From Microbacterium sulfonylureivorans (lineage in GTDB: Bacteria; Actinomycetota; Actinomycetes; Actinomycetales; Microbacteriaceae): a stretch of DNA of 64,000 bases. Below, one piece after another: positions 1-64,000 of this stretch (position 1 is its first letter; the number at the start of each line of letters is the position of its first letter). A program made the position numbers and the translations under genes. The stretch covers positions 1,922,001 through 1,986,000 of the forward strand of contig NZ_RJAD01000001.1 of assembly GCF_003999995.1 (NCBI RefSeq), read 5' to 3'. The notes below the pieces were generated by a model, which saw nothing but the letters and a program-made list of their open reading frames with translations, did no database searches and was not told where the DNA came from.

Positions 1-1
1 C

Positions 2-598
2 CTGGCCGGGTCCGCCGTGACCACGGGTGTCGTGGAGGCGACCGCGGACGGCGGCGAACCGATCACCGTGCTCAACGTCGTGTCGGTGGGCGCCTACCCG
101 GAGCTGATCGAGGAGCGCGAGCGACGCAGCAGCCTCGGCAAATGGCTCGGCGGCGTAGCGGCCACGTGGACGGCCCTGCGACGCGCGGAACCGCTGACCG
201 TCGTGCGCGACGGCCGGCGGGCACGGGTGTGGTCGGTGTTCGTCAGCGTCGGTCGCAACGACCCCGAGCGCGTCGCGACGATGCAGCGGCAGGATCTCGC
301 CGCCGATGTGCTCGACGTCCGCATCCACCACGCCCGAGGGTCCCGGCTGCGAGCCCTCGCGTCGCTCGCATTCGGCAAGCGCACCGCCGCGGTGCTGCGG
401 GCGGTGCGGCTGTTCCCGCGCGACGCCGACATCGAGCGTCTCGTCGTGCCCGAGATCGAGCTCCTCGTGAGGCCGCAGCCCGGGCGTCCGTCCGTCTTCG
501 TGCACGACGGCGAACTCGTCGAGCGCGACGCCGCGGGATTCACCCTGCACTGCGTCGCCGTCCCCGCGTCGCTCCGGGTCTACGCCCCCGCGCCCTAG
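2..598 (+). CDS. Diacylglycerol/lipid kinase family protein, C-terminal part (5' partial)
   Basis: The reading frame is open from the window edge and ends at a TAG at 596-598, so this is probably the tail of a longer gene. A GTG at 17 is an alternative start, but no convincing ribosome site can be judged. The layout recalls the C-terminal beta-sandwich of DAGK-type lipid kinases: a VVSVGAYPEL segment followed by a basic helix and GKWLGG, a LDVRIHHARGS strand, then a SVFVHDGELVER segment like the vDGE motif, and a terminal LRVYAP like the LrVlvP ending of that family. The catalytic GGDGT region would lie upstream of the window. In related genera this domain is often fused to a PAP2 phosphatase. 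Family assignment is by pattern only and moderately sure. Confidence 0.5.
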   Translation: MAGSAVTTGVVEATADGGEPITVLNVVSVGAYPELIEERERRSSLGKWLGGVAATWTALRRAEPLTVVRDGRRARVWSVFVSVGRNDPERVATMQRQDLAADVLDVRIHHARGSRLRALASLAFGKRTAAVLRAVRLFPRDADIERLVVPEIELLVRPQPGRPSVFVHDGELVERDAAGFTLHCVAVPASLRVYAPAP

Positions 599-680
599 GC
601 CCCGCGTCCCCCTGGGTCGACGCCCCTCGGCGCCCTAGGCCCCGCGCCCTAGGTCCAGCCCCGGGCCGCAGCCAGCGCGT

Positions 681-939
681 CAGCCGCAGGTCCGTGCAAC
701 TTCCGCAGCAGTTCCTGCGGCCGATGTCCCGAGATGCGGCTACGCCGAGTGCGTCGCCCCGGGCCGTAGCGCGCTTCGCGTCAGCCGTAGGTCCGTGCAA
801 CTTCCGCAGCAGTTCCTGCGGCCGATGTCCCGAGATGCGGTCACGCCGAGTGCCTCGCCCCGGGCCGCAGCCACCGCGTCAGCCGCAGGTCCGTGCAACT
901 TCCGCAGCAGTTCCTGCGGCCGATGTCCCGAATTGCGGC
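681..939. repeat. Tandem repeat of about 100 bp, nearly three copies
   Basis: Copies begin at 681, 782 and 880, so the spacing is 101 and 98 bp. Each contains the core CCGCAGCAGTTCCTGCGG, a 6-bp inverted repeat around a short loop, followed by CCGATGTCCCGA. The third copy diverges near 938. No gene is supported in 599-1066. The copies are contiguous with no unique spacers, so this is not a CRISPR array. Confidence 0.85.
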
Positions 940-945
940 CGACAG

Positions 946-1021
946 CGGATCCCCCGGCGAACGACGGATCCCCCGGCGAACAGCGGATCCCTCGGCGAAC
1001 GGCGGATCCCTCGGCGAACGA
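946..1021. repeat. Four tandem 19-bp units
   Basis: Units start at 946, 965, 984 and 1003 with an exact 19-bp period. They have the form CGGATCCCYCGGCGAACRR. The next unit start, at 1022, leads directly into the GGATGCC stem-loop. The array fills the gap between the two convergent genes. Confidence 0.85.
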
Positions 1022-1056
1022 CGGATGCCGCGGCCCGGCGTGGGTCGCGGCATCCG
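1022..1056. terminator. Bidirectional terminator-like stem-loop (GGATGCCGCGG family)
   Basis: Arms CGGATGCCGCG (1022-1032) and CGCGGCATCCG (1046-1056) pair perfectly. Three more pairs, one of them G-U, leave a 7-nt loop. It lies between a plus-strand gene ending at 598 and a minus-strand gene ending at 1067. No clear T-run follows, as is common in GC-rich genomes. Confidence 0.6.
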
Positions 1057-1066
1057 GGAATCGCAC

Positions 1067-2617
1067 TCAGTCGTGCTGCGGGAAGCCCAGGTTCAGGCCT
1101 CCGTGCGACGGGTCGAGCCAGCGCGACGTGATCGCCTTCTCGGCCGTGAAGAACTCGAAGCCGTGCGGACCGTACGCCTTCGCGTCGCCGAACAGCGAGG
1201 CCTTCCAGCCGCCGAACGAGTGGTACGCGACCGGGACGGGGATCGGCACGTTGATGCCGATCATGCCGACCTGCGCTTCGCGCTGGAAGCGCCGGGCTGC
1301 GCCGCCGTCGTTCGTGAAGATCGCGGTGCCGTTGCCGTAGAGGCTCGAGTTGATGATGCCGAGGCCGTCCTCGTAGCCCTCGACGCGGACGACCGAGAGC
1401 ACCGGGCCGAAGATCTCGTCCTTGTACACGGACGAGGTCGTCGGCACCTTGTCGATGAGGGTGGGTCCGAGCCAGAAGCCGCCGGGGTCGCCGTCGATCT
1501 CGACGTCGCGGCCGTCGACGACGACGGAGGCGCCGTCGGACGAGGCGACGTCGATGTAGGACGTGACCTTGTCGCGGTGCTGGCCGGTGATGAGCGGGCC
1601 CATGTCGCAGCCGCGCATGCCGTCGCCGGTGCGCAGGGTCGCCATGCGCTCGGACACCTTCTGCACGAACTCGTCGGCGATCGTGTCGACGGCGAGGACG
1701 ACCGAGATCGCCATGCAGCGCTCGCCCGCCGAGCCGAAGCCGGCGTTGACCGCGGCGTCGGCGGCGAGGTCGAGGTCGGCGTCCGGGAGGATCAGCATGT
1801 GGTTCTTGGCGCCGCCGAGGGCCTGCACGCGCTTGCCGTGACCGGTCGCCGTCTCGTAGACGTACTTCGCGATCGGCGTCGAGCCGACGAAAGAGATCGC
1901 CTTGACGTCGGGGTGCTCGAGGAGGGCGTCGACCGCCTCCTTGTCGCCGTGCACGACGTTCAGCACGCCGTCGGGGAGCCCTGCCTCCTTGAGGAGCGCC
2001 GCCATCCAGTTCGCGGCGGTCGGGTCCTTCTCGCTGGGCTTCAGGATCACGGCGTTGCCGGCCGCGAGGGCCACGGAGAAGAACCACAGCGGAACCATCG
2101 CCGGGAAGTTGAACGGGCTGATGATGCCCACGACGCCGAGCGGCTGGCGCAGCGTGTAGACGTCGATGCCCGTCGAGACGTTCTCGGAGTAGGCGCCCTT
2201 CGTGAGGTGGCCGAGGCCGCACGCGAACTCGACGACCTCCATGCCTCGCGCGATCTCGCCGAGCGCATCGGAGAGGACCTTGCCGTGCTCCGAGGTGAGG
2301 ATCTCGGCGAGCTCGCCCTTGCGGGCGTTCAGCAGCTCGCGGAAGGCGAACAGCACGCCCTGCCGCTTGGCGATCGACGCGTCGCGCCATCCCGCCCAGG
2401 CCTCGGACGCCACGTCGACGGCGGCTCCGACATCCGCTGTCGAGGCGAACCTCACCTGCTTCTGCACCGTTCCCAGCGCGGGGTTGTAGACGGACCCGGT
2501 CCGTTCGGACTCGCCGGCCCAGGCCGCCCCCCGCACCCAGTGCTCGAGGATCGTGGTCGCGGACTGGTCGGTCCGCTCCAGGGTCGTGGTGTCGGTCATC
2601 GTGTTCCTGCCCTTCAT
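1067..2617 (-). CDS. mmsA: CoA-acylating (methyl)malonate-semialdehyde dehydrogenase
   Basis: An ALDH-superfamily enzyme of 516 aa that oxidises malonate or methylmalonate semialdehyde with NAD and CoA to acetyl-CoA or propionyl-CoA plus CO2. The ISPFNFPAMVPLWF stretch around residue 170, FVGSTPIAK near 243 and the catalytic cysteine in GSAGERCMA (Cys301) are visible. Length is normal for MmsA. The start at 2617 has GAGGAGG 8 nt upstream. An internal ATG at 2599 (MTDTTT) also has a weaker AGGA site. It is the last gene of the cluster, 34 bp after the aminotransferase whose semialdehyde product it would consume. That context favours pyrimidine or beta-alanine breakdown over valine breakdown or inositol catabolism. 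Confidence 0.93.
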   Translation of the reverse strand: MKGRNTMTDTTTLERTDQSATTILEHWVRGAAWAGESERTGSVYNPALGTVQKQVRFASTADVGAAVDVASEAWAGWRDASIAKRQGVLFAFRELLNARKGELAEILTSEHGKVLSDALGEIARGMEVVEFACGLGHLTKGAYSENVSTGIDVYTLRQPLGVVGIISPFNFPAMVPLWFFSVALAAGNAVILKPSEKDPTAANWMAALLKEAGLPDGVLNVVHGDKEAVDALLEHPDVKAISFVGSTPIAKYVYETATGHGKRVQALGGAKNHMLILPDADLDLAADAAVNAGFGSAGERCMAISVVLAVDTIADEFVQKVSERMATLRTGDGMRGCDMGPLITGQHRDKVTSYIDVASSDGASVVVDGRDVEIDGDPGGFWLGPTLIDKVPTTSSVYKDEIFGPVLSVVRVEGYEDGLGIINSSLYGNGTAIFTNDGGAARRFQREAQVGMIGINVPIPVPVAYHSFGGWKASLFGDAKAYGPHGFEFFTAEKAITSRWLDPSHGGLNLGFPQHD

Positions 2618-2651
2618 TGGGAAGCCCTCCTCGTGAGAGGACGTGCACGCG

Positions 2652-3989
2652 TCAGAAGAGGTCTTCTTCGACGCTCGTCAAGGCTTCATCGTAAATCGTC
2701 ATGGCCTGGGATACCTCTGCGTCCGTGACGACGCAGGGCGGCACGACGTGGATCCGGTTGTCGGCGGCGAACGGCAGCAGGCCCCGCGACGACAGCTCCT
2801 TCTTGAGCTTTCCGATCACGTCGGCCCCGACGGGCTCGCGCGTCTCGCGATCGGAGACGAGCTCCATGGCCCAGAAGACGCCCTCGCCGCGGACCTCGCC
2901 GATCAGCGGATGCCGCGCCTCGAGGTCGCGCAGTCCGGGGCCGATCGCCTCGGCGCCGATGCGCCGGGCGTGCTCGACGATGCCCTCGTCCTCCATCGCG
3001 TCGATGGAGGCGATGATGGATGCCGCGGCCAGCGGGTGCCCGGAGTAGGTCAGCCCACCGGGGAAGACCCGCTCGTCGAACGTCGCCGACACCGCGTCCG
3101 AGATGACGACGCCGCCCACCGGCACGTAGCCGGAGTTGACGCCCTTCGCGAAGACGATGAGGTCGGGCACGACGTCGTACCCCTGGAACGCGAACCAGCG
3201 CCCGGTGCGGCCGAACCCGCACATGACCTCGTCGAGGATCAGCAGGATGCCGTAGCGGTCGCACAGGGCGCGCACACCGGCGAGGTACCCGGGCGGCGGC
3301 AGGAGGATGCCGGCCGTGCCGGGCACCGACTCGAGGAGGATCGCGGCGATCGTCGCCGGCCCCTCGGACTGGATCACCCGCTCGAGGTGGTGCAGGGCCC
3401 GCGCGGACTCCTCCTCGGGCGTCGTCGCCCAGAACTCGCTGCGGTAGAGGTAGGGGCCGAAGAAGTGCGCGTGTCCGCGGGCGTACTGGTTCGGCATCCG
3501 TCGCCAGTCGCCCGTCGCGACGATCGCCGCGCCGGTGTTGCCGTGGTACGAGCGGTACGTCGACAGGATCGTCTCGCGGCCCACATCCCCTCTGGCGGCA
3601 CAGTGGAGGCGGGCCATGCGGATGGCGTTCTCGTTGGCGTCGGCGCCGCCGTTGGTGAAGAACACCTTCGCGAACCCGTCGGGCGCCTTCGACAGGATGC
3701 GCTCGGCGGCCTGGCCGCGGGTGAGGTTGGCGGTGGCGGGGCCGATCGTCGCGAGCTCGCCGGCCTGCTTCTGGATCGCCGCGACGACAGCGGGATGCTG
3801 GTGCCCGATGTTGACGTTGACGAGCTGACTGGCGAAGTCGAGCATCCGATTGCCCGCGTGGTCCCACACGACGGTGCCGGAGCCGCCGGCGATCACGGGG
3901 AGATCGAGGCCCGCCTGCGCCGACCAGGAGTGGAAGACGTGCTCGCGGTCGAGCGCCTTCGCCATGGCGTCCAGGTCTGGTGTGGTCAT
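2652..3989 (-). CDS. Class III PLP aminotransferase, probably beta-alanine (omega-amino acid):pyruvate type
   Basis: A fold-type I, PLP-dependent enzyme of 445 aa. The cofactor aspartate lies in LLILDEVMCGFGRTG (Asp253) and the Schiff-base lysine in VFAKGVNSGYVPVGG (Lys282). The SYHG motif near 147-150 is typical of class III enzymes. The ATG at 3989 (MTTPDLD) has AAGGGAA 7 nt upstream; the longer open frame to 4061 lacks such a site. Sitting directly before mmsA and in the same cluster as dihydropyrimidinase and nitrilase, it most likely converts beta-alanine or beta-aminoisobutyrate to the matching semialdehyde. Exact substrate cannot be read from sequence; taurine or GABA remain possible. 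Confidence 0.88.
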   Translation of the reverse strand: MTTPDLDAMAKALDREHVFHSWSAQAGLDLPVIAGGSGTVVWDHAGNRMLDFASQLVNVNIGHQHPAVVAAIQKQAGELATIGPATANLTRGQAAERILSKAPDGFAKVFFTNGGADANENAIRMARLHCAARGDVGRETILSTYRSYHGNTGAAIVATGDWRRMPNQYARGHAHFFGPYLYRSEFWATTPEEESARALHHLERVIQSEGPATIAAILLESVPGTAGILLPPPGYLAGVRALCDRYGILLILDEVMCGFGRTGRWFAFQGYDVVPDLIVFAKGVNSGYVPVGGVVISDAVSATFDERVFPGGLTYSGHPLAAASIIASIDAMEDEGIVEHARRIGAEAIGPGLRDLEARHPLIGEVRGEGVFWAMELVSDRETREPVGADVIGKLKKELSSRGLLPFAADNRIHVVPPCVVTDAEVSQAMTIYDEALTSVEEDLF

Positions 3990-4033
3990 GCCCGATTCCC
4001 TTCGGTGAGCCGCTCCCCACCCGCAACGCTCGT

Positions 4034-4076
4034 CGCTCGACGGCCGGGGGTCAACCGGCAACCCGGCCGCCGAGCG
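4034..4076 (-). terminator. Intra-cluster stem-loop (attenuator or terminator)
   Basis: Arms 4034-4048 and 4062-4076 pair over 15 positions with one mismatch (CGCTCG-x-CGGCCGGG form) around a 13-nt loop. It sits in the 114-bp gap between the transporter lipoprotein gene and the aminotransferase, and may separate transport from catabolic expression. Confidence 0.45.
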
Positions 4077-4103
4077 AGCGAAACGAGACGGAACGTCTGG
4101 CGA

Positions 4104-5258
4104 CTAGTTGCCGCCCTCCTGCAGTTCGACCTCGATCGGGCTGAACCCGTCGCCGGTGAGGTCGACGCCATCGGCCTCGAGCTCGTCCAGCGCCTGCTGG
4201 ATGTACTCGTTCGACCAGGCGCTCGCCGGCGGCTCCTCGGTGATGAGGTGCGCGCCGGTCTCGTTGACGGCGGCCAGGGCCCCGTCGACCGTCTGCTGCC
4301 ACGCCGCCTCGTCGATGATGCCGATGCCGTCCGGCGACGGCCAGATGAGCTTGTTGATCTCGTTCATCATCCACAGCTCGTGGCTCGGACCCCAGGCGGA
4401 GCCGTTCGCGAGCGTGATCGCCGCGGCCTCGTCGGGGTTGTCGCGCGCGAACGCCCAGCCCTTGACGACGGCCTTCAGGAAGGCCACCGTCGTCGCGGCG
4501 TACTCCTCGTCGCTCTCGAGTCGCGCGGTGTCGGCCCAGATCGCGTCCTGCAGCATGGCGCCGACCGTGTCCTGGTAGCTGATGACGTTGAAGTCCTCTG
4601 GCTGGTAGAGCTCGCCGGTGTCGGGGTCGACGGTCTCGAGCAGCTGCGCGTACTCGTTGTAGGTCATCGCCTGGGCCGCGTCGATGTCGCCCTGCAGGAA
4701 GGCGTTCATGTTGAAGTCCTGCGTGATGATCTGCACCGTGGTCGAGTCGAGGCCCTCCGCGGCCATCGCCGCGAAGATCTCCCACTCGTTGCCGAAGCCC
4801 CAGGAGCCGATCGTCTTGCCCTCGAAGTCGGCGACCGAGTCGATGCCCGAATCGGCCCACGACACCTGGAGCGTGCCCGAGCGCTGGAAGATCTGCGCGA
4901 TGTCGGTCAGGTTGGCGCCGGCCTCGATCGATCCGAGCACCTTCGGCACCCACGCGATCGCGTAGTCGACGTCGCCGTTGGCGAGGGCATCCTGCGGCAC
5001 GATGTCGCCGCCGGACGGGATGATCTCGACCTCCAGACCCTCCTCCTCGAAGTACCCCTGGTCGATCGCCGCGAAATAGCCGGCGAACTGCGCCTGGGGG
5101 AGCCACTGGAGCTGGAGCTTCACCGGCGTCAGGTCACCGGCTTCGGGGTCGCCGCTTTCGGAGGGGGCGTCGTCTCCGCCGGAGCATCCGGCGAGCAGAA
5201 GCGCGGCCGACAGGGCGAACGCGCCTGTCGCGAGCGCGCGACGTGTGCTGTGTCTCAT
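4104..5258 (-). CDS. ABC transporter substrate-binding lipoprotein, NMT1/THI5-SsuA type
   Basis: A 384-aa lipoprotein. It has a basic start, a hydrophobic stretch and a lipobox LLAGC near residue 24, then a Gly/Ser/Asp linker. The mature domain has the family pattern VKLQLQWLPQAQFAGYFAAIDQGYFEEEGLEVEII and SGGDIVPQDALANGDVDYAI, typical of binding proteins for thiamine precursors, sulfonates and pyrimidines. The ATG at 5258 has AAAGGAA upstream. It follows permease, ATPase and permease genes on the same strand and completes an importer. The surrounding enzymes suggest a pyrimidine, dihydropyrimidine or hydantoin ligand; this is inference from context. Confidence 0.9.
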   Translation of the reverse strand: MRHSTRRALATGAFALSAALLLAGCSGGDDAPSESGDPEAGDLTPVKLQLQWLPQAQFAGYFAAIDQGYFEEEGLEVEIIPSGGDIVPQDALANGDVDYAIAWVPKVLGSIEAGANLTDIAQIFQRSGTLQVSWADSGIDSVADFEGKTIGSWGFGNEWEIFAAMAAEGLDSTTVQIITQDFNMNAFLQGDIDAAQAMTYNEYAQLLETVDPDTGELYQPEDFNVISYQDTVGAMLQDAIWADTARLESDEEYAATTVAFLKAVVKGWAFARDNPDEAAAITLANGSAWGPSHELWMMNEINKLIWPSPDGIGIIDEAAWQQTVDGALAAVNETGAHLITEEPPASAWSNEYIQQALDELEADGVDLTGDGFSPIEVELQEGGN

Positions 5259-5345
5259 GTCGTTCCTTTCAGTCCCCTCGCGGGGGTTCGCTGCGGTGGT
5301 GCAGTGCCGGCCTCGCGGGGCGAGGACGCGGTGAGGCGGCGCGCG

Positions 5346-6179
5346 TCATCGCGGGCCTCCGGTCGGGATGCGGCGGAGCACGAGCCACTCGAGCAGGGCC
5401 GTCGCCAGGTAGAAGACGAGTCCGAGCGCGATCGCGGCCGCGACGTACGCCCAGGCGCGGGCGTAGGCGCTCGTGGCGGCCGAGGTCGCGATGAAGGTGC
5501 CGAGCCCGCCGCGCGGGCCGCCGAAGTACTCCGCGACGAGGGCCGAGATCACCGCGAGCGAGCTGGCGATCCGGATGCCGGTCATGAGGTACGGCACGGC
5601 GGTGGGGAGGGTCACCTTGCGGAACGTCTCGCCGCCCGAGGCGGCGTACACGCGCATGAGGTCGCGGTGCACGGGCCGCGTCTGGAGCAGGCCGCGAAGG
5701 GTGTTGACGAACACCGGCACGAACGCCGCGAGCGCGGCGATCGCCTGCCGGCCGAATTGGCTGTCGGCGCCGAACATGGAATTGAGCACGGGCGCCAGGG
5801 CGACGATGGGGACGACCGCGAGTGATGCGACGATGGGCGCCGACATCCCGTCGATCGCCCGCCAGCGCGACGCGAGGGCGGCGAGCAGGATCGCCAGCAG
5901 CGTTCCGACCACGAGGCCGATGAGCGCGTTGGTGCCGGTGACGATCGTCGCCGACAGGATCGCCGGCCAGAACTCCACGAGCTGCTGCAGGATCGCTTCG
6001 GGGCTCGGCAGCAGGTAGTCCGAGACGCCGACGACGGTGACGAGGAACTGCCACAGGGCGAGCCCCAGAAGGCCGACGACGATCGGCGCGATGACGCGGA
6101 GGCGCCGCTCGGCGGCGGGGCTCCATCCCGTGCGCCGCAGGGGGGTAGCCGGGCTCGACGTCGCGGGCGCGGCGGTCAT
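5346..6179 (-). CDS. ABC transporter permease, SsuC/BPD family
   Basis: Integral membrane subunit of 277 aa with about six hydrophobic segments. The coupling-helix region reads VYAASGGETFRKVTLPTAVPYLMTGIRIASSLAVISALVAE, matching the EAA loop of the SsuC/TauC group. The start ATG at 6179 overlaps the stop of the ATPase gene (ATGA) and has GGAGGAG upstream, so it is translationally coupled. A longer open frame upstream runs over the ATPase gene in another frame and is not real. It pairs with the second permease at 7012-7968, giving a heterodimeric channel. Confidence 0.92.
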   Translation of the reverse strand: MTAAPATSSPATPLRRTGWSPAAERRLRVIAPIVVGLLGLALWQFLVTVVGVSDYLLPSPEAILQQLVEFWPAILSATIVTGTNALIGLVVGTLLAILLAALASRWRAIDGMSAPIVASLAVVPIVALAPVLNSMFGADSQFGRQAIAALAAFVPVFVNTLRGLLQTRPVHRDLMRVYAASGGETFRKVTLPTAVPYLMTGIRIASSLAVISALVAEYFGGPRGGLGTFIATSAATSAYARAWAYVAAAIALGLVFYLATALLEWLVLRRIPTGGPR

Positions 6180-7012
6180 CGCTCCTCCGCTCCCCGCGTG
6201 GCCGGGGCCGGCGTGCCGTGCAGCGCTTCGCGCACGGCCGTGACCTTCGCGAAGAACGCCGGCGTCTCGCGCAGCGTGTCGTCGCGCGCGACATCCGTCC
6301 CGAACCCGGTCTCGATCACGTCGGTGATGCGTCCGGGCCGGGGCGACATGACCACGACGCGGTCGGACAGGAAGACCGCCTCGGGGATCGAGTGCGTCAC
6401 GAACACGACGGCTGCCCCCGTCTCGGCGGCGATGCGCGACAGCTCCGCCTGCATTCGCTCGCGCGTCATCTCGTCGAGCGCGCCGAAGGGCTCGTCCATC
6501 AGCAGCAGCCGCGGCCGTTCGGCCAGCGCGCGGGCGATCGCGACGCGCTGCTGCATGCCGCCGGAGAGCTGATCGGGATGCCGGTCCGCGAAGTCCGACA
6601 GGCCGACGAGGTCGGCCAGCTCCGCGACCCGCGCCTTCCGCTCGGCGGCGCCGACGCCGTGGATCTCGAGCGGGAGCGCGATGTTGGCGGCGACCGTCCG
6701 CCAGGGCAGGAGCCCCGCCTGCTGGAAGGCGATGCCGTAGTCCTGGTCGCGCCGGGCGCGGTCGGCGGGCTTGCCGAAGACCTCCACGGTTCCGGAGGTC
6801 GCCGAGTCGAGGTCGGCGATGAGTCGCAGCAGCGTCGACTTGCCGCACCCGGACGGGCCGATCAGCGAGACGAACTCGCCCTCGGCGACGGTGAGCCCGA
6901 TGCCGTCGAGCGCGGTGACGTCGCCGGCCTTCGAGGGGAACTCCTTCGAGGCATCCCGCACCGTCACCGCCGCGGTCTTCACCGCGACCTCCGCGTTCGC
7001 CGTGTCGGTCAT
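6176..7012 (-). CDS. ABC transporter ATP-binding protein, SsuB/TauB type
   Basis: A 278-aa ATPase that powers the neighbouring importer. Walker A is GPSGCGKST, the signature is LSGGMQQRVAIARAL, and Walker B is LLLMDEPFGALDEMTR, the form typical of the nitrate/sulfonate/taurine group. The H-loop His is in VVFVTHSIPEA. The ATG at 7012 shares one base with the TGA of the upstream permease, and its own stop overlaps the next permease start. This is a tightly coupled permease-ATPase-permease block. Confidence 0.94.
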   Translation of the reverse strand: MTDTANAEVAVKTAAVTVRDASKEFPSKAGDVTALDGIGLTVAEGEFVSLIGPSGCGKSTLLRLIADLDSATSGTVEVFGKPADRARRDQDYGIAFQQAGLLPWRTVAANIALPLEIHGVGAAERKARVAELADLVGLSDFADRHPDQLSGGMQQRVAIARALAERPRLLLMDEPFGALDEMTRERMQAELSRIAAETGAAVVFVTHSIPEAVFLSDRVVVMSPRPGRITDVIETGFGTDVARDDTLRETPAFFAKVTAVREALHGTPAPATRGAEER

Positions 7013-7968
7013 CAGGCCGCCTCTCCTCGCCGATAGTCCTTCAGGAACACTCCGAGCAGCGCCACCGACCCTGCGGCGACGAGCCCGAGTGCGATCGCGC
7101 CGAAGATCGGCGCCCACGCCTTCGCCGGATCGCCCGACGCCTGACCGGCGAACTGGATCAGCAGCCGGCCGATCCCGCCCTGCAGGCCCGTCGACACCTC
7201 GGCGACGACGGCGCCGATGACCGCGTTCGCCGCACCGAGCCGCAGCGCGGGAAGCAGATACGGGACGGATGCCGGCAGTCGCAGCTTCACGAGCGTCGGC
7301 CAGTAGCCCGCGGCGTAGGTGTGCATGAGCTCGGTGTGGATGGCGTCGGGCGATTGGAGTCCGCGCAGCGCGCCGACCGCGATGGGGAAGAACGCGAGGT
7401 ACGACGCGATGAGGGCCACCGACATCCAGTCCTGCCACTCCCACCCGCCGATCTCGATGCGCGAGCCCCAGCTCTTGACGATCGGAGCGAAGGCGATGAG
7501 CGGCACGGTCTGACTCAGGATGATCCACGGGAGCAGGCCCCACTCGGCCAGGCGCCACCGCTGCATCAGCAGCGCGAACGCGAAGCCGACGATCGTCCCG
7601 ACGATCCAGCCGACCGCGGCGATCCCGAGGGTCGTGAGCGCGCCGAGGGCGATGACGCCCCACAGCGGCGGCGACCCCTCCTGACGGGTGACCGGCTCGA
7701 ACAGGCGGCCCGCCATGACCCACACGTGGGGCATCGCGAGGTCGGTCGTCCGTGGCAGGATGCGCACGCCGACGATGACAACGCCGTCCTCGGGGGCGAG
7801 CAGCTTGTACAGCTCCCACACGATGACGACGGCCGAGACGCCGACGATCCCCCACAGCCACGCCAGCCCGGAGCGGCGCGCGCGGGGGCGCGGGGCGCGC
7901 GCGGGACGGGCCGGATCGCCCGGCGCCGCCGGGGCGACCTGCGCGTCGGTCGGGGGCGCTGACGTCAT
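7012..7968 (-). CDS. ABC transporter permease, SsuC/BPD family (second copy)
   Basis: A 318-aa membrane subunit with an N-terminal Pro/Ala/Arg-rich cytoplasmic tail of about 35 residues and then about six membrane segments. The coupling loop reads HTYAAGYWPTLVKLRLPASVPYLLPALRLGAANAVIGAVVAE. It is longer than the partner permease because of extra residues between the first two membrane segments. The ATG at 7968 overlaps the TGA of the oxidoreductase (ATGA), so it is coupled to that gene. It likely forms a heterodimer with the 5346-6179 product. Confidence 0.92.
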   Translation of the reverse strand: MTSAPPTDAQVAPAAPGDPARPARAPRPRARRSGLAWLWGIVGVSAVVIVWELYKLLAPEDGVVIVGVRILPRTTDLAMPHVWVMAGRLFEPVTRQEGSPPLWGVIALGALTTLGIAAVGWIVGTIVGFAFALLMQRWRLAEWGLLPWIILSQTVPLIAFAPIVKSWGSRIEIGGWEWQDWMSVALIASYLAFFPIAVGALRGLQSPDAIHTELMHTYAAGYWPTLVKLRLPASVPYLLPALRLGAANAVIGAVVAEVSTGLQGGIGRLLIQFAGQASGDPAKAWAPIFGAIALGLVAAGSVALLGVFLKDYRRGEAA

Positions 7969-8981
7969 GCCTTCGCCGTCACATGGGCGGAGAGTGCGGG
8001 GATCACGGTCTCGCCGTACACCCGCATCGTCTCCTCCTTGTTGTCGTGCTGGAGGTAGCCCGCGAACTGCGTGACGCCGAGCGCGCGCAGCTGCTCGAGC
8101 TTCGCGATGTGCTCGTCGGCGGTTCCGAGGATGCAGAACCGGTCGACGATCTCGTCGGGCACGAAGTCGACGTGGTCGTTGTCGGCCTTGCCGTGGGTGT
8201 TGTAGTCGTACCCCTGCCGACCCGCGATGTACTCGGTGAGCGCTTCGGGCACGGCCCCGTGCTCGCCGTACTTGGCGACGATGTCGGCGACGTGGTTGCC
8301 GACCATCCCGCCGAACCACCGGCACTGGTCGCGCATGTGCTGCCGGTCCTCTCCGATGTACATCGGGGCGGCGACGCAGAAGGCGATCGAGTCGGGGTCG
8401 CGCCCGGCGGCGGCCGCGGCATCCTTCACCGTCTTGATCATCCAGGCGGCGATGTCGACGTCGGCGAGCTGCAGGATGAAGCCGTCGCCGACCTCGCCGG
8501 TGAGCTTGAGCGCGAGCGGGCCGTACGCGGCGACCCACACCTCGAGCTCCGACCCGCGGCTCCACGGGAACTGCAGCGTCGCGCCCTTGTACTCGACCGG
8601 CCGCGAGTTCGCGAGCTCGCGGATCACGTGGATCGACTCTCGCAGCTCGGACATCGTCACCGGCTTGCCGTTGGTCACGCGCACCGCCGAGTCGCCACGG
8701 CCGATGCCGCAGACCGTGCGGTTGCCGTACATCTCGTTGAGCGTGGCGAAGACGGATGCCGTGACGGTCCAGTCCCGTGTGGCGGGGTTCGTCACGAACG
8801 GGCCGACGGTGACGCGCTTGGTCGCATTCAGGATCGCCGAATGGATGACGTACGGCTCCTGCCACAGCAGGTGCGAGTCGAACGTCCACACGTGGCTGAA
8901 GCCGTGCGCCTCGGCGAGCTGCGCGAGCTGGACCGTGCGCGCGGCGGGCGGGTTGGTCTGAAGGACGACTCCGAAGTCCAT
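7965..8981 (-). CDS. LLM-class flavin- or F420-dependent oxidoreductase of the pyrimidine-cluster (TIGR03842-like) type
   Basis: A bacterial-luciferase-like TIM-barrel enzyme of 338 aa. It begins MDFGVVLQTNPPAARTVQLA and contains FSHVWTFDSHLLWQEPY and GPFVTNPATRDWTV, as in F420-dependent members. From memory of the family, this subgroup is often found beside dihydropyrimidinase, which fits here. It may act on a pyrimidine or dihydropyrimidine, and no dihydropyrimidine dehydrogenase gene is present nearby, but the reaction is not established by sequence. Cofactor could be FMN or F420. I chose ATG 8981 because family members start at MDFG; an ATG at 8999 is an alternative, and neither has a strong ribosome site. 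Confidence 0.85.
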   Translation of the reverse strand: MDFGVVLQTNPPAARTVQLAQLAEAHGFSHVWTFDSHLLWQEPYVIHSAILNATKRVTVGPFVTNPATRDWTVTASVFATLNEMYGNRTVCGIGRGDSAVRVTNGKPVTMSELRESIHVIRELANSRPVEYKGATLQFPWSRGSELEVWVAAYGPLALKLTGEVGDGFILQLADVDIAAWMIKTVKDAAAAAGRDPDSIAFCVAAPMYIGEDRQHMRDQCRWFGGMVGNHVADIVAKYGEHGAVPEALTEYIAGRQGYDYNTHGKADNDHVDFVPDEIVDRFCILGTADEHIAKLEQLRALGVTQFAGYLQHDNKEETMRVYGETVIPALSAHVTAKA

Positions 8982-9036
8982 GTCACTCGATCCCGTCACT
9001 CATGTTGCACCTGTCGTGTCCCACTTCATCCGGTAC

Positions 9037-9089
9037 GTGTCCCGATTCGTCCCGCTCTGCGCCCCGCGCAGCGGGACGAATCGGGACAC
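9037..9089. promoter_or_regulatory. Perfect 20-bp inverted repeat in the gap upstream of the oxidoreductase
   Basis: Arms 9037-9056 and 9070-9089 are exact reverse complements around a 13-nt GC-rich loop. The arms contain GTGTCCCGATTCGT. The 129-bp gap lies inside the co-directional cluster, downstream of dihydropyrimidinase, so the element could be a processing hairpin, a partial terminator or an operator. No T-run follows on the minus strand. A related word, GTGTCCCACTTCAT, lies at 9016. Confidence 0.75.
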
Positions 9090-9110
9090 GGGGGCTCAGG
9101 TCGTCGCGGA

Positions 9111-10574
9111 TCACGTCAGGTACTGCGACAGGCCGCGCTTGAGGAAGCGCCCGTCGCCCTTCGCGCCGAGGTACTCGCCGCCGTCGACGACGACCTTGCC
9201 GCGCGAGATCACGGTGTCGACGTGCCCGTCGATCTCGTAGCCCTCCCACGCGGAGTGATCCATGTTCATGTGGTGGGTCTTGCCGTTGGGCGAGCCATCC
9301 GGCCCCAGGCCGTACCCGATCGACGTGTGGCCGTTCGGGTCGTACACGACGACGTCGCCGTCGGCACCGGGCTGGATGACGCCCTTCCGCCCGTACAGGC
9401 CGAACATGCGCGCGGGGGTCGTGCTCGTCAGCTCCACCCAGCGCTCGAGCGTGATCTTGCCGGTCACCACGCCCTGGTACATCAGGTCCATGCGGTGCTC
9501 GACCGAGCCGATGCCGTTCGGGATGGCCCGGAAGTCGTCGAGCCCGAGGTCCTTCTGGCCTTTCATGCAGAACGGGCAGTGGTCGGTCGACACCATCTGG
9601 ATGTCGTTGGTGCGCAGTGCCTGCCACATGTGGTGCTGGTGGCCCTCGTCGCGGCTGCGCAGCGGCGTCGAGCACACCCACTTGGCGCCCTCGAACTGGC
9701 CCCACTCCTGGCTGAACGCGCCGAGCTGCTCTTCGAGCGAGAGGTACAGGTACTGCGGGCACGTCTCGCCGAAGACGTTCCATCCCTGATCGCGCGCCCA
9801 GGCGAGCTGCTCGACGGCCTGCTTCGCCGACACGTGCACGACGTACAGGGGCGCGCCGGTCAGGTTGGCCAGCATGATCGCGCGGTGGGTCGCCTCCTCC
9901 TCCATCTGCCAGGCGCGCGCGATGCCGTGGTAGTACGGCGCCTTCTTGCCGGCCTCGGCGAGCTGCGCCGCGAGCACGTCGATGGCGGGACCGTTCTCGG
10001 CGTGCATCATCGTGAGCAGGCCGGTCTCGGCCGACTTCTGCATCGCCCGGAGGATCTGCGCGTCGTCCGAGTAGAAGACCCCGGGGTAGGCCATGAAGAG
10101 CTTGAAGCTCGTGATCCCCTCGTCGATGAGTCCGTCCATGGCCTGCAGGGAGTCCTCGTCGACGCCGCCGATGATCTGGTGGAAGCCGTAGTCGATCGCG
10201 CAGTTGCCCGCCGCCTTCTCGTGCCACGCGGCCAGGCCGTCCTGCACGCGCTCTCCGTAGCGCTGCACGGCGAAGTCGATGATCGACGTCGTGCCGCCCC
10301 ACGCCGCGGCGCGCGTTCCGGTCTCGAATGTGTCGGACGCGTTCGTGCCGCCGAAGGGCAGCTCCATGTGGGTGTGGGCGTCGATGCCGCCGGGGATGAC
10401 GTATTTCCCGGTGGCGTCGATGACGGTGTCGACGGATGCCGCGACATCCGTCCCCAGAAGCTCGGAGCCGGGCTGCAGCACAGCGACGATGGTCTCGCCG
10501 TCGATGAGGACGTCGGCCTCGCCGCGGCCCGTTGCCGAGACGACCGTGCCGCCGGTGATGAGTGTGGTGGTCAT
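9111..10574 (-). CDS. hydA: Dihydropyrimidinase / D-hydantoinase
   Basis: A cyclic amidohydrolase of 487 aa that opens 5,6-dihydrouracil or dihydrothymine (and hydantoins) to the N-carbamoyl-beta-amino acid. Metal-ligand and active-site motifs are visible: GIDAHTHMELPFGG, the lysine to be carboxylated in GITSFKLFMAYPG, GETCPQYLYLS, and STDHCPFC. The N-terminal strand TTTLITGGTVVSATG is typical. The ATG at 10574 has AGGGGA 5 nt upstream; the open frame to 10625 is a chance extension. It lies between the nitrilase and oxidoreductase genes, giving two consecutive steps of reductive pyrimidine breakdown. Confidence 0.95.
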   Translation of the reverse strand: MTTTLITGGTVVSATGRGEADVLIDGETIVAVLQPGSELLGTDVAASVDTVIDATGKYVIPGGIDAHTHMELPFGGTNASDTFETGTRAAAWGGTTSIIDFAVQRYGERVQDGLAAWHEKAAGNCAIDYGFHQIIGGVDEDSLQAMDGLIDEGITSFKLFMAYPGVFYSDDAQILRAMQKSAETGLLTMMHAENGPAIDVLAAQLAEAGKKAPYYHGIARAWQMEEEATHRAIMLANLTGAPLYVVHVSAKQAVEQLAWARDQGWNVFGETCPQYLYLSLEEQLGAFSQEWGQFEGAKWVCSTPLRSRDEGHQHHMWQALRTNDIQMVSTDHCPFCMKGQKDLGLDDFRAIPNGIGSVEHRMDLMYQGVVTGKITLERWVELTSTTPARMFGLYGRKGVIQPGADGDVVVYDPNGHTSIGYGLGPDGSPNGKTHHMNMDHSAWEGYEIDGHVDTVISRGKVVVDGGEYLGAKGDGRFLKRGLSQYLT

Positions 10575-10716
10575 GCTGTCCCCTGTCCTCGAGTCGGCTT
10601 CGCGGTGCGGGCTGCCTCGTCGCATGCCCCCGGCGGCCTCCGTCGTCGGTCGCCTCCCGCCAGACCCGACGCCGCAGCCCGCACCGCCTCGCCTCCGCCC
10701 ACGGTCACGGTCACGG

Positions 10717-11565
10717 TCACGGCTTCGCGATCATCGTGTACGAGTCCGGCCGGCGGTCGCGGTAGAACTGCCAGTCGTCGCGCATCTGCTGGACCATGTC
10801 CATGTCGAGGTCGCGGATGAGGACCTCCTCGTGCGTGCCCGACCCTCGCTCGCCCACGAAGTTGCCCCGAGGGTCGATGACCTGGCTGGTGCCGTAGAAG
10901 TCGACCGCGAGCTCTCCGTACTCGTTGTCCTCGAGACCGACCCGGTTCGGCTGGAGCACGAAGTAGCCGTTCGCGACGGCGGCGCACGGGCCCTCGACCT
11001 CCCACAGGCGGTTCGACAGCCCGGGCTTCGTGGCGTTCGGGTTGAAGACGATGTGCGCGCCGTTCAGGCCGAGCTCGCGCCATCCTTCCGGGAAGTGGCG
11101 GTCGTAGCAGATGTAGACGCCGATCTTGCCGACCGCGGTGTCGAACACCGGGTAGCCGAGGTTTCCCGGGCGGAAGTAGAACTTCTCCCAGAACCGGTCG
11201 AGGTGCGGGAGGTGGTGCTTGCGGTACTTGCCGAGGATCGTCCCGTCGGCGTCGACGACGACCGCGGTGTTGTAGTACACGCCCGTGATGTCCTCCTCGT
11301 AGATGGGGAGGATCATGACCATGTTCAGCTCGGCGGCGAGCGCGGCGAATCGCTGGACGATGGGGCCGTCGGCGGGCTCGGCGTAGCGGTAGTACTTCTT
11401 GTCCTCGGTGATGCCGAAGTACGGCCCGTAGAACAGCTCCTGGAAGCAGATCACCTGCGCGCCCTGGGCCGCGGCATCCCGGGCGAACTGCTCGTGCTTG
11501 TCGAGCATCGACTCCTTGTCGCCCGTCCAGGTGGTCTGCGTGATGGCCGCGCGTACCGTCGTCAT
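10717..11565 (-). CDS. Nitrilase-superfamily amidohydrolase, probable beta-ureidopropionase
   Basis: A 282-aa enzyme that would hydrolyse N-carbamoyl-beta-alanine to beta-alanine, CO2 and ammonia. The Glu-Lys-Cys triad is visible: Glu43 in CFQELFYGPYF, Lys116 in KYRKHHLP, and Cys153 in VYICYDRHFPE. Length and the HLDRFWEKFYFRPG segment match bacterial N-carbamoyl-amino-acid amidases. The ATG at 11565 has GGAGA upstream; the frame extends to 11802 but only as a GC-rich run-on. It is the first gene of the minus-strand cluster. The gap to dihydropyrimidinase holds a short GGTCAC triplication near 10703-10720 that includes the stop. Confidence 0.92.
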   Translation of the reverse strand: MTTVRAAITQTTWTGDKESMLDKHEQFARDAAAQGAQVICFQELFYGPYFGITEDKKYYRYAEPADGPIVQRFAALAAELNMVMILPIYEEDITGVYYNTAVVVDADGTILGKYRKHHLPHLDRFWEKFYFRPGNLGYPVFDTAVGKIGVYICYDRHFPEGWRELGLNGAHIVFNPNATKPGLSNRLWEVEGPCAAVANGYFVLQPNRVGLEDNEYGELAVDFYGTSQVIDPRGNFVGERGSGTHEEVLIRDLDMDMVQQMRDDWQFYRDRRPDSYTMIAKP

Positions 11566-11688
11566 CGTGTCTCCGTCCGTGCTCGAGTGGTCCCTCGGGC
11601 CGGGACCGACGGGGCGGCATCGATGGAGCGGCCCCGCTCCCCGATCCTGTCGATTCGACGTTTCCCGTCGGTTTCGGCCTGTGACGCG

Positions 11689-11717
11689 ACAGTAAAGCCT
11701 CGCTCGCGCCCCCGCAA
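11689..11717 (-). promoter_or_regulatory. Candidate promoter of the pyrimidine-type catabolic cluster
   Basis: On the minus strand, TTGCGG (11717-11712) is followed 17 bp later by TACTGT (11694-11689). Transcription would start near 11682 and leave a leader of about 115 nt before the nitrilase. The rest of the 11566-11847 gap also holds an 8-bp inverted repeat (11748-11755 with 11769-11776). No regulator gene for the cluster is evident nearby. Confidence 0.4.
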
Positions 11718-11808
11718 TGGTCGGGTGAGCCGACCTTAGCGAGTGGGACCCCCCGCCGGGCCGTACATCGGGGGGTGGATGCCGCCCGCCGCGCGTATAC
11801 ATCCGGGG

Positions 11809-11841
11809 ACGGATGCCGCGGCATCCGTTCTCCCGTACCGT
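11809..11841 (+). promoter_or_regulatory. GGATGCCGCGGCATCC palindrome and leaderless -10 box before the histidine kinase
   Basis: A perfect 20-bp palindrome spans 11809-11828. It is followed by TACCGT at 11836-11841, six bases before the GTG start at 11848. That spacing is expected for a leaderless transcript. The palindrome belongs to the same family as the stem-loops at 1022, 18176, 23466 and 45747. Confidence 0.5.
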
Positions 11842-11847
11842 GAAACG

Positions 11848-13029
11848 GTGTTCCGCAGCCTGAAGCCGTACCAGATCGTCGTCGACGTGGTGGTGGCCGT
11901 GCTGTTCTTCCTCGTGGCGTGGCCGATCGAGACCCTGGTGGTCGCGCGAACCGGACTCGAGCCCAGCTTCGGGCTCGCGATCCCGTTCGTCGGTGCGGGG
12001 GCGGTGGTCGCCGTGTTCGCGGCGGCTCTCGCCCTGCGGCGCCTCTCGCCCGGACTCGCACTCGCCGTCGCGTGGGCCGGGGCGATCGTCCAGATGGGGC
12101 TCGGCCGCCCGCCGAGCATCGCCGACGTCGCGATCTTCGGGGTGCTCTACGCGACCGCCGCGTACGGATCGTCCCGCGTGTACTGGGCCGGATTCGGTTC
12201 AGCACTGGTGGGTGCGCTGGTCATCACGCTGTACCTGACGGTCGGACCCGTGTTCGTCCAGGGCGGGCTGTCGTGGCAGAACCTGCCGCTCGCGCTCGTC
12301 ATGCTCGTCGCCGCGGCCTTCGCGCTCGGCCTGTCGTGGACGATCGGCGCGCTCGTGCGCACGGCCGTCCGCGCCCGCGAGAACCGTCAGGCGCAGGAGC
12401 GGGCCGAGGCCGAGGCGGTCGTCGAGCAGGAGCGCGTGCGGATCGCACGCGACATGCACGACGTCGTCGCCCACTCGCTCGCAGTGGTGATCGCGCAGGC
12501 CGACGGGGCGCGGTATGCCGCGGCATCCGATCCCGCGGTCGCCACGGCCGCGCTCGGCACGATCTCGACGACCGCGCGATCCGCGCTCGCCGACGTGCGT
12601 CTGCTCCTCACGCAGCTGCGCCACAGTCAGGCCGACGGACCGCAGCCCAGGCTCGCCGACCTCGAGGGACTGTACGCCCAGGTGCGGGCGGCCGGCGCGG
12701 ACCTCCGCATCGACGTCGATCCCACCCCGCCGGGCGAGCCGCCGGCCGGAGTTCAGCTCGCCGTCTACCGGATCCTGCAGGAGGCGCTCACCAACGCCCT
12801 TCGGCACGGCGAGGGCGGTCCTGTCGACGTGCGTCTGGCGTGGCATCCCGATCGCGTCGACCTCGAAGTCGGCAACCCCGCGCCCGCCGCGGCGGTGCCG
12901 GCGACAGGCGGCCACGGCGTCATCGGGATGCGCGAGCGCGCCCAGCTCGCCGGCGGCACCCTCACGGCTGCGGCCGAAGGAGGGCGATTCGCCGTGCGGG
13001 CCTCGCTGCCGATCGGGACGGCGTCGTGA
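11848..13029 (+). CDS. Sensor histidine kinase, NarL/DesK type
   Basis: A 393-aa membrane sensor. About five or six hydrophobic segments fill residues 10-165, with little extracytoplasmic loop, suggesting it senses a membrane or intramembrane signal. The HisKA_3 dimerisation motif is ERVRIARDMHDVVAHSLAVV with the phospho-accepting His204. The C-terminal ATPase has LQEALTNALRHGEG and GHGVIGMRERAQLAGG. GTG 11848 is chosen because protein similarity begins there (MFRSLKPYQI) and a -10-like TACCGT lies 6 nt before it. The response regulator follows after a 256-bp repeat-rich gap. Confidence 0.9.
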   Translation: MFRSLKPYQIVVDVVVAVLFFLVAWPIETLVVARTGLEPSFGLAIPFVGAGAVVAVFAAALALRRLSPGLALAVAWAGAIVQMGLGRPPSIADVAIFGVLYATAAYGSSRVYWAGFGSALVGALVITLYLTVGPVFVQGGLSWQNLPLALVMLVAAAFALGLSWTIGALVRTAVRARENRQAQERAEAEAVVEQERVRIARDMHDVVAHSLAVVIAQADGARYAAASDPAVATAALGTISTTARSALADVRLLLTQLRHSQADGPQPRLADLEGLYAQVRAAGADLRIDVDPTPPGEPPAGVQLAVYRILQEALTNALRHGEGGPVDVRLAWHPDRVDLEVGNPAPAAAVPATGGHGVIGMRERAQLAGGTLTAAAEGGRFAVRASLPIGTAS

Positions 13030-13200
13030 CCGGCGCGGGCCCCTCGGGCGTGTCCCGTTTCGTGTCGCCATCGGGCGCCTCAACCGGCGCAGGCCCCTCG
13101 GGCGTGTCCCGTTTCGTCTCGCCATCGGGCGCCTCAATCGGCGCGGGCCCCTCGGGCGTGTCCCGTTTCGTGTCGCCATCGGGCGCCTCAACCGGCGCAG
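13029..13200. repeat. Three tandem 54-bp repeats plus a partial fourth
   Basis: Units begin at 13029, 13083 and 13137, with a 10-bp fourth start at 13191; the period is exactly 54 bp. Each has the form ACCGGCGCGGGCCCCTCGG then CGTGTCCCGTTTCGTGTCGC. The first unit starts on the last base of the kinase stop codon. Period 54 keeps frames open, so the frame can be read through as a Gly/Ser/Pro repeat, but no start site supports a gene. Confidence 0.9.
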
Positions 13201-13203
13201 AGT

Positions 13204-13275
13204 GGGACATGAGCCGGAGCAACCGGGACATGAGCCGGAGCGACCCGGGCGTGAGGCGGAGCAACCGGGACAGGA
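13204..13275. repeat. 21-bp tandem repeats just upstream of the response regulator
   Basis: Units of the form GGGACATGAGCCGGAGCAACC start at 13204, 13225, 13246 and (partial) 13267. The last unit runs into the GGAGGGGG ribosome site of the response regulator. Unit three is degenerate. Confidence 0.8.
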
Positions 13276-13285
13276 GGGGGCGGGC

Positions 13286-13930
13286 ATGACCGTCATCCGC
13301 GTCGCACTCGTCGACGACCAGGCGCTGTTCCGTGCGGGCATCCGCATGCTCGTCGACTCGCAGCCCGACCTCGAGGTGGTGGCCGAGGCGTCCGACGGGC
13401 GCGAGGCGCTCGACGCGGTCCGCGCCGCGCGACCCGACGTCGTGCTGATGGACATCCGGATGCCTGTCATGGACGGTCTCGCCGCGACGGCCGAGCTGCT
13501 CGAGGATCCCGCACCGCCCCGCATCGTCATGCTCACCACCTTCGACCTCGACGAAGCGGCGGCCCGGGCGATCCGCCAGGGTGCGAGCGGGTTCCTGCTG
13601 AAGGACGCCGACCCCGAGTTCCTGCTCGCCGCGATCCGCACCGTGCACTCCGGCTCGGCCGTGATCGCGGCATCCGCCACGCGCGACCTGTTCGCGCACT
13701 TCGCGGATGCCGCGCCCCGGCCCGTTCCGCCCGCCTACGGCGACCTCACCGAGCGCGAGCGCGAGATCTTCGCGCTCGCCGCGCGGGGCCTGTCGAACTC
13801 CGAGATCGCCGCACGCGAGTTCCTCAGCGAGGCGACCGTCAAGACCCACATCAGCCGCATCCTCGCCAAGCTCGGCGTACGCGACCGGGTGCAGCTCGTC
13901 GTCTTCGCGTTCGAGCACGGCCTCGCCTGA
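13286..13930 (+). CDS. Response regulator, NarL/FixJ (LuxR-type HTH) family
   Basis: A 214-aa two-domain regulator. The receiver domain has the acidic pair in VALVDDQALFRAG, the phospho-acceptor Asp56 in VVLMDIRMPVMDG, the Thr of MLTTFDLDE, and the Lys of FLLKDADPE. The C-terminal GerE helix-turn-helix reads LTEREREIFALAARGLSNSEIAAREFLSEATVKTHISRILAKLGVRDRVQ. The ATG at 13286 has a strong GGAGGGGG site. It is the evident partner of the kinase upstream. No target can be named from sequence. Confidence 0.94.
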   Translation: MTVIRVALVDDQALFRAGIRMLVDSQPDLEVVAEASDGREALDAVRAARPDVVLMDIRMPVMDGLAATAELLEDPAPPRIVMLTTFDLDEAAARAIRQGASGFLLKDADPEFLLAAIRTVHSGSAVIAASATRDLFAHFADAAPRPVPPAYGDLTEREREIFALAARGLSNSEIAAREFLSEATVKTHISRILAKLGVRDRVQLVVFAFEHGLA

Positions 13931-13935
13931 ACCGG

Positions 13936-14409
13936 TCAGCGCCGCTCCGGCGAGCCCCGACGCGTCGAGAGGAACTCGGGCGGCATTCCCGGGCCGATCT
14001 GCGGCTCGACCTGGCCACTCGGGATGATGCCGCAGGTCTCGCACGCGGAGACCGCATGCACCGCCCCGCCGCACGCCGTGTGCCGGTAGAGGATCGGAGG
14101 CTCGATCTCGGAGGCGAACTCGTCGCCCCATTCGGTCAGTGCGATGAGCGCGATGGCCAGCCGGCGGCCCTTCTCGGTCAGCACGTAGTCGGCCGAGCCC
14201 CGGCGCTCCATGACGCCGGCGGCGACGAACGAGTCCAGTCGCGACGCCAGCACATTGGTCGCGATGCCGAGGTTGTGCTGGAAGTCGCCGAACCGGGTCA
14301 CGCCGGCGAAGAGGGCGTCGCGCACGATCAGCAGACTCCATCGCTCGCCGATCTGCTCCAGGGATCGAGCGATCGAGCACACCTGCGAGTCGTACATCCG
14401 GCCGAGCAT
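13936..14409 (-). CDS. HxlR-family winged-helix transcriptional regulator
   Basis: A 157-aa regulator with the HxlR hallmark: an N-terminal cysteine (QVCSIARSLEQIGERWSLLIVRDALFAGVTRFGDFQ) and a winged helix ending in YVLTEKGRRLAIALIALTEWG. The C-terminal tail is unusual in having several cysteines (TACGGAV, SACETCGI), which could bind metal or sense redox. TAGATT lies 6 nt before the ATG, so the transcript is probably leaderless. It is divergent from an SRPBCC gene and shares with it a gap containing ACTTGC/GCAAGT repeats, so it likely controls both. Confidence 0.88.
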   Translation of the reverse strand: MLGRMYDSQVCSIARSLEQIGERWSLLIVRDALFAGVTRFGDFQHNLGIATNVLASRLDSFVAAGVMERRGSADYVLTEKGRRLAIALIALTEWGDEFASEIEPPILYRHTACGGAVHAVSACETCGIIPSGQVEPQIGPGMPPEFLSTRRGSPERR

Positions 14410-14423
14410 GGGTCGAATCTAGC

Positions 14424-14473
14424 ACTTGCGTGATGAAAGCATCCGGGACTATCGTCACTTGCATCACGCAAGT
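14424..14473. promoter_or_regulatory. Operator-like inverted repeats and promoter between hxlR-type regulator and SRPBCC gene
   Basis: ACTTGCGTGAT (14424-14434) is repeated inverted as ATCACGCAAGT (14463-14473). The right-hand part is also a 17-bp palindrome, ACTTGC-ATCAC-GCAAGT (14457-14473). A plus-strand promoter, TTGCGT (14426-14431) and TATCGT (14450-14455) with an 18-bp spacer, lies across them, and the regulator's own TAGATT box (14421-14416) abuts the left half-site. This fits repression of both genes by the HxlR protein. Confidence 0.6.
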
Positions 14474-14494
14474 CTCGCTTCGAAGGAGAAGGCC

Positions 14495-15013
14495 ATGTCA
14501 GCGAATTTCTCGACCACGATCACGGCCGCGGCCACGCCGCAGCAGGCGTTCGACGCCGTCTGCGACGTCGCCGGCTGGTGGGGACGCATCACCGGGACGA
14601 CCGGCGCCGTCGGCGACGAGTTCGTCTACGTCGTTCCCGGACTGCACTACTCCGGCTTCCGGGTCACGGCGCTCGAGCCCGGCCGGCTGGTGGAATGGAC
14701 GGTCACCGGCAGCTATCTCGACTTCGTGGACAGCGCTCAGGAGTGGAACGGCACCACCGTGCGGTTCGAGATCTCCGGCACGCCGGACGGCGTGGCCGTG
14801 GCCTTCACGCACGACGGACTGACCGACGAGGACGAGTGCTACGAGATCTGCAGCAATGCATGGAGCTCGTTCGTCAACGGCAGCCTCAAGGCATTCATCG
14901 AGACCGGCGACGGGATGCCGTACGAGTTCGGAGGCGCCGAGGCGCTCGGCGCCGACGACCATGAGGCGCTGCACCGGGGAGTCGTGGACGCGCTCGCCGC
15001 CGACAGGCCCTGA
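14495..15013 (+). CDS. SRPBCC (AHSA1/START-like) domain protein
   Basis: A 172-aa soluble protein with the helix-grip fold pattern: FSTTITAAATPQQAFDAVCDVAGWWG at the start, then strands ending in GRLVEWTVTGSYLDFV and VRFEISGTPDGVAVAFTHDGL, and a C-terminal long helix with SNAWSSFVNGSLKAFIETG. Such proteins bind hydrophobic ligands; activity is unknown. The ATG at 14495 has AAGGAGAA 8 nt upstream. It is divergent from the HxlR regulator, a common pairing in which the regulator controls the SRPBCC gene. Confidence 0.85.
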   Translation: MSANFSTTITAAATPQQAFDAVCDVAGWWGRITGTTGAVGDEFVYVVPGLHYSGFRVTALEPGRLVEWTVTGSYLDFVDSAQEWNGTTVRFEISGTPDGVAVAFTHDGLTDEDECYEICSNAWSSFVNGSLKAFIETGDGMPYEFGGAEALGADDHEALHRGVVDALAADRP

Positions 15014-15066
15014 CGCCCCGCCGGCGAGGGCGGCGCGTCCTCGGCGGCCGAGAGCTCGGCCGGGCC

Positions 15067-15756
15067 TCAGCGCCCTTCGAGCGCGGCGCGGTGCTTCGCG
15101 TAGGCGCGCTTGCCGATCAGCCGCCACGCCAGCCGTCCCGGCGCGGGCATGTGCTTGTGGAGCCAATCGTGGCCGCCGTCGGGCTGCGACGCCAGGATCT
15201 CGCCCAGCTGCTGCCACGTCTGCCCCTTCGGCACGGACTTGCGGCCGTGCTCGGCGAACCACTCGACCTCGGGCTGGGTGATCGTGTACTCCATGACGGG
15301 CACGATGTTCGTCTCCTCGTCCGGCAGGTGCACGGCGATGGCCCCGTTGATGCCCGCGAGGGCGTCGAGCACGGGCGGGGCATCCGTGCTCGACCCGGAC
15401 TCGCGCCAGGCCGGAAGCGCGGCGTCGAGCTCCATCAGGTGCACGAGCAGCTCGGCGTGCTGCTCCTTCATGCGCGCGACGTGAGCCGAGCACGACGGCG
15501 CGCGCTCGTCGAGCGCGTCCCACAGTCGTTCGTCCTCGGCCTCGTGGTGCGCGTGGAGCCCGATCGACAGCGTCTCGAGCTGCGTCGCGACCGCCTCGGC
15601 GTGGACGGTGTCCTCCTCGGAGACGGCGCGGACGAGGTCGGGTCCTTCTCCGAACCCGCGGCGGAACATGCGGTGGATCTCGATCATGCCGCTCGCGTCG
15701 CAGGTCTTCGGCCCCGTGGGCAGGTCGCCGCTCGGCGGCAGAGGCGTGGCGGGCAT
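15067..15756 (-). CDS. Hemerythrin/HHE cation-binding domain protein
   Basis: A 229-aa cytoplasmic protein. Likely iron ligands are His28 region (MIEIHRMFRRGFGEG), HAHHEAEDERLWDAL, a histidine in KEQHAELLVHLMELD, and HLPDEETNIVPVMEYTI. The spacing fits a four-helix hemerythrin bundle with a C-terminal extension of basic residues. GAGGAG lies just before the ATG at 15756. Members bind O2, NO or haem-related iron, or act in stress responses; nothing nearby narrows the role. Confidence 0.85.
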   Translation of the reverse strand: MPATPLPPSGDLPTGPKTCDASGMIEIHRMFRRGFGEGPDLVRAVSEEDTVHAEAVATQLETLSIGLHAHHEAEDERLWDALDERAPSCSAHVARMKEQHAELLVHLMELDAALPAWRESGSSTDAPPVLDALAGINGAIAVHLPDEETNIVPVMEYTITQPEVEWFAEHGRKSVPKGQTWQQLGEILASQPDGGHDWLHKHMPAPGRLAWRLIGKRAYAKHRAALEGR

Positions 15757-15894
15757 CGGGTCTCCTCGTCGTCATGAGCCTGTCGCGACGATAGCCCCGT
15801 GCCCGGCCTCGCGGAAGAGATCATCCTCGAGATGTACGCGGATGCCCCGCCAGGCCGACGCGACGCGGCATTCGTCGTCCATAGCGTCGTAGGC

Positions 15895-16680
15895 ATGGAG
15901 ATCACATCGACCGACCTGGGCCTCGCCGCCCGGGTGCAGCAGCTCACGAAGACCTACGGCGCCGGCGAGAGCACCGTGCGCGCGCTGGACGGGGTCTCGG
16001 TCGGCATCCGCCGCGGCGAGTTCACCGCGATCATGGGGCCGTCCGGGTCGGGCAAGTCCACGCTCATGCACATCATGGCGGGACTGGATGCCCCGACGTC
16101 CGGCCGCGCCTGGATCGGCGACACCGACATCACCGACCTCTCCGACCTCGAGCTGACGATCCTGCGCCGGCGGCGCGTCGGCTTCGTCTTCCAGGCGTTC
16201 AACCTCGTGCCCACCCTCGACGCGATCGGCAACATCCTCCTGCCCTTCGACCTCGACGGCCGCCGGCCCACCGCGATCGAGAGGGCCCGCATCGACGGAC
16301 TCATCGAGACGCTCGGCCTGACTCCGCGTCTCGGGCACCGTCCGCACGAGCTCTCCGGCGGCCAGCAGCAGCGCGTCGCGATCGCCCGCGCGCTCGCCAC
16401 GGCGCCCGACCTCGTCTTCGCCGACGAGCCCACGGGCAACCTCGACTCGCGCAGCGGCCGCGAGGTGCTCGGGCTCCTCGCCGCCGCGAGCCGCGACCAC
16501 GGCCAGTCGATCGCGATGGTGACGCACGACCCGGTCGCGGCAAGTCACGCCGACCGGGTGCTGTTCCTCGGCGACGGGCGCATCGTCGCCGACAAGCCGC
16601 GCCAGAGCGCCGAGGAGATCTCGGCCTACATGCTCGCGACCGAGCTCGGCGCCGACACCACGGCGACGGTGGCGTCGTGA
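15895..16680 (+). CDS. ABC transporter ATP-binding protein, MacB/LolD type
   Basis: A 261-aa ATPase with Walker A GPSGSGKST, the family-typical Q-loop FVFQAFNLVPTLDA, signature LSGGQQQRVAIARAL, and Walker B LVFADEPTGNLDSRSG. This matches the mechanotransmission (MacB/LolD/FtsE) class that works with FtsX-like permeases. ATG 15895 (MEITSTD) is chosen because homology starts just after it and TAGCGT lies 7 nt before it; an upstream ATG at 15799 adds 32 poorly conserved residues. The permease gene overlaps its stop. Confidence 0.93.
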   Translation: MEITSTDLGLAARVQQLTKTYGAGESTVRALDGVSVGIRRGEFTAIMGPSGSGKSTLMHIMAGLDAPTSGRAWIGDTDITDLSDLELTILRRRRVGFVFQAFNLVPTLDAIGNILLPFDLDGRRPTAIERARIDGLIETLGLTPRLGHRPHELSGGQQQRVAIARALATAPDLVFADEPTGNLDSRSGREVLGLLAAASRDHGQSIAMVTHDPVAASHADRVLFLGDGRIVADKPRQSAEEISAYMLATELGADTTATVAS

Positions 16681-18146
16681 CCGCGGTGACGGCGCCGACA
16701 CGGGCCGAGCGGATGCCTCGGCCCGCGGCGCCCGCTCCCCTCGCGTGGCTGCGCGAACGGGGGATGGGCGCGAGCATCCTCGTCGCGGCGATCTCGAGCG
16801 CGTTCGGGGCGGTGCTGCTGAGCGCCACCGGGTTCATCGCGGCGATCATGCGGGCCAACCCCTACATCGGCGAGTCCGCCGTGCTGGCGGTCGTCCTGGC
16901 GGTCATGACCGTCATCCTCGTCGGCGTCGCGGTCTACGTCGCCGCGATCGTCACCGCGAACACCTTCTCGACCGTCGTGGCCGGACGCACGCGCCGCATC
17001 GCGCTCATGCGCCTCATCGGGGCCTCGGCCGCGTCGCAGCGCGGCGAGGTCGCCCGGCAGGGACTCGTCGTCGGCGTGATCGGATCGTCCGTCGGGCTGG
17101 TCGTCGGGACGGCCGTGTCGGCCGGCGGCGTCGCGCTGGCGGAGACGCTCCTCGGCATCGACGACGTCGGGTACGGCGTCGTGCAGGCCGTGCTGCTCGT
17201 CCCCGCGGTGATCGTCGCGCTCACCACCTGGGCGGCGGCGTGGGCGGGTTCGCGGCGCGTGCTGACGGTGACGCCGCTGCAGGCGCTCGGCGGGTCCGTC
17301 GAGGCGTCCCACGACTCCTACGCGCGCAGGAAGGGCCGCAACGGCGTCGCCATCGGGCTGTTCGCCGCGGGCGCCGCGCTGCTCGCGGCCGGTATCGCGG
17401 TCGGGCTGGTCAGTCCGCTCGGTGTGATCATCGCCTTCTTCGGCGGGCTGCTGTCCTTCACCGGACTCGTGCTCGGCTCGACGATGATCATGCCGCCGGT
17501 GCTCCGTCTCGTGGGCAGGCTGTTCGGGGGCTCGGCGACCGCACGGCTCGCCGCCGAGAACGCGCTGCGATACCCCGAGCGCTCCAGCCGGATGGCCATC
17601 GGCGTCGTCATCGGCGTGACGCTCGTGACGATGTTCGCCGTGGCGCTGGAGACCGTGAAGTCCGTCATCACCGCCTCGGCGGGCGGTGAGGTCGACACGG
17701 AGCTCAACACCGTCATCGACACGTTCGCGGGGATCATGATGGGTCTCGTCGCCGTCTCCGCGGTGATCGCCGCCGTGGGACTGGTGAACCTCCTCACGAT
17801 CGGCGTCGTGCAGCGTCGCCGCGAGCTCGGGCTGCTGCGCTCGCTCGGCGTGTCGACCGGCCAGGTGCGCAGCATGGTGCTCTTCGAGGCGGCACACATC
17901 ACGATCGCGGCCGTGGCCACGGGCCTCGTGCTCGGCACGGCCTACGGCTGGGCGGGCGCGCAGTCGCTGCTCGGCTCGGTCGCGATGCCGCCGCTCTGGC
18001 AGTCGCCCACGCTGGTCGCGCCGGCGGTGCCCTGGATCCCGGTCGTGATCATCGTCGTGGCGACGGCAGTGCTGACACTCGTGGCGGCGGTGGTTCCCAC
18101 GCGCCTCGCGACGCGGGTCGCGCCGATCGAGGCGCTCGCCGACTGA
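16677..18146 (+). CDS. FtsX-like ABC transporter permease
   Basis: A 489-aa membrane protein with two FtsX domains. There are hydrophobic segments near residues 35-60, 75-100, 130-160 and 180-200, a break, then a second set in the C-terminal half, including VNLLTIGVVQRRRELGLLRSLGVSTGQVRSMVLFEA, the conserved FtsX motif. The GTG start at 16677 overlaps the ATPase stop (GTGA), so the two are coupled. The complex may export a peptide or lipid or act in resistance; there is no cargo gene or dedicated regulator beside it. Confidence 0.92.
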   Translation: MTAVTAPTRAERMPRPAAPAPLAWLRERGMGASILVAAISSAFGAVLLSATGFIAAIMRANPYIGESAVLAVVLAVMTVILVGVAVYVAAIVTANTFSTVVAGRTRRIALMRLIGASAASQRGEVARQGLVVGVIGSSVGLVVGTAVSAGGVALAETLLGIDDVGYGVVQAVLLVPAVIVALTTWAAAWAGSRRVLTVTPLQALGGSVEASHDSYARRKGRNGVAIGLFAAGAALLAAGIAVGLVSPLGVIIAFFGGLLSFTGLVLGSTMIMPPVLRLVGRLFGGSATARLAAENALRYPERSSRMAIGVVIGVTLVTMFAVALETVKSVITASAGGEVDTELNTVIDTFAGIMMGLVAVSAVIAAVGLVNLLTIGVVQRRRELGLLRSLGVSTGQVRSMVLFEAAHITIAAVATGLVLGTAYGWAGAQSLLGSVAMPPLWQSPTLVAPAVPWIPVVIIVVATAVLTLVAAVVPTRLATRVAPIEALAD

Positions 18147-18175
18147 GCCGGGGACGGGGCATCGGGGTGCCCCAC

Positions 18176-18210
18176 CGGATGCCGCGGCCTGGCTTCGGTC
18201 GCGGCATCCG
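18176..18210. terminator. Bidirectional terminator-like stem-loop (GGATGCCGCGG family)
   Basis: Arms 18176-18186 and 18200-18210 pair perfectly and extend by three more pairs around a 7-nt loop. The stem is identical to that at 1022-1056, with a different loop. It lies between a plus-strand gene ending at 18146 and a minus-strand gene ending at 18222. Confidence 0.6.
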
Positions 18211-18221
18211 CCCGTCTCGGG

Positions 18222-18725
18222 TCAGAGCTCGGACCCGGGGTCGTGCGCCCACGTCGGCGCGAGCGCGCGGATGCGCGCGGCGCGCCATTGCCAGACAGCC
18301 CACAGCGCCGGCCAGAGGGCGGGCGCCGTCGGACCGCCGATCACGAGACGGTCGCGCCACAGCGTCTTCGACGGATCGCCCGGAGCGGGCGACACCGCCA
18401 TCTGGTGGTCCCACACGTCGAGGCTCGCGAGCGGGCCGGTGAGCGGGATGCCGCTGTCGCGGAAGATCCTCACCCGGCCGTCGGGCTCGTCGACGATGCG
18501 CTCGCTCACGTGGATCAGCTGGCGTCCGGCAGGGATGCCGCCGATCGCGGACAGCTGCACCGGCACGTCGTCGCCCGGAGACCAGGCGGTGGGCAGCCCG
18601 TGCGGCACGAGCGGCTCGAGGTTCATCAGGGGGCCGTAGAGCTCGGCGACCGCGCGCGGGGAGTGCACGGCCCGCCACGCGGCATCCGCGTCGCAGTCGA
18701 TCACGAGCTTCAGCAGGATGCGCAT
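18222..18725 (-). CDS. SRPBCC-like domain protein, function unknown
   Basis: About 167 aa. It begins MRILLKLVIDCDADAAWRAVHSPRAVAELYGPLMNLEP, like START/polyketide-cyclase proteins, and ends with a helix WPALWAVWQWRAARIRALAP. Strands in between include DGRVRIFRDSG and WDHQMAVSPAP. A second ATG 15 bp upstream (18740) is possible; neither has a clear ribosome site. No neighbour suggests a role. Confidence 0.7.
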   Translation of the reverse strand: MRILLKLVIDCDADAAWRAVHSPRAVAELYGPLMNLEPLVPHGLPTAWSPGDDVPVQLSAIGGIPAGRQLIHVSERIVDEPDGRVRIFRDSGIPLTGPLASLDVWDHQMAVSPAPGDPSKTLWRDRLVIGGPTAPALWPALWAVWQWRAARIRALAPTWAHDPGSEL

Positions 18726-18824
18726 GCTCCAGTGTCGCATCGGAGCATCGGGTCGCCGCGGGGGTGGCGTCGGAGCGGTCCGTCTGGCAGGGGCGAGCGG
18801 CTGCGCGCGGTCTAGGCTGGACGG

Positions 18825-19475
18825 ATGTCCTCGCCGGCCGCTCCCCACGATCAGTCCGCCTACCAGGTGCGCCTCGAGTGGGGTGTCGACGGGCTGGCCC
18901 GCCTTGCTCCGAGCGACGTCGTCGTCGTGGTCGACGTGCTGCGGTTCTCGTCGACCGTGACCCGGGCGGTCGAGCGCGGCGAGTCGGTGGCGCTGGATGC
19001 CTCGGCCCGTGCCGTCTCGATCAACGGCGCCGTCGTGGCCGCCCACGCCGCCGCCGGCGGCTCGGCGACGGTGCTGCTCGGATCGCTGCGCAACGCGGCT
19101 GCCGTCGCACGCGCGGTTATGGCCGTGCAGGTGGAGCGCGGCGCCCGCACGAGCATCGCGGTCATCGCGTGCGGCGAGCTCGCCTCGTCCGAGCACGGTG
19201 CCCCGCTCCGCTTCGCGGTCGAGGACCATCTCGGCGCCGGCGCCGTCGTCGACGCCCTGTCCGACCTCGGGATCGACCACTCGTCGCCCGACGCCGCGGT
19301 CGCCGGCGAGGGGTTCCGGTCGCTCCGCGGCGCGGTGCGTCACCTGCTCACCGCCAGCGGATCGGGCCGGGAGCTCGACGCCCGGGGACGGCGCGACGAG
19401 GTGCTCGCCGCCGCGGCCGTGGACGCGGCATCCGTCGTGCCCGTCCTTCGCGACGGGACGTTCGTCGCGTTCTGA
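18825..19475 (+). CDS. 2-phosphosulfolactate phosphatase (ComB) family protein
   Basis: A 216-aa ComB-like protein. Family motifs are DVVVVVDVLRFSSTVTRAVE near residues 30-50, ATVLLGSLRNAAAVARA, TSIAVIACGE and a VEDHLGAGAVVDALSDLG segment. ComB hydrolyses 2-phospho-3-sulfolactate in coenzyme M synthesis, but bacteria without that pathway carry homologues of unclear function, and no other CoM gene is present here. TAGGCT lies 6 nt before the ATG, indicating a leaderless transcript. Confidence 0.8.
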   Translation: MSSPAAPHDQSAYQVRLEWGVDGLARLAPSDVVVVVDVLRFSSTVTRAVERGESVALDASARAVSINGAVVAAHAAAGGSATVLLGSLRNAAAVARAVMAVQVERGARTSIAVIACGELASSEHGAPLRFAVEDHLGAGAVVDALSDLGIDHSSPDAAVAGEGFRSLRGAVRHLLTASGSGRELDARGRRDEVLAAAAVDAASVVPVLRDGTFVAF

Positions 19476-19478
19476 GCG

Positions 19479-19970
19479 CTACTCGCGCGGGGTCATCGCG
19501 GCCAGACGCGTCGCCGGAGTGATCTCGCGCCGCGTCCATGTGAAGGCGAAGCGCTCGTCGAATCGGGGCGCGCACTTCGCGCACGACGTCGGCCGCGTCG
19601 CTCGGCGGTGCCGGTAGGCGACGTGCCCGGAGGGGCAGACGCCGACCCAGGGCGCGAGGTCGGTCGCGGTCTCACCGCGGTGGGTCGTGCCGCCGACGTA
19701 GCCGAGCTCGCGGGCGACGGTCTTCCACTTCGGGCCGTGCCCGGCGGTCGGACCGGCCAGTGCGTGCGCGACCTCGTGCAGCAGCGTCTGGTGGTTCGTG
19801 TCGTCGTCGTGCCGCGCGGCGAGGTATCGCGAGACGCTGATCCGCCTGCTGGTGTAGTCGCACAGTCCGGCGCGGCGCTTCGCGTTGTCGAACCCGAACG
19901 TCCACGAGTCGTCGAGGTGGGCGGCGATGAGCGCCTCCGCCCAATGGCGCACGCGGTGGAGATCCGACAT
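19479..19970 (-). CDS. SprT-like zinc metallopeptidase-fold protein
   Basis: A 163-aa protein with the zinc motif LLHEVAHALAGPTAGHGPKWKTVARELGYVGG, as in SprT/Spartan-like domains. A C-terminal zinc-ribbon-like part has CPSGHVAYRHRR and CAKCAP. Family members with this fold include DNA-protein crosslink proteases in eukaryotes; bacterial roles are poorly known. TAACCT lies 7 nt before the ATG, so it is probably leaderless. It is convergent with the ComB-like gene, with 3 bp between stops. Confidence 0.85.
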   Translation of the reverse strand: MSDLHRVRHWAEALIAAHLDDSWTFGFDNAKRRAGLCDYTSRRISVSRYLAARHDDDTNHQTLLHEVAHALAGPTAGHGPKWKTVARELGYVGGTTHRGETATDLAPWVGVCPSGHVAYRHRRATRPTSCAKCAPRFDERFAFTWTRREITPATRLAAMTPRE

Positions 19971-20000
19971 GGAGGCGAGGTTAGGTCGTGCCTGCGACAG

Positions 20001-20528
20001 TCAGCTCGCGACGGATGCCGCGGCCCGGCGACGGTCGGCCGCATCGATCGCGAGCAGCGTGGACTCGAGCTGGTCGTCGGGCGCACCCGACTCCTGGCGG
20101 AGGAAGAGCGCGCGCTTGAAGTCGCGGCGTGCGGCGTCGAAGTCGCCCGCTTCGTAGTGGACCTTTCCGCGGTGCTGGCACGCGAACGCGGCGATGCCGG
20201 CCCACCCCTGGCCTTCGGCCTCCTCGGCGCACGTGGTGAGCTCCTGGTCGGCGGCGGCGAACGCTCCGCGGGCCTGGAGCACGGATGCGTGCAGGATCCG
20301 GGCGCGCAGCAGGTCCTTGCGAGTGCCCGCCATGCGTGCGACCCGCACCGACTGCTCGGACACGACGAGCGCGTCCTCGGAGCGGTCGAGCACCTTGAGC
20401 AGCCAGACCCGCTCGAGGAGCGCCGGAAGACTCCGCTGCTCCCCGATCTCGTCGAGGCGCTCCTTGCACTGGCGGGCGTCGACCCGCTCGCGGAGGGTGT
20501 CGGGGTCGTACCCGCGGATGTAGCTCAC
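20001..20528 (-). CDS. Hypothetical TPR-like protein
   Basis: About 175 aa, almost entirely helical, with repeat-like pairs of helices: LEDIG-type basic start, VVSEQSVRVARMAG, RARILHASVLQARGAFAAADQELTTCAEEA, and HRGKVHYEAGDFDAARRDFKRALFLRQESG, which is a good TPR match. I chose the GTG at 20528 because AAGGGAG lies 5-6 nt upstream; ATGs at 20561 and 20615 extend the frame without support. TPR proteins mediate protein contacts; no partner is evident. Confidence 0.65.
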   Translation of the reverse strand: MSYIRGYDPDTLRERVDARQCKERLDEIGEQRSLPALLERVWLLKVLDRSEDALVVSEQSVRVARMAGTRKDLLRARILHASVLQARGAFAAADQELTTCAEEAEGQGWAGIAAFACQHRGKVHYEAGDFDAARRDFKRALFLRQESGAPDDQLESTLLAIDAADRRRAAASVAS

Positions 20529-20669
20529 AGCGACTCCCTTCGCACATGCTCGATCGCTCATCCCAGTGTGCCGCGTGAACGGCGGATCCCCCGCTGTGGC
20601 ACGCCGTTCGCGCATCCGTTTCGCGCGGTGATCCCGCGTGCCGCCCCTCTCTCGCGAGCTCCCTGAGGG

Positions 20670-21533
20670 TCAGCGGTCGAACAGCGACGAGGACGGCTTC
20701 GGCGACGCTGTCGCGTCGGAGTCCGTGGCCACCCGGGCGCCGCGCGCGAACTCGGCCACCTCGGCGCCCTGCGCGACCTTGGCGGGGTGCGGTCCGGCCG
20801 CCATGAGCCTCGGGAGCCATGCGGTGGGCAGCGGAGCGCGGGATGCCGCGATCACGAGATTGCCGAAGCGCCGGCCCTTCAGCGTCTGGACCTCGGCGAG
20901 GACGATGACGTGCTCGAGCACCGACGAGATCGTCGCGACCTGCCGCCGCGCGAACGCGAGCCCTGCGCCGTCGGCGACGTTCACGAGCAGCACGCCCTCG
21001 GGCGCGAGGAAGCGAGCCGCCTCGCCGTAGAACTCGACGGTCGTGAGGTGTGCGGGGGTCTGCGCGCCCGAGTAGACGTCCGACACCACGAGGTCGGCCG
21101 CGCCGACGAGCCCCGGGGGGAGACGGCCGAGACCCTCGCGCGCATCGCCGATGCGGACGCGGATCGAGGCGCCGCGGGGGAGTGCCAGATTCTCGCGCAC
21201 GAGGTCCCACAGCGCCGGCTCGAGCTCGATCACCTGCTGTCGCGAGCCCGGCCGTGTCGCCTCGACGTACCGCGGGATGGTGAGGGCGCCGGCACCGAGG
21301 TGGATCGCGGTGAGCGGCTGCCCGGGCATCCGGAGGCGGTCGATCACCGCGCCCATGCGTGCGATGTACTCGAAATGCAGGTGGGTCGGGTCGTCGAGGT
21401 CGACGTGCGACTGCGGGGTGCCGTCGACGTCGAGCTCCCATCCGCCGCCGTACGCGGAGGGGACGACCCGGGCGAGGGTGCCGTCGGAGAGGCGCACCTC
21501 GGGGGAGGGCTCGTCGTTCCGCGTGCGCGCCAT
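20670..21533 (-). CDS. Spermidine synthase-like methyltransferase-fold protein
   Basis: A 287-aa protein with a Rossmann SAM-binding fold: AIHLGAGALTIPRYVEATRPGSRQQVIELEPALWDLVREN, RIGDAREGLGRLP, and DLVVSDVYSGAQTPAHLTTVEFY. It resembles the SpeE-like proteins common in actinobacteria, in which the polyamine-specific residues are often not all kept. It could be a true aminopropyltransferase or another transferase. TAACGT lies 6 nt before the ATG, pointing to a leaderless transcript. The 256-bp gap to the next gene holds a lone TTGACA at 21576 without a matching -10. Confidence 0.75.
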   Translation of the reverse strand: MARTRNDEPSPEVRLSDGTLARVVPSAYGGGWELDVDGTPQSHVDLDDPTHLHFEYIARMGAVIDRLRMPGQPLTAIHLGAGALTIPRYVEATRPGSRQQVIELEPALWDLVRENLALPRGASIRVRIGDAREGLGRLPPGLVGAADLVVSDVYSGAQTPAHLTTVEFYGEAARFLAPEGVLLVNVADGAGLAFARRQVATISSVLEHVIVLAEVQTLKGRRFGNLVIAASRAPLPTAWLPRLMAAGPHPAKVAQGAEVAEFARGARVATDSDATASPKPSSSLFDR

Positions 21534-21789
21534 CCCCTCACGTTAGCCCTCACGCGCCGGTGCGACCGCCTCGGGTTGACACTTCTGCACCGGCCTCTCG
21601 GTGTCCGCCACGCATATCGCTGAGTCGATCTGCGTCGTTCCCGTCGAAACATAATCGAGACACAGGTGTAATCGTCGCGGCGGTCGTGTCCGGGTAGCGT
21701 CGATGCATCACACCCCCTGAGGGCATCGCGCACCTCTGCTCCACAGCGTTGTGCAGCGGCGCCCACATGACATGGAAGGTGCACAGCAC

Positions 21790-23457
21790 ATGCTCCACAC
21801 CCCGAAGAGGCGCCTGCTCGCCGGCGCCGCGGCCATCGCCGTAGGCGCGGTCGTCCTCACCGCCTGCGCCAGCGAGCGTGGCGACGGCGGCGACACCGGC
21901 GAGGCGAGCGACGTCGACTCGACGTTCGTCTTCGCCGCGTCGAACGACCCCGCCGGCCTCGACCCGGCCTTCGCGAGCGACGGCGAGACGTTCCGCGTCT
22001 CGCGTCAGATCTTCGAGGGCCTCGTCGGCGTCGAGCCCGGCACGGCCGACCCCGCACCCCTGCTCGCCGAGAGCTGGGAGCAGTCCGAGGACGGCCTGTC
22101 GTACACGTTCACCCTCAAGGAGGGCGTGACGTTCCACGACGGCACCGACTTCGACGCGGAGGCGGTCTGCGCCAACTTCGACCGCTGGTACAACTGGACC
22201 GGCCTCGCGCAGTCGGAGAGCCTGTCGTACTACTACGGCTCGCTGTTCAAGGGCTTCGCCGACGCCCCCGACGCCGCCGTCTACGAGTCGTGCACGGCCG
22301 ACGACGCGACCCACGCGACCGTCACCCTGACGCAGCCGTTCGCCGGCTTCATCGCCGCACTGTCGCTCCCGGCCTTCTCGATGCAGAGCCCGACGGCTCT
22401 CGCCGAGTACGAGGCGGACAGCGTCGGCGGCACCGAGGAGTCCCCGACGCTCAGCGAGTACGCGAACGCGCACCCGACCGGCACCGGACCCTTCGTCTTC
22501 GACTCGTGGGAGCCCGGCGAGCAGGTCACGCTCCAGGCCAACGAGGACTACTGGGGCGACCAGGGCCAGGTGCAGGAGATCATCTTCCGCACGATCGGCG
22601 ACCCGACCGCACGCCGTCAGGCGCTCGAGTCGGGCAGCATCGACGGCTACGACCTCGTTGCGCCGGCCGACACCGCCGCCCTCGAGGACGCCGGCTACAA
22701 CGTGATGCAGCGCGACCCGTTCACGATCCTCTACCTCGGCATGAACCAGGCCGTCCCGGAGCTCGCGAACCCGCTGGTCCGTGAGGCGATCGCCCACGCC
22801 ATCGACAAGGAGGCCCTCGTCACCCAGGTCCTGCCCGAGGGCACCGAGGTCGCCTCGCAGTTCATCCCGCCGGTCGTCACCGGCTGGAACGAGGACGTCA
22901 CCACGTACGAGTACGACCCCGAGAAGGCGAAGGAGCTGCTGGCCGAGGCCGGCTACCCCGACGGCCTGACGCTCATGTTCAACTACCCGACGAACGTGTC
23001 GCGGCCGTACATGCCCAACCCCGAGCAGATCTTCACGAACCTCGCGTCTCAGCTCGAGGCCGTGGGCATCACGGTCACGCCCGCGGGCAACGAGTGGAAC
23101 CCGGCGTACCTCGACCGCATCCAGGGCGGCGCGGACCACGGTCTGCACCTCCTCGGCTGGACCGGTGACTACAACGACACCGACAACTTCGTGGGTGTCT
23201 TCTTCGGCCAGGAGTCGAACGAGTGGGGCTTCGACAACCCGGAGCTGTTCGAGGCGCTCACCGCGGCGCGCGGCACCGCCGACATCGAGGAGCAGACCGC
23301 GCAGTACCAGGCGATCAACGAGATGATCGCCGAGTTCAACCCGGGCATCCCGCTGGCGCACCCCGCGCCCTCGCTCGCGTTCGACTCGCGTGTCGAGTCG
23401 TACCCGGCGAGCCCGGTGAACGACGAGGTGTTCAACCAGATCGTCCTCACCGAGTGA
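21790..23457 (+). CDS. Peptide ABC transporter substrate-binding lipoprotein (DppA/OppA type, SBP_bac_5)
   Basis: A 555-aa lipoprotein. The signal is KRRLLAGAAAIAVGAVVLTAC with the lipid cysteine about residue 24. The mature part has the family-5 pattern FVFAASNDPAGLDPAFASDGE, YTFTLKEGVTFHDGTDFDAEAV, TGPFVFDSWEPGE, and AIDKEALVTQVLP. It would capture oligopeptides or similar solutes outside the membrane. The ATG at 21790 precedes the signal peptide; two upstream ATGs in frame are less likely. The permeases follow after a stem-loop. Confidence 0.92.
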   Translation: MLHTPKRRLLAGAAAIAVGAVVLTACASERGDGGDTGEASDVDSTFVFAASNDPAGLDPAFASDGETFRVSRQIFEGLVGVEPGTADPAPLLAESWEQSEDGLSYTFTLKEGVTFHDGTDFDAEAVCANFDRWYNWTGLAQSESLSYYYGSLFKGFADAPDAAVYESCTADDATHATVTLTQPFAGFIAALSLPAFSMQSPTALAEYEADSVGGTEESPTLSEYANAHPTGTGPFVFDSWEPGEQVTLQANEDYWGDQGQVQEIIFRTIGDPTARRQALESGSIDGYDLVAPADTAALEDAGYNVMQRDPFTILYLGMNQAVPELANPLVREAIAHAIDKEALVTQVLPEGTEVASQFIPPVVTGWNEDVTTYEYDPEKAKELLAEAGYPDGLTLMFNYPTNVSRPYMPNPEQIFTNLASQLEAVGITVTPAGNEWNPAYLDRIQGGADHGLHLLGWTGDYNDTDNFVGVFFGQESNEWGFDNPELFEALTAARGTADIEEQTAQYQAINEMIAEFNPGIPLAHPAPSLAFDSRVESYPASPVNDEVFNQIVLTE

Positions 23458-23465
23458 CGTCCTGA

Positions 23466-23506
23466 CGGATGCCGCGGGCGGGCTTCGCGCCCGTCCGCGG
23501 CATCCG
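23466..23506 (+). terminator. Stem-loop between binding-protein and permease genes
   Basis: Arms 23466-23477 and 23495-23506 pair over 12 bp, followed by a mismatch and five further pairs around a TTCGC-type loop. Its place directly after the lipoprotein stop fits partial termination or mRNA protection, which keeps binding-protein mRNA above permease mRNA. Same repeat family as 1022-1056. Confidence 0.55.
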
Positions 23507-23546
23507 CATCCGCCTCCCGCCACGGATACCCCCGGAGTTCTCTGCA

Positions 23547-24551
23547 GTGCTGCGCGTCATCGGCAAACGAATCCTCTATCTCATCCCCACGCTGTTCGGT
23601 CTGTCGATCCTGCTGTTCATCTGGGTCCGCTCTCTCCCCGGCGGACCCGCCGTCGCGATCCTCGGCGAGAAGGCCACCCCCGAGGCCATCGCCCGGATCA
23701 ACGAGCTCTACGGGTTCGACCGGCCCATCTTCGAGCAGTACTTCGTCTGGGTCGGCTCGCTCCTGCAGGGCAATTTCGGCGCCTCCGTCATGAGCGGCCG
23801 TCTCGTCCTGGAGGAGTTCGCGCTCCGCTTCCCGGCGACGCTCGAGCTCGCGATCGCCGCGCTCATCTTCGCCGTCGGCTTCGGCATCCCGCTCGGCTAC
23901 TGGGCGGCCCGCCGACACGGCAAGGCCGCCGACCACTTCGCGGTGACCGCCAGCCTCATCGGCATCACGATCCCCGTCTTCTTCCTGGCGTTCATCCTCA
24001 AGTACGTCTTCGCGGTGCAGCTCGGCTGGCTGCCGTCCGACGGCCGCCAGGACCCGCGCATCGATGCGACCCACCCGACCGGGTTCTACGTCCTGGACGG
24101 CATCCTCACCGGCGAGTTCGACGCGGCGTGGGATGCGATCCTCCACCTGATCCTCCCGGCGATCGCGCTCGGCACGATCCCGCTGGCCATCATCGTGCGC
24201 ATCACGCGCGCGTCGGTGCTCGAGGTGCAGAACTCCGACTACGTCCGCACCGGACGTGCGAAGGGCATCTCGCGCGGCACGATCCGCAATCGGTTCATCC
24301 TCCGCAACTCCATGCTGCCCGTGGTGACCACCGTGGGCCTGCAGACGGGCCTGCTGATCTCCGGGGCGGTGCTCACCGAGAAGGTGTTCGCCTATCCCGG
24401 CGTCGGGCAGTTCATGGCCGACGCGATCTTCGAGCGCGACTACGCCGTGCTCCAGGGGTTCATCATCTTCATCGCCATCGGCTATGCGCTCATCAACCTC
24501 GCCGTCGACGTGTCGTACGGCTTCATCGACCCGAGAGTGAGGGTCTCATGA
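23547..24551 (+). CDS. ABC transporter permease, DppB type
   Basis: A 334-aa membrane protein. It starts LRVIGKRILYLIPTLFGLSILLFIWVRSLPGGPAV, a classic DppB N-terminus, and carries the EAA loop DYVRTGRAKGISRGTIRNRFILRNSMLPVVTTVGLQTG and the C-terminal FAYPGVGQFMADAIFERDY. I chose GTG 23547, which begins the conserved region and has GGAG about 10 nt upstream. The open frame back to 23469 runs through the stem-loop and is not likely translated. Confidence 0.92.
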   Translation: MLRVIGKRILYLIPTLFGLSILLFIWVRSLPGGPAVAILGEKATPEAIARINELYGFDRPIFEQYFVWVGSLLQGNFGASVMSGRLVLEEFALRFPATLELAIAALIFAVGFGIPLGYWAARRHGKAADHFAVTASLIGITIPVFFLAFILKYVFAVQLGWLPSDGRQDPRIDATHPTGFYVLDGILTGEFDAAWDAILHLILPAIALGTIPLAIIVRITRASVLEVQNSDYVRTGRAKGISRGTIRNRFILRNSMLPVVTTVGLQTGLLISGAVLTEKVFAYPGVGQFMADAIFERDYAVLQGFIIFIAIGYALINLAVDVSYGFIDPRVRVS

Positions 24552-24585
24552 TCGTTCTCACCGACACTCTGGACGGAGGTGCCTC

Positions 24586-25548
24586 ATGACCTCCGCGATG
24601 CTTCCTCCCGCGCCTGCGGGCGGCCCGGTCGACGACACCGCCGTCACCGACGCCGAACTGCTCGCCGCCCGCACCGGCGGCGGCGGGTTCTGGCGCGACG
24701 TCTTCCGCCGCCTGCTCCACAACCCCTCGGCGTGGGTGGGCGGGCTCATCGTCCTGTTCTTCGTCATCGTCGCCGTCCTCGCGCCGTGGCTCGCGCCGTA
24801 CCCTCCGAACGCGCTGCCCGGCCAGGCGTACATCACGCCGACCTACATCCCCGGCCCCGGCGAGCTGGAGCAGTTCCCGCTCGGGCTCGACCGCTTCGGC
24901 GGCGACGTGCTGTCGAAGCTCATCTGGGGCGCCCAGGCGTCGCTCATCATCGGCGTCGTGTCGACGGCGTTCGGGCTGATCGGCGGCATGCTGATCGGTC
25001 TCATCGCCGGCATGTTCGGCGGCCAGGTCGACAACATCCTGATGCGGTTCGTCGACATCCTGCTGTCGGTGCCGAGCCTTCTGCTCGCGGTGTCGATCGC
25101 GGCGCTCCTCGGACAGACGCCGATGTCGGTGATGATCGCCATCGGTGTCTCGCAGATCCCGGTGTTCGCGCGTCTGCTGCGGTCGTCGATGCTCCAGCAG
25201 CGCAGCGCCGACTACGTGCTGTCGGCCCAGACGCTGGGCCTCGGCAGGGGCCGGATCACGATGAGCCACGTGCTGCCCAACTCGGTCGGACCGGTCATCG
25301 TGCAGGGCACGCTGAGCCTGGCCACCGCCGTGATCGACGCGGCCGCGCTGTCGTACCTCGGTCTCGGCGGCGGACGCCCCGAGACGGCGGAGTGGGGGCG
25401 CATGCTCACATACGCGCAGGCCGAGCTCGCCATCGCGCCGTGGCTCGCATTCCTGCCGGGCATCTGCATCATGGTCACCGCACTGGGCTTCACGCTGCTC
25501 GGCGAGGCGCTGCGCGAGGCCATGGACCCGCGCACCCGCGCGCGCTGA
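24586..25548 (+). CDS. ABC transporter permease, DppC type
   Basis: A 320-aa membrane protein. The soluble N-terminal tail ends in FWRDVFRRLLHNPSAWVGG, the usual DppC entry to the first membrane segment, followed by LGLDRFGGDVLSKLIWGAQASLIIG and the EAA loop ADYVLSAQTLGLGRGRITMSHVLPNSVGPVIVQ. GGAGGTG lies 6 nt before the ATG. It follows DppB by 34 bp and completes the membrane channel; the ATPase is on the opposite strand downstream. Confidence 0.93.
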   Translation: MTSAMLPPAPAGGPVDDTAVTDAELLAARTGGGGFWRDVFRRLLHNPSAWVGGLIVLFFVIVAVLAPWLAPYPPNALPGQAYITPTYIPGPGELEQFPLGLDRFGGDVLSKLIWGAQASLIIGVVSTAFGLIGGMLIGLIAGMFGGQVDNILMRFVDILLSVPSLLLAVSIAALLGQTPMSVMIAIGVSQIPVFARLLRSSMLQQRSADYVLSAQTLGLGRGRITMSHVLPNSVGPVIVQGTLSLATAVIDAAALSYLGLGGGRPETAEWGRMLTYAQAELAIAPWLAFLPGICIMVTALGFTLLGEALREAMDPRTRAR

Positions 25549-25564
25549 GCGGCGCTCGAACGCC

Positions 25565-25602
25565 GAAGACCCCCGGCCGCGAGATGCGGACCGGGGGTCT
25601 TC
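25565..25602. terminator. Bidirectional terminator
   Basis: GAAGACCCCCGG (25565-25576) and CCGGGGGTCTTC (25591-25602) form a perfect 12-bp stem with a 14-nt loop between the convergent dppC and dppDF-type genes. Confidence 0.8.
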
Positions 25603-25623
25603 TGCGCGGTGACCGATCGGGGG

Positions 25624-27375
25624 TCAGACGGCGATGTCCAGCTCGTTCCCCGGAATCGAGGCGAGGAGCCGGCGGGTGTACGGATCGCGCGGATTCGTGA
25701 AGATCTCCTCGCTGGAGGCCGCTTCGACCAGTGCGCCGTCCTTCATGACGCAGACGTAGTCGCTGATGAGTCGCACCACGGCGAGGTCGTGCGAGATGAA
25801 GAGGTAGCTGAGGCCGTACTCGCGCTGGAGGTCGCGCAGCAGGCTGAGCACCTGATCCTGCACGAGCACGTCGAGCGCCGAGACGGGCTCGTCGCACACG
25901 ATGAGGTCGGGCGAGAGCGCGAGCGCCCGCGCGATGGCGATGCGCTGCCGCTGCCCGCCGGACAGCTCCGACGGGTAGCGGCGCAGCATCGTCTGCGGGA
26001 GGGCGACGTCGTCGAGCAGCTGCCGCACGCGCGCCGCGCGCTCCTTCGACGAGCCGCGCTTGTAGAACTCGAGCGGCTCGGAGATGATCCGCTCGATCGA
26101 GAACATGGGGTTCAGCGACGAGTACGGGTCTTGGAAGATCGGCTGGACGCGCTGGCGGAAGGCCTTGAGGTCGCTGCCCTTGAGGGCCGCGACATCCATC
26201 CCGTCGAAGCGGATCGCGCCGCTGGTCGGCTCGACGACCTTCAGCATCATGCGCGCGGTCGTCGTCTTGCCCGAACCGGACTCGCCCACGATCGCCACGG
26301 TCTCGCCGCGGGGGATCGCGAACGAGACGTCGTTCACCGCGACGAAGTCCTCCTTGCTGCCGCGCACCTTGTACACCTTCGTGAGGCCTTCGACCTCGAC
26401 GATGTTGTCGGGAGCGGATGCCTCGGCCGCGGTCTCCGCGGGCTCGGCGGCACGCGGCTCGGCGAGGGCGGCGGGGCCGGCCGCTTCCGTCGGCGTGGCG
26501 CCGGGCTTCGGCAGCCCGGGGACAGCGGTGCGGAACACCTCGGGTCGGAGGCGCACGGCCGCCACCGACGGCGCGGCCTTCACGAGCGCCTGCGTGTACG
26601 GCTGCTGCGGGTCTTCGAGGATCTGCCGTGCCGGTCCCTGCTCGATGATGCGGCCGCGGTTCATCACGACCACGCGCGAGGCGCGCTCGGCGGCGAGGCC
26701 GAGGTCGTGGGTGATGAGCATGACCGCGGTGCCCAGCTCGTCGGTCATGCGTCCGAGCTGGTCGAGGATCGTCTTCTGCACGGTCACGTCGAGGGCGCTG
26801 GTCGGTTCGTCGGCGATGAGCAGCTTGGGGTTGCACGCGAGGCCGATCGCGATCAGCGCGCGCTGGCGCATGCCGCCGGAGAACTCGTGGGGGTACTGCT
26901 TCGCGCGGTCTTCGGCATTGGGCAGGCCCGCTGCGGCGAGGGTCTCGACGACGCGGCGGTCGACGTTCTTGCGGGTGGCGAGACCGTGCGCGAGCAGCGT
27001 CTCGGCGATCTGGGTGCCGATCTTCGCGACCGGGTTGAGATTGGACATCGGGTCCTGCGGCACCAGCCCGATCGAGCGACCCCGGACCGTGCGCATGATG
27101 CTCTCGGGCGCGCCGACGAGGTCTTCGCCCTCGAGCATGATGCTGCCGCCGGCGACCTTGCCGTTGCCGGGGAGGAGGCCGATGACCGCCATCGCCGTGG
27201 TCGACTTGCCCGAGCCGGATTCCCCGACGATCGCCAGGGTCTCACCGGCGGCGATCTCGAGGTCGACGCCCTCCACCGCGTGCACCGGGCCGTCTATGGT
27301 CTGGAACGTGACGGCGAGGTCGCGGACCTGGAGCAGCGGCGCCCCGGCCGCGAGTCGTTCAGAGGATCGGGCCAT
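25624..27375 (-). CDS. Fused double ATP-binding subunit of a peptide ABC transporter (DppD-DppF fusion)
   Basis: A 583-aa protein with two complete ATPase modules. The first (residues ~10-265) has GESGSGKSTTA, SGGMRQRALIAIGL and LLIADEPTSALDVTVQ; the second (~325-580) has GESGSGKTTTARMML, LSGGQRQRIAIARAL and LIVCDEPVSALDVLVQ. An Ala/Pro-rich linker joins them. Both modules keep all nucleotide-binding motifs. It is convergent with the permease operon, so it has its own promoter, yet its subunit type fits the importer whose genes lie just upstream of it. AGGATGGACGA precedes the ATG. Confidence 0.93.
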   Translation of the reverse strand: MARSSERLAAGAPLLQVRDLAVTFQTIDGPVHAVEGVDLEIAAGETLAIVGESGSGKSTTAMAVIGLLPGNGKVAGGSIMLEGEDLVGAPESIMRTVRGRSIGLVPQDPMSNLNPVAKIGTQIAETLLAHGLATRKNVDRRVVETLAAAGLPNAEDRAKQYPHEFSGGMRQRALIAIGLACNPKLLIADEPTSALDVTVQKTILDQLGRMTDELGTAVMLITHDLGLAAERASRVVVMNRGRIIEQGPARQILEDPQQPYTQALVKAAPSVAAVRLRPEVFRTAVPGLPKPGATPTEAAGPAALAEPRAAEPAETAAEASAPDNIVEVEGLTKVYKVRGSKEDFVAVNDVSFAIPRGETVAIVGESGSGKTTTARMMLKVVEPTSGAIRFDGMDVAALKGSDLKAFRQRVQPIFQDPYSSLNPMFSIERIISEPLEFYKRGSSKERAARVRQLLDDVALPQTMLRRYPSELSGGQRQRIAIARALALSPDLIVCDEPVSALDVLVQDQVLSLLRDLQREYGLSYLFISHDLAVVRLISDYVCVMKDGALVEAASSEEIFTNPRDPYTRRLLASIPGNELDIAV

Positions 27376-27478
27376 TCGTCCATCCTGCCTTCCGCGGGTC
27401 GTCAGCGCACGCCCCGGGCCACAGCCTTTACTCAGTCGTAACGCGCGTCGCCCGCGGGGAGCGGGCTAGCGTTGGACC

Positions 27479-28234
27479 ATGGCGGCCATCGACCTCAACG
27501 CCGATCTGGGCGAGACCGTCGACGGGGTGCCCACCGCCGACGACGAGGCGATGTTCGCGGTGATCTCGAGCGCGAGCGTCGCCTGCGGCGGGCATGCGGG
27601 GGATGCCGCGGCCATGCGTGAGGCGGTCGACCGCGCAGCGCGTCACGCCGTCGCCGTCGGGGCGCATCCGTCCTACCCCGACCCCGCGAACTTCGGCCGC
27701 GCGGCGATGGCGATGTCGCCCGACGAGCTCTCCGCCTCCGTCGCCGTGCAGCTGGGCGCTCTCGTCGCCGCGGGCGCCGACCTCTTCTACGTCAAGGCCC
27801 ACGGCGCGCTCTACCATGCGGTCGCCGTCGATCGCCGACAGGCGGTTGCCGTCGCCCGCGCCGTGGCCGACCAGTCGGGCCTTCTCGGCCGGGCTCTGCC
27901 GATCCTGGGCCTCGGCGGCGAGATCGCGGCCGCCGCGGCATCCGTCGGCCTTCCGTTCGTGCGCGAGGCCTTCCTCGACCGCGGGTACACCGCCGACGGC
28001 GGTCTGGTGCCGAGGACGGCCCCCGGCGCGCTGCTCGACGACCCCGGCGCGGTCGCGGCGCAGGCCGTGCGGCTCGTTCGGGAGGGAGTCGTCGAAGCGG
28101 TCGGCGGCTCACTCGTCGAGGTCGACGCCGCATCGCTCTGCCTCCACGGCGACTCGCCGTCGGCGGTGGCCCTCGCCAGAGCCGTGCGGGCCGCGCTCGA
28201 CGACGCCGGCGTCGAGGTGCGCGCGCCGTGGTGA
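27479..28234 (+). CDS. pxpA: 5-oxoprolinase subunit A (LamB/YcsF family)
   Basis: A 251-aa enzyme subunit. It begins AAIDLNADLGETVDGVPTADDEAMFAVISSASVACGGHAGD, the LamB/YcsF signature, and keeps VGAHPSYPDPANFGR and VKAHGALYHAV. With PxpB and PxpC it hydrolyses 5-oxoproline to glutamate using ATP. TAGCGT (27467-27472) lies 6 nt before the ATG and no ribosome site is present, so the mRNA is probably leaderless. The next gene overlaps it by 7 bp. Confidence 0.93.
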   Translation: MAAIDLNADLGETVDGVPTADDEAMFAVISSASVACGGHAGDAAAMREAVDRAARHAVAVGAHPSYPDPANFGRAAMAMSPDELSASVAVQLGALVAAGADLFYVKAHGALYHAVAVDRRQAVAVARAVADQSGLLGRALPILGLGGEIAAAAASVGLPFVREAFLDRGYTADGGLVPRTAPGALLDDPGAVAAQAVRLVREGVVEAVGGSLVEVDAASLCLHGDSPSAVALARAVRAALDDAGVEVRAPW

Positions 28235-29769
28235 GCGTGCGGATGCTGCCGGTCGGCGGGCAGGCGTTCCTGCTCGAGACCGGATCGCTCGACGACGTGC
28301 TCGCGCTGCACACGGGGCTCGAGGCATCCCGGCCGGACGGAGTGGTCGATCTCGTGCCCGCGGCGCGGACGGTGCTCGTGCGGGTCGACCCACGGGTGAT
28401 GCCGCTGCCTGCCGCCCGTGCGTGGGCGGCCGGCGTCGCGGCCGAGCCCCCGACGCCCCAGGCCGCGGACGCACGGGAGGTCGTGCTCGACGTCGCGTAC
28501 GACGGCGCCGATCTCGCCGATGCGGCGGACCTGCTGGGGATGGCGCCCGCGGAGCTGGTCCGCCGGCACGCCGCCGTGCGCTGGACCGTCGCCTTCACCG
28601 GATTCGCCCCCGGCTTCGGATACCTCGTGAGCGAGGACTGGCCCTTCGACGTGCCGCGTCTGTCGACGCCCCGCACGCGCGTGCCCGCAGGATCGGTCGG
28701 TCTCGCCGCGGGCTTCTCCGGCGCGTATCCGCGCGAGACCCCCGGCGGCTGGCGTCTGATCGGCAGGACCGATGCGAGTCTGTTCGATGCGGATGCCGCG
28801 TCCCCTGCGCTTCTCGCGCCGGGAACGCGCGTGAGGTTCCGCGGCGCGGAGATGCTCGCGGCGCCCCCCGTCCCCGCGGTTCCTCCCGCTCCGGCCGCGG
28901 CGGGCATCGAGATCGTCGAGGCCGGGCTCCTCGCGACCCTGCAGGACCTCGGTCGCCCGGGGTCAGGCGCGCTCGGCGTCGCCTCGTCGGGCGCCCTCGA
29001 CCGGTCCGCGCTGCGCACCGCGAACCGGCTGCTCGGCAACGACGAGGGCGCCGCCGCGATCGAGGCGACGATGGGCGGCGTGCGCGCCGTCGCCCGGCGC
29101 GACCTCTGGTTCGCCGTCACGGGCGCGTGGGGCCCGGTGCGGCTCGACGGGCGTGAGGTCGATCCGTACGAGGCGCACCCGTGGCCTGCCGGCGCGGAGC
29201 TGCACCTCGACTGGTTCGCGCACGGCGCGCGTGCGTACCTCGCCGTCCGCGGCGGCTTCGTCGGTCGCGCCGCGCTGGGCTCGCTCGCGACAGACGTGAT
29301 GGCGGGACTCGGGCCGGCGCCGCTGCGCGCGGGCGACGAGCTGGGCGTGGGGGACGCGGCATCCGTCCCCATCCCGGTGGCGTCCCTCGCTCCGTGGGGT
29401 GCGCCGCACGACGACGAGATCGTGCTGGAGCTCGCTCCCGGTCCGCGGGCGGACTGGTTCGGCCCGGATGCCGCGGCCACGCTGTTCGAGTCGGTGTGGA
29501 CGGTCTCGAACGACGCCGACCGCGTCGGTGCACGGCTCGACGGGCCCGAGCTCGCCCGTATCCGCACCGACGAGCTGCCGAGCGAGGGCATGGTGCCGGG
29601 TGCCCTGCAGGTGCCCCCGAACGGCCGGCCGACGATCCTCCTGGCGGACGGACCGGTGACCGGCGGCTATCCGGTGATCGCGGTCGTGACGGATGCCTCG
29701 CTCGACCGCGTGGCGCAGGCGCGGCCGGGCACCCGCATCCGCTTCCGCCACGCGCGACCATCAGAGTAG
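28228..29769 (+). CDS. 5-oxoprolinase subunits B and C fused (KipI-KipA type)
   Basis: A 513-aa protein in which PxpB (KipI-like, residues ~1-205) and PxpC (KipA/biotin-dependent-carboxylase-like, ~225-510) are one chain. PxpB motifs are VAFTGFAPGFGYL, PRLSTPRTRVPAGSVGLAAGFSGAYPRETPGGWRLIG; PxpC motifs are ATLQDLGRPGSGALGVASSGALD and NRLLGNDEGAAAIEATMGG. An Ala/Pro linker joins them. GTGGTG at 28228 gives two possible starts, both overlapping the pxpA stop. Fused B-C forms are known in actinobacteria. Together with pxpA this makes a full 5-oxoprolinase. Confidence 0.92.
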   Translation: MVSVRMLPVGGQAFLLETGSLDDVLALHTGLEASRPDGVVDLVPAARTVLVRVDPRVMPLPAARAWAAGVAAEPPTPQAADAREVVLDVAYDGADLADAADLLGMAPAELVRRHAAVRWTVAFTGFAPGFGYLVSEDWPFDVPRLSTPRTRVPAGSVGLAAGFSGAYPRETPGGWRLIGRTDASLFDADAASPALLAPGTRVRFRGAEMLAAPPVPAVPPAPAAAGIEIVEAGLLATLQDLGRPGSGALGVASSGALDRSALRTANRLLGNDEGAAAIEATMGGVRAVARRDLWFAVTGAWGPVRLDGREVDPYEAHPWPAGAELHLDWFAHGARAYLAVRGGFVGRAALGSLATDVMAGLGPAPLRAGDELGVGDAASVPIPVASLAPWGAPHDDEIVLELAPGPRADWFGPDAAATLFESVWTVSNDADRVGARLDGPELARIRTDELPSEGMVPGALQVPPNGRPTILLADGPVTGGYPVIAVVTDASLDRVAQARPGTRIRFRHARPSE

Positions 29770-29797
29770 CCGTCGCCTGCGGCAGACGCGGCGGCGC

Positions 29798-32437
29798 TCA
29801 CCAGTGGCGCAGCGCCTCCTCCACGGTCGCGTGCTCGTCCGCGGGCAGCGCGAGCCGCACCGCCTCCGGAACGCTCAGCTCGGCCCCCGCCGCCTCGCCG
29901 GCGGTGACGCTCTGCGGATCACGCCCGCGCAGGATGTCGAGGTAGGGGGTGTGCACGGTGAACGCCTCGACGTCGAAGATGCCGATGCGCCGCCGGATCA
30001 CCCCCGCGGCCACCGCGAGGGCGGAGGCCCGCCATGCCTCGCCGTGCGCGGCGGCCACGGCGCACACGCCCTCGAGCCCGTACGCGACGCCCTCCTCGTA
30101 GTGGAGCTCGACCGACAGGAGCAGGGTCTGGATGAACTCCTCCTCCGCCGCTTCGAGGTGTCCGAGCTGGAAGTTCAAGCGCGCCCGCAGATTGCCGGCG
30201 ACGGACGTGGTGAACAGGTCGCCGCCGGCGAAGGCGACTTCGGTCGCGCGGTCGAAGTGCGCGAGCGCGTCGTCGCTCGCGCCGCGCACCCACGCGAGCC
30301 GTCCGAGCGAGACCTCCGTGATCGCCTCGGCCCAGCCGTTGCCCAGCTCGCGGAGCTTCGCCACGGCCTTGCGCAGCTCCTTCTCGGCCTTGACCGCGTT
30401 CGGGTCGGGCAGCTGCACGCGCGCCGTCGCGCGCGCCGCGAGCGCCATGGCCGCGGCATCCTCGTCCCCGCTCTCGGTGAACAGCCGCACGCACTCGCCG
30501 AGCCCTGCGACCACCTGCTCGCTCGGCCGCTGCCACATCTCCCCCCACAGCGCGAGGAACCAGGCGACCGCCCGGGTGTGCTGGGTGATCGGGTGCTCGT
30601 GCTGCTTCTCGAGCAGCTCGAGCATCCACAGCCGCACCTCGGCGAAGAAGCCCGAGATCCACCAGTAGATGAGGAGGCTCCACGCGAAGTCGCCCGCGTC
30701 GTCGAGGCGGTTCGTGTAGATGAGGTGCCGCACCGCCGCACGGAGGTTGGGCAGCTCCAGCCCCAGCTGCACGACGGCCTGGGCCTGGTCGCGACCGCCC
30801 AGATCGGGGGCGGTGCGCCGCACGAAGGCGACGTAGTAGTCGGCGTGCGCCGCCCGCACGCGATCGGCCTCGCCCCGGGCCTTGAGTCGCCCGAGCGAGT
30901 ACTCGCGCACGATCGCGAGGAGCGAGAAGACCGACCGCCCGCCCATCTCGGACTGCTTCACCAGCGACCCGTCGACCAGCGCGGCCAGGGCGTCGATCTC
31001 CTGACCCTCCCATGACCGGTCGACGCCCAGCGCCTCGACGGCCTCGAGTGTGAATCGGGTCGCGAACACCCCGAGGTCTTCGAGCAGCTCGCGCTGCACG
31101 TCGGGAAGGAGGCTCACGCTCCAGTCGATCGTCGCCCGCATCGTGCGATGCCGCTCGGGCAGATCGCGCACCGCCGCCGTCAGCAGCGGGAGGCTCTTCT
31201 CGAGCCGATCGGCGATCCCCCTCGGAGTGAGGATGCGGATCTTGGCGGCGGCGAGCTCGATGGCGAGGGGGAGGCCTTCGAGCCGACGGCAGATCGCGGC
31301 GAGGTCGGCGGCGTTCTCCTCGTTCACGTCGAAGCCCGGCTTGACCGCCTGCGCCCGGTCGACGAACAGCGCGACCGCGGCCGAGCGCGTCGTCCGGTCG
31401 ATGCTGGCCGGGCCGTCGCCCGCCGGCGTCGTGAGCGTCGGCACCTCGAACACGCGCTCGCCCCGGATGCGCAGGACGATGCGGCTCGTCACCAGGAAGG
31501 TCGCCGTCGGCGCGACCGTGTACAGCCGGACGAGCACCGGGGCGGCGTCGACGATCTGCTCGAAGTTGTCGAGCACCACCAGCACCTTGCGGCCTGCGAG
31601 CGCGTGCGAGATGCGCTCCTCGAGGGCGGCTTCGCCGTTGTCGCGGATGCCGAGCGTGTAGGCGATCGTCGGCAGGAGCAGGCCCGGCTCGAGCACACCC
31701 TCGAGCAGGACGAAGTACGTGCCGTCGGGGAAGAGGTCCTCGGTGGCGAGTGCGGTCTCGATCGCGAGGCGGCTCTTGCCGATGCCGCCGGGCCCGATCA
31801 GGCTCACCACGCGGTCGGTGCCGCGGGCGAGCAGATCGCGGACGGCCGCGATGTCGTCCTCCCGCCCGATCGTCGTCGTGTACGGGACGGGGACGCGGGC
31901 GATGAGGGATGCCGCGGCCTCCTCCGCGTCGGGCTCCTCGACGAGCTTCGACTCGTCGAAGCGCTCGGCGAGGAGCATCGCGAGGTCGCTCGCGACCTGG
32001 TCTTCGAGGTCTTCGGGGGAGTGGAAGTGGAGGTAGGCGGCGGTGTCGTCGGCCTGGATCCGGGCGATGAGGTCCTGGAGGCGCTCGTCGCGCTGCTCCG
32101 AAGCCTTGATGTAGATGAGCTTGGGCATCGCCTTGGGGGCGAGGTTGTATTCGTCCTCGAGGCCGGAGATCTCCTCGTCCGGGGCGACCCAGCCGTAGCT
32201 GGCGCCGTAGATGCCGATGAAGACGTCGCTCTGGGCGAGGTAGGAGCGGTAGAGCTCGCGCGGGGGATGGGGGCGGGCGCCGAGCTCGAACATGACGGGA
32301 GCGAGCCGCATCCGCTCGATCGCGTCGCGCACCACCCGGCGCTCGTCGGCGAGCTCGCGCAGCGTCGAGCTCACGAAGACCCGGATCCGCTGGTCGGGAG
32401 TGCGGATCACGGCGTGCGGCGACGTCTCGCTCACCAT
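29798..32437 (-). CDS. DUF4062-STAND NTPase-helical repeat protein (copy 1)
   Basis: An 879-aa protein. Residues ~17-110 are DUF4062 (IRVFVSSTLRELADERRVV, then VFIGIYGASYGWV and EDEYNLA). Residues ~185-420 are a STAND/NB-ARC-like NTPase: Walker A GPGGIGKS at 215-222, Walker B VLVVLD ending at Asp290, a TSR sensor near 318-320, and a GLPLAIELAAAK motif. The remainder is helical, TPR-like. No DNA-binding domain is present, unlike AfsR or LuxR-type STAND regulators. The start overlaps the stop of the paralogue upstream, so the pair are one transcript. STAND proteins act as nucleotide-gated switches in signalling and defence; the effector role of DUF4062 is unknown. Confidence 0.85.
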   Translation of the reverse strand: MVSETSPHAVIRTPDQRIRVFVSSTLRELADERRVVRDAIERMRLAPVMFELGARPHPPRELYRSYLAQSDVFIGIYGASYGWVAPDEEISGLEDEYNLAPKAMPKLIYIKASEQRDERLQDLIARIQADDTAAYLHFHSPEDLEDQVASDLAMLLAERFDESKLVEEPDAEEAAASLIARVPVPYTTTIGREDDIAAVRDLLARGTDRVVSLIGPGGIGKSRLAIETALATEDLFPDGTYFVLLEGVLEPGLLLPTIAYTLGIRDNGEAALEERISHALAGRKVLVVLDNFEQIVDAAPVLVRLYTVAPTATFLVTSRIVLRIRGERVFEVPTLTTPAGDGPASIDRTTRSAAVALFVDRAQAVKPGFDVNEENAADLAAICRRLEGLPLAIELAAAKIRILTPRGIADRLEKSLPLLTAAVRDLPERHRTMRATIDWSVSLLPDVQRELLEDLGVFATRFTLEAVEALGVDRSWEGQEIDALAALVDGSLVKQSEMGGRSVFSLLAIVREYSLGRLKARGEADRVRAAHADYYVAFVRRTAPDLGGRDQAQAVVQLGLELPNLRAAVRHLIYTNRLDDAGDFAWSLLIYWWISGFFAEVRLWMLELLEKQHEHPITQHTRAVAWFLALWGEMWQRPSEQVVAGLGECVRLFTESGDEDAAAMALAARATARVQLPDPNAVKAEKELRKAVAKLRELGNGWAEAITEVSLGRLAWVRGASDDALAHFDRATEVAFAGGDLFTTSVAGNLRARLNFQLGHLEAAEEEFIQTLLLSVELHYEEGVAYGLEGVCAVAAAHGEAWRASALAVAAGVIRRRIGIFDVEAFTVHTPYLDILRGRDPQSVTAGEAAGAELSVPEAVRLALPADEHATVEEALRHW

Positions 32438-35055
32438 CGCGCGAGCGCCTCTCGGGCCGGTGCGTCGACGTCGGGCAGGGCCAGCAGGATCGCCTCGCCG
32501 GCGCTCAGCTCGGCGCCGGCGCGCTCGCCCTCGGCCACGCCGTCGGGATCCTGTGCGCGCAGCGCGGCCAGGGGGGCGATGTGCACGGCGAAGCCCTCGA
32601 CGTCGAACATCCCCGTCGTCTGCCGGAGGGTCTCGGTGACGACGGAGAACATGCCCGCGCGCCACGCGTCCCCGCGGATGGCGGCGATCGCGCACATGCC
32701 CTCGAGGGCGTACGCGGCGCCCTCGGCGAAGTGGAGGCGGGTCGAGAGCTCCAGGGTCAGGAAGTACTCCCGCTCCGCCTCCTCGATCTCGCCGAGCATG
32801 ACGAACACCCGCGCGCGGTTGTTGCCGGCGACGGCCCTCGTGAAGACGTCCTGCTCCTCAGCGGCGACCTCGGCCGAGCGGTCGAAGTGTGCGCGCGCCT
32901 CGGCGACGTCTCCGCGGACGATCCCCAGGAAGCCGAGACCCACCTCGGCCATGGACTCGCCCCAGCCGTCGCCCAGCCGATGGAGCGTCGCCACTGCCCG
33001 CGTCAGCTCGTCCTCGACGGTCTGCGGGTCGAGCCCGGGGAACTTCAGCCGCGTGGTCGCGCGCGCGGCGAGGGCCATGGCGGCCGCGTCCTCGTCGCCG
33101 TCGGCGGCGAACAGGCGCACGCATTCGCCCAGGCCGTCGACGACCTGGTCGCTCGGGCGCTGCCACATCTCGCCCCACAGGGAGAAGAACGTCGCGATGG
33201 CGCGCGCGCGATCGGTGATCGGCTGCGGTGTCTCGAGGAGTTCGAGCATCCACAGCCGCACCTCGGCGAACAGGCTCGAGATCCACCAGTAGACGAGGAG
33301 GCTCCACGCGAAGTCGGCGGCGTCGTCGAAGCGGGCCGTGTGGATGAGGTGGCGGGCCGCCGCGCGCAGATTGGGCACCTCGAGCCCCAGCTCGGCGACC
33401 GCGGCGACCTGATCGGGGCCCCGCAGCCTCGGAGACACCGCGCCCACGAGGGATCGGTAGTACTCCGCGTGGGCGATCCTCAGCGCATCGGCATCCCCGC
33501 GCTCCTCGAGCCGGGCGAGCGCGTACTCGCGCACGATCGCGAGGAGCGAGAACGCGGAGCGCCCCGCCGTGTCGACCTGTTTCACCAGTGAGGCGTCGAT
33601 GAGGGCGGCCAGCGTCTCGAACGCGCTGTCGCCCCACGGCCGCCCGGCACCCACGGACTCCACCGCCTCGAGGGAGAACCGTGCCGCGAAGACACCCAGG
33701 TCTTCGAGCATCGCCCGCTGCTCATCCGTGAGGAGGCTCACGCTCCAGTCGATCGCGGCGCGCATCGTGCGATGCCGCTCGGGAAGGTCGCGGGCCGACG
33801 ACGACAGCAGCGGGAGGCTCCGCTCGAGCCGCTGGGAGATGTCATGGGCGGTCAGCAGCCGCGCCTTCGCCGCGGCGAGTTCGATCGCGAGCGGAAGGCC
33901 CTCCAGCGCACGGCAGATCGCGATCACATCGGGCGCATTGGCCGTGGTGAGCTCGAACTCGGGCTTGGCGGCTCGCGCGCGCTCTGCGAAGAGCACGCAC
34001 GCCGGCGAGGACTGCGCCCTCTCGAGCGTCGCCGGGGACGCGTCATCCGGCGTCGCCAGAGCCTCGACCTCGAAGACCTGCTCGCCTCGGATGCGCAGGA
34101 TGCTGCGACTGGTGACGAGGAACACGGCGCGCGGCGCGAGCGTGTAGAGGCGTACCAGCACCGGCGCCTCGTCGATGATCTGCTCGAAGTTGTCGAGCAC
34201 GATCAGCACGCGGCGCTCGCCCAGCGAGCGGGCGATGCGCTCCTCGGGGGAGCCCTCGCCGGTGTCGCGCACGCCGAGGACGTAGGCGATCGTGGGCAGC
34301 AGGAGCCCCGGCTCGAGGACCCCTTCGAGCGGCACGAAGTACGTGCCGTCGGGGAACAGGCCGGCGCTCGCGTGGGCGGTCTCGATCGCGAGCCGGCTCT
34401 TGCCGACCCCGCCCGGCCCGATGAGGCTGACGACGCGATGTTCGCCGCCCGAGAGCAGGGCGCGCAGCTCGGCGAGCTCGCCCTCGCGGCCGATGGTGGC
34501 GGTGTACGGCACCGGCACGCGTGCGGCGAGGGATGCCTCGGCCCCCGCGGCGGCGACGGCCGGGTCGCTGCGCGACTGGTCGAACCGCTCGGCGAGCAGG
34601 GTGGCGAGGTCGGCGGCGACGAGGTCGCCGAGATCCTCCGGAGAGTCGAACCGGAGATACGCGGCGGTGTCGTCCGCCTGGATCCGGGCGATCAGCTCGG
34701 TGAGCCGCGCATCCCGAGTCTCCGACGACTTGATGTAGATGAGCTTCGGCATGCCCGGCGGAGCGAGGTTGTACTCGTCCTCCAGCCCGGAGACCGCCTC
34801 GTCGGGAGCGACCCACCCGTAGCTCTCCCCGTAGATGCCCACGAAGACGTCGCTCTGCTCGAGGTACGAACGGTAGAGCTCGCGCGGCGGATGCGGGCGA
34901 GCGCCCAGCTCGAACATGACCGGCGCGAGGCGCAGTCGCTCGACGGCCGCGCGCACCACCCGACGCTCGTCGGCGAGCTCGCGCAGGGTCGAGCTCACGA
35001 ACACCCGGATCCGCTGGTCGGGAGTGCGGATCACGGGGTGTTGCACCCCAGTCAT
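32431..35055 (-). CDS. DUF4062-STAND NTPase-helical repeat protein (copy 2)
   Basis: About 874 aa and the same layout as its neighbour: DUF4062 (IRVFVSSTLRELADERRVV, VFVGIYGESYGWV), Walker A GPGGVGKS, Walker B VLIVLDNFEQIID, TSR sensor, GLPLAIELAAAK, then helical repeats. The two proteins are close paralogues over their whole length and nearly identical in the first 130 residues; divergence is greater in the helical tail, where a sensor would bind. It is the first gene of the pair. Start may be ATG 35055 or GTG 35061. A near-consensus promoter lies just upstream. Confidence 0.85.
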   Translation of the reverse strand: MTGVQHPVIRTPDQRIRVFVSSTLRELADERRVVRAAVERLRLAPVMFELGARPHPPRELYRSYLEQSDVFVGIYGESYGWVAPDEAVSGLEDEYNLAPPGMPKLIYIKSSETRDARLTELIARIQADDTAAYLRFDSPEDLGDLVAADLATLLAERFDQSRSDPAVAAAGAEASLAARVPVPYTATIGREGELAELRALLSGGEHRVVSLIGPGGVGKSRLAIETAHASAGLFPDGTYFVPLEGVLEPGLLLPTIAYVLGVRDTGEGSPEERIARSLGERRVLIVLDNFEQIIDEAPVLVRLYTLAPRAVFLVTSRSILRIRGEQVFEVEALATPDDASPATLERAQSSPACVLFAERARAAKPEFELTTANAPDVIAICRALEGLPLAIELAAAKARLLTAHDISQRLERSLPLLSSSARDLPERHRTMRAAIDWSVSLLTDEQRAMLEDLGVFAARFSLEAVESVGAGRPWGDSAFETLAALIDASLVKQVDTAGRSAFSLLAIVREYALARLEERGDADALRIAHAEYYRSLVGAVSPRLRGPDQVAAVAELGLEVPNLRAAARHLIHTARFDDAADFAWSLLVYWWISSLFAEVRLWMLELLETPQPITDRARAIATFFSLWGEMWQRPSDQVVDGLGECVRLFAADGDEDAAAMALAARATTRLKFPGLDPQTVEDELTRAVATLHRLGDGWGESMAEVGLGFLGIVRGDVAEARAHFDRSAEVAAEEQDVFTRAVAGNNRARVFVMLGEIEEAEREYFLTLELSTRLHFAEGAAYALEGMCAIAAIRGDAWRAGMFSVVTETLRQTTGMFDVEGFAVHIAPLAALRAQDPDGVAEGERAGAELSAGEAILLALPDVDAPAREALARW

Positions 35056-35135
35056 GTGCACATCATGGACCTGGTGGGACCGGTCTCGCCAGCATTGTGC
35101 GCACGAATTCGCGGGTCTGCGGGCGATCGGCCGCA

Positions 35136-35164
35136 GTTATACCGCAGCATTCGAAACTCGTCAA
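35136..35164 (-). promoter_or_regulatory. Promoter of the STAND gene pair
   Basis: On the minus strand TTGACG (35164-35159) and TATAAC (35141-35136) are 17 bp apart, a near-consensus housekeeping promoter. Transcription would start near 35129, leaving about 70 nt before the first STAND gene. Confidence 0.65.
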
Positions 35165-35173
35165 GGATCCGGC

Positions 35174-35202
35174 TGGACACGGCGAGTCATTCCACGTATA
35201 GT
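35174..35202 (+). promoter_or_regulatory. rpoBC promoter
   Basis: TGGACA (35174-35179) and TATAGT (35197-35202) are 17 bp apart. The start point would be near 35209, giving a leader of about 160 nt before rpoB; the leader contains a CCTCGCxxxxxGCGAGG-type hairpin near 35265-35281. The -35 element is only 9 bp from that of the divergent STAND promoter. Confidence 0.7.
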
Positions 35203-35369
35203 AGGTCCTTGCGCTCTTGGATTCCCCCTGCCCTCATATGGTGGTTGGCTGTGCCTGCGCGCCCTCGCTTCATGCGAGGCGTGACGCGCGGGCTATCGGG
35301 GACGACTGAGCACTCCACACCTGACGACAAGGAAACGAGCCCCTACACGGGCCCACGGAGGTAATCCCC

Positions 35370-38864
<3,495 letters not shown>

Positions 38865-38904
38865 CCCGGCCAGGCAACGAACGAATTCCGACACAGGAGA
38901 ACCA

Positions 38905-42795
<3,891 letters not shown>

Positions 42796-42832
42796 GCTGA
42801 TCCCGCCGACGTCTCCGTGACGTAGCGTTCAC

Positions 42833-42864
42833 ACGAAGGGCCCCGGTTCGCCGGGGCCCTTCGT
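42833..42864 (+). terminator. Terminator of rpoBC
   Basis: A perfect 14-bp stem (42833-42846 with 42851-42864) closed by a TTCG tetraloop, 38 bp after the rpoC stop. The rich G-C stem fits an intrinsic terminator of this genome. Confidence 0.9.
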
Positions 42865-42966
42865 CGTGCGCGGACGGATGCTCCGCACGGCCCTGCACCT
42901 TCGCTGCGCGCCGCGCGGAGGCATCCCTCCGCCCGGCTTACCGTGGAGCAGGAGGTGGTGGGGGCC

Positions 42967-43584
42967 ATGGCACGCGTGGGTGGACGCAACTCGTGGATCG
43001 CCGTACCCACGGGCGTGGCCTGCGCGGCGATCGTCGCGGGCCTGGTGTGGCTGTCGATGCCGATGGTGCCGGTGACGGTGGCGTGGGCGGGCGACATGCT
43101 CCGCAACGCGACGACGCCGAAGCCGGAGCCTTCTCCGGGAGACACTCCTGCGCGACGTGCGGCGGCCGGGGCGGCACTGGACTGCCGGGCGATCTACACC
43201 GACGCCCTGTGGAACGAGATGACGTGGACGGGGCGGACGATCCTCGACCAGTCGTACGATCCGCCGGCGACCGCCGTGACCTCGCTCATCGAGGTGCTCG
43301 TCCCGGACGTGCGGCTGACGTGCGGGTGGACGGCCGGGGACCGCGGGAACGTGGTGTCGACGCTCGCGGTCGTCGCCTCCGATGCGTCGGACATCGCCGA
43401 GGCGGCGCTGCGAGGACAGGGGTTCTCCTGCGCGCCGGGCGATGCGGGGCTGCGCTGCACGCGCGCCGAGGGCGACGCGCTCGAGACGCATCTGTTCCGC
43501 GACGGGCTGTGGCTCTGCAGCGTCGAGTCGACCTGGCATCCCGACGACTACGCCGCCCGCCTGGAGCGAGGGGTCTTCGGCTGA
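42967..43584 (+). CDS. Membrane-anchored extracytoplasmic protein, unknown family
   Basis: About 205 aa with one N-terminal membrane segment (IAVPTGVACAAIVAGLVWLSM) and an outside domain. The domain holds DCRAIYTDAL, a VRLTCGWTAGDRG strand, GFSCAPGDAGLRC and THLFRDGLWLCSVES; four or five cysteines suggest disulfides. ATG 42967 has GGAGG about 10 nt upstream; GTGs at 42943 and 42955 are alternatives. The pattern of the domain recurs in the convergent lipoprotein gene next to it, whose end is 2 bp away. Confidence 0.7.
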   Translation: MARVGGRNSWIAVPTGVACAAIVAGLVWLSMPMVPVTVAWAGDMLRNATTPKPEPSPGDTPARRAAAGAALDCRAIYTDALWNEMTWTGRTILDQSYDPPATAVTSLIEVLVPDVRLTCGWTAGDRGNVVSTLAVVASDASDIAEAALRGQGFSCAPGDAGLRCTRAEGDALETHLFRDGLWLCSVESTWHPDDYAARLERGVFG

Positions 43585-43585
43585 C

Positions 43586-44179
43586 TCAGGCGAAGATGCT
43601 CGTCACGATCGCGGACGTGTAGCCCGACGGCGCCAGGTTCGAGAACTGGGTGTCGATGAGGATGCCGTCGCGCCAGAACAGCGTGCGCCCGTCGGTGACG
43701 GGGTAGTCCTCGTTCTCCCATGTCTTCTCGCAGCGCGTGCCGCCGTCGGGCGTGTAGCACGTGTAGCCGTCGTCGTCGGCGAGCGAGTTGAGCATGTCGA
43801 GGGCCGGTCCGCGCGACACGTAGGTGATGGTGGTCACGAGACCGGTCGTGTCGGCCGCCGGGTCGCGCCACACGCAGATGAGGCTTCCGTCGGTCTGCAG
43901 ACCGGACGGCCCGAACGCGGGGTCGTTGAGGGGCACGCCGTCGAGGTCGGCCAGCACGGCGGCGTTGAGGATCTCGCGGCAGTCGTCGGGGATCTGCACC
44001 TGGGCCGTGGGCGTCGCGCTCGGCGTTATCGTGGCGATCGGGGTCGGCGAGGGATCGGACGACGCCGTCGCTGTGGGGGCGGTGCCGGGCTGCGCCTCGG
44101 GTGCGCACGCAGCGAGCGCGAGCGCCGCGAGGAGGACGGATGCCGCAGCGGCCGCGGGCCTCGACACTCGATGTGACAT
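43586..44179 (-). CDS. Lipoprotein with the same cysteine-containing domain as its convergent neighbour
   Basis: A 197-aa lipoprotein: signal RPAAAAASVLLAALALAAC with lipid Cys near residue 25, then a Thr/Ser/Pro linker. The mature domain has DCREILNAAV, SLICVWRDPAAD, GYTCYTPDGGTRC and RTLFWRDGILIDTQFSN, matching in order the motifs of the 42967-43584 product. TAGGGT lies 7 nt before ATG 44179, so the transcript is probably leaderless; an in-frame GTG at 44188 overlaps that box and is unlikely. Function unknown. Confidence 0.75.
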   Translation of the reverse strand: MSHRVSRPAAAAASVLLAALALAACAPEAQPGTAPTATASSDPSPTPIATITPSATPTAQVQIPDDCREILNAAVLADLDGVPLNDPAFGPSGLQTDGSLICVWRDPAADTTGLVTTITYVSRGPALDMLNSLADDDGYTCYTPDGGTRCEKTWENEDYPVTDGRTLFWRDGILIDTQFSNLAPSGYTSAIVTSIFA

Positions 44180-44315
44180 GGCATCCACCCTAGGCTCGGC
44201 GGCCGACGCCGGGAGGAGACCGCGCCGACTCGCCCCGGCATGCCTCCGCCGTGGACGGCGGGCAGCGGGCTACTCTCGCTGTGCGGGGACGTGCCCCGCG
44301 TGAGGAGTGCCCGCG

Positions 44316-45260
44316 ATGAGTGACTCGAAGTCGTCCTACGGCGAACCGGTCGAAGAGCCCACGCCCGCCGACGCGGATGTCGTCGGTCGCGCGCACGAGG
44401 GTCTCGCGGAGGCCGAGGCCGCCGCGGCGGCCCCTGCCGAGCCCGCCCCTGCCGAGCACGCCCCTGTCGAGCCGGCCGCCGCAGAGCCCGCCGCTGCCGA
44501 CCCCTGGGACTCGGCCGAGGCTGCCTCGCTGCAGTACCAGTCGGCCCCGGCCGCTGCCGCAGACACGGCCGTGTACGAATCTCCCGCCACCACGGCGTAC
44601 GACTCGAACGCCGAGACCGTCGTCGTCGCGCCGGTCGTCACCCCCAGTGAGCCCGTCGCCGAAGCCGCCGTCGTCGCAGCGCCGGTCGCTCCGCAGCCGA
44701 TCTTCGTCCAGGCGCCGGAGGCCCCGCGTCCGCGCGGCAATCGTGCCGCCGCGGGCGCCATCGGCCTCGTCGCCGCACTCGCCTTCGCGGTGCTGTACTA
44801 CGCGGTGTGGATCGCGCTCGCCGCGTTCTCGGGCGACGTCACGGCCGACAACGTCGCGACGGTCGCGCTCGAGGGGCTCGCCTCGTGGGTCCTGTGGGTC
44901 CCCGTGGTCGTCTTCTTCCTCGCCTTCTGGCTGCTCGGCGCGATCATCAACCGCGGTCGCTGGGGCTCGTGGGTCATCTTCGGCCTGCTCGTGGGCTTCG
45001 CGACGTGGGGCGGCTACCTGCTCGGAGTCCTCTTCCAGGAGCAGTTCTGGAACATCACCGCCACGCAGGGCGCCGAGCTCATGGAGCAGCACGTGCTCGC
45101 TCCGCTTGCGATCTCCGCGTTCATCATCGGGCGCGAGCTGACGATCTGGTTCGGCGCCTGGGCCGCCGCGCGCGGCGCGCGCGTCACCGAGCTCAACATC
45201 GAGGCGCAGCGCGAGTACGAGCGCACCCTCGAGGCGGGGCCGCAGCTCGTCCGTCAGTAG
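44316..45260 (+). CDS. Multi-pass membrane protein with Ala/Pro/Glu-rich cytoplasmic tail
   Basis: A 314-aa protein. Residues 1-140 are acidic and Ala/Pro-rich with repeats such as PAEPAPAEHAPVEPAAAEPAA and look disordered. Four membrane segments follow (about 145-170, 187-212, 217-242 and 265-290). The C-terminal tail is charged. ATG 44316 has GGAG 8 nt upstream. I recognise no family. The next gene begins directly after its stop, so the two are co-translated. Confidence 0.75.
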   Translation: MSDSKSSYGEPVEEPTPADADVVGRAHEGLAEAEAAAAAPAEPAPAEHAPVEPAAAEPAAADPWDSAEAASLQYQSAPAAAADTAVYESPATTAYDSNAETVVVAPVVTPSEPVAEAAVVAAPVAPQPIFVQAPEAPRPRGNRAAAGAIGLVAALAFAVLYYAVWIALAAFSGDVTADNVATVALEGLASWVLWVPVVVFFLAFWLLGAIINRGRWGSWVIFGLLVGFATWGGYLLGVLFQEQFWNITATQGAELMEQHVLAPLAISAFIIGRELTIWFGAWAAARGARVTELNIEAQREYERTLEAGPQLVRQ

Positions 45261-45746
45261 ATGGCAGGCGAGGGGCAGGCTCAGGGCGGACCGGTCCGCC
45301 CTCTCACCTCGCTCGCCCTGTCGACGGCGGCATTCGTCGCTCTGCTGATCTTCGGGCTGGGCATGACCAGCCTGGTCATCGGACAGGACGTCATCGCCGT
45401 CCGCGGACTCGGGCAGATCCCCGGCATCCTCGGAACGGCCCTCTCGACCGCCGCGTTCGCCGCGGGGCTCTGGGCGGCCGTGCGACGCAAGCCGGCGTCG
45501 TACTGGGGTTCGGCGTGGACGGCGACCGCGTGCCTCCTCGGCTACGTCGGCGGCATCTGGCTCGGCGGGATCCTGACCGGCGCCGATCTCGCGGCGGCCA
45601 CGGCCGCCGCCGGCGGCGTGGCGACGTCGTGGTTCGGCGTCGTGGTCGCCGCTGCCGGATTCATCGCCTCGTGGGCGGGCATCGCGCTCGTGCGCACCCA
45701 TGCCCGCCGCCCGCGATGGCCGTGGGAGGACGAGTTCGACGAATGA
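45261..45746 (+). CDS. Small four-segment membrane protein, unknown function
   Basis: A 161-aa protein with four hydrophobic segments (about 15-40, 52-72, 82-103 and 118-145) and a short acidic C-terminus (PWEDEFDE). Its ATG is the codon right after the TAG of the previous gene, so it is translationally coupled to it and probably acts with it. The family is not recognised. A GGATGCC palindrome starts at the base after its stop. Confidence 0.75.
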   Translation: MAGEGQAQGGPVRPLTSLALSTAAFVALLIFGLGMTSLVIGQDVIAVRGLGQIPGILGTALSTAAFAAGLWAAVRRKPASYWGSAWTATACLLGYVGGIWLGGILTGADLAAATAAAGGVATSWFGVVVAAAGFIASWAGIALVRTHARRPRWPWEDEFDE

Positions 45747-45764
45747 CGGATGCCGCGGCATCCG
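45747..45764. terminator. GGATGCCGCGGCATCC palindrome immediately after a stop codon
   Basis: A perfect 18-bp palindrome (CGGATGCCG/CGGCATCCG) beginning at the base after the stop of the 161-aa membrane protein. A hairpin with no loop is unfavourable, so it may act as a terminator only if a few central pairs open, or as a protein site. Confidence 0.4.
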
Positions 45765-45829
45765 CTCTTCTCAGCTCGTGAGCCGCGGAATCCCGGCGCT
45801 CGCGGCCTTCCGGTACTACCGTTGACAGC

Positions 45830-46486
45830 GTGGAGCGCTCTCTCGAGACGCAGGTCAGCCAGGCGGTGGACGCCTGGCTGATGTGGCTGCCCCGGTGGGA
45901 GCCCGCCACGCATCGGGGAAGGGTCGCCCCGTGCCGCCGCTGCTTCGGCTCGCCGGTGCTCTCGGCCGCCGGTCTCGGGGCGGACGTGCCGCACGGCGTC
46001 CAGCACGGGCTGTCGACGCGCATCAAGACCATCGTGGACCGGTCCGTCGCCGAATACACCTCGCTGAACCTGCCGATGCTGCAGGCGGAGCTCGACCAGC
46101 AGGCGGCGCGCAACCGCTCGCGCAGCTACCGTCCGGCCGACGACCTCGATCCGGAGTACGAGGGGCTGCCCCTCGATCCCGACCCCGTTCCCGGCGCCCC
46201 GTTCCTGTTCACGATCTCGGGCATGGCCGAGGAGGCCGACGCCGACATCCCCGCGCTCCCGCCGCTCAGCGACGAGGCGAAGGCGGCCCTTCGGCAGGAG
46301 GTCGGACTCGCCGACGACTACGCCAACATGGTCGGCCGCGAGGTCTGCACGATCCTCCTGCACCATCGCCTGCGCATCCAGGCGGCGATCACCGAGTTCG
46401 TCGAGCCGCAGATCGAGGCCATGCTCGAGGAGCTCACCCGATCGCTCGACGCGCCGTTCGATCCCCACGATCCACCGACGGGCTGA
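45830..46486 (+). CDS. Conserved-looking cytoplasmic protein with a CxxC motif, function unknown
   Basis: A 218-aa soluble protein. A CRRCF motif near residue 35 could bind metal with other residues. The middle has an acidic Pro/Asp-rich region (DDLDPEYEGLPLDPDPVPGA), and the C-terminal half is helical (YANMVGREVCTILLHHRLRIQAAITEFVEPQIEAMLEELTR). TACCGT lies 7 nt before the GTG start, which fits a leaderless transcript. It precedes the kinase operon by 130 bp in the same direction, but its own promoter signal argues for a separate unit. Confidence 0.65.
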   Translation: MERSLETQVSQAVDAWLMWLPRWEPATHRGRVAPCRRCFGSPVLSAAGLGADVPHGVQHGLSTRIKTIVDRSVAEYTSLNLPMLQAELDQQAARNRSRSYRPADDLDPEYEGLPLDPDPVPGAPFLFTISGMAEEADADIPALPPLSDEAKAALRQEVGLADDYANMVGREVCTILLHHRLRIQAAITEFVEPQIEAMLEELTRSLDAPFDPHDPPTG

Positions 46487-46548
46487 CGACGCGAACGGGC
46501 GGGCTCGAGAGCATCAGGGCACGCACAGGCTCACGAGGGTGGTTTTGT

Positions 46549-46554
46549 TAGCAT
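46549..46554 (+). promoter_or_regulatory. Possible -10 element of the kinase/FHA/secretion operon
   Basis: TAGCAT at 46549-46554, preceded by a T-run, lies about 60 bp before the kinase start. No good -35 is seen at the right distance, so this is tentative. Confidence 0.3.
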
Positions 46555-46616
46555 GGCGAGGTTTGCTGCGCTGTGGCACGCCGGCACTTTCGGCGGCTTG
46601 ATCCGGAGGAGGTGAC

Positions 46617-47753
46617 GTGGCCACGAGGCTTCCGTCCGCGCCCCCGATCCTGCCCGGGCTCGCGTACATCCGACCGCTCGGATCGGGCGGCTTCGCCGAC
46701 GTCTTCCTCTACGAGCAGGACATGCCGCGGCGCAAGGTCGCCGTGAAGGTCATGCCCAGCGACGTCCGTGACCCCGACCTGCGTCGCATGTTCAACGCCG
46801 AGGCCGATGTGCTGGCGCACCTGTCGGCGCATCCGTCGATCGTCACGGTCTACCAGGCGGGAATCTCGGCCGACGGCCGACCGTACATCGTGATGGAGTT
46901 CTGCCCGGGCTCGCTCGCCCAGCGCTACCGGATCGAGCGCATCCCGGTCGACGAGGTCCTCGCGATCGGCGTCCGCATGGCCGGCGCCCTCGAGTCCGCG
47001 CACCGCGCCGGTCTGGTGCATCGCGACGTGAAGCCGAGCAACATCCTCATCACGACGTTCGGCACACCTGTGCTGGCCGACTTCGGCATCTCGTCGTCGC
47101 TGCTGCAGAAGAGCGCGGACGAGGTGCTGGCGATGTCGATCCCGTGGAGCGCACCCGAGGTCGTGGCGGAGCAGACCGCCGGGTCGATCGCGAGCGAGGT
47201 GTGGAGCCTGGGCGCGACGGTCTATTCGCTGCTCGCCGGGCACAGCCCGTTCGAGCGCCGCGAGCGAGGGCAGAACACGAAGGAACTGCTCCGGCGGCGC
47301 ATCGCCCGCGCGACGTACACCGAGATCCCCCGTGCCGACGTGCCCGCCTCTCTGCAGGCCGTGCTCGCCGCATCGATGAGCCGTGACCCCGGACGCCGGC
47401 AGGCATCGGCCCGGGAGTTCGCGGACGCGCTGCGTGCGGTGCAGGCCGAGCTCGGGCTCTCGCCGACGCCGCTCGAGATCCCCGACGAGGAGTGGTCTCC
47501 GGCATCCGCGCCCGTGGACTTCTCGGACTCGGCGCTGCGCGGTCCCACGCGCTCGCACCTCGAGCGCGACTCGACGCGCAAGCATCGCGCGTCGACGGGC
47601 GTGTCCGGTCTCGCCCGCGACGAGGAGACGGAGTTCTCGTCGCCGTCGCGCGCGCGCCGCCCCGTGCTGCCGTGGGTCGTGGGCGCCGCGGTCGGCGTGG
47701 TCGTGGCAGCGGGTGCGCTCTTCGCCGCGCTGTTCGCGACGGGAGTGCTGTGA
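46617..47753 (+). CDS. Membrane serine/threonine protein kinase (Pkn2/PknB-like)
   Basis: A 378-aa receptor-type kinase. The Gly-rich loop is LGSGGFADVF, the ATP lysine is Lys44, the catalytic loop is HRDVKPSN with Asp137, and DFG has Asp155. The C-terminal part has a juxtamembrane region with a DEETEFSSPSRARRP stretch and one membrane segment (about 354-376) ending almost at the C-terminus, so there is no extracellular sensor domain. The GTG start has GGAGGAGG upstream. It heads an operon with three FHA proteins, which would read its phospho-threonines. The next gene overlaps the stop. Confidence 0.94.
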   Translation: MATRLPSAPPILPGLAYIRPLGSGGFADVFLYEQDMPRRKVAVKVMPSDVRDPDLRRMFNAEADVLAHLSAHPSIVTVYQAGISADGRPYIVMEFCPGSLAQRYRIERIPVDEVLAIGVRMAGALESAHRAGLVHRDVKPSNILITTFGTPVLADFGISSSLLQKSADEVLAMSIPWSAPEVVAEQTAGSIASEVWSLGATVYSLLAGHSPFERRERGQNTKELLRRRIARATYTEIPRADVPASLQAVLAASMSRDPGRRQASAREFADALRAVQAELGLSPTPLEIPDEEWSPASAPVDFSDSALRGPTRSHLERDSTRKHRASTGVSGLARDEETEFSSPSRARRPVLPWVVGAAVGVVVAAGALFAALFATGVL

Positions 47754-50700
47754 TGCGCCGGAGGACCGTCGCCGGCCTCGTCGCGGCGGGGGCCGTCGTC
47801 GCGGTCGTCGTCGGCGCGAGCATCGTCTGGCCGGGCCTCGACGCGCAGGAGACGCCGGAGGTCGACACCGCGGTGTGGGCGCTGCAGACCGGCGAAGGAC
47901 GCCGCTACGCGCGCGTGAACACCTCCGTCGGAGAGCTCGACACCGTCCGGGGCATCAGCAACCCCGACAAGGTCGTGCAGACCGGCGACGCCGCCTACAT
48001 CTTCAGCGACAGCCTGACGAAGGTCACGCGCATCGACGAGGCGCTCCCGACCGACCTCGACGAGGAGGCGCTGCGCGCATCGGCGTCGACGCCGTCGGGA
48101 ACGACCGACGTCGTCACCGCGGGCGACTTCGTCGCGTACCGGACCGACGCGGGCTCCCTGTTCGCGGGTCAGCTCTCATCGGGCGACGCGGCCCAGCTCG
48201 ACCCGTTCCCCTCCGACGACGAGGACGCCCCGCAGTACACCGCCGACGCGATCGCCGTCGACGACCGCGGCATCCTGTTCGCGTACTCGCGTGAGGACGC
48301 CTCCGTGATGCGCTACGACATCCGCTCCGGAGACGTGAAGGGCCGCGACCCGCTCGACGCCGAGGGACTCGCGGCGCCGGCGATCACCGCGGCCGGCGAT
48401 CTGTGGGCGGTGGTCGACACCGAGGACGGCGACGTGTGGCTGCCGGGATCGGATGCCGCGACCCAGGCGGCCACGACGGGCCCCGTCGTCGTGAGCGAGC
48501 CGGATGCCGCAGGGACGGACGTCTACCTCGCGGACGAGACGACGCTCGTGCGGGTGCCGGTCGACGGCTCCGCCTTCGAGACCGAGGCCGGCGGGCCGAC
48601 CGATGTGCTGGGCACCGCTGCGCGCCCCATCGTCCAGGACGGGGTGGTGTACGCGGCGTGGCTCGGCCAGGGCGAGAGCGGCGGCACGCTGTGGCGCTCC
48701 GACGGCGATCAGGTCGCCCTCGACTACGGCGTCGAGTCGATCGCGGACGAGCGGCGCCCCGTGTTCGTCGCGAGCGACGAGGCCGTGATCCTCAACGACA
48801 CTCGGTCGGGGTGGGCGTGGACGGTCCCGGACGGCGAGCTGATCCCGTCGAGCCAGGACTGGACGCTCGACGACAGGACCGATCCCGCCGCCGTGCCCAG
48901 TGAGGAGCAGCTCACGGTCGTCATCGATCCGAAGCCCCCCATCGCCGAGCCGGACGCCTTCGGCGTGCGCGCGGGCAGCCTCACGACGCTGCCGGTCCTG
49001 ATGAACGACCACGACCCGAACGAGGATGTGCTGAGCATCGATCCCGCTTCGGTGGCCGGGCTCGATCCGGGCTTCGGCTCCGTGTCGATCACCGACGACG
49101 GCCAGCGCTTCGCCGTCCGCACGGCGCCGGGGGCCTCCGGGTCGGCGACGTTCTCGTACGCGGTCACCGACGGCACCTCCGACGGAGGCCTGCTGTCGAA
49201 GACGACGACCGTGACGCTCACGGTGGCCGGGGCATCCGTCGACTCCGCCCCCGAGTGGTGCGGAGTCGAACGCTGCCTCGTCGAGTGGCCCGAGCCCGAG
49301 GTCGCGCGCGGCGGGACACTGACCGTGCCCGTCCTTCCCGGGTGGGTGGACCCGGAGGGCGACCCGCTGCTGCTCCTGTCGGTCGAGAACAAGAGCACGG
49401 TCGGCACCGTCGCCGCGACTCCGGCGGGCGACGTCGTCTACCAGCACAGCGATGACGGCGAGGGCGGCGAGCAGTTGATCGAGCTCGCGGTCACGATCGC
49501 CGACACGGAGGGGAAGACGACGCAGAAGTCGCTGCTCGTGAGGGTGTCGCCCGAGCCGCAGCTCCAGGCGCAGTCCTTCGCCGTCCTCGACACCGTCGAC
49601 GCGGCCCTGACGGTCGACGTCGCGCCGCACGTGACCGGAACTGCGGGGATGCTGACGCTCGACTCGGTGCGCGTGCTCGACGACGCGAAGGCGACGGCGA
49701 CCGTCGTCGACGGCACGACGGAGTTCGACTTCTCGGCGCGAGAGCCCGGGACGTTCCGTGTCGACTTCACCGTCACCGACGGCACGACCGATGTGACGGG
49801 CACCGCCCGCATCACCCTGCTCCCGGCCGACGCGGCGGCCGAGCTGGCGACGTCGCCGGTCGTCGCGTTCGTCCACCCGCAGCAGGACGCCACCCTCGAC
49901 GTGTTCGCCGCGGTCTCCAACCCGACGCGGCGCGTGCTGCTGCTGAGCGATGTCGTGGCGACGGCCGACTCCGGCGCGACGCTCTCGGTCGACGCGGTCG
50001 GGCAGAACGACCTTCGGGTGTCGGGCACCACCGAGACCGGCGGCGCCGGTCGCCTCGGCACGGTGTCGTACGTCGTCAGCGACGGCACCGAGGACGAGGG
50101 CTCGCAGGTGCAGGGCGAGGCCACCGTCTATCTGCTTCCGCTCGCGCCCGAGCTCGCCCCGATCGCGGTCGACGACTCGGTCGTCGTGCGCGCCGGGGCC
50201 CAGATCGACATCCCCGTCCTGGAGAACGACATCGCGCCGGCGGGCGGCCGACCGACCCTCAATCCGGCCTCCGTCGTGTCGTCGAGCGACGATGCGCTGG
50301 CGTTCGGGGCGGGGGACCTGCTGCGGTACCTCGCGCCGACGGAGCCCGGCGAGTACACCATCGACTACTCGGTGTTCACGACCGGGGCGCCTGCCCTCGC
50401 CGACACCGCGCGGGTGCGGGTGCGGGTGCTCGCGGACGACCTCAACCGCGCCCCCGTGCCCGACACCCTCGAAGGCCGCGTGCTCAGCGGCCAGTCCGCG
50501 CTGATCGAGTTCGACGGCTTCGGCATGGATCCGGACGGCGACGTCGTGACGCTCGACCGGATCGTCGAGCAGCCCGACCGCGGCGCCGCGACGATCTCGG
50601 CGGACGGGGCATCCATCCTCTATTCGAGCGTGCCGGGTGACAGCGGGCAGGTGTCGTTCCGCTATCGCGTCGTCGATGCGTTCGGCGACGCCGGCGAGGC

Positions 50701-53700
50701 CTCCGTGCGGATCGGCGTGCTCGACAGCGAGGCGAACCCGAGTCCGGTGACGTTCACGGACTACGTGCAGGTGCAGGCGGGCGAGGGCAACACCATCCGC
50801 GTGAGCCCGCTGGCCAACGACGTCGATCCGACGCTGGGCTCGCTCGCGATCACCGACGTGCGGCCCGACCTCCCGGCCACGCTCATGGACGGCGACGACA
50901 ACCCCGAGTTCGCCCGCCTCGACGATCGGATCCTCCGCTCGGACGACGCCACGGTGGTCATCGAGGCGGGGTCCGAGCCGACCACGATGTCGTTCCTGTA
51001 CGACATCGAATCGAGCTCGGGCAACACCGGCCGGGGCCTCATCGTCGTGAAGGTGGTCCGCGAGAGCGTTCCCGACTACCCCGTCGTCGCCGACACGATG
51101 CTGACGGCGGAGACCCGCGAGGACTTCCCCGACGGCGTCGATGTGCTCTCCGACAAGGCCACCTGGTCGGGAGGGGACGTCTCCGACCTCGACGTGTCGC
51201 TGTGGGGCGACCCTGACGGCGTCTCGGTCGACGGCTGGGAGATCGAGGGCGATCTGCCCGCGCGGACCCGACTCATCCCGTTCGCCGTCACCGGTGAGGG
51301 GGCGTCGGGAGAGGTGACGACCTACGCGTTCCTCCGCGTTCCCGGCGACGACGACCTCGCCCTCACGATCCGTGCCGGCGTGGCACCGCCGGAGGTGACG
51401 GAGCTCGAGTCGGTGACCTTCGACATGGCGGACCTCGTCGCCAAGCCCCGGGGGAGCAGCATCGAGGTCGGGACGGATGTGCGCGTCTCGGGAGCCCGTG
51501 ACGAAGCGAGGTGCGTCGTCGAGTCGGGCACGGTGGTGCGCTACGACTCGGGCGCCGGCGCGCCGTGGGCGGACTCCTGCCAGGTGCCGGTGCGCCTCCA
51601 GAACCAGGATGACTGGACCTACCTCTCGGTCCCGATCATCGTGAACGCGCTCGACCCGCAGCCCGTGCTGCGGCCCGGATCGATGACCGTCGGGCCCGGG
51701 GAGACGGCCACGTTCGACCTGCGCGACATGACGACGTGGCAGCTCCGGCAGGACTGGGACGGCATCCAGTACGCCGTCGAGTACGCGGGATCGGCCTTCG
51801 ACGTCTCGCTCGACGGGTCGACCGTCACCGTCACCGGCGACGACCGCGCGACCCCCGGCTCGGAGGAGGCGGCGATCGTCTCGGTCACGAGTCACACGGC
51901 CGTCCCGTCGGTGCGCCTGATCCTCCGCGTCGGAGCGGCGCCCTCGACCCTGCCGCAGGGCGGCTCCGCGACGCAGCAGTGCTCGCAGGCGGCCGGCACA
52001 TCCTGCTCGATCTCGGTCATCGGCGCCGGCGGCGAGGTGAATCCGCTGCCGCGGACGCCGCTCGAGGTCGTCTCCGTGCGACCGGCGGGCGCGTGTTCGG
52101 GCGTGAGCTTCGAGGTCGAGTCGTCCACCTCCGTCCTCGCCTCGTGGACGCAGGACGCCCCGGGCGCGACCTGCACGGCGACGTTCTCCGTTCGCGACGC
52201 ACAGGGCAGGTCGACCAACGCGGAGCGCGACGGCCGCGTGCTGCTCGACCTGCTCGGCTATCCGAAGACGCCCGCGAGCGTGGCCCAGACGGCGTACGAC
52301 GACGGCACCGTCACGCTCCGCGTCGACCCGGGCGAGGCGCGCCTGGCGTATCCGGCGCTGACCGGCTTCGTCATCCGCTCGAACGGCGCCGAGGTGGCGG
52401 AGTGCGCGGCCGACGGGGTGTGCCCGGCGATCGCAGCGCCCAACGGCGAGGAGCGCACGTACGAGGCCACCGCCGTCAACGACGTCGGGGAGTCCCCGTC
52501 GAGCGTCCGGACGCTGGCGTGGGCGTACGACCCGCCGCCCTCCCCGTCGCGCGTGGAGGTGAGCCCCGTCGTGACCGCCGGCGAGGGGGGCGTCGTCTCG
52601 CTGGCCATCGAGGGCATCGATCCCGCCGAGACGGGCCGGATCGAGATCGCGAGCCAGACCGGCGAGACGGTGAGCATTCCGGTCTCCCGCAGGCAGACGC
52701 GACTGGATGTATCGGACTACCGGGTCGGCACGAACTCCGCGACGCAGATCACCGTGACCCCGTACTCGCGGTTCGAGATCCCGCCCGGGCTCGCGGGATC
52801 GACGTCGGGCGCTGCGGTGACCGTGTCGGGGAACGGCGTCGGCGCCCCCCAGAACGTCACGCTGTCGCTCTCGTCCCGCTCGACCGGCGACGGCCGATCG
52901 ACGGTCTCGGCCGTCGCCACCGCATCCCCGAACGGCACCGGATCCGAGCTGCGCTACGACATCGTCCCCGAGAACGAACGCGGGAGCTGCTCCCCCGGGG
53001 CCGGCGCTTCCAGCGAGTCCTTCCCCGACCTCGAGGACGGGCGCGAGTACCGCTTCTTCGTGTGCGTGGAGTCCTGGTACGGGGATCGATCGTTCGGTCG
53101 AGGCACCGCCGAGGGCAGCGTGCGGGCCGAGCAGAGCCGCGAGTCGCCGACAGGGTGGACGTTCGCGGTGGATCCGGCCCCTCGCGTCGTAGGACAGCGG
53201 GCCCGGTGGCACATCACCGACACGCCGACCTCGCCGGAGCAGCCGCCGCGCAACAACGACGTCGTGTTCGACGGCTGGGGGCCCGGGACGAGCATCTTCG
53301 ATCGGGACCCGGCCATCGACGTGCGCTACGTCCACCGCCTGTGGGGCACGAGCACGCCCAGCGCTCGCGTCGCGCCGGCCGCCGGCAGCGCCCCCTATCA
53401 GGTGCAGGCGAGCTGGACGCTGACCTCGTGCGTCGGGGGCTCCACGCTCGCGCTCGGGTCATCCTCGAGCAACGGAGACGCCAACGTCGTCTTCGCGAAC
53501 GACGGTCTCGTCTATCGCGATGAGGACGGCGCGGTGCTGCCGCACACCGCCGGCACGTTCGACGTGCCCCTCGGCGCCGTCAGCGTCGAGGGCATCGGCG
53601 TGACGGTCGGCTGGGCGTCGACGGGGTGGAACCTCAGCCCTGCGACATCGTCGTTCGGCGGCGAGTGCGATCCCGGCGCGGACCCGCCGCCCACCCCGTA

Positions 53701-53701
53701 G
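47753..53701 (+). CDS. Giant envelope protein with Ig-like/cadherin-like and Fn3-like domains
   Basis: A 1982-aa protein with one N-terminal membrane segment (residues ~7-29) and no LPxTG-type end. Residues ~45-390 are beta-rich and look like a propeller. Then come repeated Ig-like units with the xVxxLxND(x)DP signature: LPVLMNDHDPNEDVLSI, IPVLENDIAPAGG, VSPLANDVDPTLGSLAI. The last third includes Fn3-like units (PPSPSRVEVSP) and several Cys. It is anchored in the membrane with the bulk outside. ATG 47753 shares a base with the kinase stop. It is probably an adhesin-like or structural partner of the secretion genes downstream; no substrate is evident. Confidence 0.85.
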   Translation: MRRRTVAGLVAAGAVVAVVVGASIVWPGLDAQETPEVDTAVWALQTGEGRRYARVNTSVGELDTVRGISNPDKVVQTGDAAYIFSDSLTKVTRIDEALPTDLDEEALRASASTPSGTTDVVTAGDFVAYRTDAGSLFAGQLSSGDAAQLDPFPSDDEDAPQYTADAIAVDDRGILFAYSREDASVMRYDIRSGDVKGRDPLDAEGLAAPAITAAGDLWAVVDTEDGDVWLPGSDAATQAATTGPVVVSEPDAAGTDVYLADETTLVRVPVDGSAFETEAGGPTDVLGTAARPIVQDGVVYAAWLGQGESGGTLWRSDGDQVALDYGVESIADERRPVFVASDEAVILNDTRSGWAWTVPDGELIPSSQDWTLDDRTDPAAVPSEEQLTVVIDPKPPIAEPDAFGVRAGSLTTLPVLMNDHDPNEDVLSIDPASVAGLDPGFGSVSITDDGQRFAVRTAPGASGSATFSYAVTDGTSDGGLLSKTTTVTLTVAGASVDSAPEWCGVERCLVEWPEPEVARGGTLTVPVLPGWVDPEGDPLLLLSVENKSTVGTVAATPAGDVVYQHSDDGEGGEQLIELAVTIADTEGKTTQKSLLVRVSPEPQLQAQSFAVLDTVDAALTVDVAPHVTGTAGMLTLDSVRVLDDAKATATVVDGTTEFDFSAREPGTFRVDFTVTDGTTDVTGTARITLLPADAAAELATSPVVAFVHPQQDATLDVFAAVSNPTRRVLLLSDVVATADSGATLSVDAVGQNDLRVSGTTETGGAGRLGTVSYVVSDGTEDEGSQVQGEATVYLLPLAPELAPIAVDDSVVVRAGAQIDIPVLENDIAPAGGRPTLNPASVVSSSDDALAFGAGDLLRYLAPTEPGEYTIDYSVFTTGAPALADTARVRVRVLADDLNRAPVPDTLEGRVLSGQSALIEFDGFGMDPDGDVVTLDRIVEQPDRGAATISADGASILYSSVPGDSGQVSFRYRVVDAFGDAGEASVRIGVLDSEANPSPVTFTDYVQVQAGEGNTIRVSPLANDVDPTLGSLAITDVRPDLPATLMDGDDNPEFARLDDRILRSDDATVVIEAGSEPTTMSFLYDIESSSGNTGRGLIVVKVVRESVPDYPVVADTMLTAETREDFPDGVDVLSDKATWSGGDVSDLDVSLWGDPDGVSVDGWEIEGDLPARTRLIPFAVTGEGASGEVTTYAFLRVPGDDDLALTIRAGVAPPEVTELESVTFDMADLVAKPRGSSIEVGTDVRVSGARDEARCVVESGTVVRYDSGAGAPWADSCQVPVRLQNQDDWTYLSVPIIVNALDPQPVLRPGSMTVGPGETATFDLRDMTTWQLRQDWDGIQYAVEYAGSAFDVSLDGSTVTVTGDDRATPGSEEAAIVSVTSHTAVPSVRLILRVGAAPSTLPQGGSATQQCSQAAGTSCSISVIGAGGEVNPLPRTPLEVVSVRPAGACSGVSFEVESSTSVLASWTQDAPGATCTATFSVRDAQGRSTNAERDGRVLLDLLGYPKTPASVAQTAYDDGTVTLRVDPGEARLAYPALTGFVIRSNGAEVAECAADGVCPAIAAPNGEERTYEATAVNDVGESPSSVRTLAWAYDPPPSPSRVEVSPVVTAGEGGVVSLAIEGIDPAETGRIEIASQTGETVSIPVSRRQTRLDVSDYRVGTNSATQITVTPYSRFEIPPGLAGSTSGAAVTVSGNGVGAPQNVTLSLSSRSTGDGRSTVSAVATASPNGTGSELRYDIVPENERGSCSPGAGASSESFPDLEDGREYRFFVCVESWYGDRSFGRGTAEGSVRAEQSRESPTGWTFAVDPAPRVVGQRARWHITDTPTSPEQPPRNNDVVFDGWGPGTSIFDRDPAIDVRYVHRLWGTSTPSARVAPAAGSAPYQVQASWTLTSCVGGSTLALGSSSSNGDANVVFANDGLVYRDEDGAVLPHTAGTFDVPLGAVSVEGIGVTVGWASTGWNLSPATSSFGGECDPGADPPPTP

Positions 53702-53745
53702 CAGCAGCATCCGACTCTTCCCCAGCCCCCGACAGAGGACAGCAC

Positions 53746-54711
53746 ATGACGATCACCCAGGAACAGGCCACCTGGTTCGAGCAGACGTTCGCTCAGCTCG
53801 CGGACAACGTGGAGCGCGCGGTTCTCGGCAAGCGGCACGTGGTCGAGCTCGTCCTCACCGCGATGCTCAGCGACGGCCATGTGCTGCTCGAGGATGTGCC
53901 GGGCACGGGCAAGACCTCGCTCGCGCGGGCGATGGGCCAGACCGTGCAGGGCACCAACACGCGCATCCAGTTCACGCCCGACCTCCTCCCCGGCGACATC
54001 ACCGGCATCAGCGTGTACGACCAGAAGGAGGGCGTCTTCGAGTTCCACGCCGGCCCGATCTTCGCGAACATCGTGCTCGCCGACGAGATCAACCGCGCAA
54101 GCCCGAAGACGCAGTCCGCTCTTCTGGAGGTCATGGAGGAGGGGCGCGTCACGATCGACGGCGTGACGAGGCAGGTGGGCGTGCCGTTCCTCGTGCTCGC
54201 CACCCAGAACCCCATCGAGCAGGCGGGAACGTACCGACTGCCCGAGGCCCAGCTCGACCGATTCATGATGCGCGCGTCGCTCGGCTACCCCGACCACGCA
54301 GCCACCGTGCGCATCCTCGACGGCGCAGCAGTGGCGACCGCCGACCTCCCGCCGATCATCACGCCCCAGGCGCTCGTGGGCATGGCAGACCTCGCTGCGC
54401 AGGTGTACGTCGACGCCCTCGTGCTCGACTACATCGCCCGGCTCGTCGACAGCACGCGCTCGGCCGACGAGGTGCGGCTCGGCGTCAGCATCCGCGGAGC
54501 GCTCGCGCTCACGCGGGCCTCCCGCACGCGCGCCGTGTCGCAGGGTCGCACCTACGCGACCCCCGACGACGTGAAGGCGCTCGCCGTGCCGGTGCTGTCG
54601 CACCGCCTGATCCTGCATCCCGAGGCCGAGTTCGACGGCGTCACCCAGGAGGCCGTCATCGGCCAGGTCCTGCTCGACGTGGCGCCCCCCAGCCGTCGCG
54701 AGGCTGTATGA
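53746..54711 (+). CDS. MoxR-family AAA+ ATPase
   Basis: A 321-aa AAA+ ATPase with Walker A VPGTGKTSLA (53-57 core), the MoxR segment RIQFTPDLLPGDITGISVYD, Walker B IVLADEINRASPKTQSALLEVMEEG, and sensor 1 LATQNPIEQAGTYRLPEAQLDRF. MoxR ATPases remodel or mature partner proteins and usually work with DUF58/VWA proteins, the next gene here. GAGG lies 7 nt before the ATG at 53746. The next gene overlaps it (ATGA). Confidence 0.95.
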   Translation: MTITQEQATWFEQTFAQLADNVERAVLGKRHVVELVLTAMLSDGHVLLEDVPGTGKTSLARAMGQTVQGTNTRIQFTPDLLPGDITGISVYDQKEGVFEFHAGPIFANIVLADEINRASPKTQSALLEVMEEGRVTIDGVTRQVGVPFLVLATQNPIEQAGTYRLPEAQLDRFMMRASLGYPDHAATVRILDGAAVATADLPPIITPQALVGMADLAAQVYVDALVLDYIARLVDSTRSADEVRLGVSIRGALALTRASRTRAVSQGRTYATPDDVKALAVPVLSHRLILHPEAEFDGVTQEAVIGQVLLDVAPPSRREAV

Positions 54712-56081
54712 GCCTCACCGAGTCCCGTCTCACCCGCACCTCGGCGTCCACCGGCAGCACCGGCCGCACGCACGTCACCTCGACGTCGGTGACGTCGGCC
54801 GGCCGCTCCCGGCGGCTGGTGCGCGCCGCCGTGTGGGGCGCCGGCGCGTGGACCGCGCTCGCCGGCGGGATCGCGGCGGCGGCGGCGTGGTGCGCGCGCA
54901 CCATCCGTCCCGCGGGCGTCCTGGTGGTCGCCGCCGCCACGGTGGGTCTCGGTCTCGGCATCGTCTTCGGCTGGGTGGAGTGGATGGTCGCCGGAGCCGC
55001 CGCGCTCGTGCTGCTCGCGGCATCCGTCCCCTTCCTCTTCGGCGCGCGGTCCTACGACGTCGACCTCTCGCTCACGCACGAGCGGGTCGTCGCCGGCGAC
55101 GGGGTGACGGGCGAGATCGTCGTGCGCAACGACGGGCACCGCCTCTCGCTGCCCGGCCGCATCGACATCCCGGTCGGCGCGGGGCTGGTGGAGTTCGGCG
55201 TGCCGCTGCTGCGGCCCGGTCACACGGTGTCGCAGCCGCTCGAGATCCCCGGGCTGCGTCGGGGCATCGTGACGGTCGGTCCTGCGACGACCGTGCGCAG
55301 CGATCCCATCGGCCTGCTCCGCCGCGAGCATGCGTTCGAGGACGTCCACGAGGTCTACGTGCACCCGCGCACGACGACGCTGCCGTCGACGAGCGCCGGG
55401 CTCATCCGCGACCTCGAGGGCAGCCCCACCCGCCGTCTGGTCGACTCCGACATGTCGTTCCACGCGATCCGCGAGTACGCCCCGGGCGACTCGCGACGTC
55501 AGATCCATTGGAAGTCCACGGCCAAGACCGGCCGGCTCATGGTCCGCCAGTACGAGGAGTCGAGGCGATCGCGCATGGCCGTCGTGCTCGGGGTGGCCGA
55601 GCACGAGTACGCCGACGCCGACGAGTTCGAGCTCGCCGTCGGATGCGCGGCTTCGCTCGGCCTGCGCGCCGTGCGCGACGCGCGCGACGTCGAGATCGTC
55701 ACCGGGTCGGAGATCCCTCGGGTGGTGCGCGGACGCCTCCGTGCGATCCGGCACATCCCGGCCGGGTCGCCGCGCCCCATGCTCGACGGGTTCAGCGGGG
55801 TGGAGACCCTCGAGAGCACGATGCCCGTGGCCGAGGTGTGCAGGCTGACGGCGGAGTCGGGCGACCGGCTGTCCATCGCCTTCGTCGTCGTCGGCTCGAA
55901 GGTCACGCTGACCCGCCTCCAGCAGGCCGCGCTCGCCTTCCCGGTCGACACCGCCGTGGTCGCGGTGATCTGCGACGAGCGGGCGCACCCGCGCATGCAG
56001 CCGCTGTCGGCTCTCACCGTCCTCACCGTCGGCACCCTCGACGACCTGTCGGGTCTCCTCCTCCGGGGGGCGACCGCATGA
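54708..56081 (+). CDS. DUF58 domain protein, MoxR partner
   Basis: A 457-aa protein with two N-terminal membrane segments (about 40-62 and 68-103) and a large soluble part. The DUF58 core is seen as DMSFHAIREYAPGDSRRQIHWKSTAKTGRLMVRQYEESRR. Before it is a beta-rich part with FGVPLLRPGHTVSQPLEIP. It is coupled by ATGA overlaps to MoxR upstream and to the transglutaminase-like gene downstream, the common MoxR-DUF58-TgpA order. Confidence 0.93.
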   Translation: MSLTESRLTRTSASTGSTGRTHVTSTSVTSAGRSRRLVRAAVWGAGAWTALAGGIAAAAAWCARTIRPAGVLVVAAATVGLGLGIVFGWVEWMVAGAAALVLLAASVPFLFGARSYDVDLSLTHERVVAGDGVTGEIVVRNDGHRLSLPGRIDIPVGAGLVEFGVPLLRPGHTVSQPLEIPGLRRGIVTVGPATTVRSDPIGLLRREHAFEDVHEVYVHPRTTTLPSTSAGLIRDLEGSPTRRLVDSDMSFHAIREYAPGDSRRQIHWKSTAKTGRLMVRQYEESRRSRMAVVLGVAEHEYADADEFELAVGCAASLGLRAVRDARDVEIVTGSEIPRVVRGRLRAIRHIPAGSPRPMLDGFSGVETLESTMPVAEVCRLTAESGDRLSIAFVVVGSKVTLTRLQQAALAFPVDTAVVAVICDERAHPRMQPLSALTVLTVGTLDDLSGLLLRGATA

Positions 56082-58591
56082 GTCGGATGAGGGATGCCGC
56101 GACCCGCGCCGAGCGCACGCCGCGGTTCGTGCCGCGCATCGTTGCGGGCTCCGTCTTCGCCGCGGCGGTCGTGGGGATCGCCGCCGTGGCTGCCTGGCCG
56201 ATCTATCGCTCGTGGCATCTCCTCCTCCTCGTGGGGGTGTCGGTCCTCGTGGCCGCGGCGATCGCGGCCGTCGCGTGGCAGCGTCGCTGGGGCGGGTGGC
56301 TGGTCTCGGGTGCGCTGGCGATCGCGTTCCTGGTGCTCGGGGTGCCCCTGGCCGTGCCGTCTCGGCTGGGCGCGCCTGCCGAGTTCCTCCGCGGGCTGGG
56401 TGAGCTGACCTCCGGCGCCGTGCTGGCCTGGAAGGACCTCGTCACCGTCGAGCTGCCCATCGGGGCGTACCGCAATCTCCTGGTGCCCGCGCTCCTCGTC
56501 TTCCTCGTCGGCACGTGCGCGCTCCTGCTGCTCTCCTGGCGTGAGGATCGCGTGGCGTACGGTGCCGTGCCCGTCGCTCTGGGGATGGTCTCGTTCGGGC
56601 TCTTCTTCGGCCGCACCACGGTCAGCGCGCCGCTGCAGCTCGGCCCGGTCATGCTCCATGCGCCGGTCGAGACCCTGCTCGGGGTCGCCAGTCTCCTCGC
56701 CTGCCTGCTGTGGCTGGCATGGCGGACTCACGATCAGCGCCTCCGTGCGCTGCAGCGGGCCGCGGCATCCAGCGGCGTCCGCATCTCGCGACGCCCCTCG
56801 CGTGCGGACCGCCGCCGCACGGTGCTGGGCGCCGCGATGGTCGCGGGCGCGCTGGTCGTCGCCGTCGGCGTCGTGCCGTTCGCCGCCCGCGGCGCGGAGC
56901 GCGAGGTGCTCCGCACGGCCGTCGGCCCCGAGATCGACCTGTCGGCGGCGGTGAGCCCCCTGGCCGAGTACCGGTCGCTGTTCACAGACGACCGTGCCGA
57001 GGACGTGCTGTTCACGGTGGAGTCCGACGCCGCGCTTCCCGCGCGGGTGCGTCTGGCGACTCTGGACGCCTACGACGGCGAGGTGTTCCGCAGCGGCGGC
57101 GAGGGCGCCATCGACGACGGGCGCTTCGTGCGCGTGCCGTCGACACTCGATCCGGGCGCGGGAGCGCCGGTCGAGGCCGATGTCACGATCGACGGCCTCG
57201 ACGGGATCTGGATGCCGACCGCGGGCAGGCTGTCCGGTGTCGAGTTCTCGGGCGACCGCGCCGCATCGCTCTCGGACCGGTTCTACTACAACGCCGCCGC
57301 AGCGGCGGGGGTGCAGACGGCCGGCGGCGGGCTCGAGCCGGGAGACCGATTCCTCCTCCACGCGGTGGAGCCGGAGGCGGCCGACCTCGCCGAGATCGAG
57401 GCGCCCGGCGGTGCGGGAGGCGCCGTCGCCGCGCCGGAGAGCCTCCGGGCGTGGGTCGAGGAGCACGTGTCGGGCACCGGCGGTGCAGCATTGGCCGGTC
57501 TGGTCTCGCTGCTGCGCGAACGCGGATACCTCAGCCACGGTCTGACCGTCGGCGAGGAGCAGCCGGTGTGGGCGGCGGCGCTTCCCGACTACACGTTCCA
57601 GCCGAGCGCGTCGGGTCATTCGCTCGCTCGCATCGACGCCATGTTCGCGCGACTCCTCGAGCGCGAAGTCGACTCCCGCGCGAAGGAGTCCGGCAACTTC
57701 GTCGCTGCCGTCGGAGACGACGAGCAGTTCGCCGTCGCGGTCGCGCTCATCGCCCGCGAGCTGGGCTTCCCTGCCCGCGTGGTCCTCGGGGCGCGTCTGG
57801 GCGAGGTCGAGCCGGGACTGGCATCGTGCGACGAGGGTGTGTGCCGCGCGCAGGATCTCTCCGCATGGACCGAGGTCCAGTCCGCCGACGGCGAATGGGT
57901 GGCGGTCGACGTGACGCCGCAGTTCGCGCAGTCGCCGAGCCGGGACGTCACCGAGCAGCGCGATCCGGAGGTCGTCACCGAGGTCCGCCCCGACTCCGTC
58001 GAGGAGGTCATCCCACCCGACCCGCTGCAGGAGGACTCCGCGACGAGCGAGTCCACGGAGGAGGCTGCCGGGCCCGAGCTCGCGTGGCTCTGGGCGACGC
58101 TGCGCACCACCGGCGTCGCGCTCCTGATCCTGGGACTCGCGCTCGGGCCGTTCCTCGTGGTCATCGGCGCCAAGGCGTCCCGCCGTCGGAGCCGTCGGCG
58201 CAATGGCGCGCCCGCCGGGCGCATCGCCGGCGGGTGGGAGGAATACGTGGATGCCGCGGTGGATGCGGGCCGGGAGGCCCCGCGCACCCACACCCGGCGC
58301 GAGCTGGCCGCCGGGTTCGGGTCCGAGGCCGGGCTGCGACTCGCCGACACCGCCGATCGCGCCGTATTCTCTTCCGGAGACGAGACGGAGGCCGACGCCG
58401 AGGAGTACTGGCGCTCGGTCGACGAGCAGCGACGCCTCCTCACGAAGGAGCGAGGGTTCTGGCGAACGCTTGCCGTGACCGTATCGTTGAGATCGTTCGT
58501 CAGACACCTGGCACCCGCGACGGGTGCCCGCACGCGTTTCGCCGAGAGGGGGAGGCGCCGGGCCGTCCAGCCCGTGCGTTCGATGCCATGA
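56078..58591 (+). CDS. TgpA-like membrane protein with a transglutaminase fold lacking catalytic Cys and His
   Basis: An 837-aa protein. Six or seven membrane segments occupy residues ~20-290, one more lies near 675-700, and a transglutaminase-like domain spans about 470-620. In this fold the expected GDCEQF and HAW motifs read GDDEQF (Asp548 in place of Cys) and SAW (Ser595 in place of His); the Asp of VDVTP (Asp611) is kept. So it is likely non-enzymatic and may bind peptides or organise the MoxR-DUF58 module. The C-terminal cytoplasmic part is charged. ATGA overlap with DUF58. A much longer open frame starting in DUF58 is not the gene. Confidence 0.9.
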   Translation: MSRMRDAATRAERTPRFVPRIVAGSVFAAAVVGIAAVAAWPIYRSWHLLLLVGVSVLVAAAIAAVAWQRRWGGWLVSGALAIAFLVLGVPLAVPSRLGAPAEFLRGLGELTSGAVLAWKDLVTVELPIGAYRNLLVPALLVFLVGTCALLLLSWREDRVAYGAVPVALGMVSFGLFFGRTTVSAPLQLGPVMLHAPVETLLGVASLLACLLWLAWRTHDQRLRALQRAAASSGVRISRRPSRADRRRTVLGAAMVAGALVVAVGVVPFAARGAEREVLRTAVGPEIDLSAAVSPLAEYRSLFTDDRAEDVLFTVESDAALPARVRLATLDAYDGEVFRSGGEGAIDDGRFVRVPSTLDPGAGAPVEADVTIDGLDGIWMPTAGRLSGVEFSGDRAASLSDRFYYNAAAAAGVQTAGGGLEPGDRFLLHAVEPEAADLAEIEAPGGAGGAVAAPESLRAWVEEHVSGTGGAALAGLVSLLRERGYLSHGLTVGEEQPVWAAALPDYTFQPSASGHSLARIDAMFARLLEREVDSRAKESGNFVAAVGDDEQFAVAVALIARELGFPARVVLGARLGEVEPGLASCDEGVCRAQDLSAWTEVQSADGEWVAVDVTPQFAQSPSRDVTEQRDPEVVTEVRPDSVEEVIPPDPLQEDSATSESTEEAAGPELAWLWATLRTTGVALLILGLALGPFLVVIGAKASRRRSRRRNGAPAGRIAGGWEEYVDAAVDAGREAPRTHTRRELAAGFGSEAGLRLADTADRAVFSSGDETEADAEEYWRSVDEQRRLLTKERGFWRTLAVTVSLRSFVRHLAPATGARTRFAERGRRRAVQPVRSMP

Positions 58592-60042
58592 ATGCCGATG
58601 CATCCACGACCATCGCCGGGATCCTGATCTCGCTGATCGCCGTCGCCGCTCTCTACGTGTGGACGGCGATCGCGCTGTCCGCCGTCTTCCGCAAGTCCGG
58701 CGAGGAGGCGTGGAAGGCCTGGGTGCCGATCCTCAACACGATCGTGCTGCTGCAGCTGGGCGGCCTGTCGCCGTGGCTGGTCCTGCTGGCGCTGGTTCCC
58801 GTTCTCGGCCAGCTCGCGCTCTGGGTCGTCATCGTGCTCGCCTGCTATCGGATCAACGTGGCCTTCGGGTTCGGCGTGGGCATGACGGTCCTCGCCGCGC
58901 TGCTGCTCCCGGCGTGGGCGACCGTGCTCGGATTCGGCTCGGCGCGATGGGTCGGTGCCGAGCCCGCCGGCGGAGTCCGTCGTTCGGCCGACAGCGCGTC
59001 TGCGCGACCGGCCGGCTACGCGTCCGACGACGCCGGCCCGCCGCCGCTGCCCCCGGCATCGGCCGTGCCGCTTTCCGGGCCCGATGCGAATGCGGGATGG
59101 GCGCCCGCCGCGTCGACACCGCCTCGCCCGGCTCCTCCCGTGCCGCCGATGCCGTCGTTCCCCGCACCCGTGGGCGCGGCTGTCTCCGACGACCCGGAGG
59201 AGCCCATCTCGTTCGTGCCCGTCCACTCCGCGTCGGCCCCCTCGGCCCCTCCGGTTCCGCAGGCGCCCGCCGTGCCCGACACCGAGCCGGCGCCCGCGCT
59301 TCCCGCGCCGGCGTCGTCTGCACGGGCGAACCAGGGCTGGGGCGGATTCGACCTCGGCGCGGTCGGCGAGCTGACCAGCGAGGTCACCGCCGCCGTGAGC
59401 GGCGCGCCGCACCCGATCGCCGCGGTGCCGGCGGGCACCGGACCCGAGGCCGATGCCGTCCCGCCCACCCCTGCCGTCACCCGCGTCCCGGCCGCCCGGG
59501 CGGTGCCCGATGTCGAGCCGTGGGCGCCCGCGCGCTCGCCGCTGCCGGAGGAGGACGCGTTCCCCGAGGCCTCCGGCGAGGTCTCGGCGGTCGCCGGAGC
59601 GCCGGATGCCGGCATCCCGCGCTCCGCTCGTGCCTCGGTGTCCGCCCAGCATGTGCTCCCGGAGATCCCCGACGACGTCGAGGAGACGGTGATCGCCAAC
59701 CGTCGCCGGTCGAAGTGGTCGCTCATGCTCCCGTCCGGATCGAGCGTCGAGCTCACGGCGGACGTCGTCCTGGTGGGCCGCCGCCCGGCCCCGAGCACGG
59801 CGTACCCGAGCGCCCAGCTCGTCGAGGTGGACGACGGCACCGTCTCGAAGACCCACCTCCGCCTCGAGCGGCACGGCGAGGAGTGGTCGGCGACCGATCT
59901 GCACTCGACGAACGGCACGATCCTCGTCGCGTCGGACGGCGCAGAGCGCGAGATCGTGCCGGGCACGGCGCACCGGGCTCCGGGCCGCCTCCTCCTCGGC
60001 GACGCCGAACTCCGCCTCGGTCCCGACGACGGCGGCCGATGA
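58588..60042 (+). CDS. Membrane FHA-domain protein
   Basis: A 484-aa protein. Residues 1-110 hold three hydrophobic segments around a KSGEEAWKAWVPILN motif, as in DUF5684-type membrane modules. The middle is a long Pro/Ala-rich linker. Residues ~395-480 are an FHA domain with VGRRPAPSTAYP, VSKTHLRLE and HSTNGT, the residues that bind phospho-threonine. Just before the FHA domain is DDVEETVIANRRR, which resembles the phosphorylated N-terminal Thr motif of GarA-like proteins. ATGA overlap with the gene before and after. A natural reader of the kinase upstream. Confidence 0.92.
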   Translation: MNADASTTIAGILISLIAVAALYVWTAIALSAVFRKSGEEAWKAWVPILNTIVLLQLGGLSPWLVLLALVPVLGQLALWVVIVLACYRINVAFGFGVGMTVLAALLLPAWATVLGFGSARWVGAEPAGGVRRSADSASARPAGYASDDAGPPPLPPASAVPLSGPDANAGWAPAASTPPRPAPPVPPMPSFPAPVGAAVSDDPEEPISFVPVHSASAPSAPPVPQAPAVPDTEPAPALPAPASSARANQGWGGFDLGAVGELTSEVTAAVSGAPHPIAAVPAGTGPEADAVPPTPAVTRVPAARAVPDVEPWAPARSPLPEEDAFPEASGEVSAVAGAPDAGIPRSARASVSAQHVLPEIPDDVEETVIANRRRSKWSLMLPSGSSVELTADVVLVGRRPAPSTAYPSAQLVEVDDGTVSKTHLRLERHGEEWSATDLHSTNGTILVASDGAEREIVPGTAHRAPGRLLLGDAELRLGPDDGGR

Positions 60043-60836
60043 CGGCGGCCGGCACCCCCGGCCCCGGGAAGGACGGCGAGGCCGAGGTCGAGGAGGCCAC
60101 GGTCCTGTCGACCCGGCGGCGCGGTGAGGTCGAGGTCGAGGAGGCCACGGTCCTGTCGACACGTCGGCGCGGCGCCGGCGCGGCCGAGGCCTCGGGTGAG
60201 CCGGAGCGCGATGCGGACGAGCCGGACGAGCCGACGGCGGTGTCCGTCCGTCGGCGCACCGTCGTCGAGGACGACCTCGACGACACGATCCTGTCGTCCC
60301 GCGTGCGCACGGGGATGGAGCCGGAGGTGGACCGGACCGCGCCTTCGGCTCGTGCGCGGCGGGCCACGGATCCGGATGGGGCGGCCGGCGCGGACCTCGC
60401 GCGCCCTGCGGCATCCCTTCCGTCAGACGGGGACACCGTGTTCGCGCGCCGTCCCGCCCTGCCCGGTGCCGACACCCTTCCTGAGCTCGAAGACACCCTG
60501 ATGCGTCCGGTCGCGCCGTCGACCCGCGGCGGTGCGCGACCGCAGCCGGCATCCGCCGCCTCGGCGACGCCGGCGCCCGCGCGCGACGCCCGCGTGCCGG
60601 ACGCCGCGGCGCTGCGGACGCCGGTCCCGCCGCGGGCGGCGCCGCCCGTGACGGCGGTCCGGGCTCCCGCTCCGCAGCGGCCTCCGGCGCCGGATGACCC
60701 GGCGGCTCTCCCCGACCATGAGAGTGTGGAGCGTGCCGTCCATGTCCGCGAGAGACGCCGCGTGCTGCTCGTGGTGGTGTGCGCCGCGGTCGTCGCTCTC
60801 GCGTCGGCCGGCGCGCTCGCGCTGCTGCTGGCCTGA
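60039..60836 (+). CDS. Tail-anchored protein with repeated Thr motifs (possible kinase substrate)
   Basis: A 265-aa protein with a cytoplasmic, low-complexity N-terminal part and one C-terminal membrane segment (about 243-264). The N-terminus has two perfect EVEEATVLSTRRRG units (Thr21 and Thr37) and looser forms: DEPTAVSVRRR, DLDDTILSSRVR, GDTVFARRP, LEDTLMRP. An acidic residue before and hydrophobic after Thr, then Arg, fits sites of actinobacterial Ser/Thr kinases and FHA binding. The next and previous genes are FHA proteins. I know no named family. ATGA overlap with the gene before. Confidence 0.8.
   Translation: MTAAGTPGPGKDGEAEVEEATVLSTRRRGEVEVEEATVLSTRRRGAGAAEASGEPERDADEPDEPTAVSVRRRTVVEDDLDDTILSSRVRTGMEPEVDRTAPSARARRATDPDGAAGADLARPAASLPSDGDTVFARRPALPGADTLPELEDTLMRPVAPSTRGGARPQPASAASATPAPARDARVPDAAALRTPVPPRAAPPVTAVRAPAPQRPPAPDDPAALPDHESVERAVHVRERRRVLLVVVCAAVVALASAGALALLLA
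60075..60170 (+). repeat. Two in-frame 48-bp units encoding the Thr motif
   Basis: Units at 60075-60122 and 60123-60170 encode a 16-aa repeat, GEVEVEEATVLSTRRR (first copy GEAEV). They differ at only a few bases, showing recent duplication of the putative phosphosite. Confidence 0.85.
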
Positions 60837-60862
60837 CGGCGTCCGGTGACCTGAGGATGACG

Positions 60863-62233
60863 ATGACCGACCCTGCTCCCTCCGCCCTGCTCGCCGGTGA
60901 CGACGCGGCGCCCTGGAACGACGCGGATCCCGCCTCGGCGGCCCGGCTCGGGATCGTCTCCGCCGGCGCGGGATACCGTTCGCTCGCCTTCGCGATCGAC
61001 GCCACGATCTGGCTCGTGCTCGCGGCGCCCCTCATGCTCGGCGCCGCGATGCTCGTGCTCGGCGACACGACGATCGTTCCCGTGGTCCTCATCGGGCTCG
61101 GCTGGCTCCTCACGACCCTGTTCGCAGTGTTCCAGCTGATCGCGCACGGGCGGCGCGGGGTGACCGTCGGCAAGGCCGCTCTGCGGCTGCGCTCGATCGC
61201 CGCCGCCGACCTGGGTCGCCCCGGCTTCTGGCGGGTCGTGCTGCGCGCCCTCGTGCTCTCGGCGAGCTTCCTCGTGCTCGTCGTCGTCGGGCCGGCTGTG
61301 CTGTTCGCCTCGGCGTTGTGGGATCCGCAGGCTCGGGGACGCAGCATCCTGGATCGGGTGGGCGGATGCTGGGTCATCGACGCCCGCGCCGGACTCGACC
61401 CCTTCGACGCCAAGGCGCTCCGCCATGCGCGTCGCGCGATGCGCGGCCGTCCGGGCGCCGACGAGGACCTCCCCTCGATGGCCAGCGGCGCCGCCGTCGA
61501 GAGCGCGCTGCGCATCCCCGACGCGCGATCGCGCGCCGGGGTCGTCGGACCGGGCGGAACCGGGGCGCAGTGGTCGCTCGCGGCGTCCGCGGACGATGGC
61601 GGGCTGATCGACGGGGTCCCCGGAGCGGATGCCGCGTCTCCTGCGTCGACGGGCCTGCCCGGGCTCACCCCCGACACGGGCCGCGCGGAGCCCGGCCCGG
61701 CGTCTCCGACCCCCTTCGCGCCGCCCGCGCCCGCCGCGCCGTCCACCGACGCTGCGCGGCCTCACGCACCCGCGCAGCGGCCTCACGCGCCCGCGCCCGC
61801 CTCGGCGCCCCTGGCCGCACCGGCCCCCGTGCCGGCTCCTGCCGAGGTCGTCCAGGCGGCCGGCGCCGTTCCGCCGGCCGGGCTCCGCCGGGCCCAGGCG
61901 ATGGTCCGCTTCGACGACGGCTCGGTCGTCCGCGTGCCCGTGCTCGGGCTCATCGGCCGTGACCCCGGCCCCGTCGCCGGGGAGAGCGTCGACGCGGTGG
62001 TCCGCCTCGACGACCCCGAGCGGCTGATGTCGAAGACGCACGCCGCGTTCGGGCAGGACGCGGAGGGCGTGTGGGTCTCGGACCGAGGATCACGCAACGG
62101 CACGCAGCTTCTCTCGCCCGGTGGAGACGTCGTCGACGTCGCTGCCGGCGAGCGGATGCGCGTGCCCGTGGGGTGGACCGTGCAGGTCGGGGGCAGGACG
62201 TTCGAGCTTGTTCCGAGAGGTGCTGATTCGTGA
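60863..62233 (+). CDS. RDD-family membrane protein with C-terminal FHA domain
   Basis: A 456-aa protein. The RDD domain (residues ~30-175) begins AGYRSLAFAIDATIWLVL and has four hydrophobic segments with the GRRGVTVGKAALRLR motif. A long Ala/Pro-rich linker follows. Residues ~360-450 are an FHA domain: VLGLIGRDPGP, LMSKTHAAFG, RGSRNGTQL. RDD-FHA fusions are typical of type VII-like gene clusters in this group. ATG 60863 has GAGG upstream; ATG 60857 is possible. It overlaps the next gene (GTGA). Confidence 0.9.
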   Translation: MTDPAPSALLAGDDAAPWNDADPASAARLGIVSAGAGYRSLAFAIDATIWLVLAAPLMLGAAMLVLGDTTIVPVVLIGLGWLLTTLFAVFQLIAHGRRGVTVGKAALRLRSIAAADLGRPGFWRVVLRALVLSASFLVLVVVGPAVLFASALWDPQARGRSILDRVGGCWVIDARAGLDPFDAKALRHARRAMRGRPGADEDLPSMASGAAVESALRIPDARSRAGVVGPGGTGAQWSLAASADDGGLIDGVPGADAASPASTGLPGLTPDTGRAEPGPASPTPFAPPAPAAPSTDAARPHAPAQRPHAPAPASAPLAAPAPVPAPAEVVQAAGAVPPAGLRRAQAMVRFDDGSVVRVPVLGLIGRDPGPVAGESVDAVVRLDDPERLMSKTHAAFGQDAEGVWVSDRGSRNGTQLLSPGGDVVDVAAGERMRVPVGWTVQVGGRTFELVPRGADS

Positions 62234-64000
62234 AGCTGAAGCTGGGTCTGCGCCGCGGCGCCGGCTCGACCGTCGACGTGCTCGTCACCGCCGACTCGAC
62301 GGCGAGCGTGCAGGATGTCGCGCGCGCCCTTGCCGAAGGCGACGCGCTGGCCGCCGAGGGCGGGGTGAACGCGAGCGACGTCCCGACGCTGCTGGTCGCG
62401 TCGCCGGCGGGCCGGCCGGTGCAGCTCGACCCGTCCGCGTCGATCGCGGACGCGCCGATCGGATCGGGCTTCGACGCCTCCGTCGTCCCCGCCGTGCCGA
62501 GCGCCGGCGCCGGCGGGGCGGTCACCGCCGCGGTCATGCGCATCCACAGCGGCCCCGATGCCGGTCGCACCATCCCGCTCCCGGCGGGGACGACCGTGAT
62601 CGGCCGGGTCGCTCCGGCGCAGGTGCTCCTCGACGACCCGCTGGTCTCCAAGCGCCATGCCCGCGTCGAGGTCGACCAGGGCATCGAGCTGATCGACCTC
62701 AACTCCGCGAACGGCCTGATCGTCGACGGCGGCCTCGTGCAGCGCGTGCGCGTCGTCCTCGGCCAGAAGATCACGATCGGCGCGACCGAGGTGTCGTTCT
62801 CGGCGGTCCCGCGCGTCGGCGGCGACGCCTCCCTCGTGCTCGAGCGCGGCGGTGCGCTCATGTTCAACCGCTCGCCGCGCGTCGAGGACCGCTACGCGGG
62901 CCAGGAGTTCCGGCATCCGATCATCCCCAACGAGGCGGACCCGCGCATCTTCCCGTGGCCGATGATCATGGCCCCGGTACTCCTCGGTCTCGCGATGTTC
63001 GCCGTCACGCAGCGCCCGACGTCGCTGCTCATCGTCGCGATGGCGCCGCTCATGATGCTCGGCAACTTCATCGGGCAGCGCACCCAGCAGGGCAAGAAGC
63101 TGCAGCTCGAGATCGAGACGTTCGAGACGCAGCTCGAGGAGCTCGAGGACCAGCTCCAGGTCGAGGAGACGGTCGAGCGCGAGCGGCGGCGGGCTGAGGC
63201 CCCCGCCACCGCGACGGTCTACGAGAACGCGATGGCGCTCGGGCCGATGCTGTGGACGCGCAGGCCGGAGCACTGGAACTTCCTCGGACTCCGGCTGGGT
63301 GTCGGCTCGGGGCACAGCCGCAACACCGTGCAGGAGGCCAACGACCAGCGCGGCATCGCCCAGTACTCGCAGCAGGTGCGCCAGCTGCGCGACCGCTTCG
63401 CGCGCATCGACGACGTCCCGGTCATCGAGCTGCTCCCGTCGGCCGGCGCGATCGGCATCGCCGGGCCGCGCGAGCTCGCCGCGGACGTCGTGCGCGGGCT
63501 CGGCGTGCAGCTGTTCGGCCTGCACGCCCCCAACGAGGTCGTCACGGCCGCCATCGTCGATCCGGGCTGGACCGGCGACATGGAGTGGATGAAGTGGCTG
63601 CCGCACACCACGAGTCCGCGATCGCCGTTCGCCGAGATGGCGCTCGCCGACAGCCAGTCGGCCGGCACGGCCCTGCTGAACGGCCTCGAGGAGGCCATCC
63701 TGGAGCGGCTGTCCGGCTCGGCGACGCACCGCGGGCCGCTCGCGGCCAAGGACGTCTCGATGTCGCTGGGCAAGTTCGTCGGCGAGCAGACCGGCGGCGG
63801 CTCGGCCGCGGGCGACGTGTCGCTCGTCCTGTTCGTGACCCACGACGCCCCGATCGACCGTCCCCGACTCACCCAGGTGATCGAGCGCGGACCGGATGCC
63901 GGCGTGTACACGATCTTCGTGGCGCCCACGGTGGAGTCCCTCCCGGCGTCGTGCCGCACCTTCATCGACGTCACGAACGGGCTCGACGACGCGATGGTCG
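62230..64000 (+). CDS. FHA/FtsK-SpoIIIE type VII secretion ATPase (EssC/EccC-like), 3' partial
   Basis: The first 590 residues of a longer protein cut by the window end. Residues ~1-75 are a small ubiquitin-like/FHA-like domain; ~95-190 are an FHA domain (VIGRVAPAQVLLDD, LVSKRHARVE, NSANG). Two membrane segments lie near 238-275. A coiled-coil linker (TFETQLEELEDQLQVEETVERERRR) follows, then the conserved pre-FtsK region with WTRRPEHWNFLGLRLGVG. This order, FHA then two membrane helices then FtsK, is that of EssC. The ATPase domains would come after 64000. GTG 62230 overlaps the stop of the RDD-FHA gene. Confidence 0.88.
   Translation, partial: MKLKLGLRRGAGSTVDVLVTADSTASVQDVARALAEGDALAAEGGVNASDVPTLLVASPAGRPVQLDPSASIADAPIGSGFDASVVPAVPSAGAGGAVTAAVMRIHSGPDAGRTIPLPAGTTVIGRVAPAQVLLDDPLVSKRHARVEVDQGIELIDLNSANGLIVDGGLVQRVRVVLGQKITIGATEVSFSAVPRVGGDASLVLERGGALMFNRSPRVEDRYAGQEFRHPIIPNEADPRIFPWPMIMAPVLLGLAMFAVTQRPTSLLIVAMAPLMMLGNFIGQRTQQGKKLQLEIETFETQLEELEDQLQVEETVERERRRAEAPATATVYENAMALGPMLWTRRPEHWNFLGLRLGVGSGHSRNTVQEANDQRGIAQYSQQVRQLRDRFARIDDVPVIELLPSAGAIGIAGPRELAADVVRGLGVQLFGLHAPNEVVTAAIVDPGWTGDMEWMKWLPHTTSPRSPFAEMALADSQSAGTALLNGLEEAILERLSGSATHRGPLAAKDVSMSLGKFVGEQTGGGSAAGDVSLVLFVTHDAPIDRPRLTQVIERGPDAGVYTIFVAPTVESLPASCRTFIDVTNGLDDAMV

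Follow-up and report, generated by a model that had tools for sequence, protein, structure and literature searches.

Does the row of nine genes that runs from a Ser/Thr kinase to an EssC-type ATPase in Microbacterium sulfonylureivorans encode one secretion system, or do two systems meet at this place in the genome? The window, i.e. the whole stretch of 64,000 nucleotides that was analysed, ends within the ATPase gene. Judged from sequence and synteny, the region is probably composed of two conserved modules that abut: the module S (46617-60836), as the Microbacteriaceae counterpart of the PFNA operon of Bifidobacterium, and a type VII secretion module (60857 to about 70897).

Gene row and type VII locus

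Number, order, strand and domain labels of the genes were as originally predicted (Pfam, Table 1). The genes for the kinase, the giant Ig protein, MoxR, DUF58, TgpA, FHA and Thr-motif proteins constitute S; the type VII module holds the RDD-FHA protein, EssC, a WXG100 protein and a candidate substrate cassette. The kinase motifs VAVK, HRDVKPSN and DFG are present in g1, followed by a C-terminal hydrophobic stretch. Two domain matches were at or below the Pfam cut-off: TgpA_N in g5 (1e-5, 25.0 bits, cut-off 30) and FHA in g8 (20.7 bits, exactly at the cut-off). The Thr-motif protein g7 had no Pfam match.

Table 1. Genes of the row from kinase to EssC, in positions of the window
Gene	Product	Length (aa)	Position	Strand	Module	Evidence
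g1	membrane Ser/Thr kinase, C-terminal TM	378	46617..47753	+	S	Pkinase 5.2e-41 (Pfam)
g2	giant surface protein, Big_9/Ig-like domains	1982	47753..53701	+	S	Big_9 8.8e-29, 4 stretches (Pfam)
g3	MoxR AAA+ ATPase	321	53746..54711	+	S	AAA_3 1.3e-61, AAA_lid_2 2.4e-23 (Pfam)
g4	DUF58 protein		54708..56081	+	S	DUF58 9.2e-11 (Pfam)
g5	TgpA-like membrane protein, transglutaminase-type domain without catalytic Cys		56078..58591	+	S	Transglut_core 1.9e-10
g6	DUF5684-FHA protein		58588..60042	+	S	DUF5684 4.9e-15, FHA 1.5e-6 (Pfam)
g7	tail-anchored protein, repeated acidic-Thr-hydrophobic-basic motifs		60039..60836	+	S	motif regex, TM, orthologs
g8	RDD-FHA membrane protein		60857..62233 (start 60857 or 60863)	+	type VII, first gene	RDD 1.3e-10, FHA 5.7e-4
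g9	EssC-type ATPase	1494	62230..64000 in window, continues to 66714	+	type VII	FtsK_SpoIIIE 6e-60, FHA 5e-11

Overlaps of 1-4 bp had been described for most junctions, and six of the eight do overlap, by one base pair at g1/g2 and by four each at g3/g4, g4/g5, g5/g6, g6/g7 and g8/g9. The Ig and MoxR genes are separated by 44 bp if MoxR starts at the ATG at 53746, which yields the 321 residues found in most orthologs; position 53698 reads GTA and is not a start codon. The gap of 20 bp between g7 and g8 is the proposed module boundary. Neither terminator-like sites nor sigma-70-like promoters were detected on the forward strand between 45500 and 64000. The short gap and the missing terminator thus allow a single transcript at this locus.

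Downstream of the window, the same genome encodes a WXG100 protein at 66804-67097 (PF06013, 1.8e-11, above the cut-off), an ORF at 67176-67472 with a weak WXG-like match (13.9 bits, below the NCBIfam cut-off) and additional genes up to 70897, followed by rpsL-rpsG-fusA-tuf. The original prediction had made its secretion reading dependent on FtsK ATPase modules and WXG100 proteins past position 64000. The full EssC carries the former and the latter adjoins it, so that both general features of a type VII locus, an FtsK-bearing EccC/EssC ATPase and WXG100, are present and the secretion reading survives. A PP2C phosphatase, likewise among the features to look for, is absent from g1-g9. The layout differs from mycobacterial ESX, as anticipated. 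EccB, EccD, EccE and MycP of T7SSa were not recognised at the locus, nor were EssA, EssB and EsaA of T7SSb (Pfam for g8-g15, NCBIfam for g9-g15). The protein g12 resembles a variable substrate, with residues 61-120 best and the last 100 or so least conserved.

The N-terminus of EssC consists of a predicted ubiquitin-like domain (residues 1-90 approximately) and an FHA domain (about 100-195), before the FtsK modules. Related ATPases with at least 39% identity were grouped as EssC-A, excluding one partial match of 66% (G413). The T7SSb EssC model gave a score of 549 bits for EssC-A (cut-off 778), the EccCa model one of 339 bits (cut-off 509). In a midpoint-rooted tree of 31 rows, EssC-A forms one side of a branch with 100/100 support; a T7SSd-like pair (G370 and G426) lies on the other side within clade B, T7SSd membership being assigned by gene order and genus. 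An identification as the EssC of T7SSd was rejected on this placement. The residues that bind phosphothreonine in the FHA domain are invariant in all 18 aligned EssC-A N-termini. With an intact FHA domain in EssC and a further one in the RDD-FHA protein, phosphothreonine docking on EssC is likely.

Separability of the modules and the probable partner of EssC

Each module occurs without the other; elsewhere, S lies at a great distance from EssC or in genomes that have none. In one Microbacterium genome (G371) the set kinase-Ig-MoxR-DUF58-TgpA-FHA-g7 is located directly before rpsL-rpsG-fusA, with EssC some 200 kb away. Co-occurrence was examined with the TgpA bit score as S marker (cut 370, EssC at 1e-100, Fisher tests on presence lists read by hand and ignoring shared ancestry): within the Microbacteriaceae sample, 12 of 22 genomes with S and 49 of 98 without S had any EssC (p = 0.81), and 10 of the 22 thus had none. 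An earlier cut of 270 bits, replaced since it mixed S with M modules, had likewise given no association (36/68 vs 25/52, p = 0.71).

The original prediction united everything from kinase to EssC in one phosphorylation-gated system. In its explicit form, g1 would phosphorylate g7 and g6; EssC and the RDD-FHA protein would use their FHA domains to dock on g7, which would assemble or open the ATPase. Tight spacing without a terminator agrees with this. So do the Gly-Arg, Ser-x-x-His and Asn-Gly retained in each FHA domain (g6, g8, EssC), and an S-type set immediately before EssC in two genomes from a different family, G377 and G302. Against it stand the missing association with EssC and the synteny: in none of 26 other loci with closely related EssC (A1) is the S set upstream of the ATPase. 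Single S-like elements at these loci were ORFs resembling FHA6 and PP2C in reverse orientation (G523), a weak FHA6 match (G486) and a kinase directly upstream (G462b). A g8-type RDD-FHA gene was called directly upstream of EssC in 12 of the 26. Adjacency in M. sulfonylureivorans as sole evidence of one system was rejected; both modules use the interval between rpoC and rpsL in various genomes, which suffices to explain their contact here. A further counterargument is a complete module of another type, L, in the same genome (C1:1562528-1582527, L174), 400 kb from EssC. We therefore regard a single integrated system as rather unlikely.

The module L is a paralog with PP2C and two FHA proteins that tracks with EssC in presence and often in position. 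Its marker (E cut-off 1e-15), which has no Pfam match and in G377 sits in the S-type set instead of an L module, was present in 31 of 42 Microbacteriaceae genomes with EssC-A versus 11 of 78 others (p = 1e-10), and across the order in 35 of 41 versus 17 of 108 (p = 3e-15). In 17 of the 39 Microbacteriaceae genomes having both, L is at most 30 kb from EssC. Among the EssC-A genomes of the family, S was somewhat commoner where L is absent, in 5/11 vs 3/31 genomes at a cut of 367 bits (p = 0.02) and in 4/11 vs 3/31 at the cut of 370 bits used elsewhere (p = 0.06). This favours the integrated system to some extent, and S may serve EssC after all. L is the best-supported partner of EssC and S a possible second one. 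A third module type, M, has its own EssC-like ATPase and is located elsewhere. Since L often adjoins EssC and M carries such an ATPase itself, modules of this composition do go with EssC-type ATPases. That part of the original prediction holds, and phospho-gating of EssC is plausible from these sequences; the adjacent g1 as the kinase of this EssC is not supported as stated.

Proposed phosphothreonine signalling in S

A tail-anchored array of acidic-Thr-hydrophobic motifs characterizes g7 in 17 of 18 S loci; in the remaining one (S_G487) no g7 was recognised. In M. sulfonylureivorans the transmembrane segment spans about residues 242-261 of 265, and four regex matches stand against an average of 0.31 in shuffled sequences, the highest of which reached 4. 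Sixteen orthologs contained 78 matches versus 4.1 from shuffles, a density of 19.1 versus 0.90 per 1000 aa in the background, with a regex composed after the g7 sequences had been seen and a background that includes one further g7 (S_G544, 235 aa, 10 matches). The maximum was 11 matches in one protein. A Thr motif recurs in g6 as EETVIANRRR, some 30 residues ahead of Gly-Arg in the FHA domain, and such a motif precedes the domain in 15 of 17 g6 orthologs scored. For FHA proteins of M modules the rule used gave 6 of 12, at least one of the misses (M_G442) being an artefact of its anchor.

The active transglutaminase motif GxCxxFA carries the catalytic cysteine. In g5 the site reads GDDEQFA, with Asp instead of Cys directly before E549, the residue at which the alignment to TgpA 6g49 starts. 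Of 35 TgpA loci from S, L and M modules and others, 34 were readable, and none had the cysteine; it was likewise absent from all 73 readable of 75 named loci, Bifidobacterium included, three Bifidobacterium genomes being common to both sets. Other transglutaminase-fold loci of M. sulfonylureivorans have the cysteine in three of four cases, the fourth being unreadable by the pattern. The sequence of g5 thus does not fit an active transglutaminase. As a pseudo-transglutaminase it would be a binder, not a cross-linker.

For S we infer the following mechanism. The membrane kinase g1 would phosphorylate threonines in the g7 repeats and in the matching pre-FHA motif of g6, and FHA domains would then dock on the phosphorylated motifs; with this docking the tail-anchored g7 would become a polyvalent phospho-scaffold at the membrane. 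The g6 protein could toggle between self-binding, comparable to GarA/OdhI, and docking on g7. PP2C would reset the system; it is encoded in 15 of 18 S loci, not in the S copy of M. sulfonylureivorans, for which it may come in trans. MoxR and DUF58 would cooperate as chaperones in the assembly or remodelling of two clients, the TgpA-like membrane protein and the giant Ig protein. At EssC, its own FHA domain and the RDD-FHA protein would provide for phosphothreonine docking, with L as the best-supported partner and S possibly as second.

FHA domains and Thr motifs may instead be purely structural, with phosphate-free partner binding as in T7SSb of Bacillota and the repeats as charged linkers; the T7SSb EssC FHA is described as devoid of a phosphothreonine site and bound to a pseudokinase domain (PMC11217815). 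This is improbable here, given the invariant binding residues in EssC-A, the repeat threonines of g7 that are kept across genomes while their neighbours change, and the kinase and mostly also PP2C genes that travel with the FHA genes.

Related systems and implications

The first five genes of S are the five core genes of PFNA in the same order, kinase-Ig/FN3 giant-MoxR-DUF58-TgpA, with FHA further on. PFNA comprises pkb2, fn3, aaa-atp, duf58, tgm, prpC, a hypothetical gene and fha; PP2C is described as optional, Pkb2 as phosphorylating the MoxR ATPase, and co-transcription is reported there for B. longum GT15 only (PMC8430577). We found the order in six named loci (B. gallicum, B. saguini, B. 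aesculapii, B. catenulatum, B. asteroides, B. indicum), five of them with rpoC nearby, as in some S loci of Microbacteriaceae. The missing TgpA cysteine is shared as well, and the giant proteins are homologous (17 S-type vs 15 L-type, M-type and Bifidobacterium giants, profile probability 100, 1858 columns). Unlike PFNA, the sixth gene here encodes a DUF5684-FHA protein and the seventh the tail-anchored Thr-repeat protein, PP2C is missing from this copy and a type VII locus follows. A role in host-immune interaction has been proposed for Bifidobacterium, where FN3 is reported to bind TNF-alpha in vitro and positive selection is described (PMC8430577). It is very improbable as the general function, since homologous sets with this gene order occur across Microbacteriaceae and the order, including Leucobacter edaphi, and since paralogs are linked with ATPases of the EssC type; Bifidobacterium could have acquired host binding later.

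T7SSd (TsdA, C, D, H, I; Garrett et al. 2024, PMC11217815) is described with a similar inventory of kinase, giant envelope protein, small one-TM protein, FHA-EssC and WXG100. Kinase, WXG100 and one-TM protein are all present here, the first and last in a module separable from EssC. In B. mellis (G370) and B. choladohabitans (G426) the order is WXG100-kinase-147 aa-1775 aa-EssC, where the product of 147 aa contains a pair of acidic-QT[ST]L repeats. Giants of the g2 type had no profile match to the TsdI-like proteins of 1774/1775 aa in this pair (probability < 1, with a profile of two near-identical sequences). As described in PMC11217815, T7SSd has no ubiquitin-like component, whereas one is predicted for EssC-A. 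T7SSa (ESX) and T7SSb (Ess) have the EccC/EssC-type ATPase and WXG100 in common with this locus, but not the recognisable further components listed above. GarA and OdhI are phospho-switches by FHA self-binding; in contrast, S has membrane proteins, several FHA partners and many motifs per scaffold. The mycobacterial moxR operon resembles PFNA in MoxR adjoining DUF58; the account in the review PMC12067865 compares it with PFNA, not with type VII secretion, and mentions neither a kinase nor a giant Ig protein nor any type VII gene in it. EssC-like ATPases with WXG100 proteins are also described next to CoCoNuT restriction systems, a different setting (PMC11090510). Searches of the open-licence PMC literature listed no paper known to link type VII secretion with PFNA or with MoxR/DUF58/transglutaminase.

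New are the Thr-motif array of g7 with its recurrence in g6, the TgpA without cysteine, the combination of predicted ubiquitin-like and FHA domains in an EssC clade outside T7SSd, and the third module type with an EssC-like ATPase. In every readable case, the 'transglutaminase' of PFNA is without the catalytic cysteine. Tentatively, PFNA-type modules may form the envelope half, under phosphothreonine control, of a broad class of actinobacterial type VII systems. Kinase, PP2C and FHA proteins, together with a polyvalent tail-anchored Thr-repeat scaffold, would time the MoxR-DUF58 assembly of pseudo-transglutaminase and Ig/FN3 giant around an ATPase of the EssC type; the Bifidobacterium operon would be this half parted from its motor, and TsdH of T7SSd a small version of the scaffold. 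S matches an operon so far regarded as peculiar to gut bifidobacteria and interpreted as species-specific immune signalling, and the cousins of S are wired to secretion motors; the literature on that operon is thereby joined to that on the newer kinase/FHA variants of type VII secretion. For the kinases of these systems, g7 and possibly TsdH are concrete candidates for substrate and scaffold.

The gene row and its flanks

Gene calls and domain searches bore out the original prediction for all nine genes, in order as well as domain content: seven genes from kinase to tail-anchored Thr-motif protein (the S module), then RDD-FHA and EssC of the type VII module. Overlaps of 1 or 4 bp were found at six of the eight junctions; the two non-overlapping ones were Ig/MoxR (+44 bp) and Thr-motif/RDD-FHA (+20 bp). 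In the window, which spans C1:1922001-1986000, rpoC and rpoB lie upstream, the latter assigned by position and length. The 16 kb past the window contain the remainder of EssC, a WXG100 gene, an ORF with weak WXG likeness, a candidate substrate of 457 aa and three more genes, before rpsL-rpsG-fusA-tuf ends the series. The original prediction had tied its secretion reading to FtsK modules and WXG100 proteins downstream; both are present, and the reading survives that check. Cassettes of a WXG-like gene, a large protein of the g12 type and small genes occur behind EssC and, as relatives, in stretch L114; they are repeatedly present in the congener G371. The N-terminal part of g12 is the better conserved one. 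These are possible substrate cassettes.

Coordinates of features in and around the gene row of M. sulfonylureivorans
Feature	Location	Strand	Remark
MoxR start	window 53746		position 53698 reads GTA
EssC end	66714		past the window
DUF3558 match	window 43586-44188	-	between rpoC and kinase operon; weak, 21.3 bits, below cut-off
Four other ORFs tested	window 42943-46486		no Pfam match
WXG-like/g12-type cassette	L005:7176-8842		stretch adjoining the window end
Complete L module (L174)	C1:1562528-1582527		PP2C, two FHA proteins (Pfam), kinase, Ig/FN3 giant

Pairing of the modules with EssC

By manual count, 42 of the 120 family genomes and 41 of the 149 order genomes contain an EssC homolog with at least 39 % identity (EssC-A). 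Gene-called neighbourhoods covered 40 EssC-A loci besides that of M. sulfonylureivorans, 10 other EssC loci and 20 TgpA loci. Two genomes of the order sample larger than 8 Mb (G409, G395) had three EssC homologs apiece with 33-35 % identity, outside EssC-A. In none of the 26 other A1 loci (at least 50 % identity) does the S set, from the kinase through the Thr-motif protein, lie upstream of EssC; RDD-FHA was called immediately 5' of EssC in 12 of them. Within the family S was not associated with any EssC (12 of 22 genomes with S, 49 of 98 without, p = 0.81). The observed row is sound; its reading as one phosphorylation-gated secretion system, kinase row and EssC together, is supported only in part. 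The rpoC gene is followed by the S set in G544, G499 and G508 and by the EssC locus in G268, G510, G442 and G488; in G371 the S set abuts rpsL-rpsG-fusA, with EssC about 200 kb distant. Since either module occurs after rpoC or before rpsL in various genomes, the rpoC-rpsL interval hosts either, and the adjacency in M. sulfonylureivorans does not call for a functional explanation. Two genomes of another family, G377 and G302, likewise have an S-type set adjoining EssC. Among EssC-A genomes, S looked commoner where the paralogous L module was missing (5/11 vs 3/31, p = 0.02 at a 367-bit cut; 4/11, p = 0.06 at 370 bits); S may therefore substitute for L, which counts against two separable modules.

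The L set stands immediately 5' of EssC in G516 and G552. In seven genomes (G301, G362, G364, G008, G330, G462, G552) EssC-A is preceded by Ig-MoxR-DUF58-TgpA-RDD/FHA-PP2C-FHA-kinase-marker, an arrangement shared by other families and some members of the family studied. At about 235 aa, the marker protein appeared FHA-like by eye and had no match in a Pfam search. It was present in 31 of 42 family genomes with EssC-A vs 11 of 78 without (order: 35/41 vs 17/108), and in G377 it is located in the S-type set. The 39 family genomes with marker and any EssC had the two within 30 kb (17), separated by over 300 kb of the same contig (10) or on different contigs (12). M. sulfonylureivorans holds its complete L module 400 kb from EssC, as a second complete PFNA-type module with no EssC directly after.

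A further paralog, M, has the order kinase-Ig-MoxR-DUF58-TgpA-FHA-ATPase. Of 14 regions of this type that were retrieved, 10 have a recognisable ATPase (about 900-1000 aa), as does G516; none was recognised in M_G438, M_G491, M_G439 and M_G467. Modules with their own EssC-like ATPase and FHA protein are L285, L286, L288-L291, L294, L295, L297, L298 and L175. The G442 ATPase (881 aa) matched the EssC model at 1e-67, below cut-off. No WXG100 gene was recognised beside M modules in the regions read. With L beside EssC and M carrying its own EssC-like ATPase, the module class and EssC-type ATPases associate more than once, and this repeated pairing keeps the general idea of the prediction alive.

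Likeness to the PFNA operon and the TgpA site

A scan of named genomes with three Bifidobacterium-type TgpA as queries yielded 75 loci, 63 from Bifidobacterium by title, among these genomes B. gallicum (G327), B. scaligerum (G312), B. mellis (G370) and B. choladohabitans (G426). An S-like set was present in Leucobacter edaphi (L281). The Bifidobacterium loci run kinase-giant-MoxR-DUF58-TgpA, then in part PP2C, hypothetical and FHA, which is the order of the PFNA operon as given in PMC8430577. There, FN3 is interpreted as cytokine binder, TGM is 'presumably a cysteine protease' and the MoxR ATPase is reported to be phosphorylated by Pkb2; the main text never uses the word 'secretion'. In five of six Bifidobacterium loci read (L209, L250, L222, L277, L265) rpoC adjoins the cluster, like some S modules and EssC loci in the family of M. 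sulfonylureivorans.

The alignment to TgpA 6g49 begins one residue after the catalytic-Cys position. The catalytic Cys of transglutaminases lies in the motif GxCxxFA. Of 35 TgpA examined from S, L, M and PFNA-type modules the site was readable in 34, and none of these carries the Cys; Asp, Gln, Glu, Gly or Ser takes its place. At the named loci, 73 of 75 readable, the site held Ser 62, Ala 6, Gly 3, Asp 2 and Cys 0 times (first pattern Ser 57, Ala 5, Gly 0, Asp 1, the remainder by a looser pattern). Three of four other transglutaminase-fold loci of M. sulfonylureivorans (L203, L205, L206) have Cys; the fourth, L207, was unreadable by the patterns used.

Threonine motifs before membrane anchor and FHA domain

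Of the 18 S loci, 17 have a recognisable ortholog of the tail-anchored protein (g7), which carries [DE]x(0-1)T[VIRL][VILM] motifs on the N-terminal side of its transmembrane segment. This expression was composed after the g7 sequences had been viewed; with it, 16 scored orthologs gave 78 matches (1 to 11 each) vs 4.1 in shuffles, a density of 19.1 per 1000 aa vs 0.90 in 1417 other ORFs. In 15 of 17 orthologs of the module's FHA protein (g6) this motif also lies ahead of the FHA domain. In GarA the phosphosite lies N-terminal to the FHA domain, in an extension that is not part of it (PMC5448819). Mycobacterial PknA-dependent sites favour acidic residues before Thr and, after it, Leu/Val at +3 and Lys/Arg at +4 (PMC7164672); some g7 repeats match this preference (ATRIVRR), others do not. 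The repeats are similar inside one genome and dissimilar across genomes, which suggests turnover under kept Thr. A T7SSd-like locus (L133-L136) is present in B. mellis and B. choladohabitans, and its 147-aa TsdH-like protein has a pair of repeats at the C-terminal end, DDEQQTSLIG and DDEAQTTLAERF, both of which resemble the motif class of g7.

All steps of the proposed mechanism are inferred from sequence, predicted fold and gene order. Of greatest use among the new findings are the S/L/M module class, its match to PFNA, the altered TgpA site, the putative Thr-repeat scaffold and the EssC architecture.
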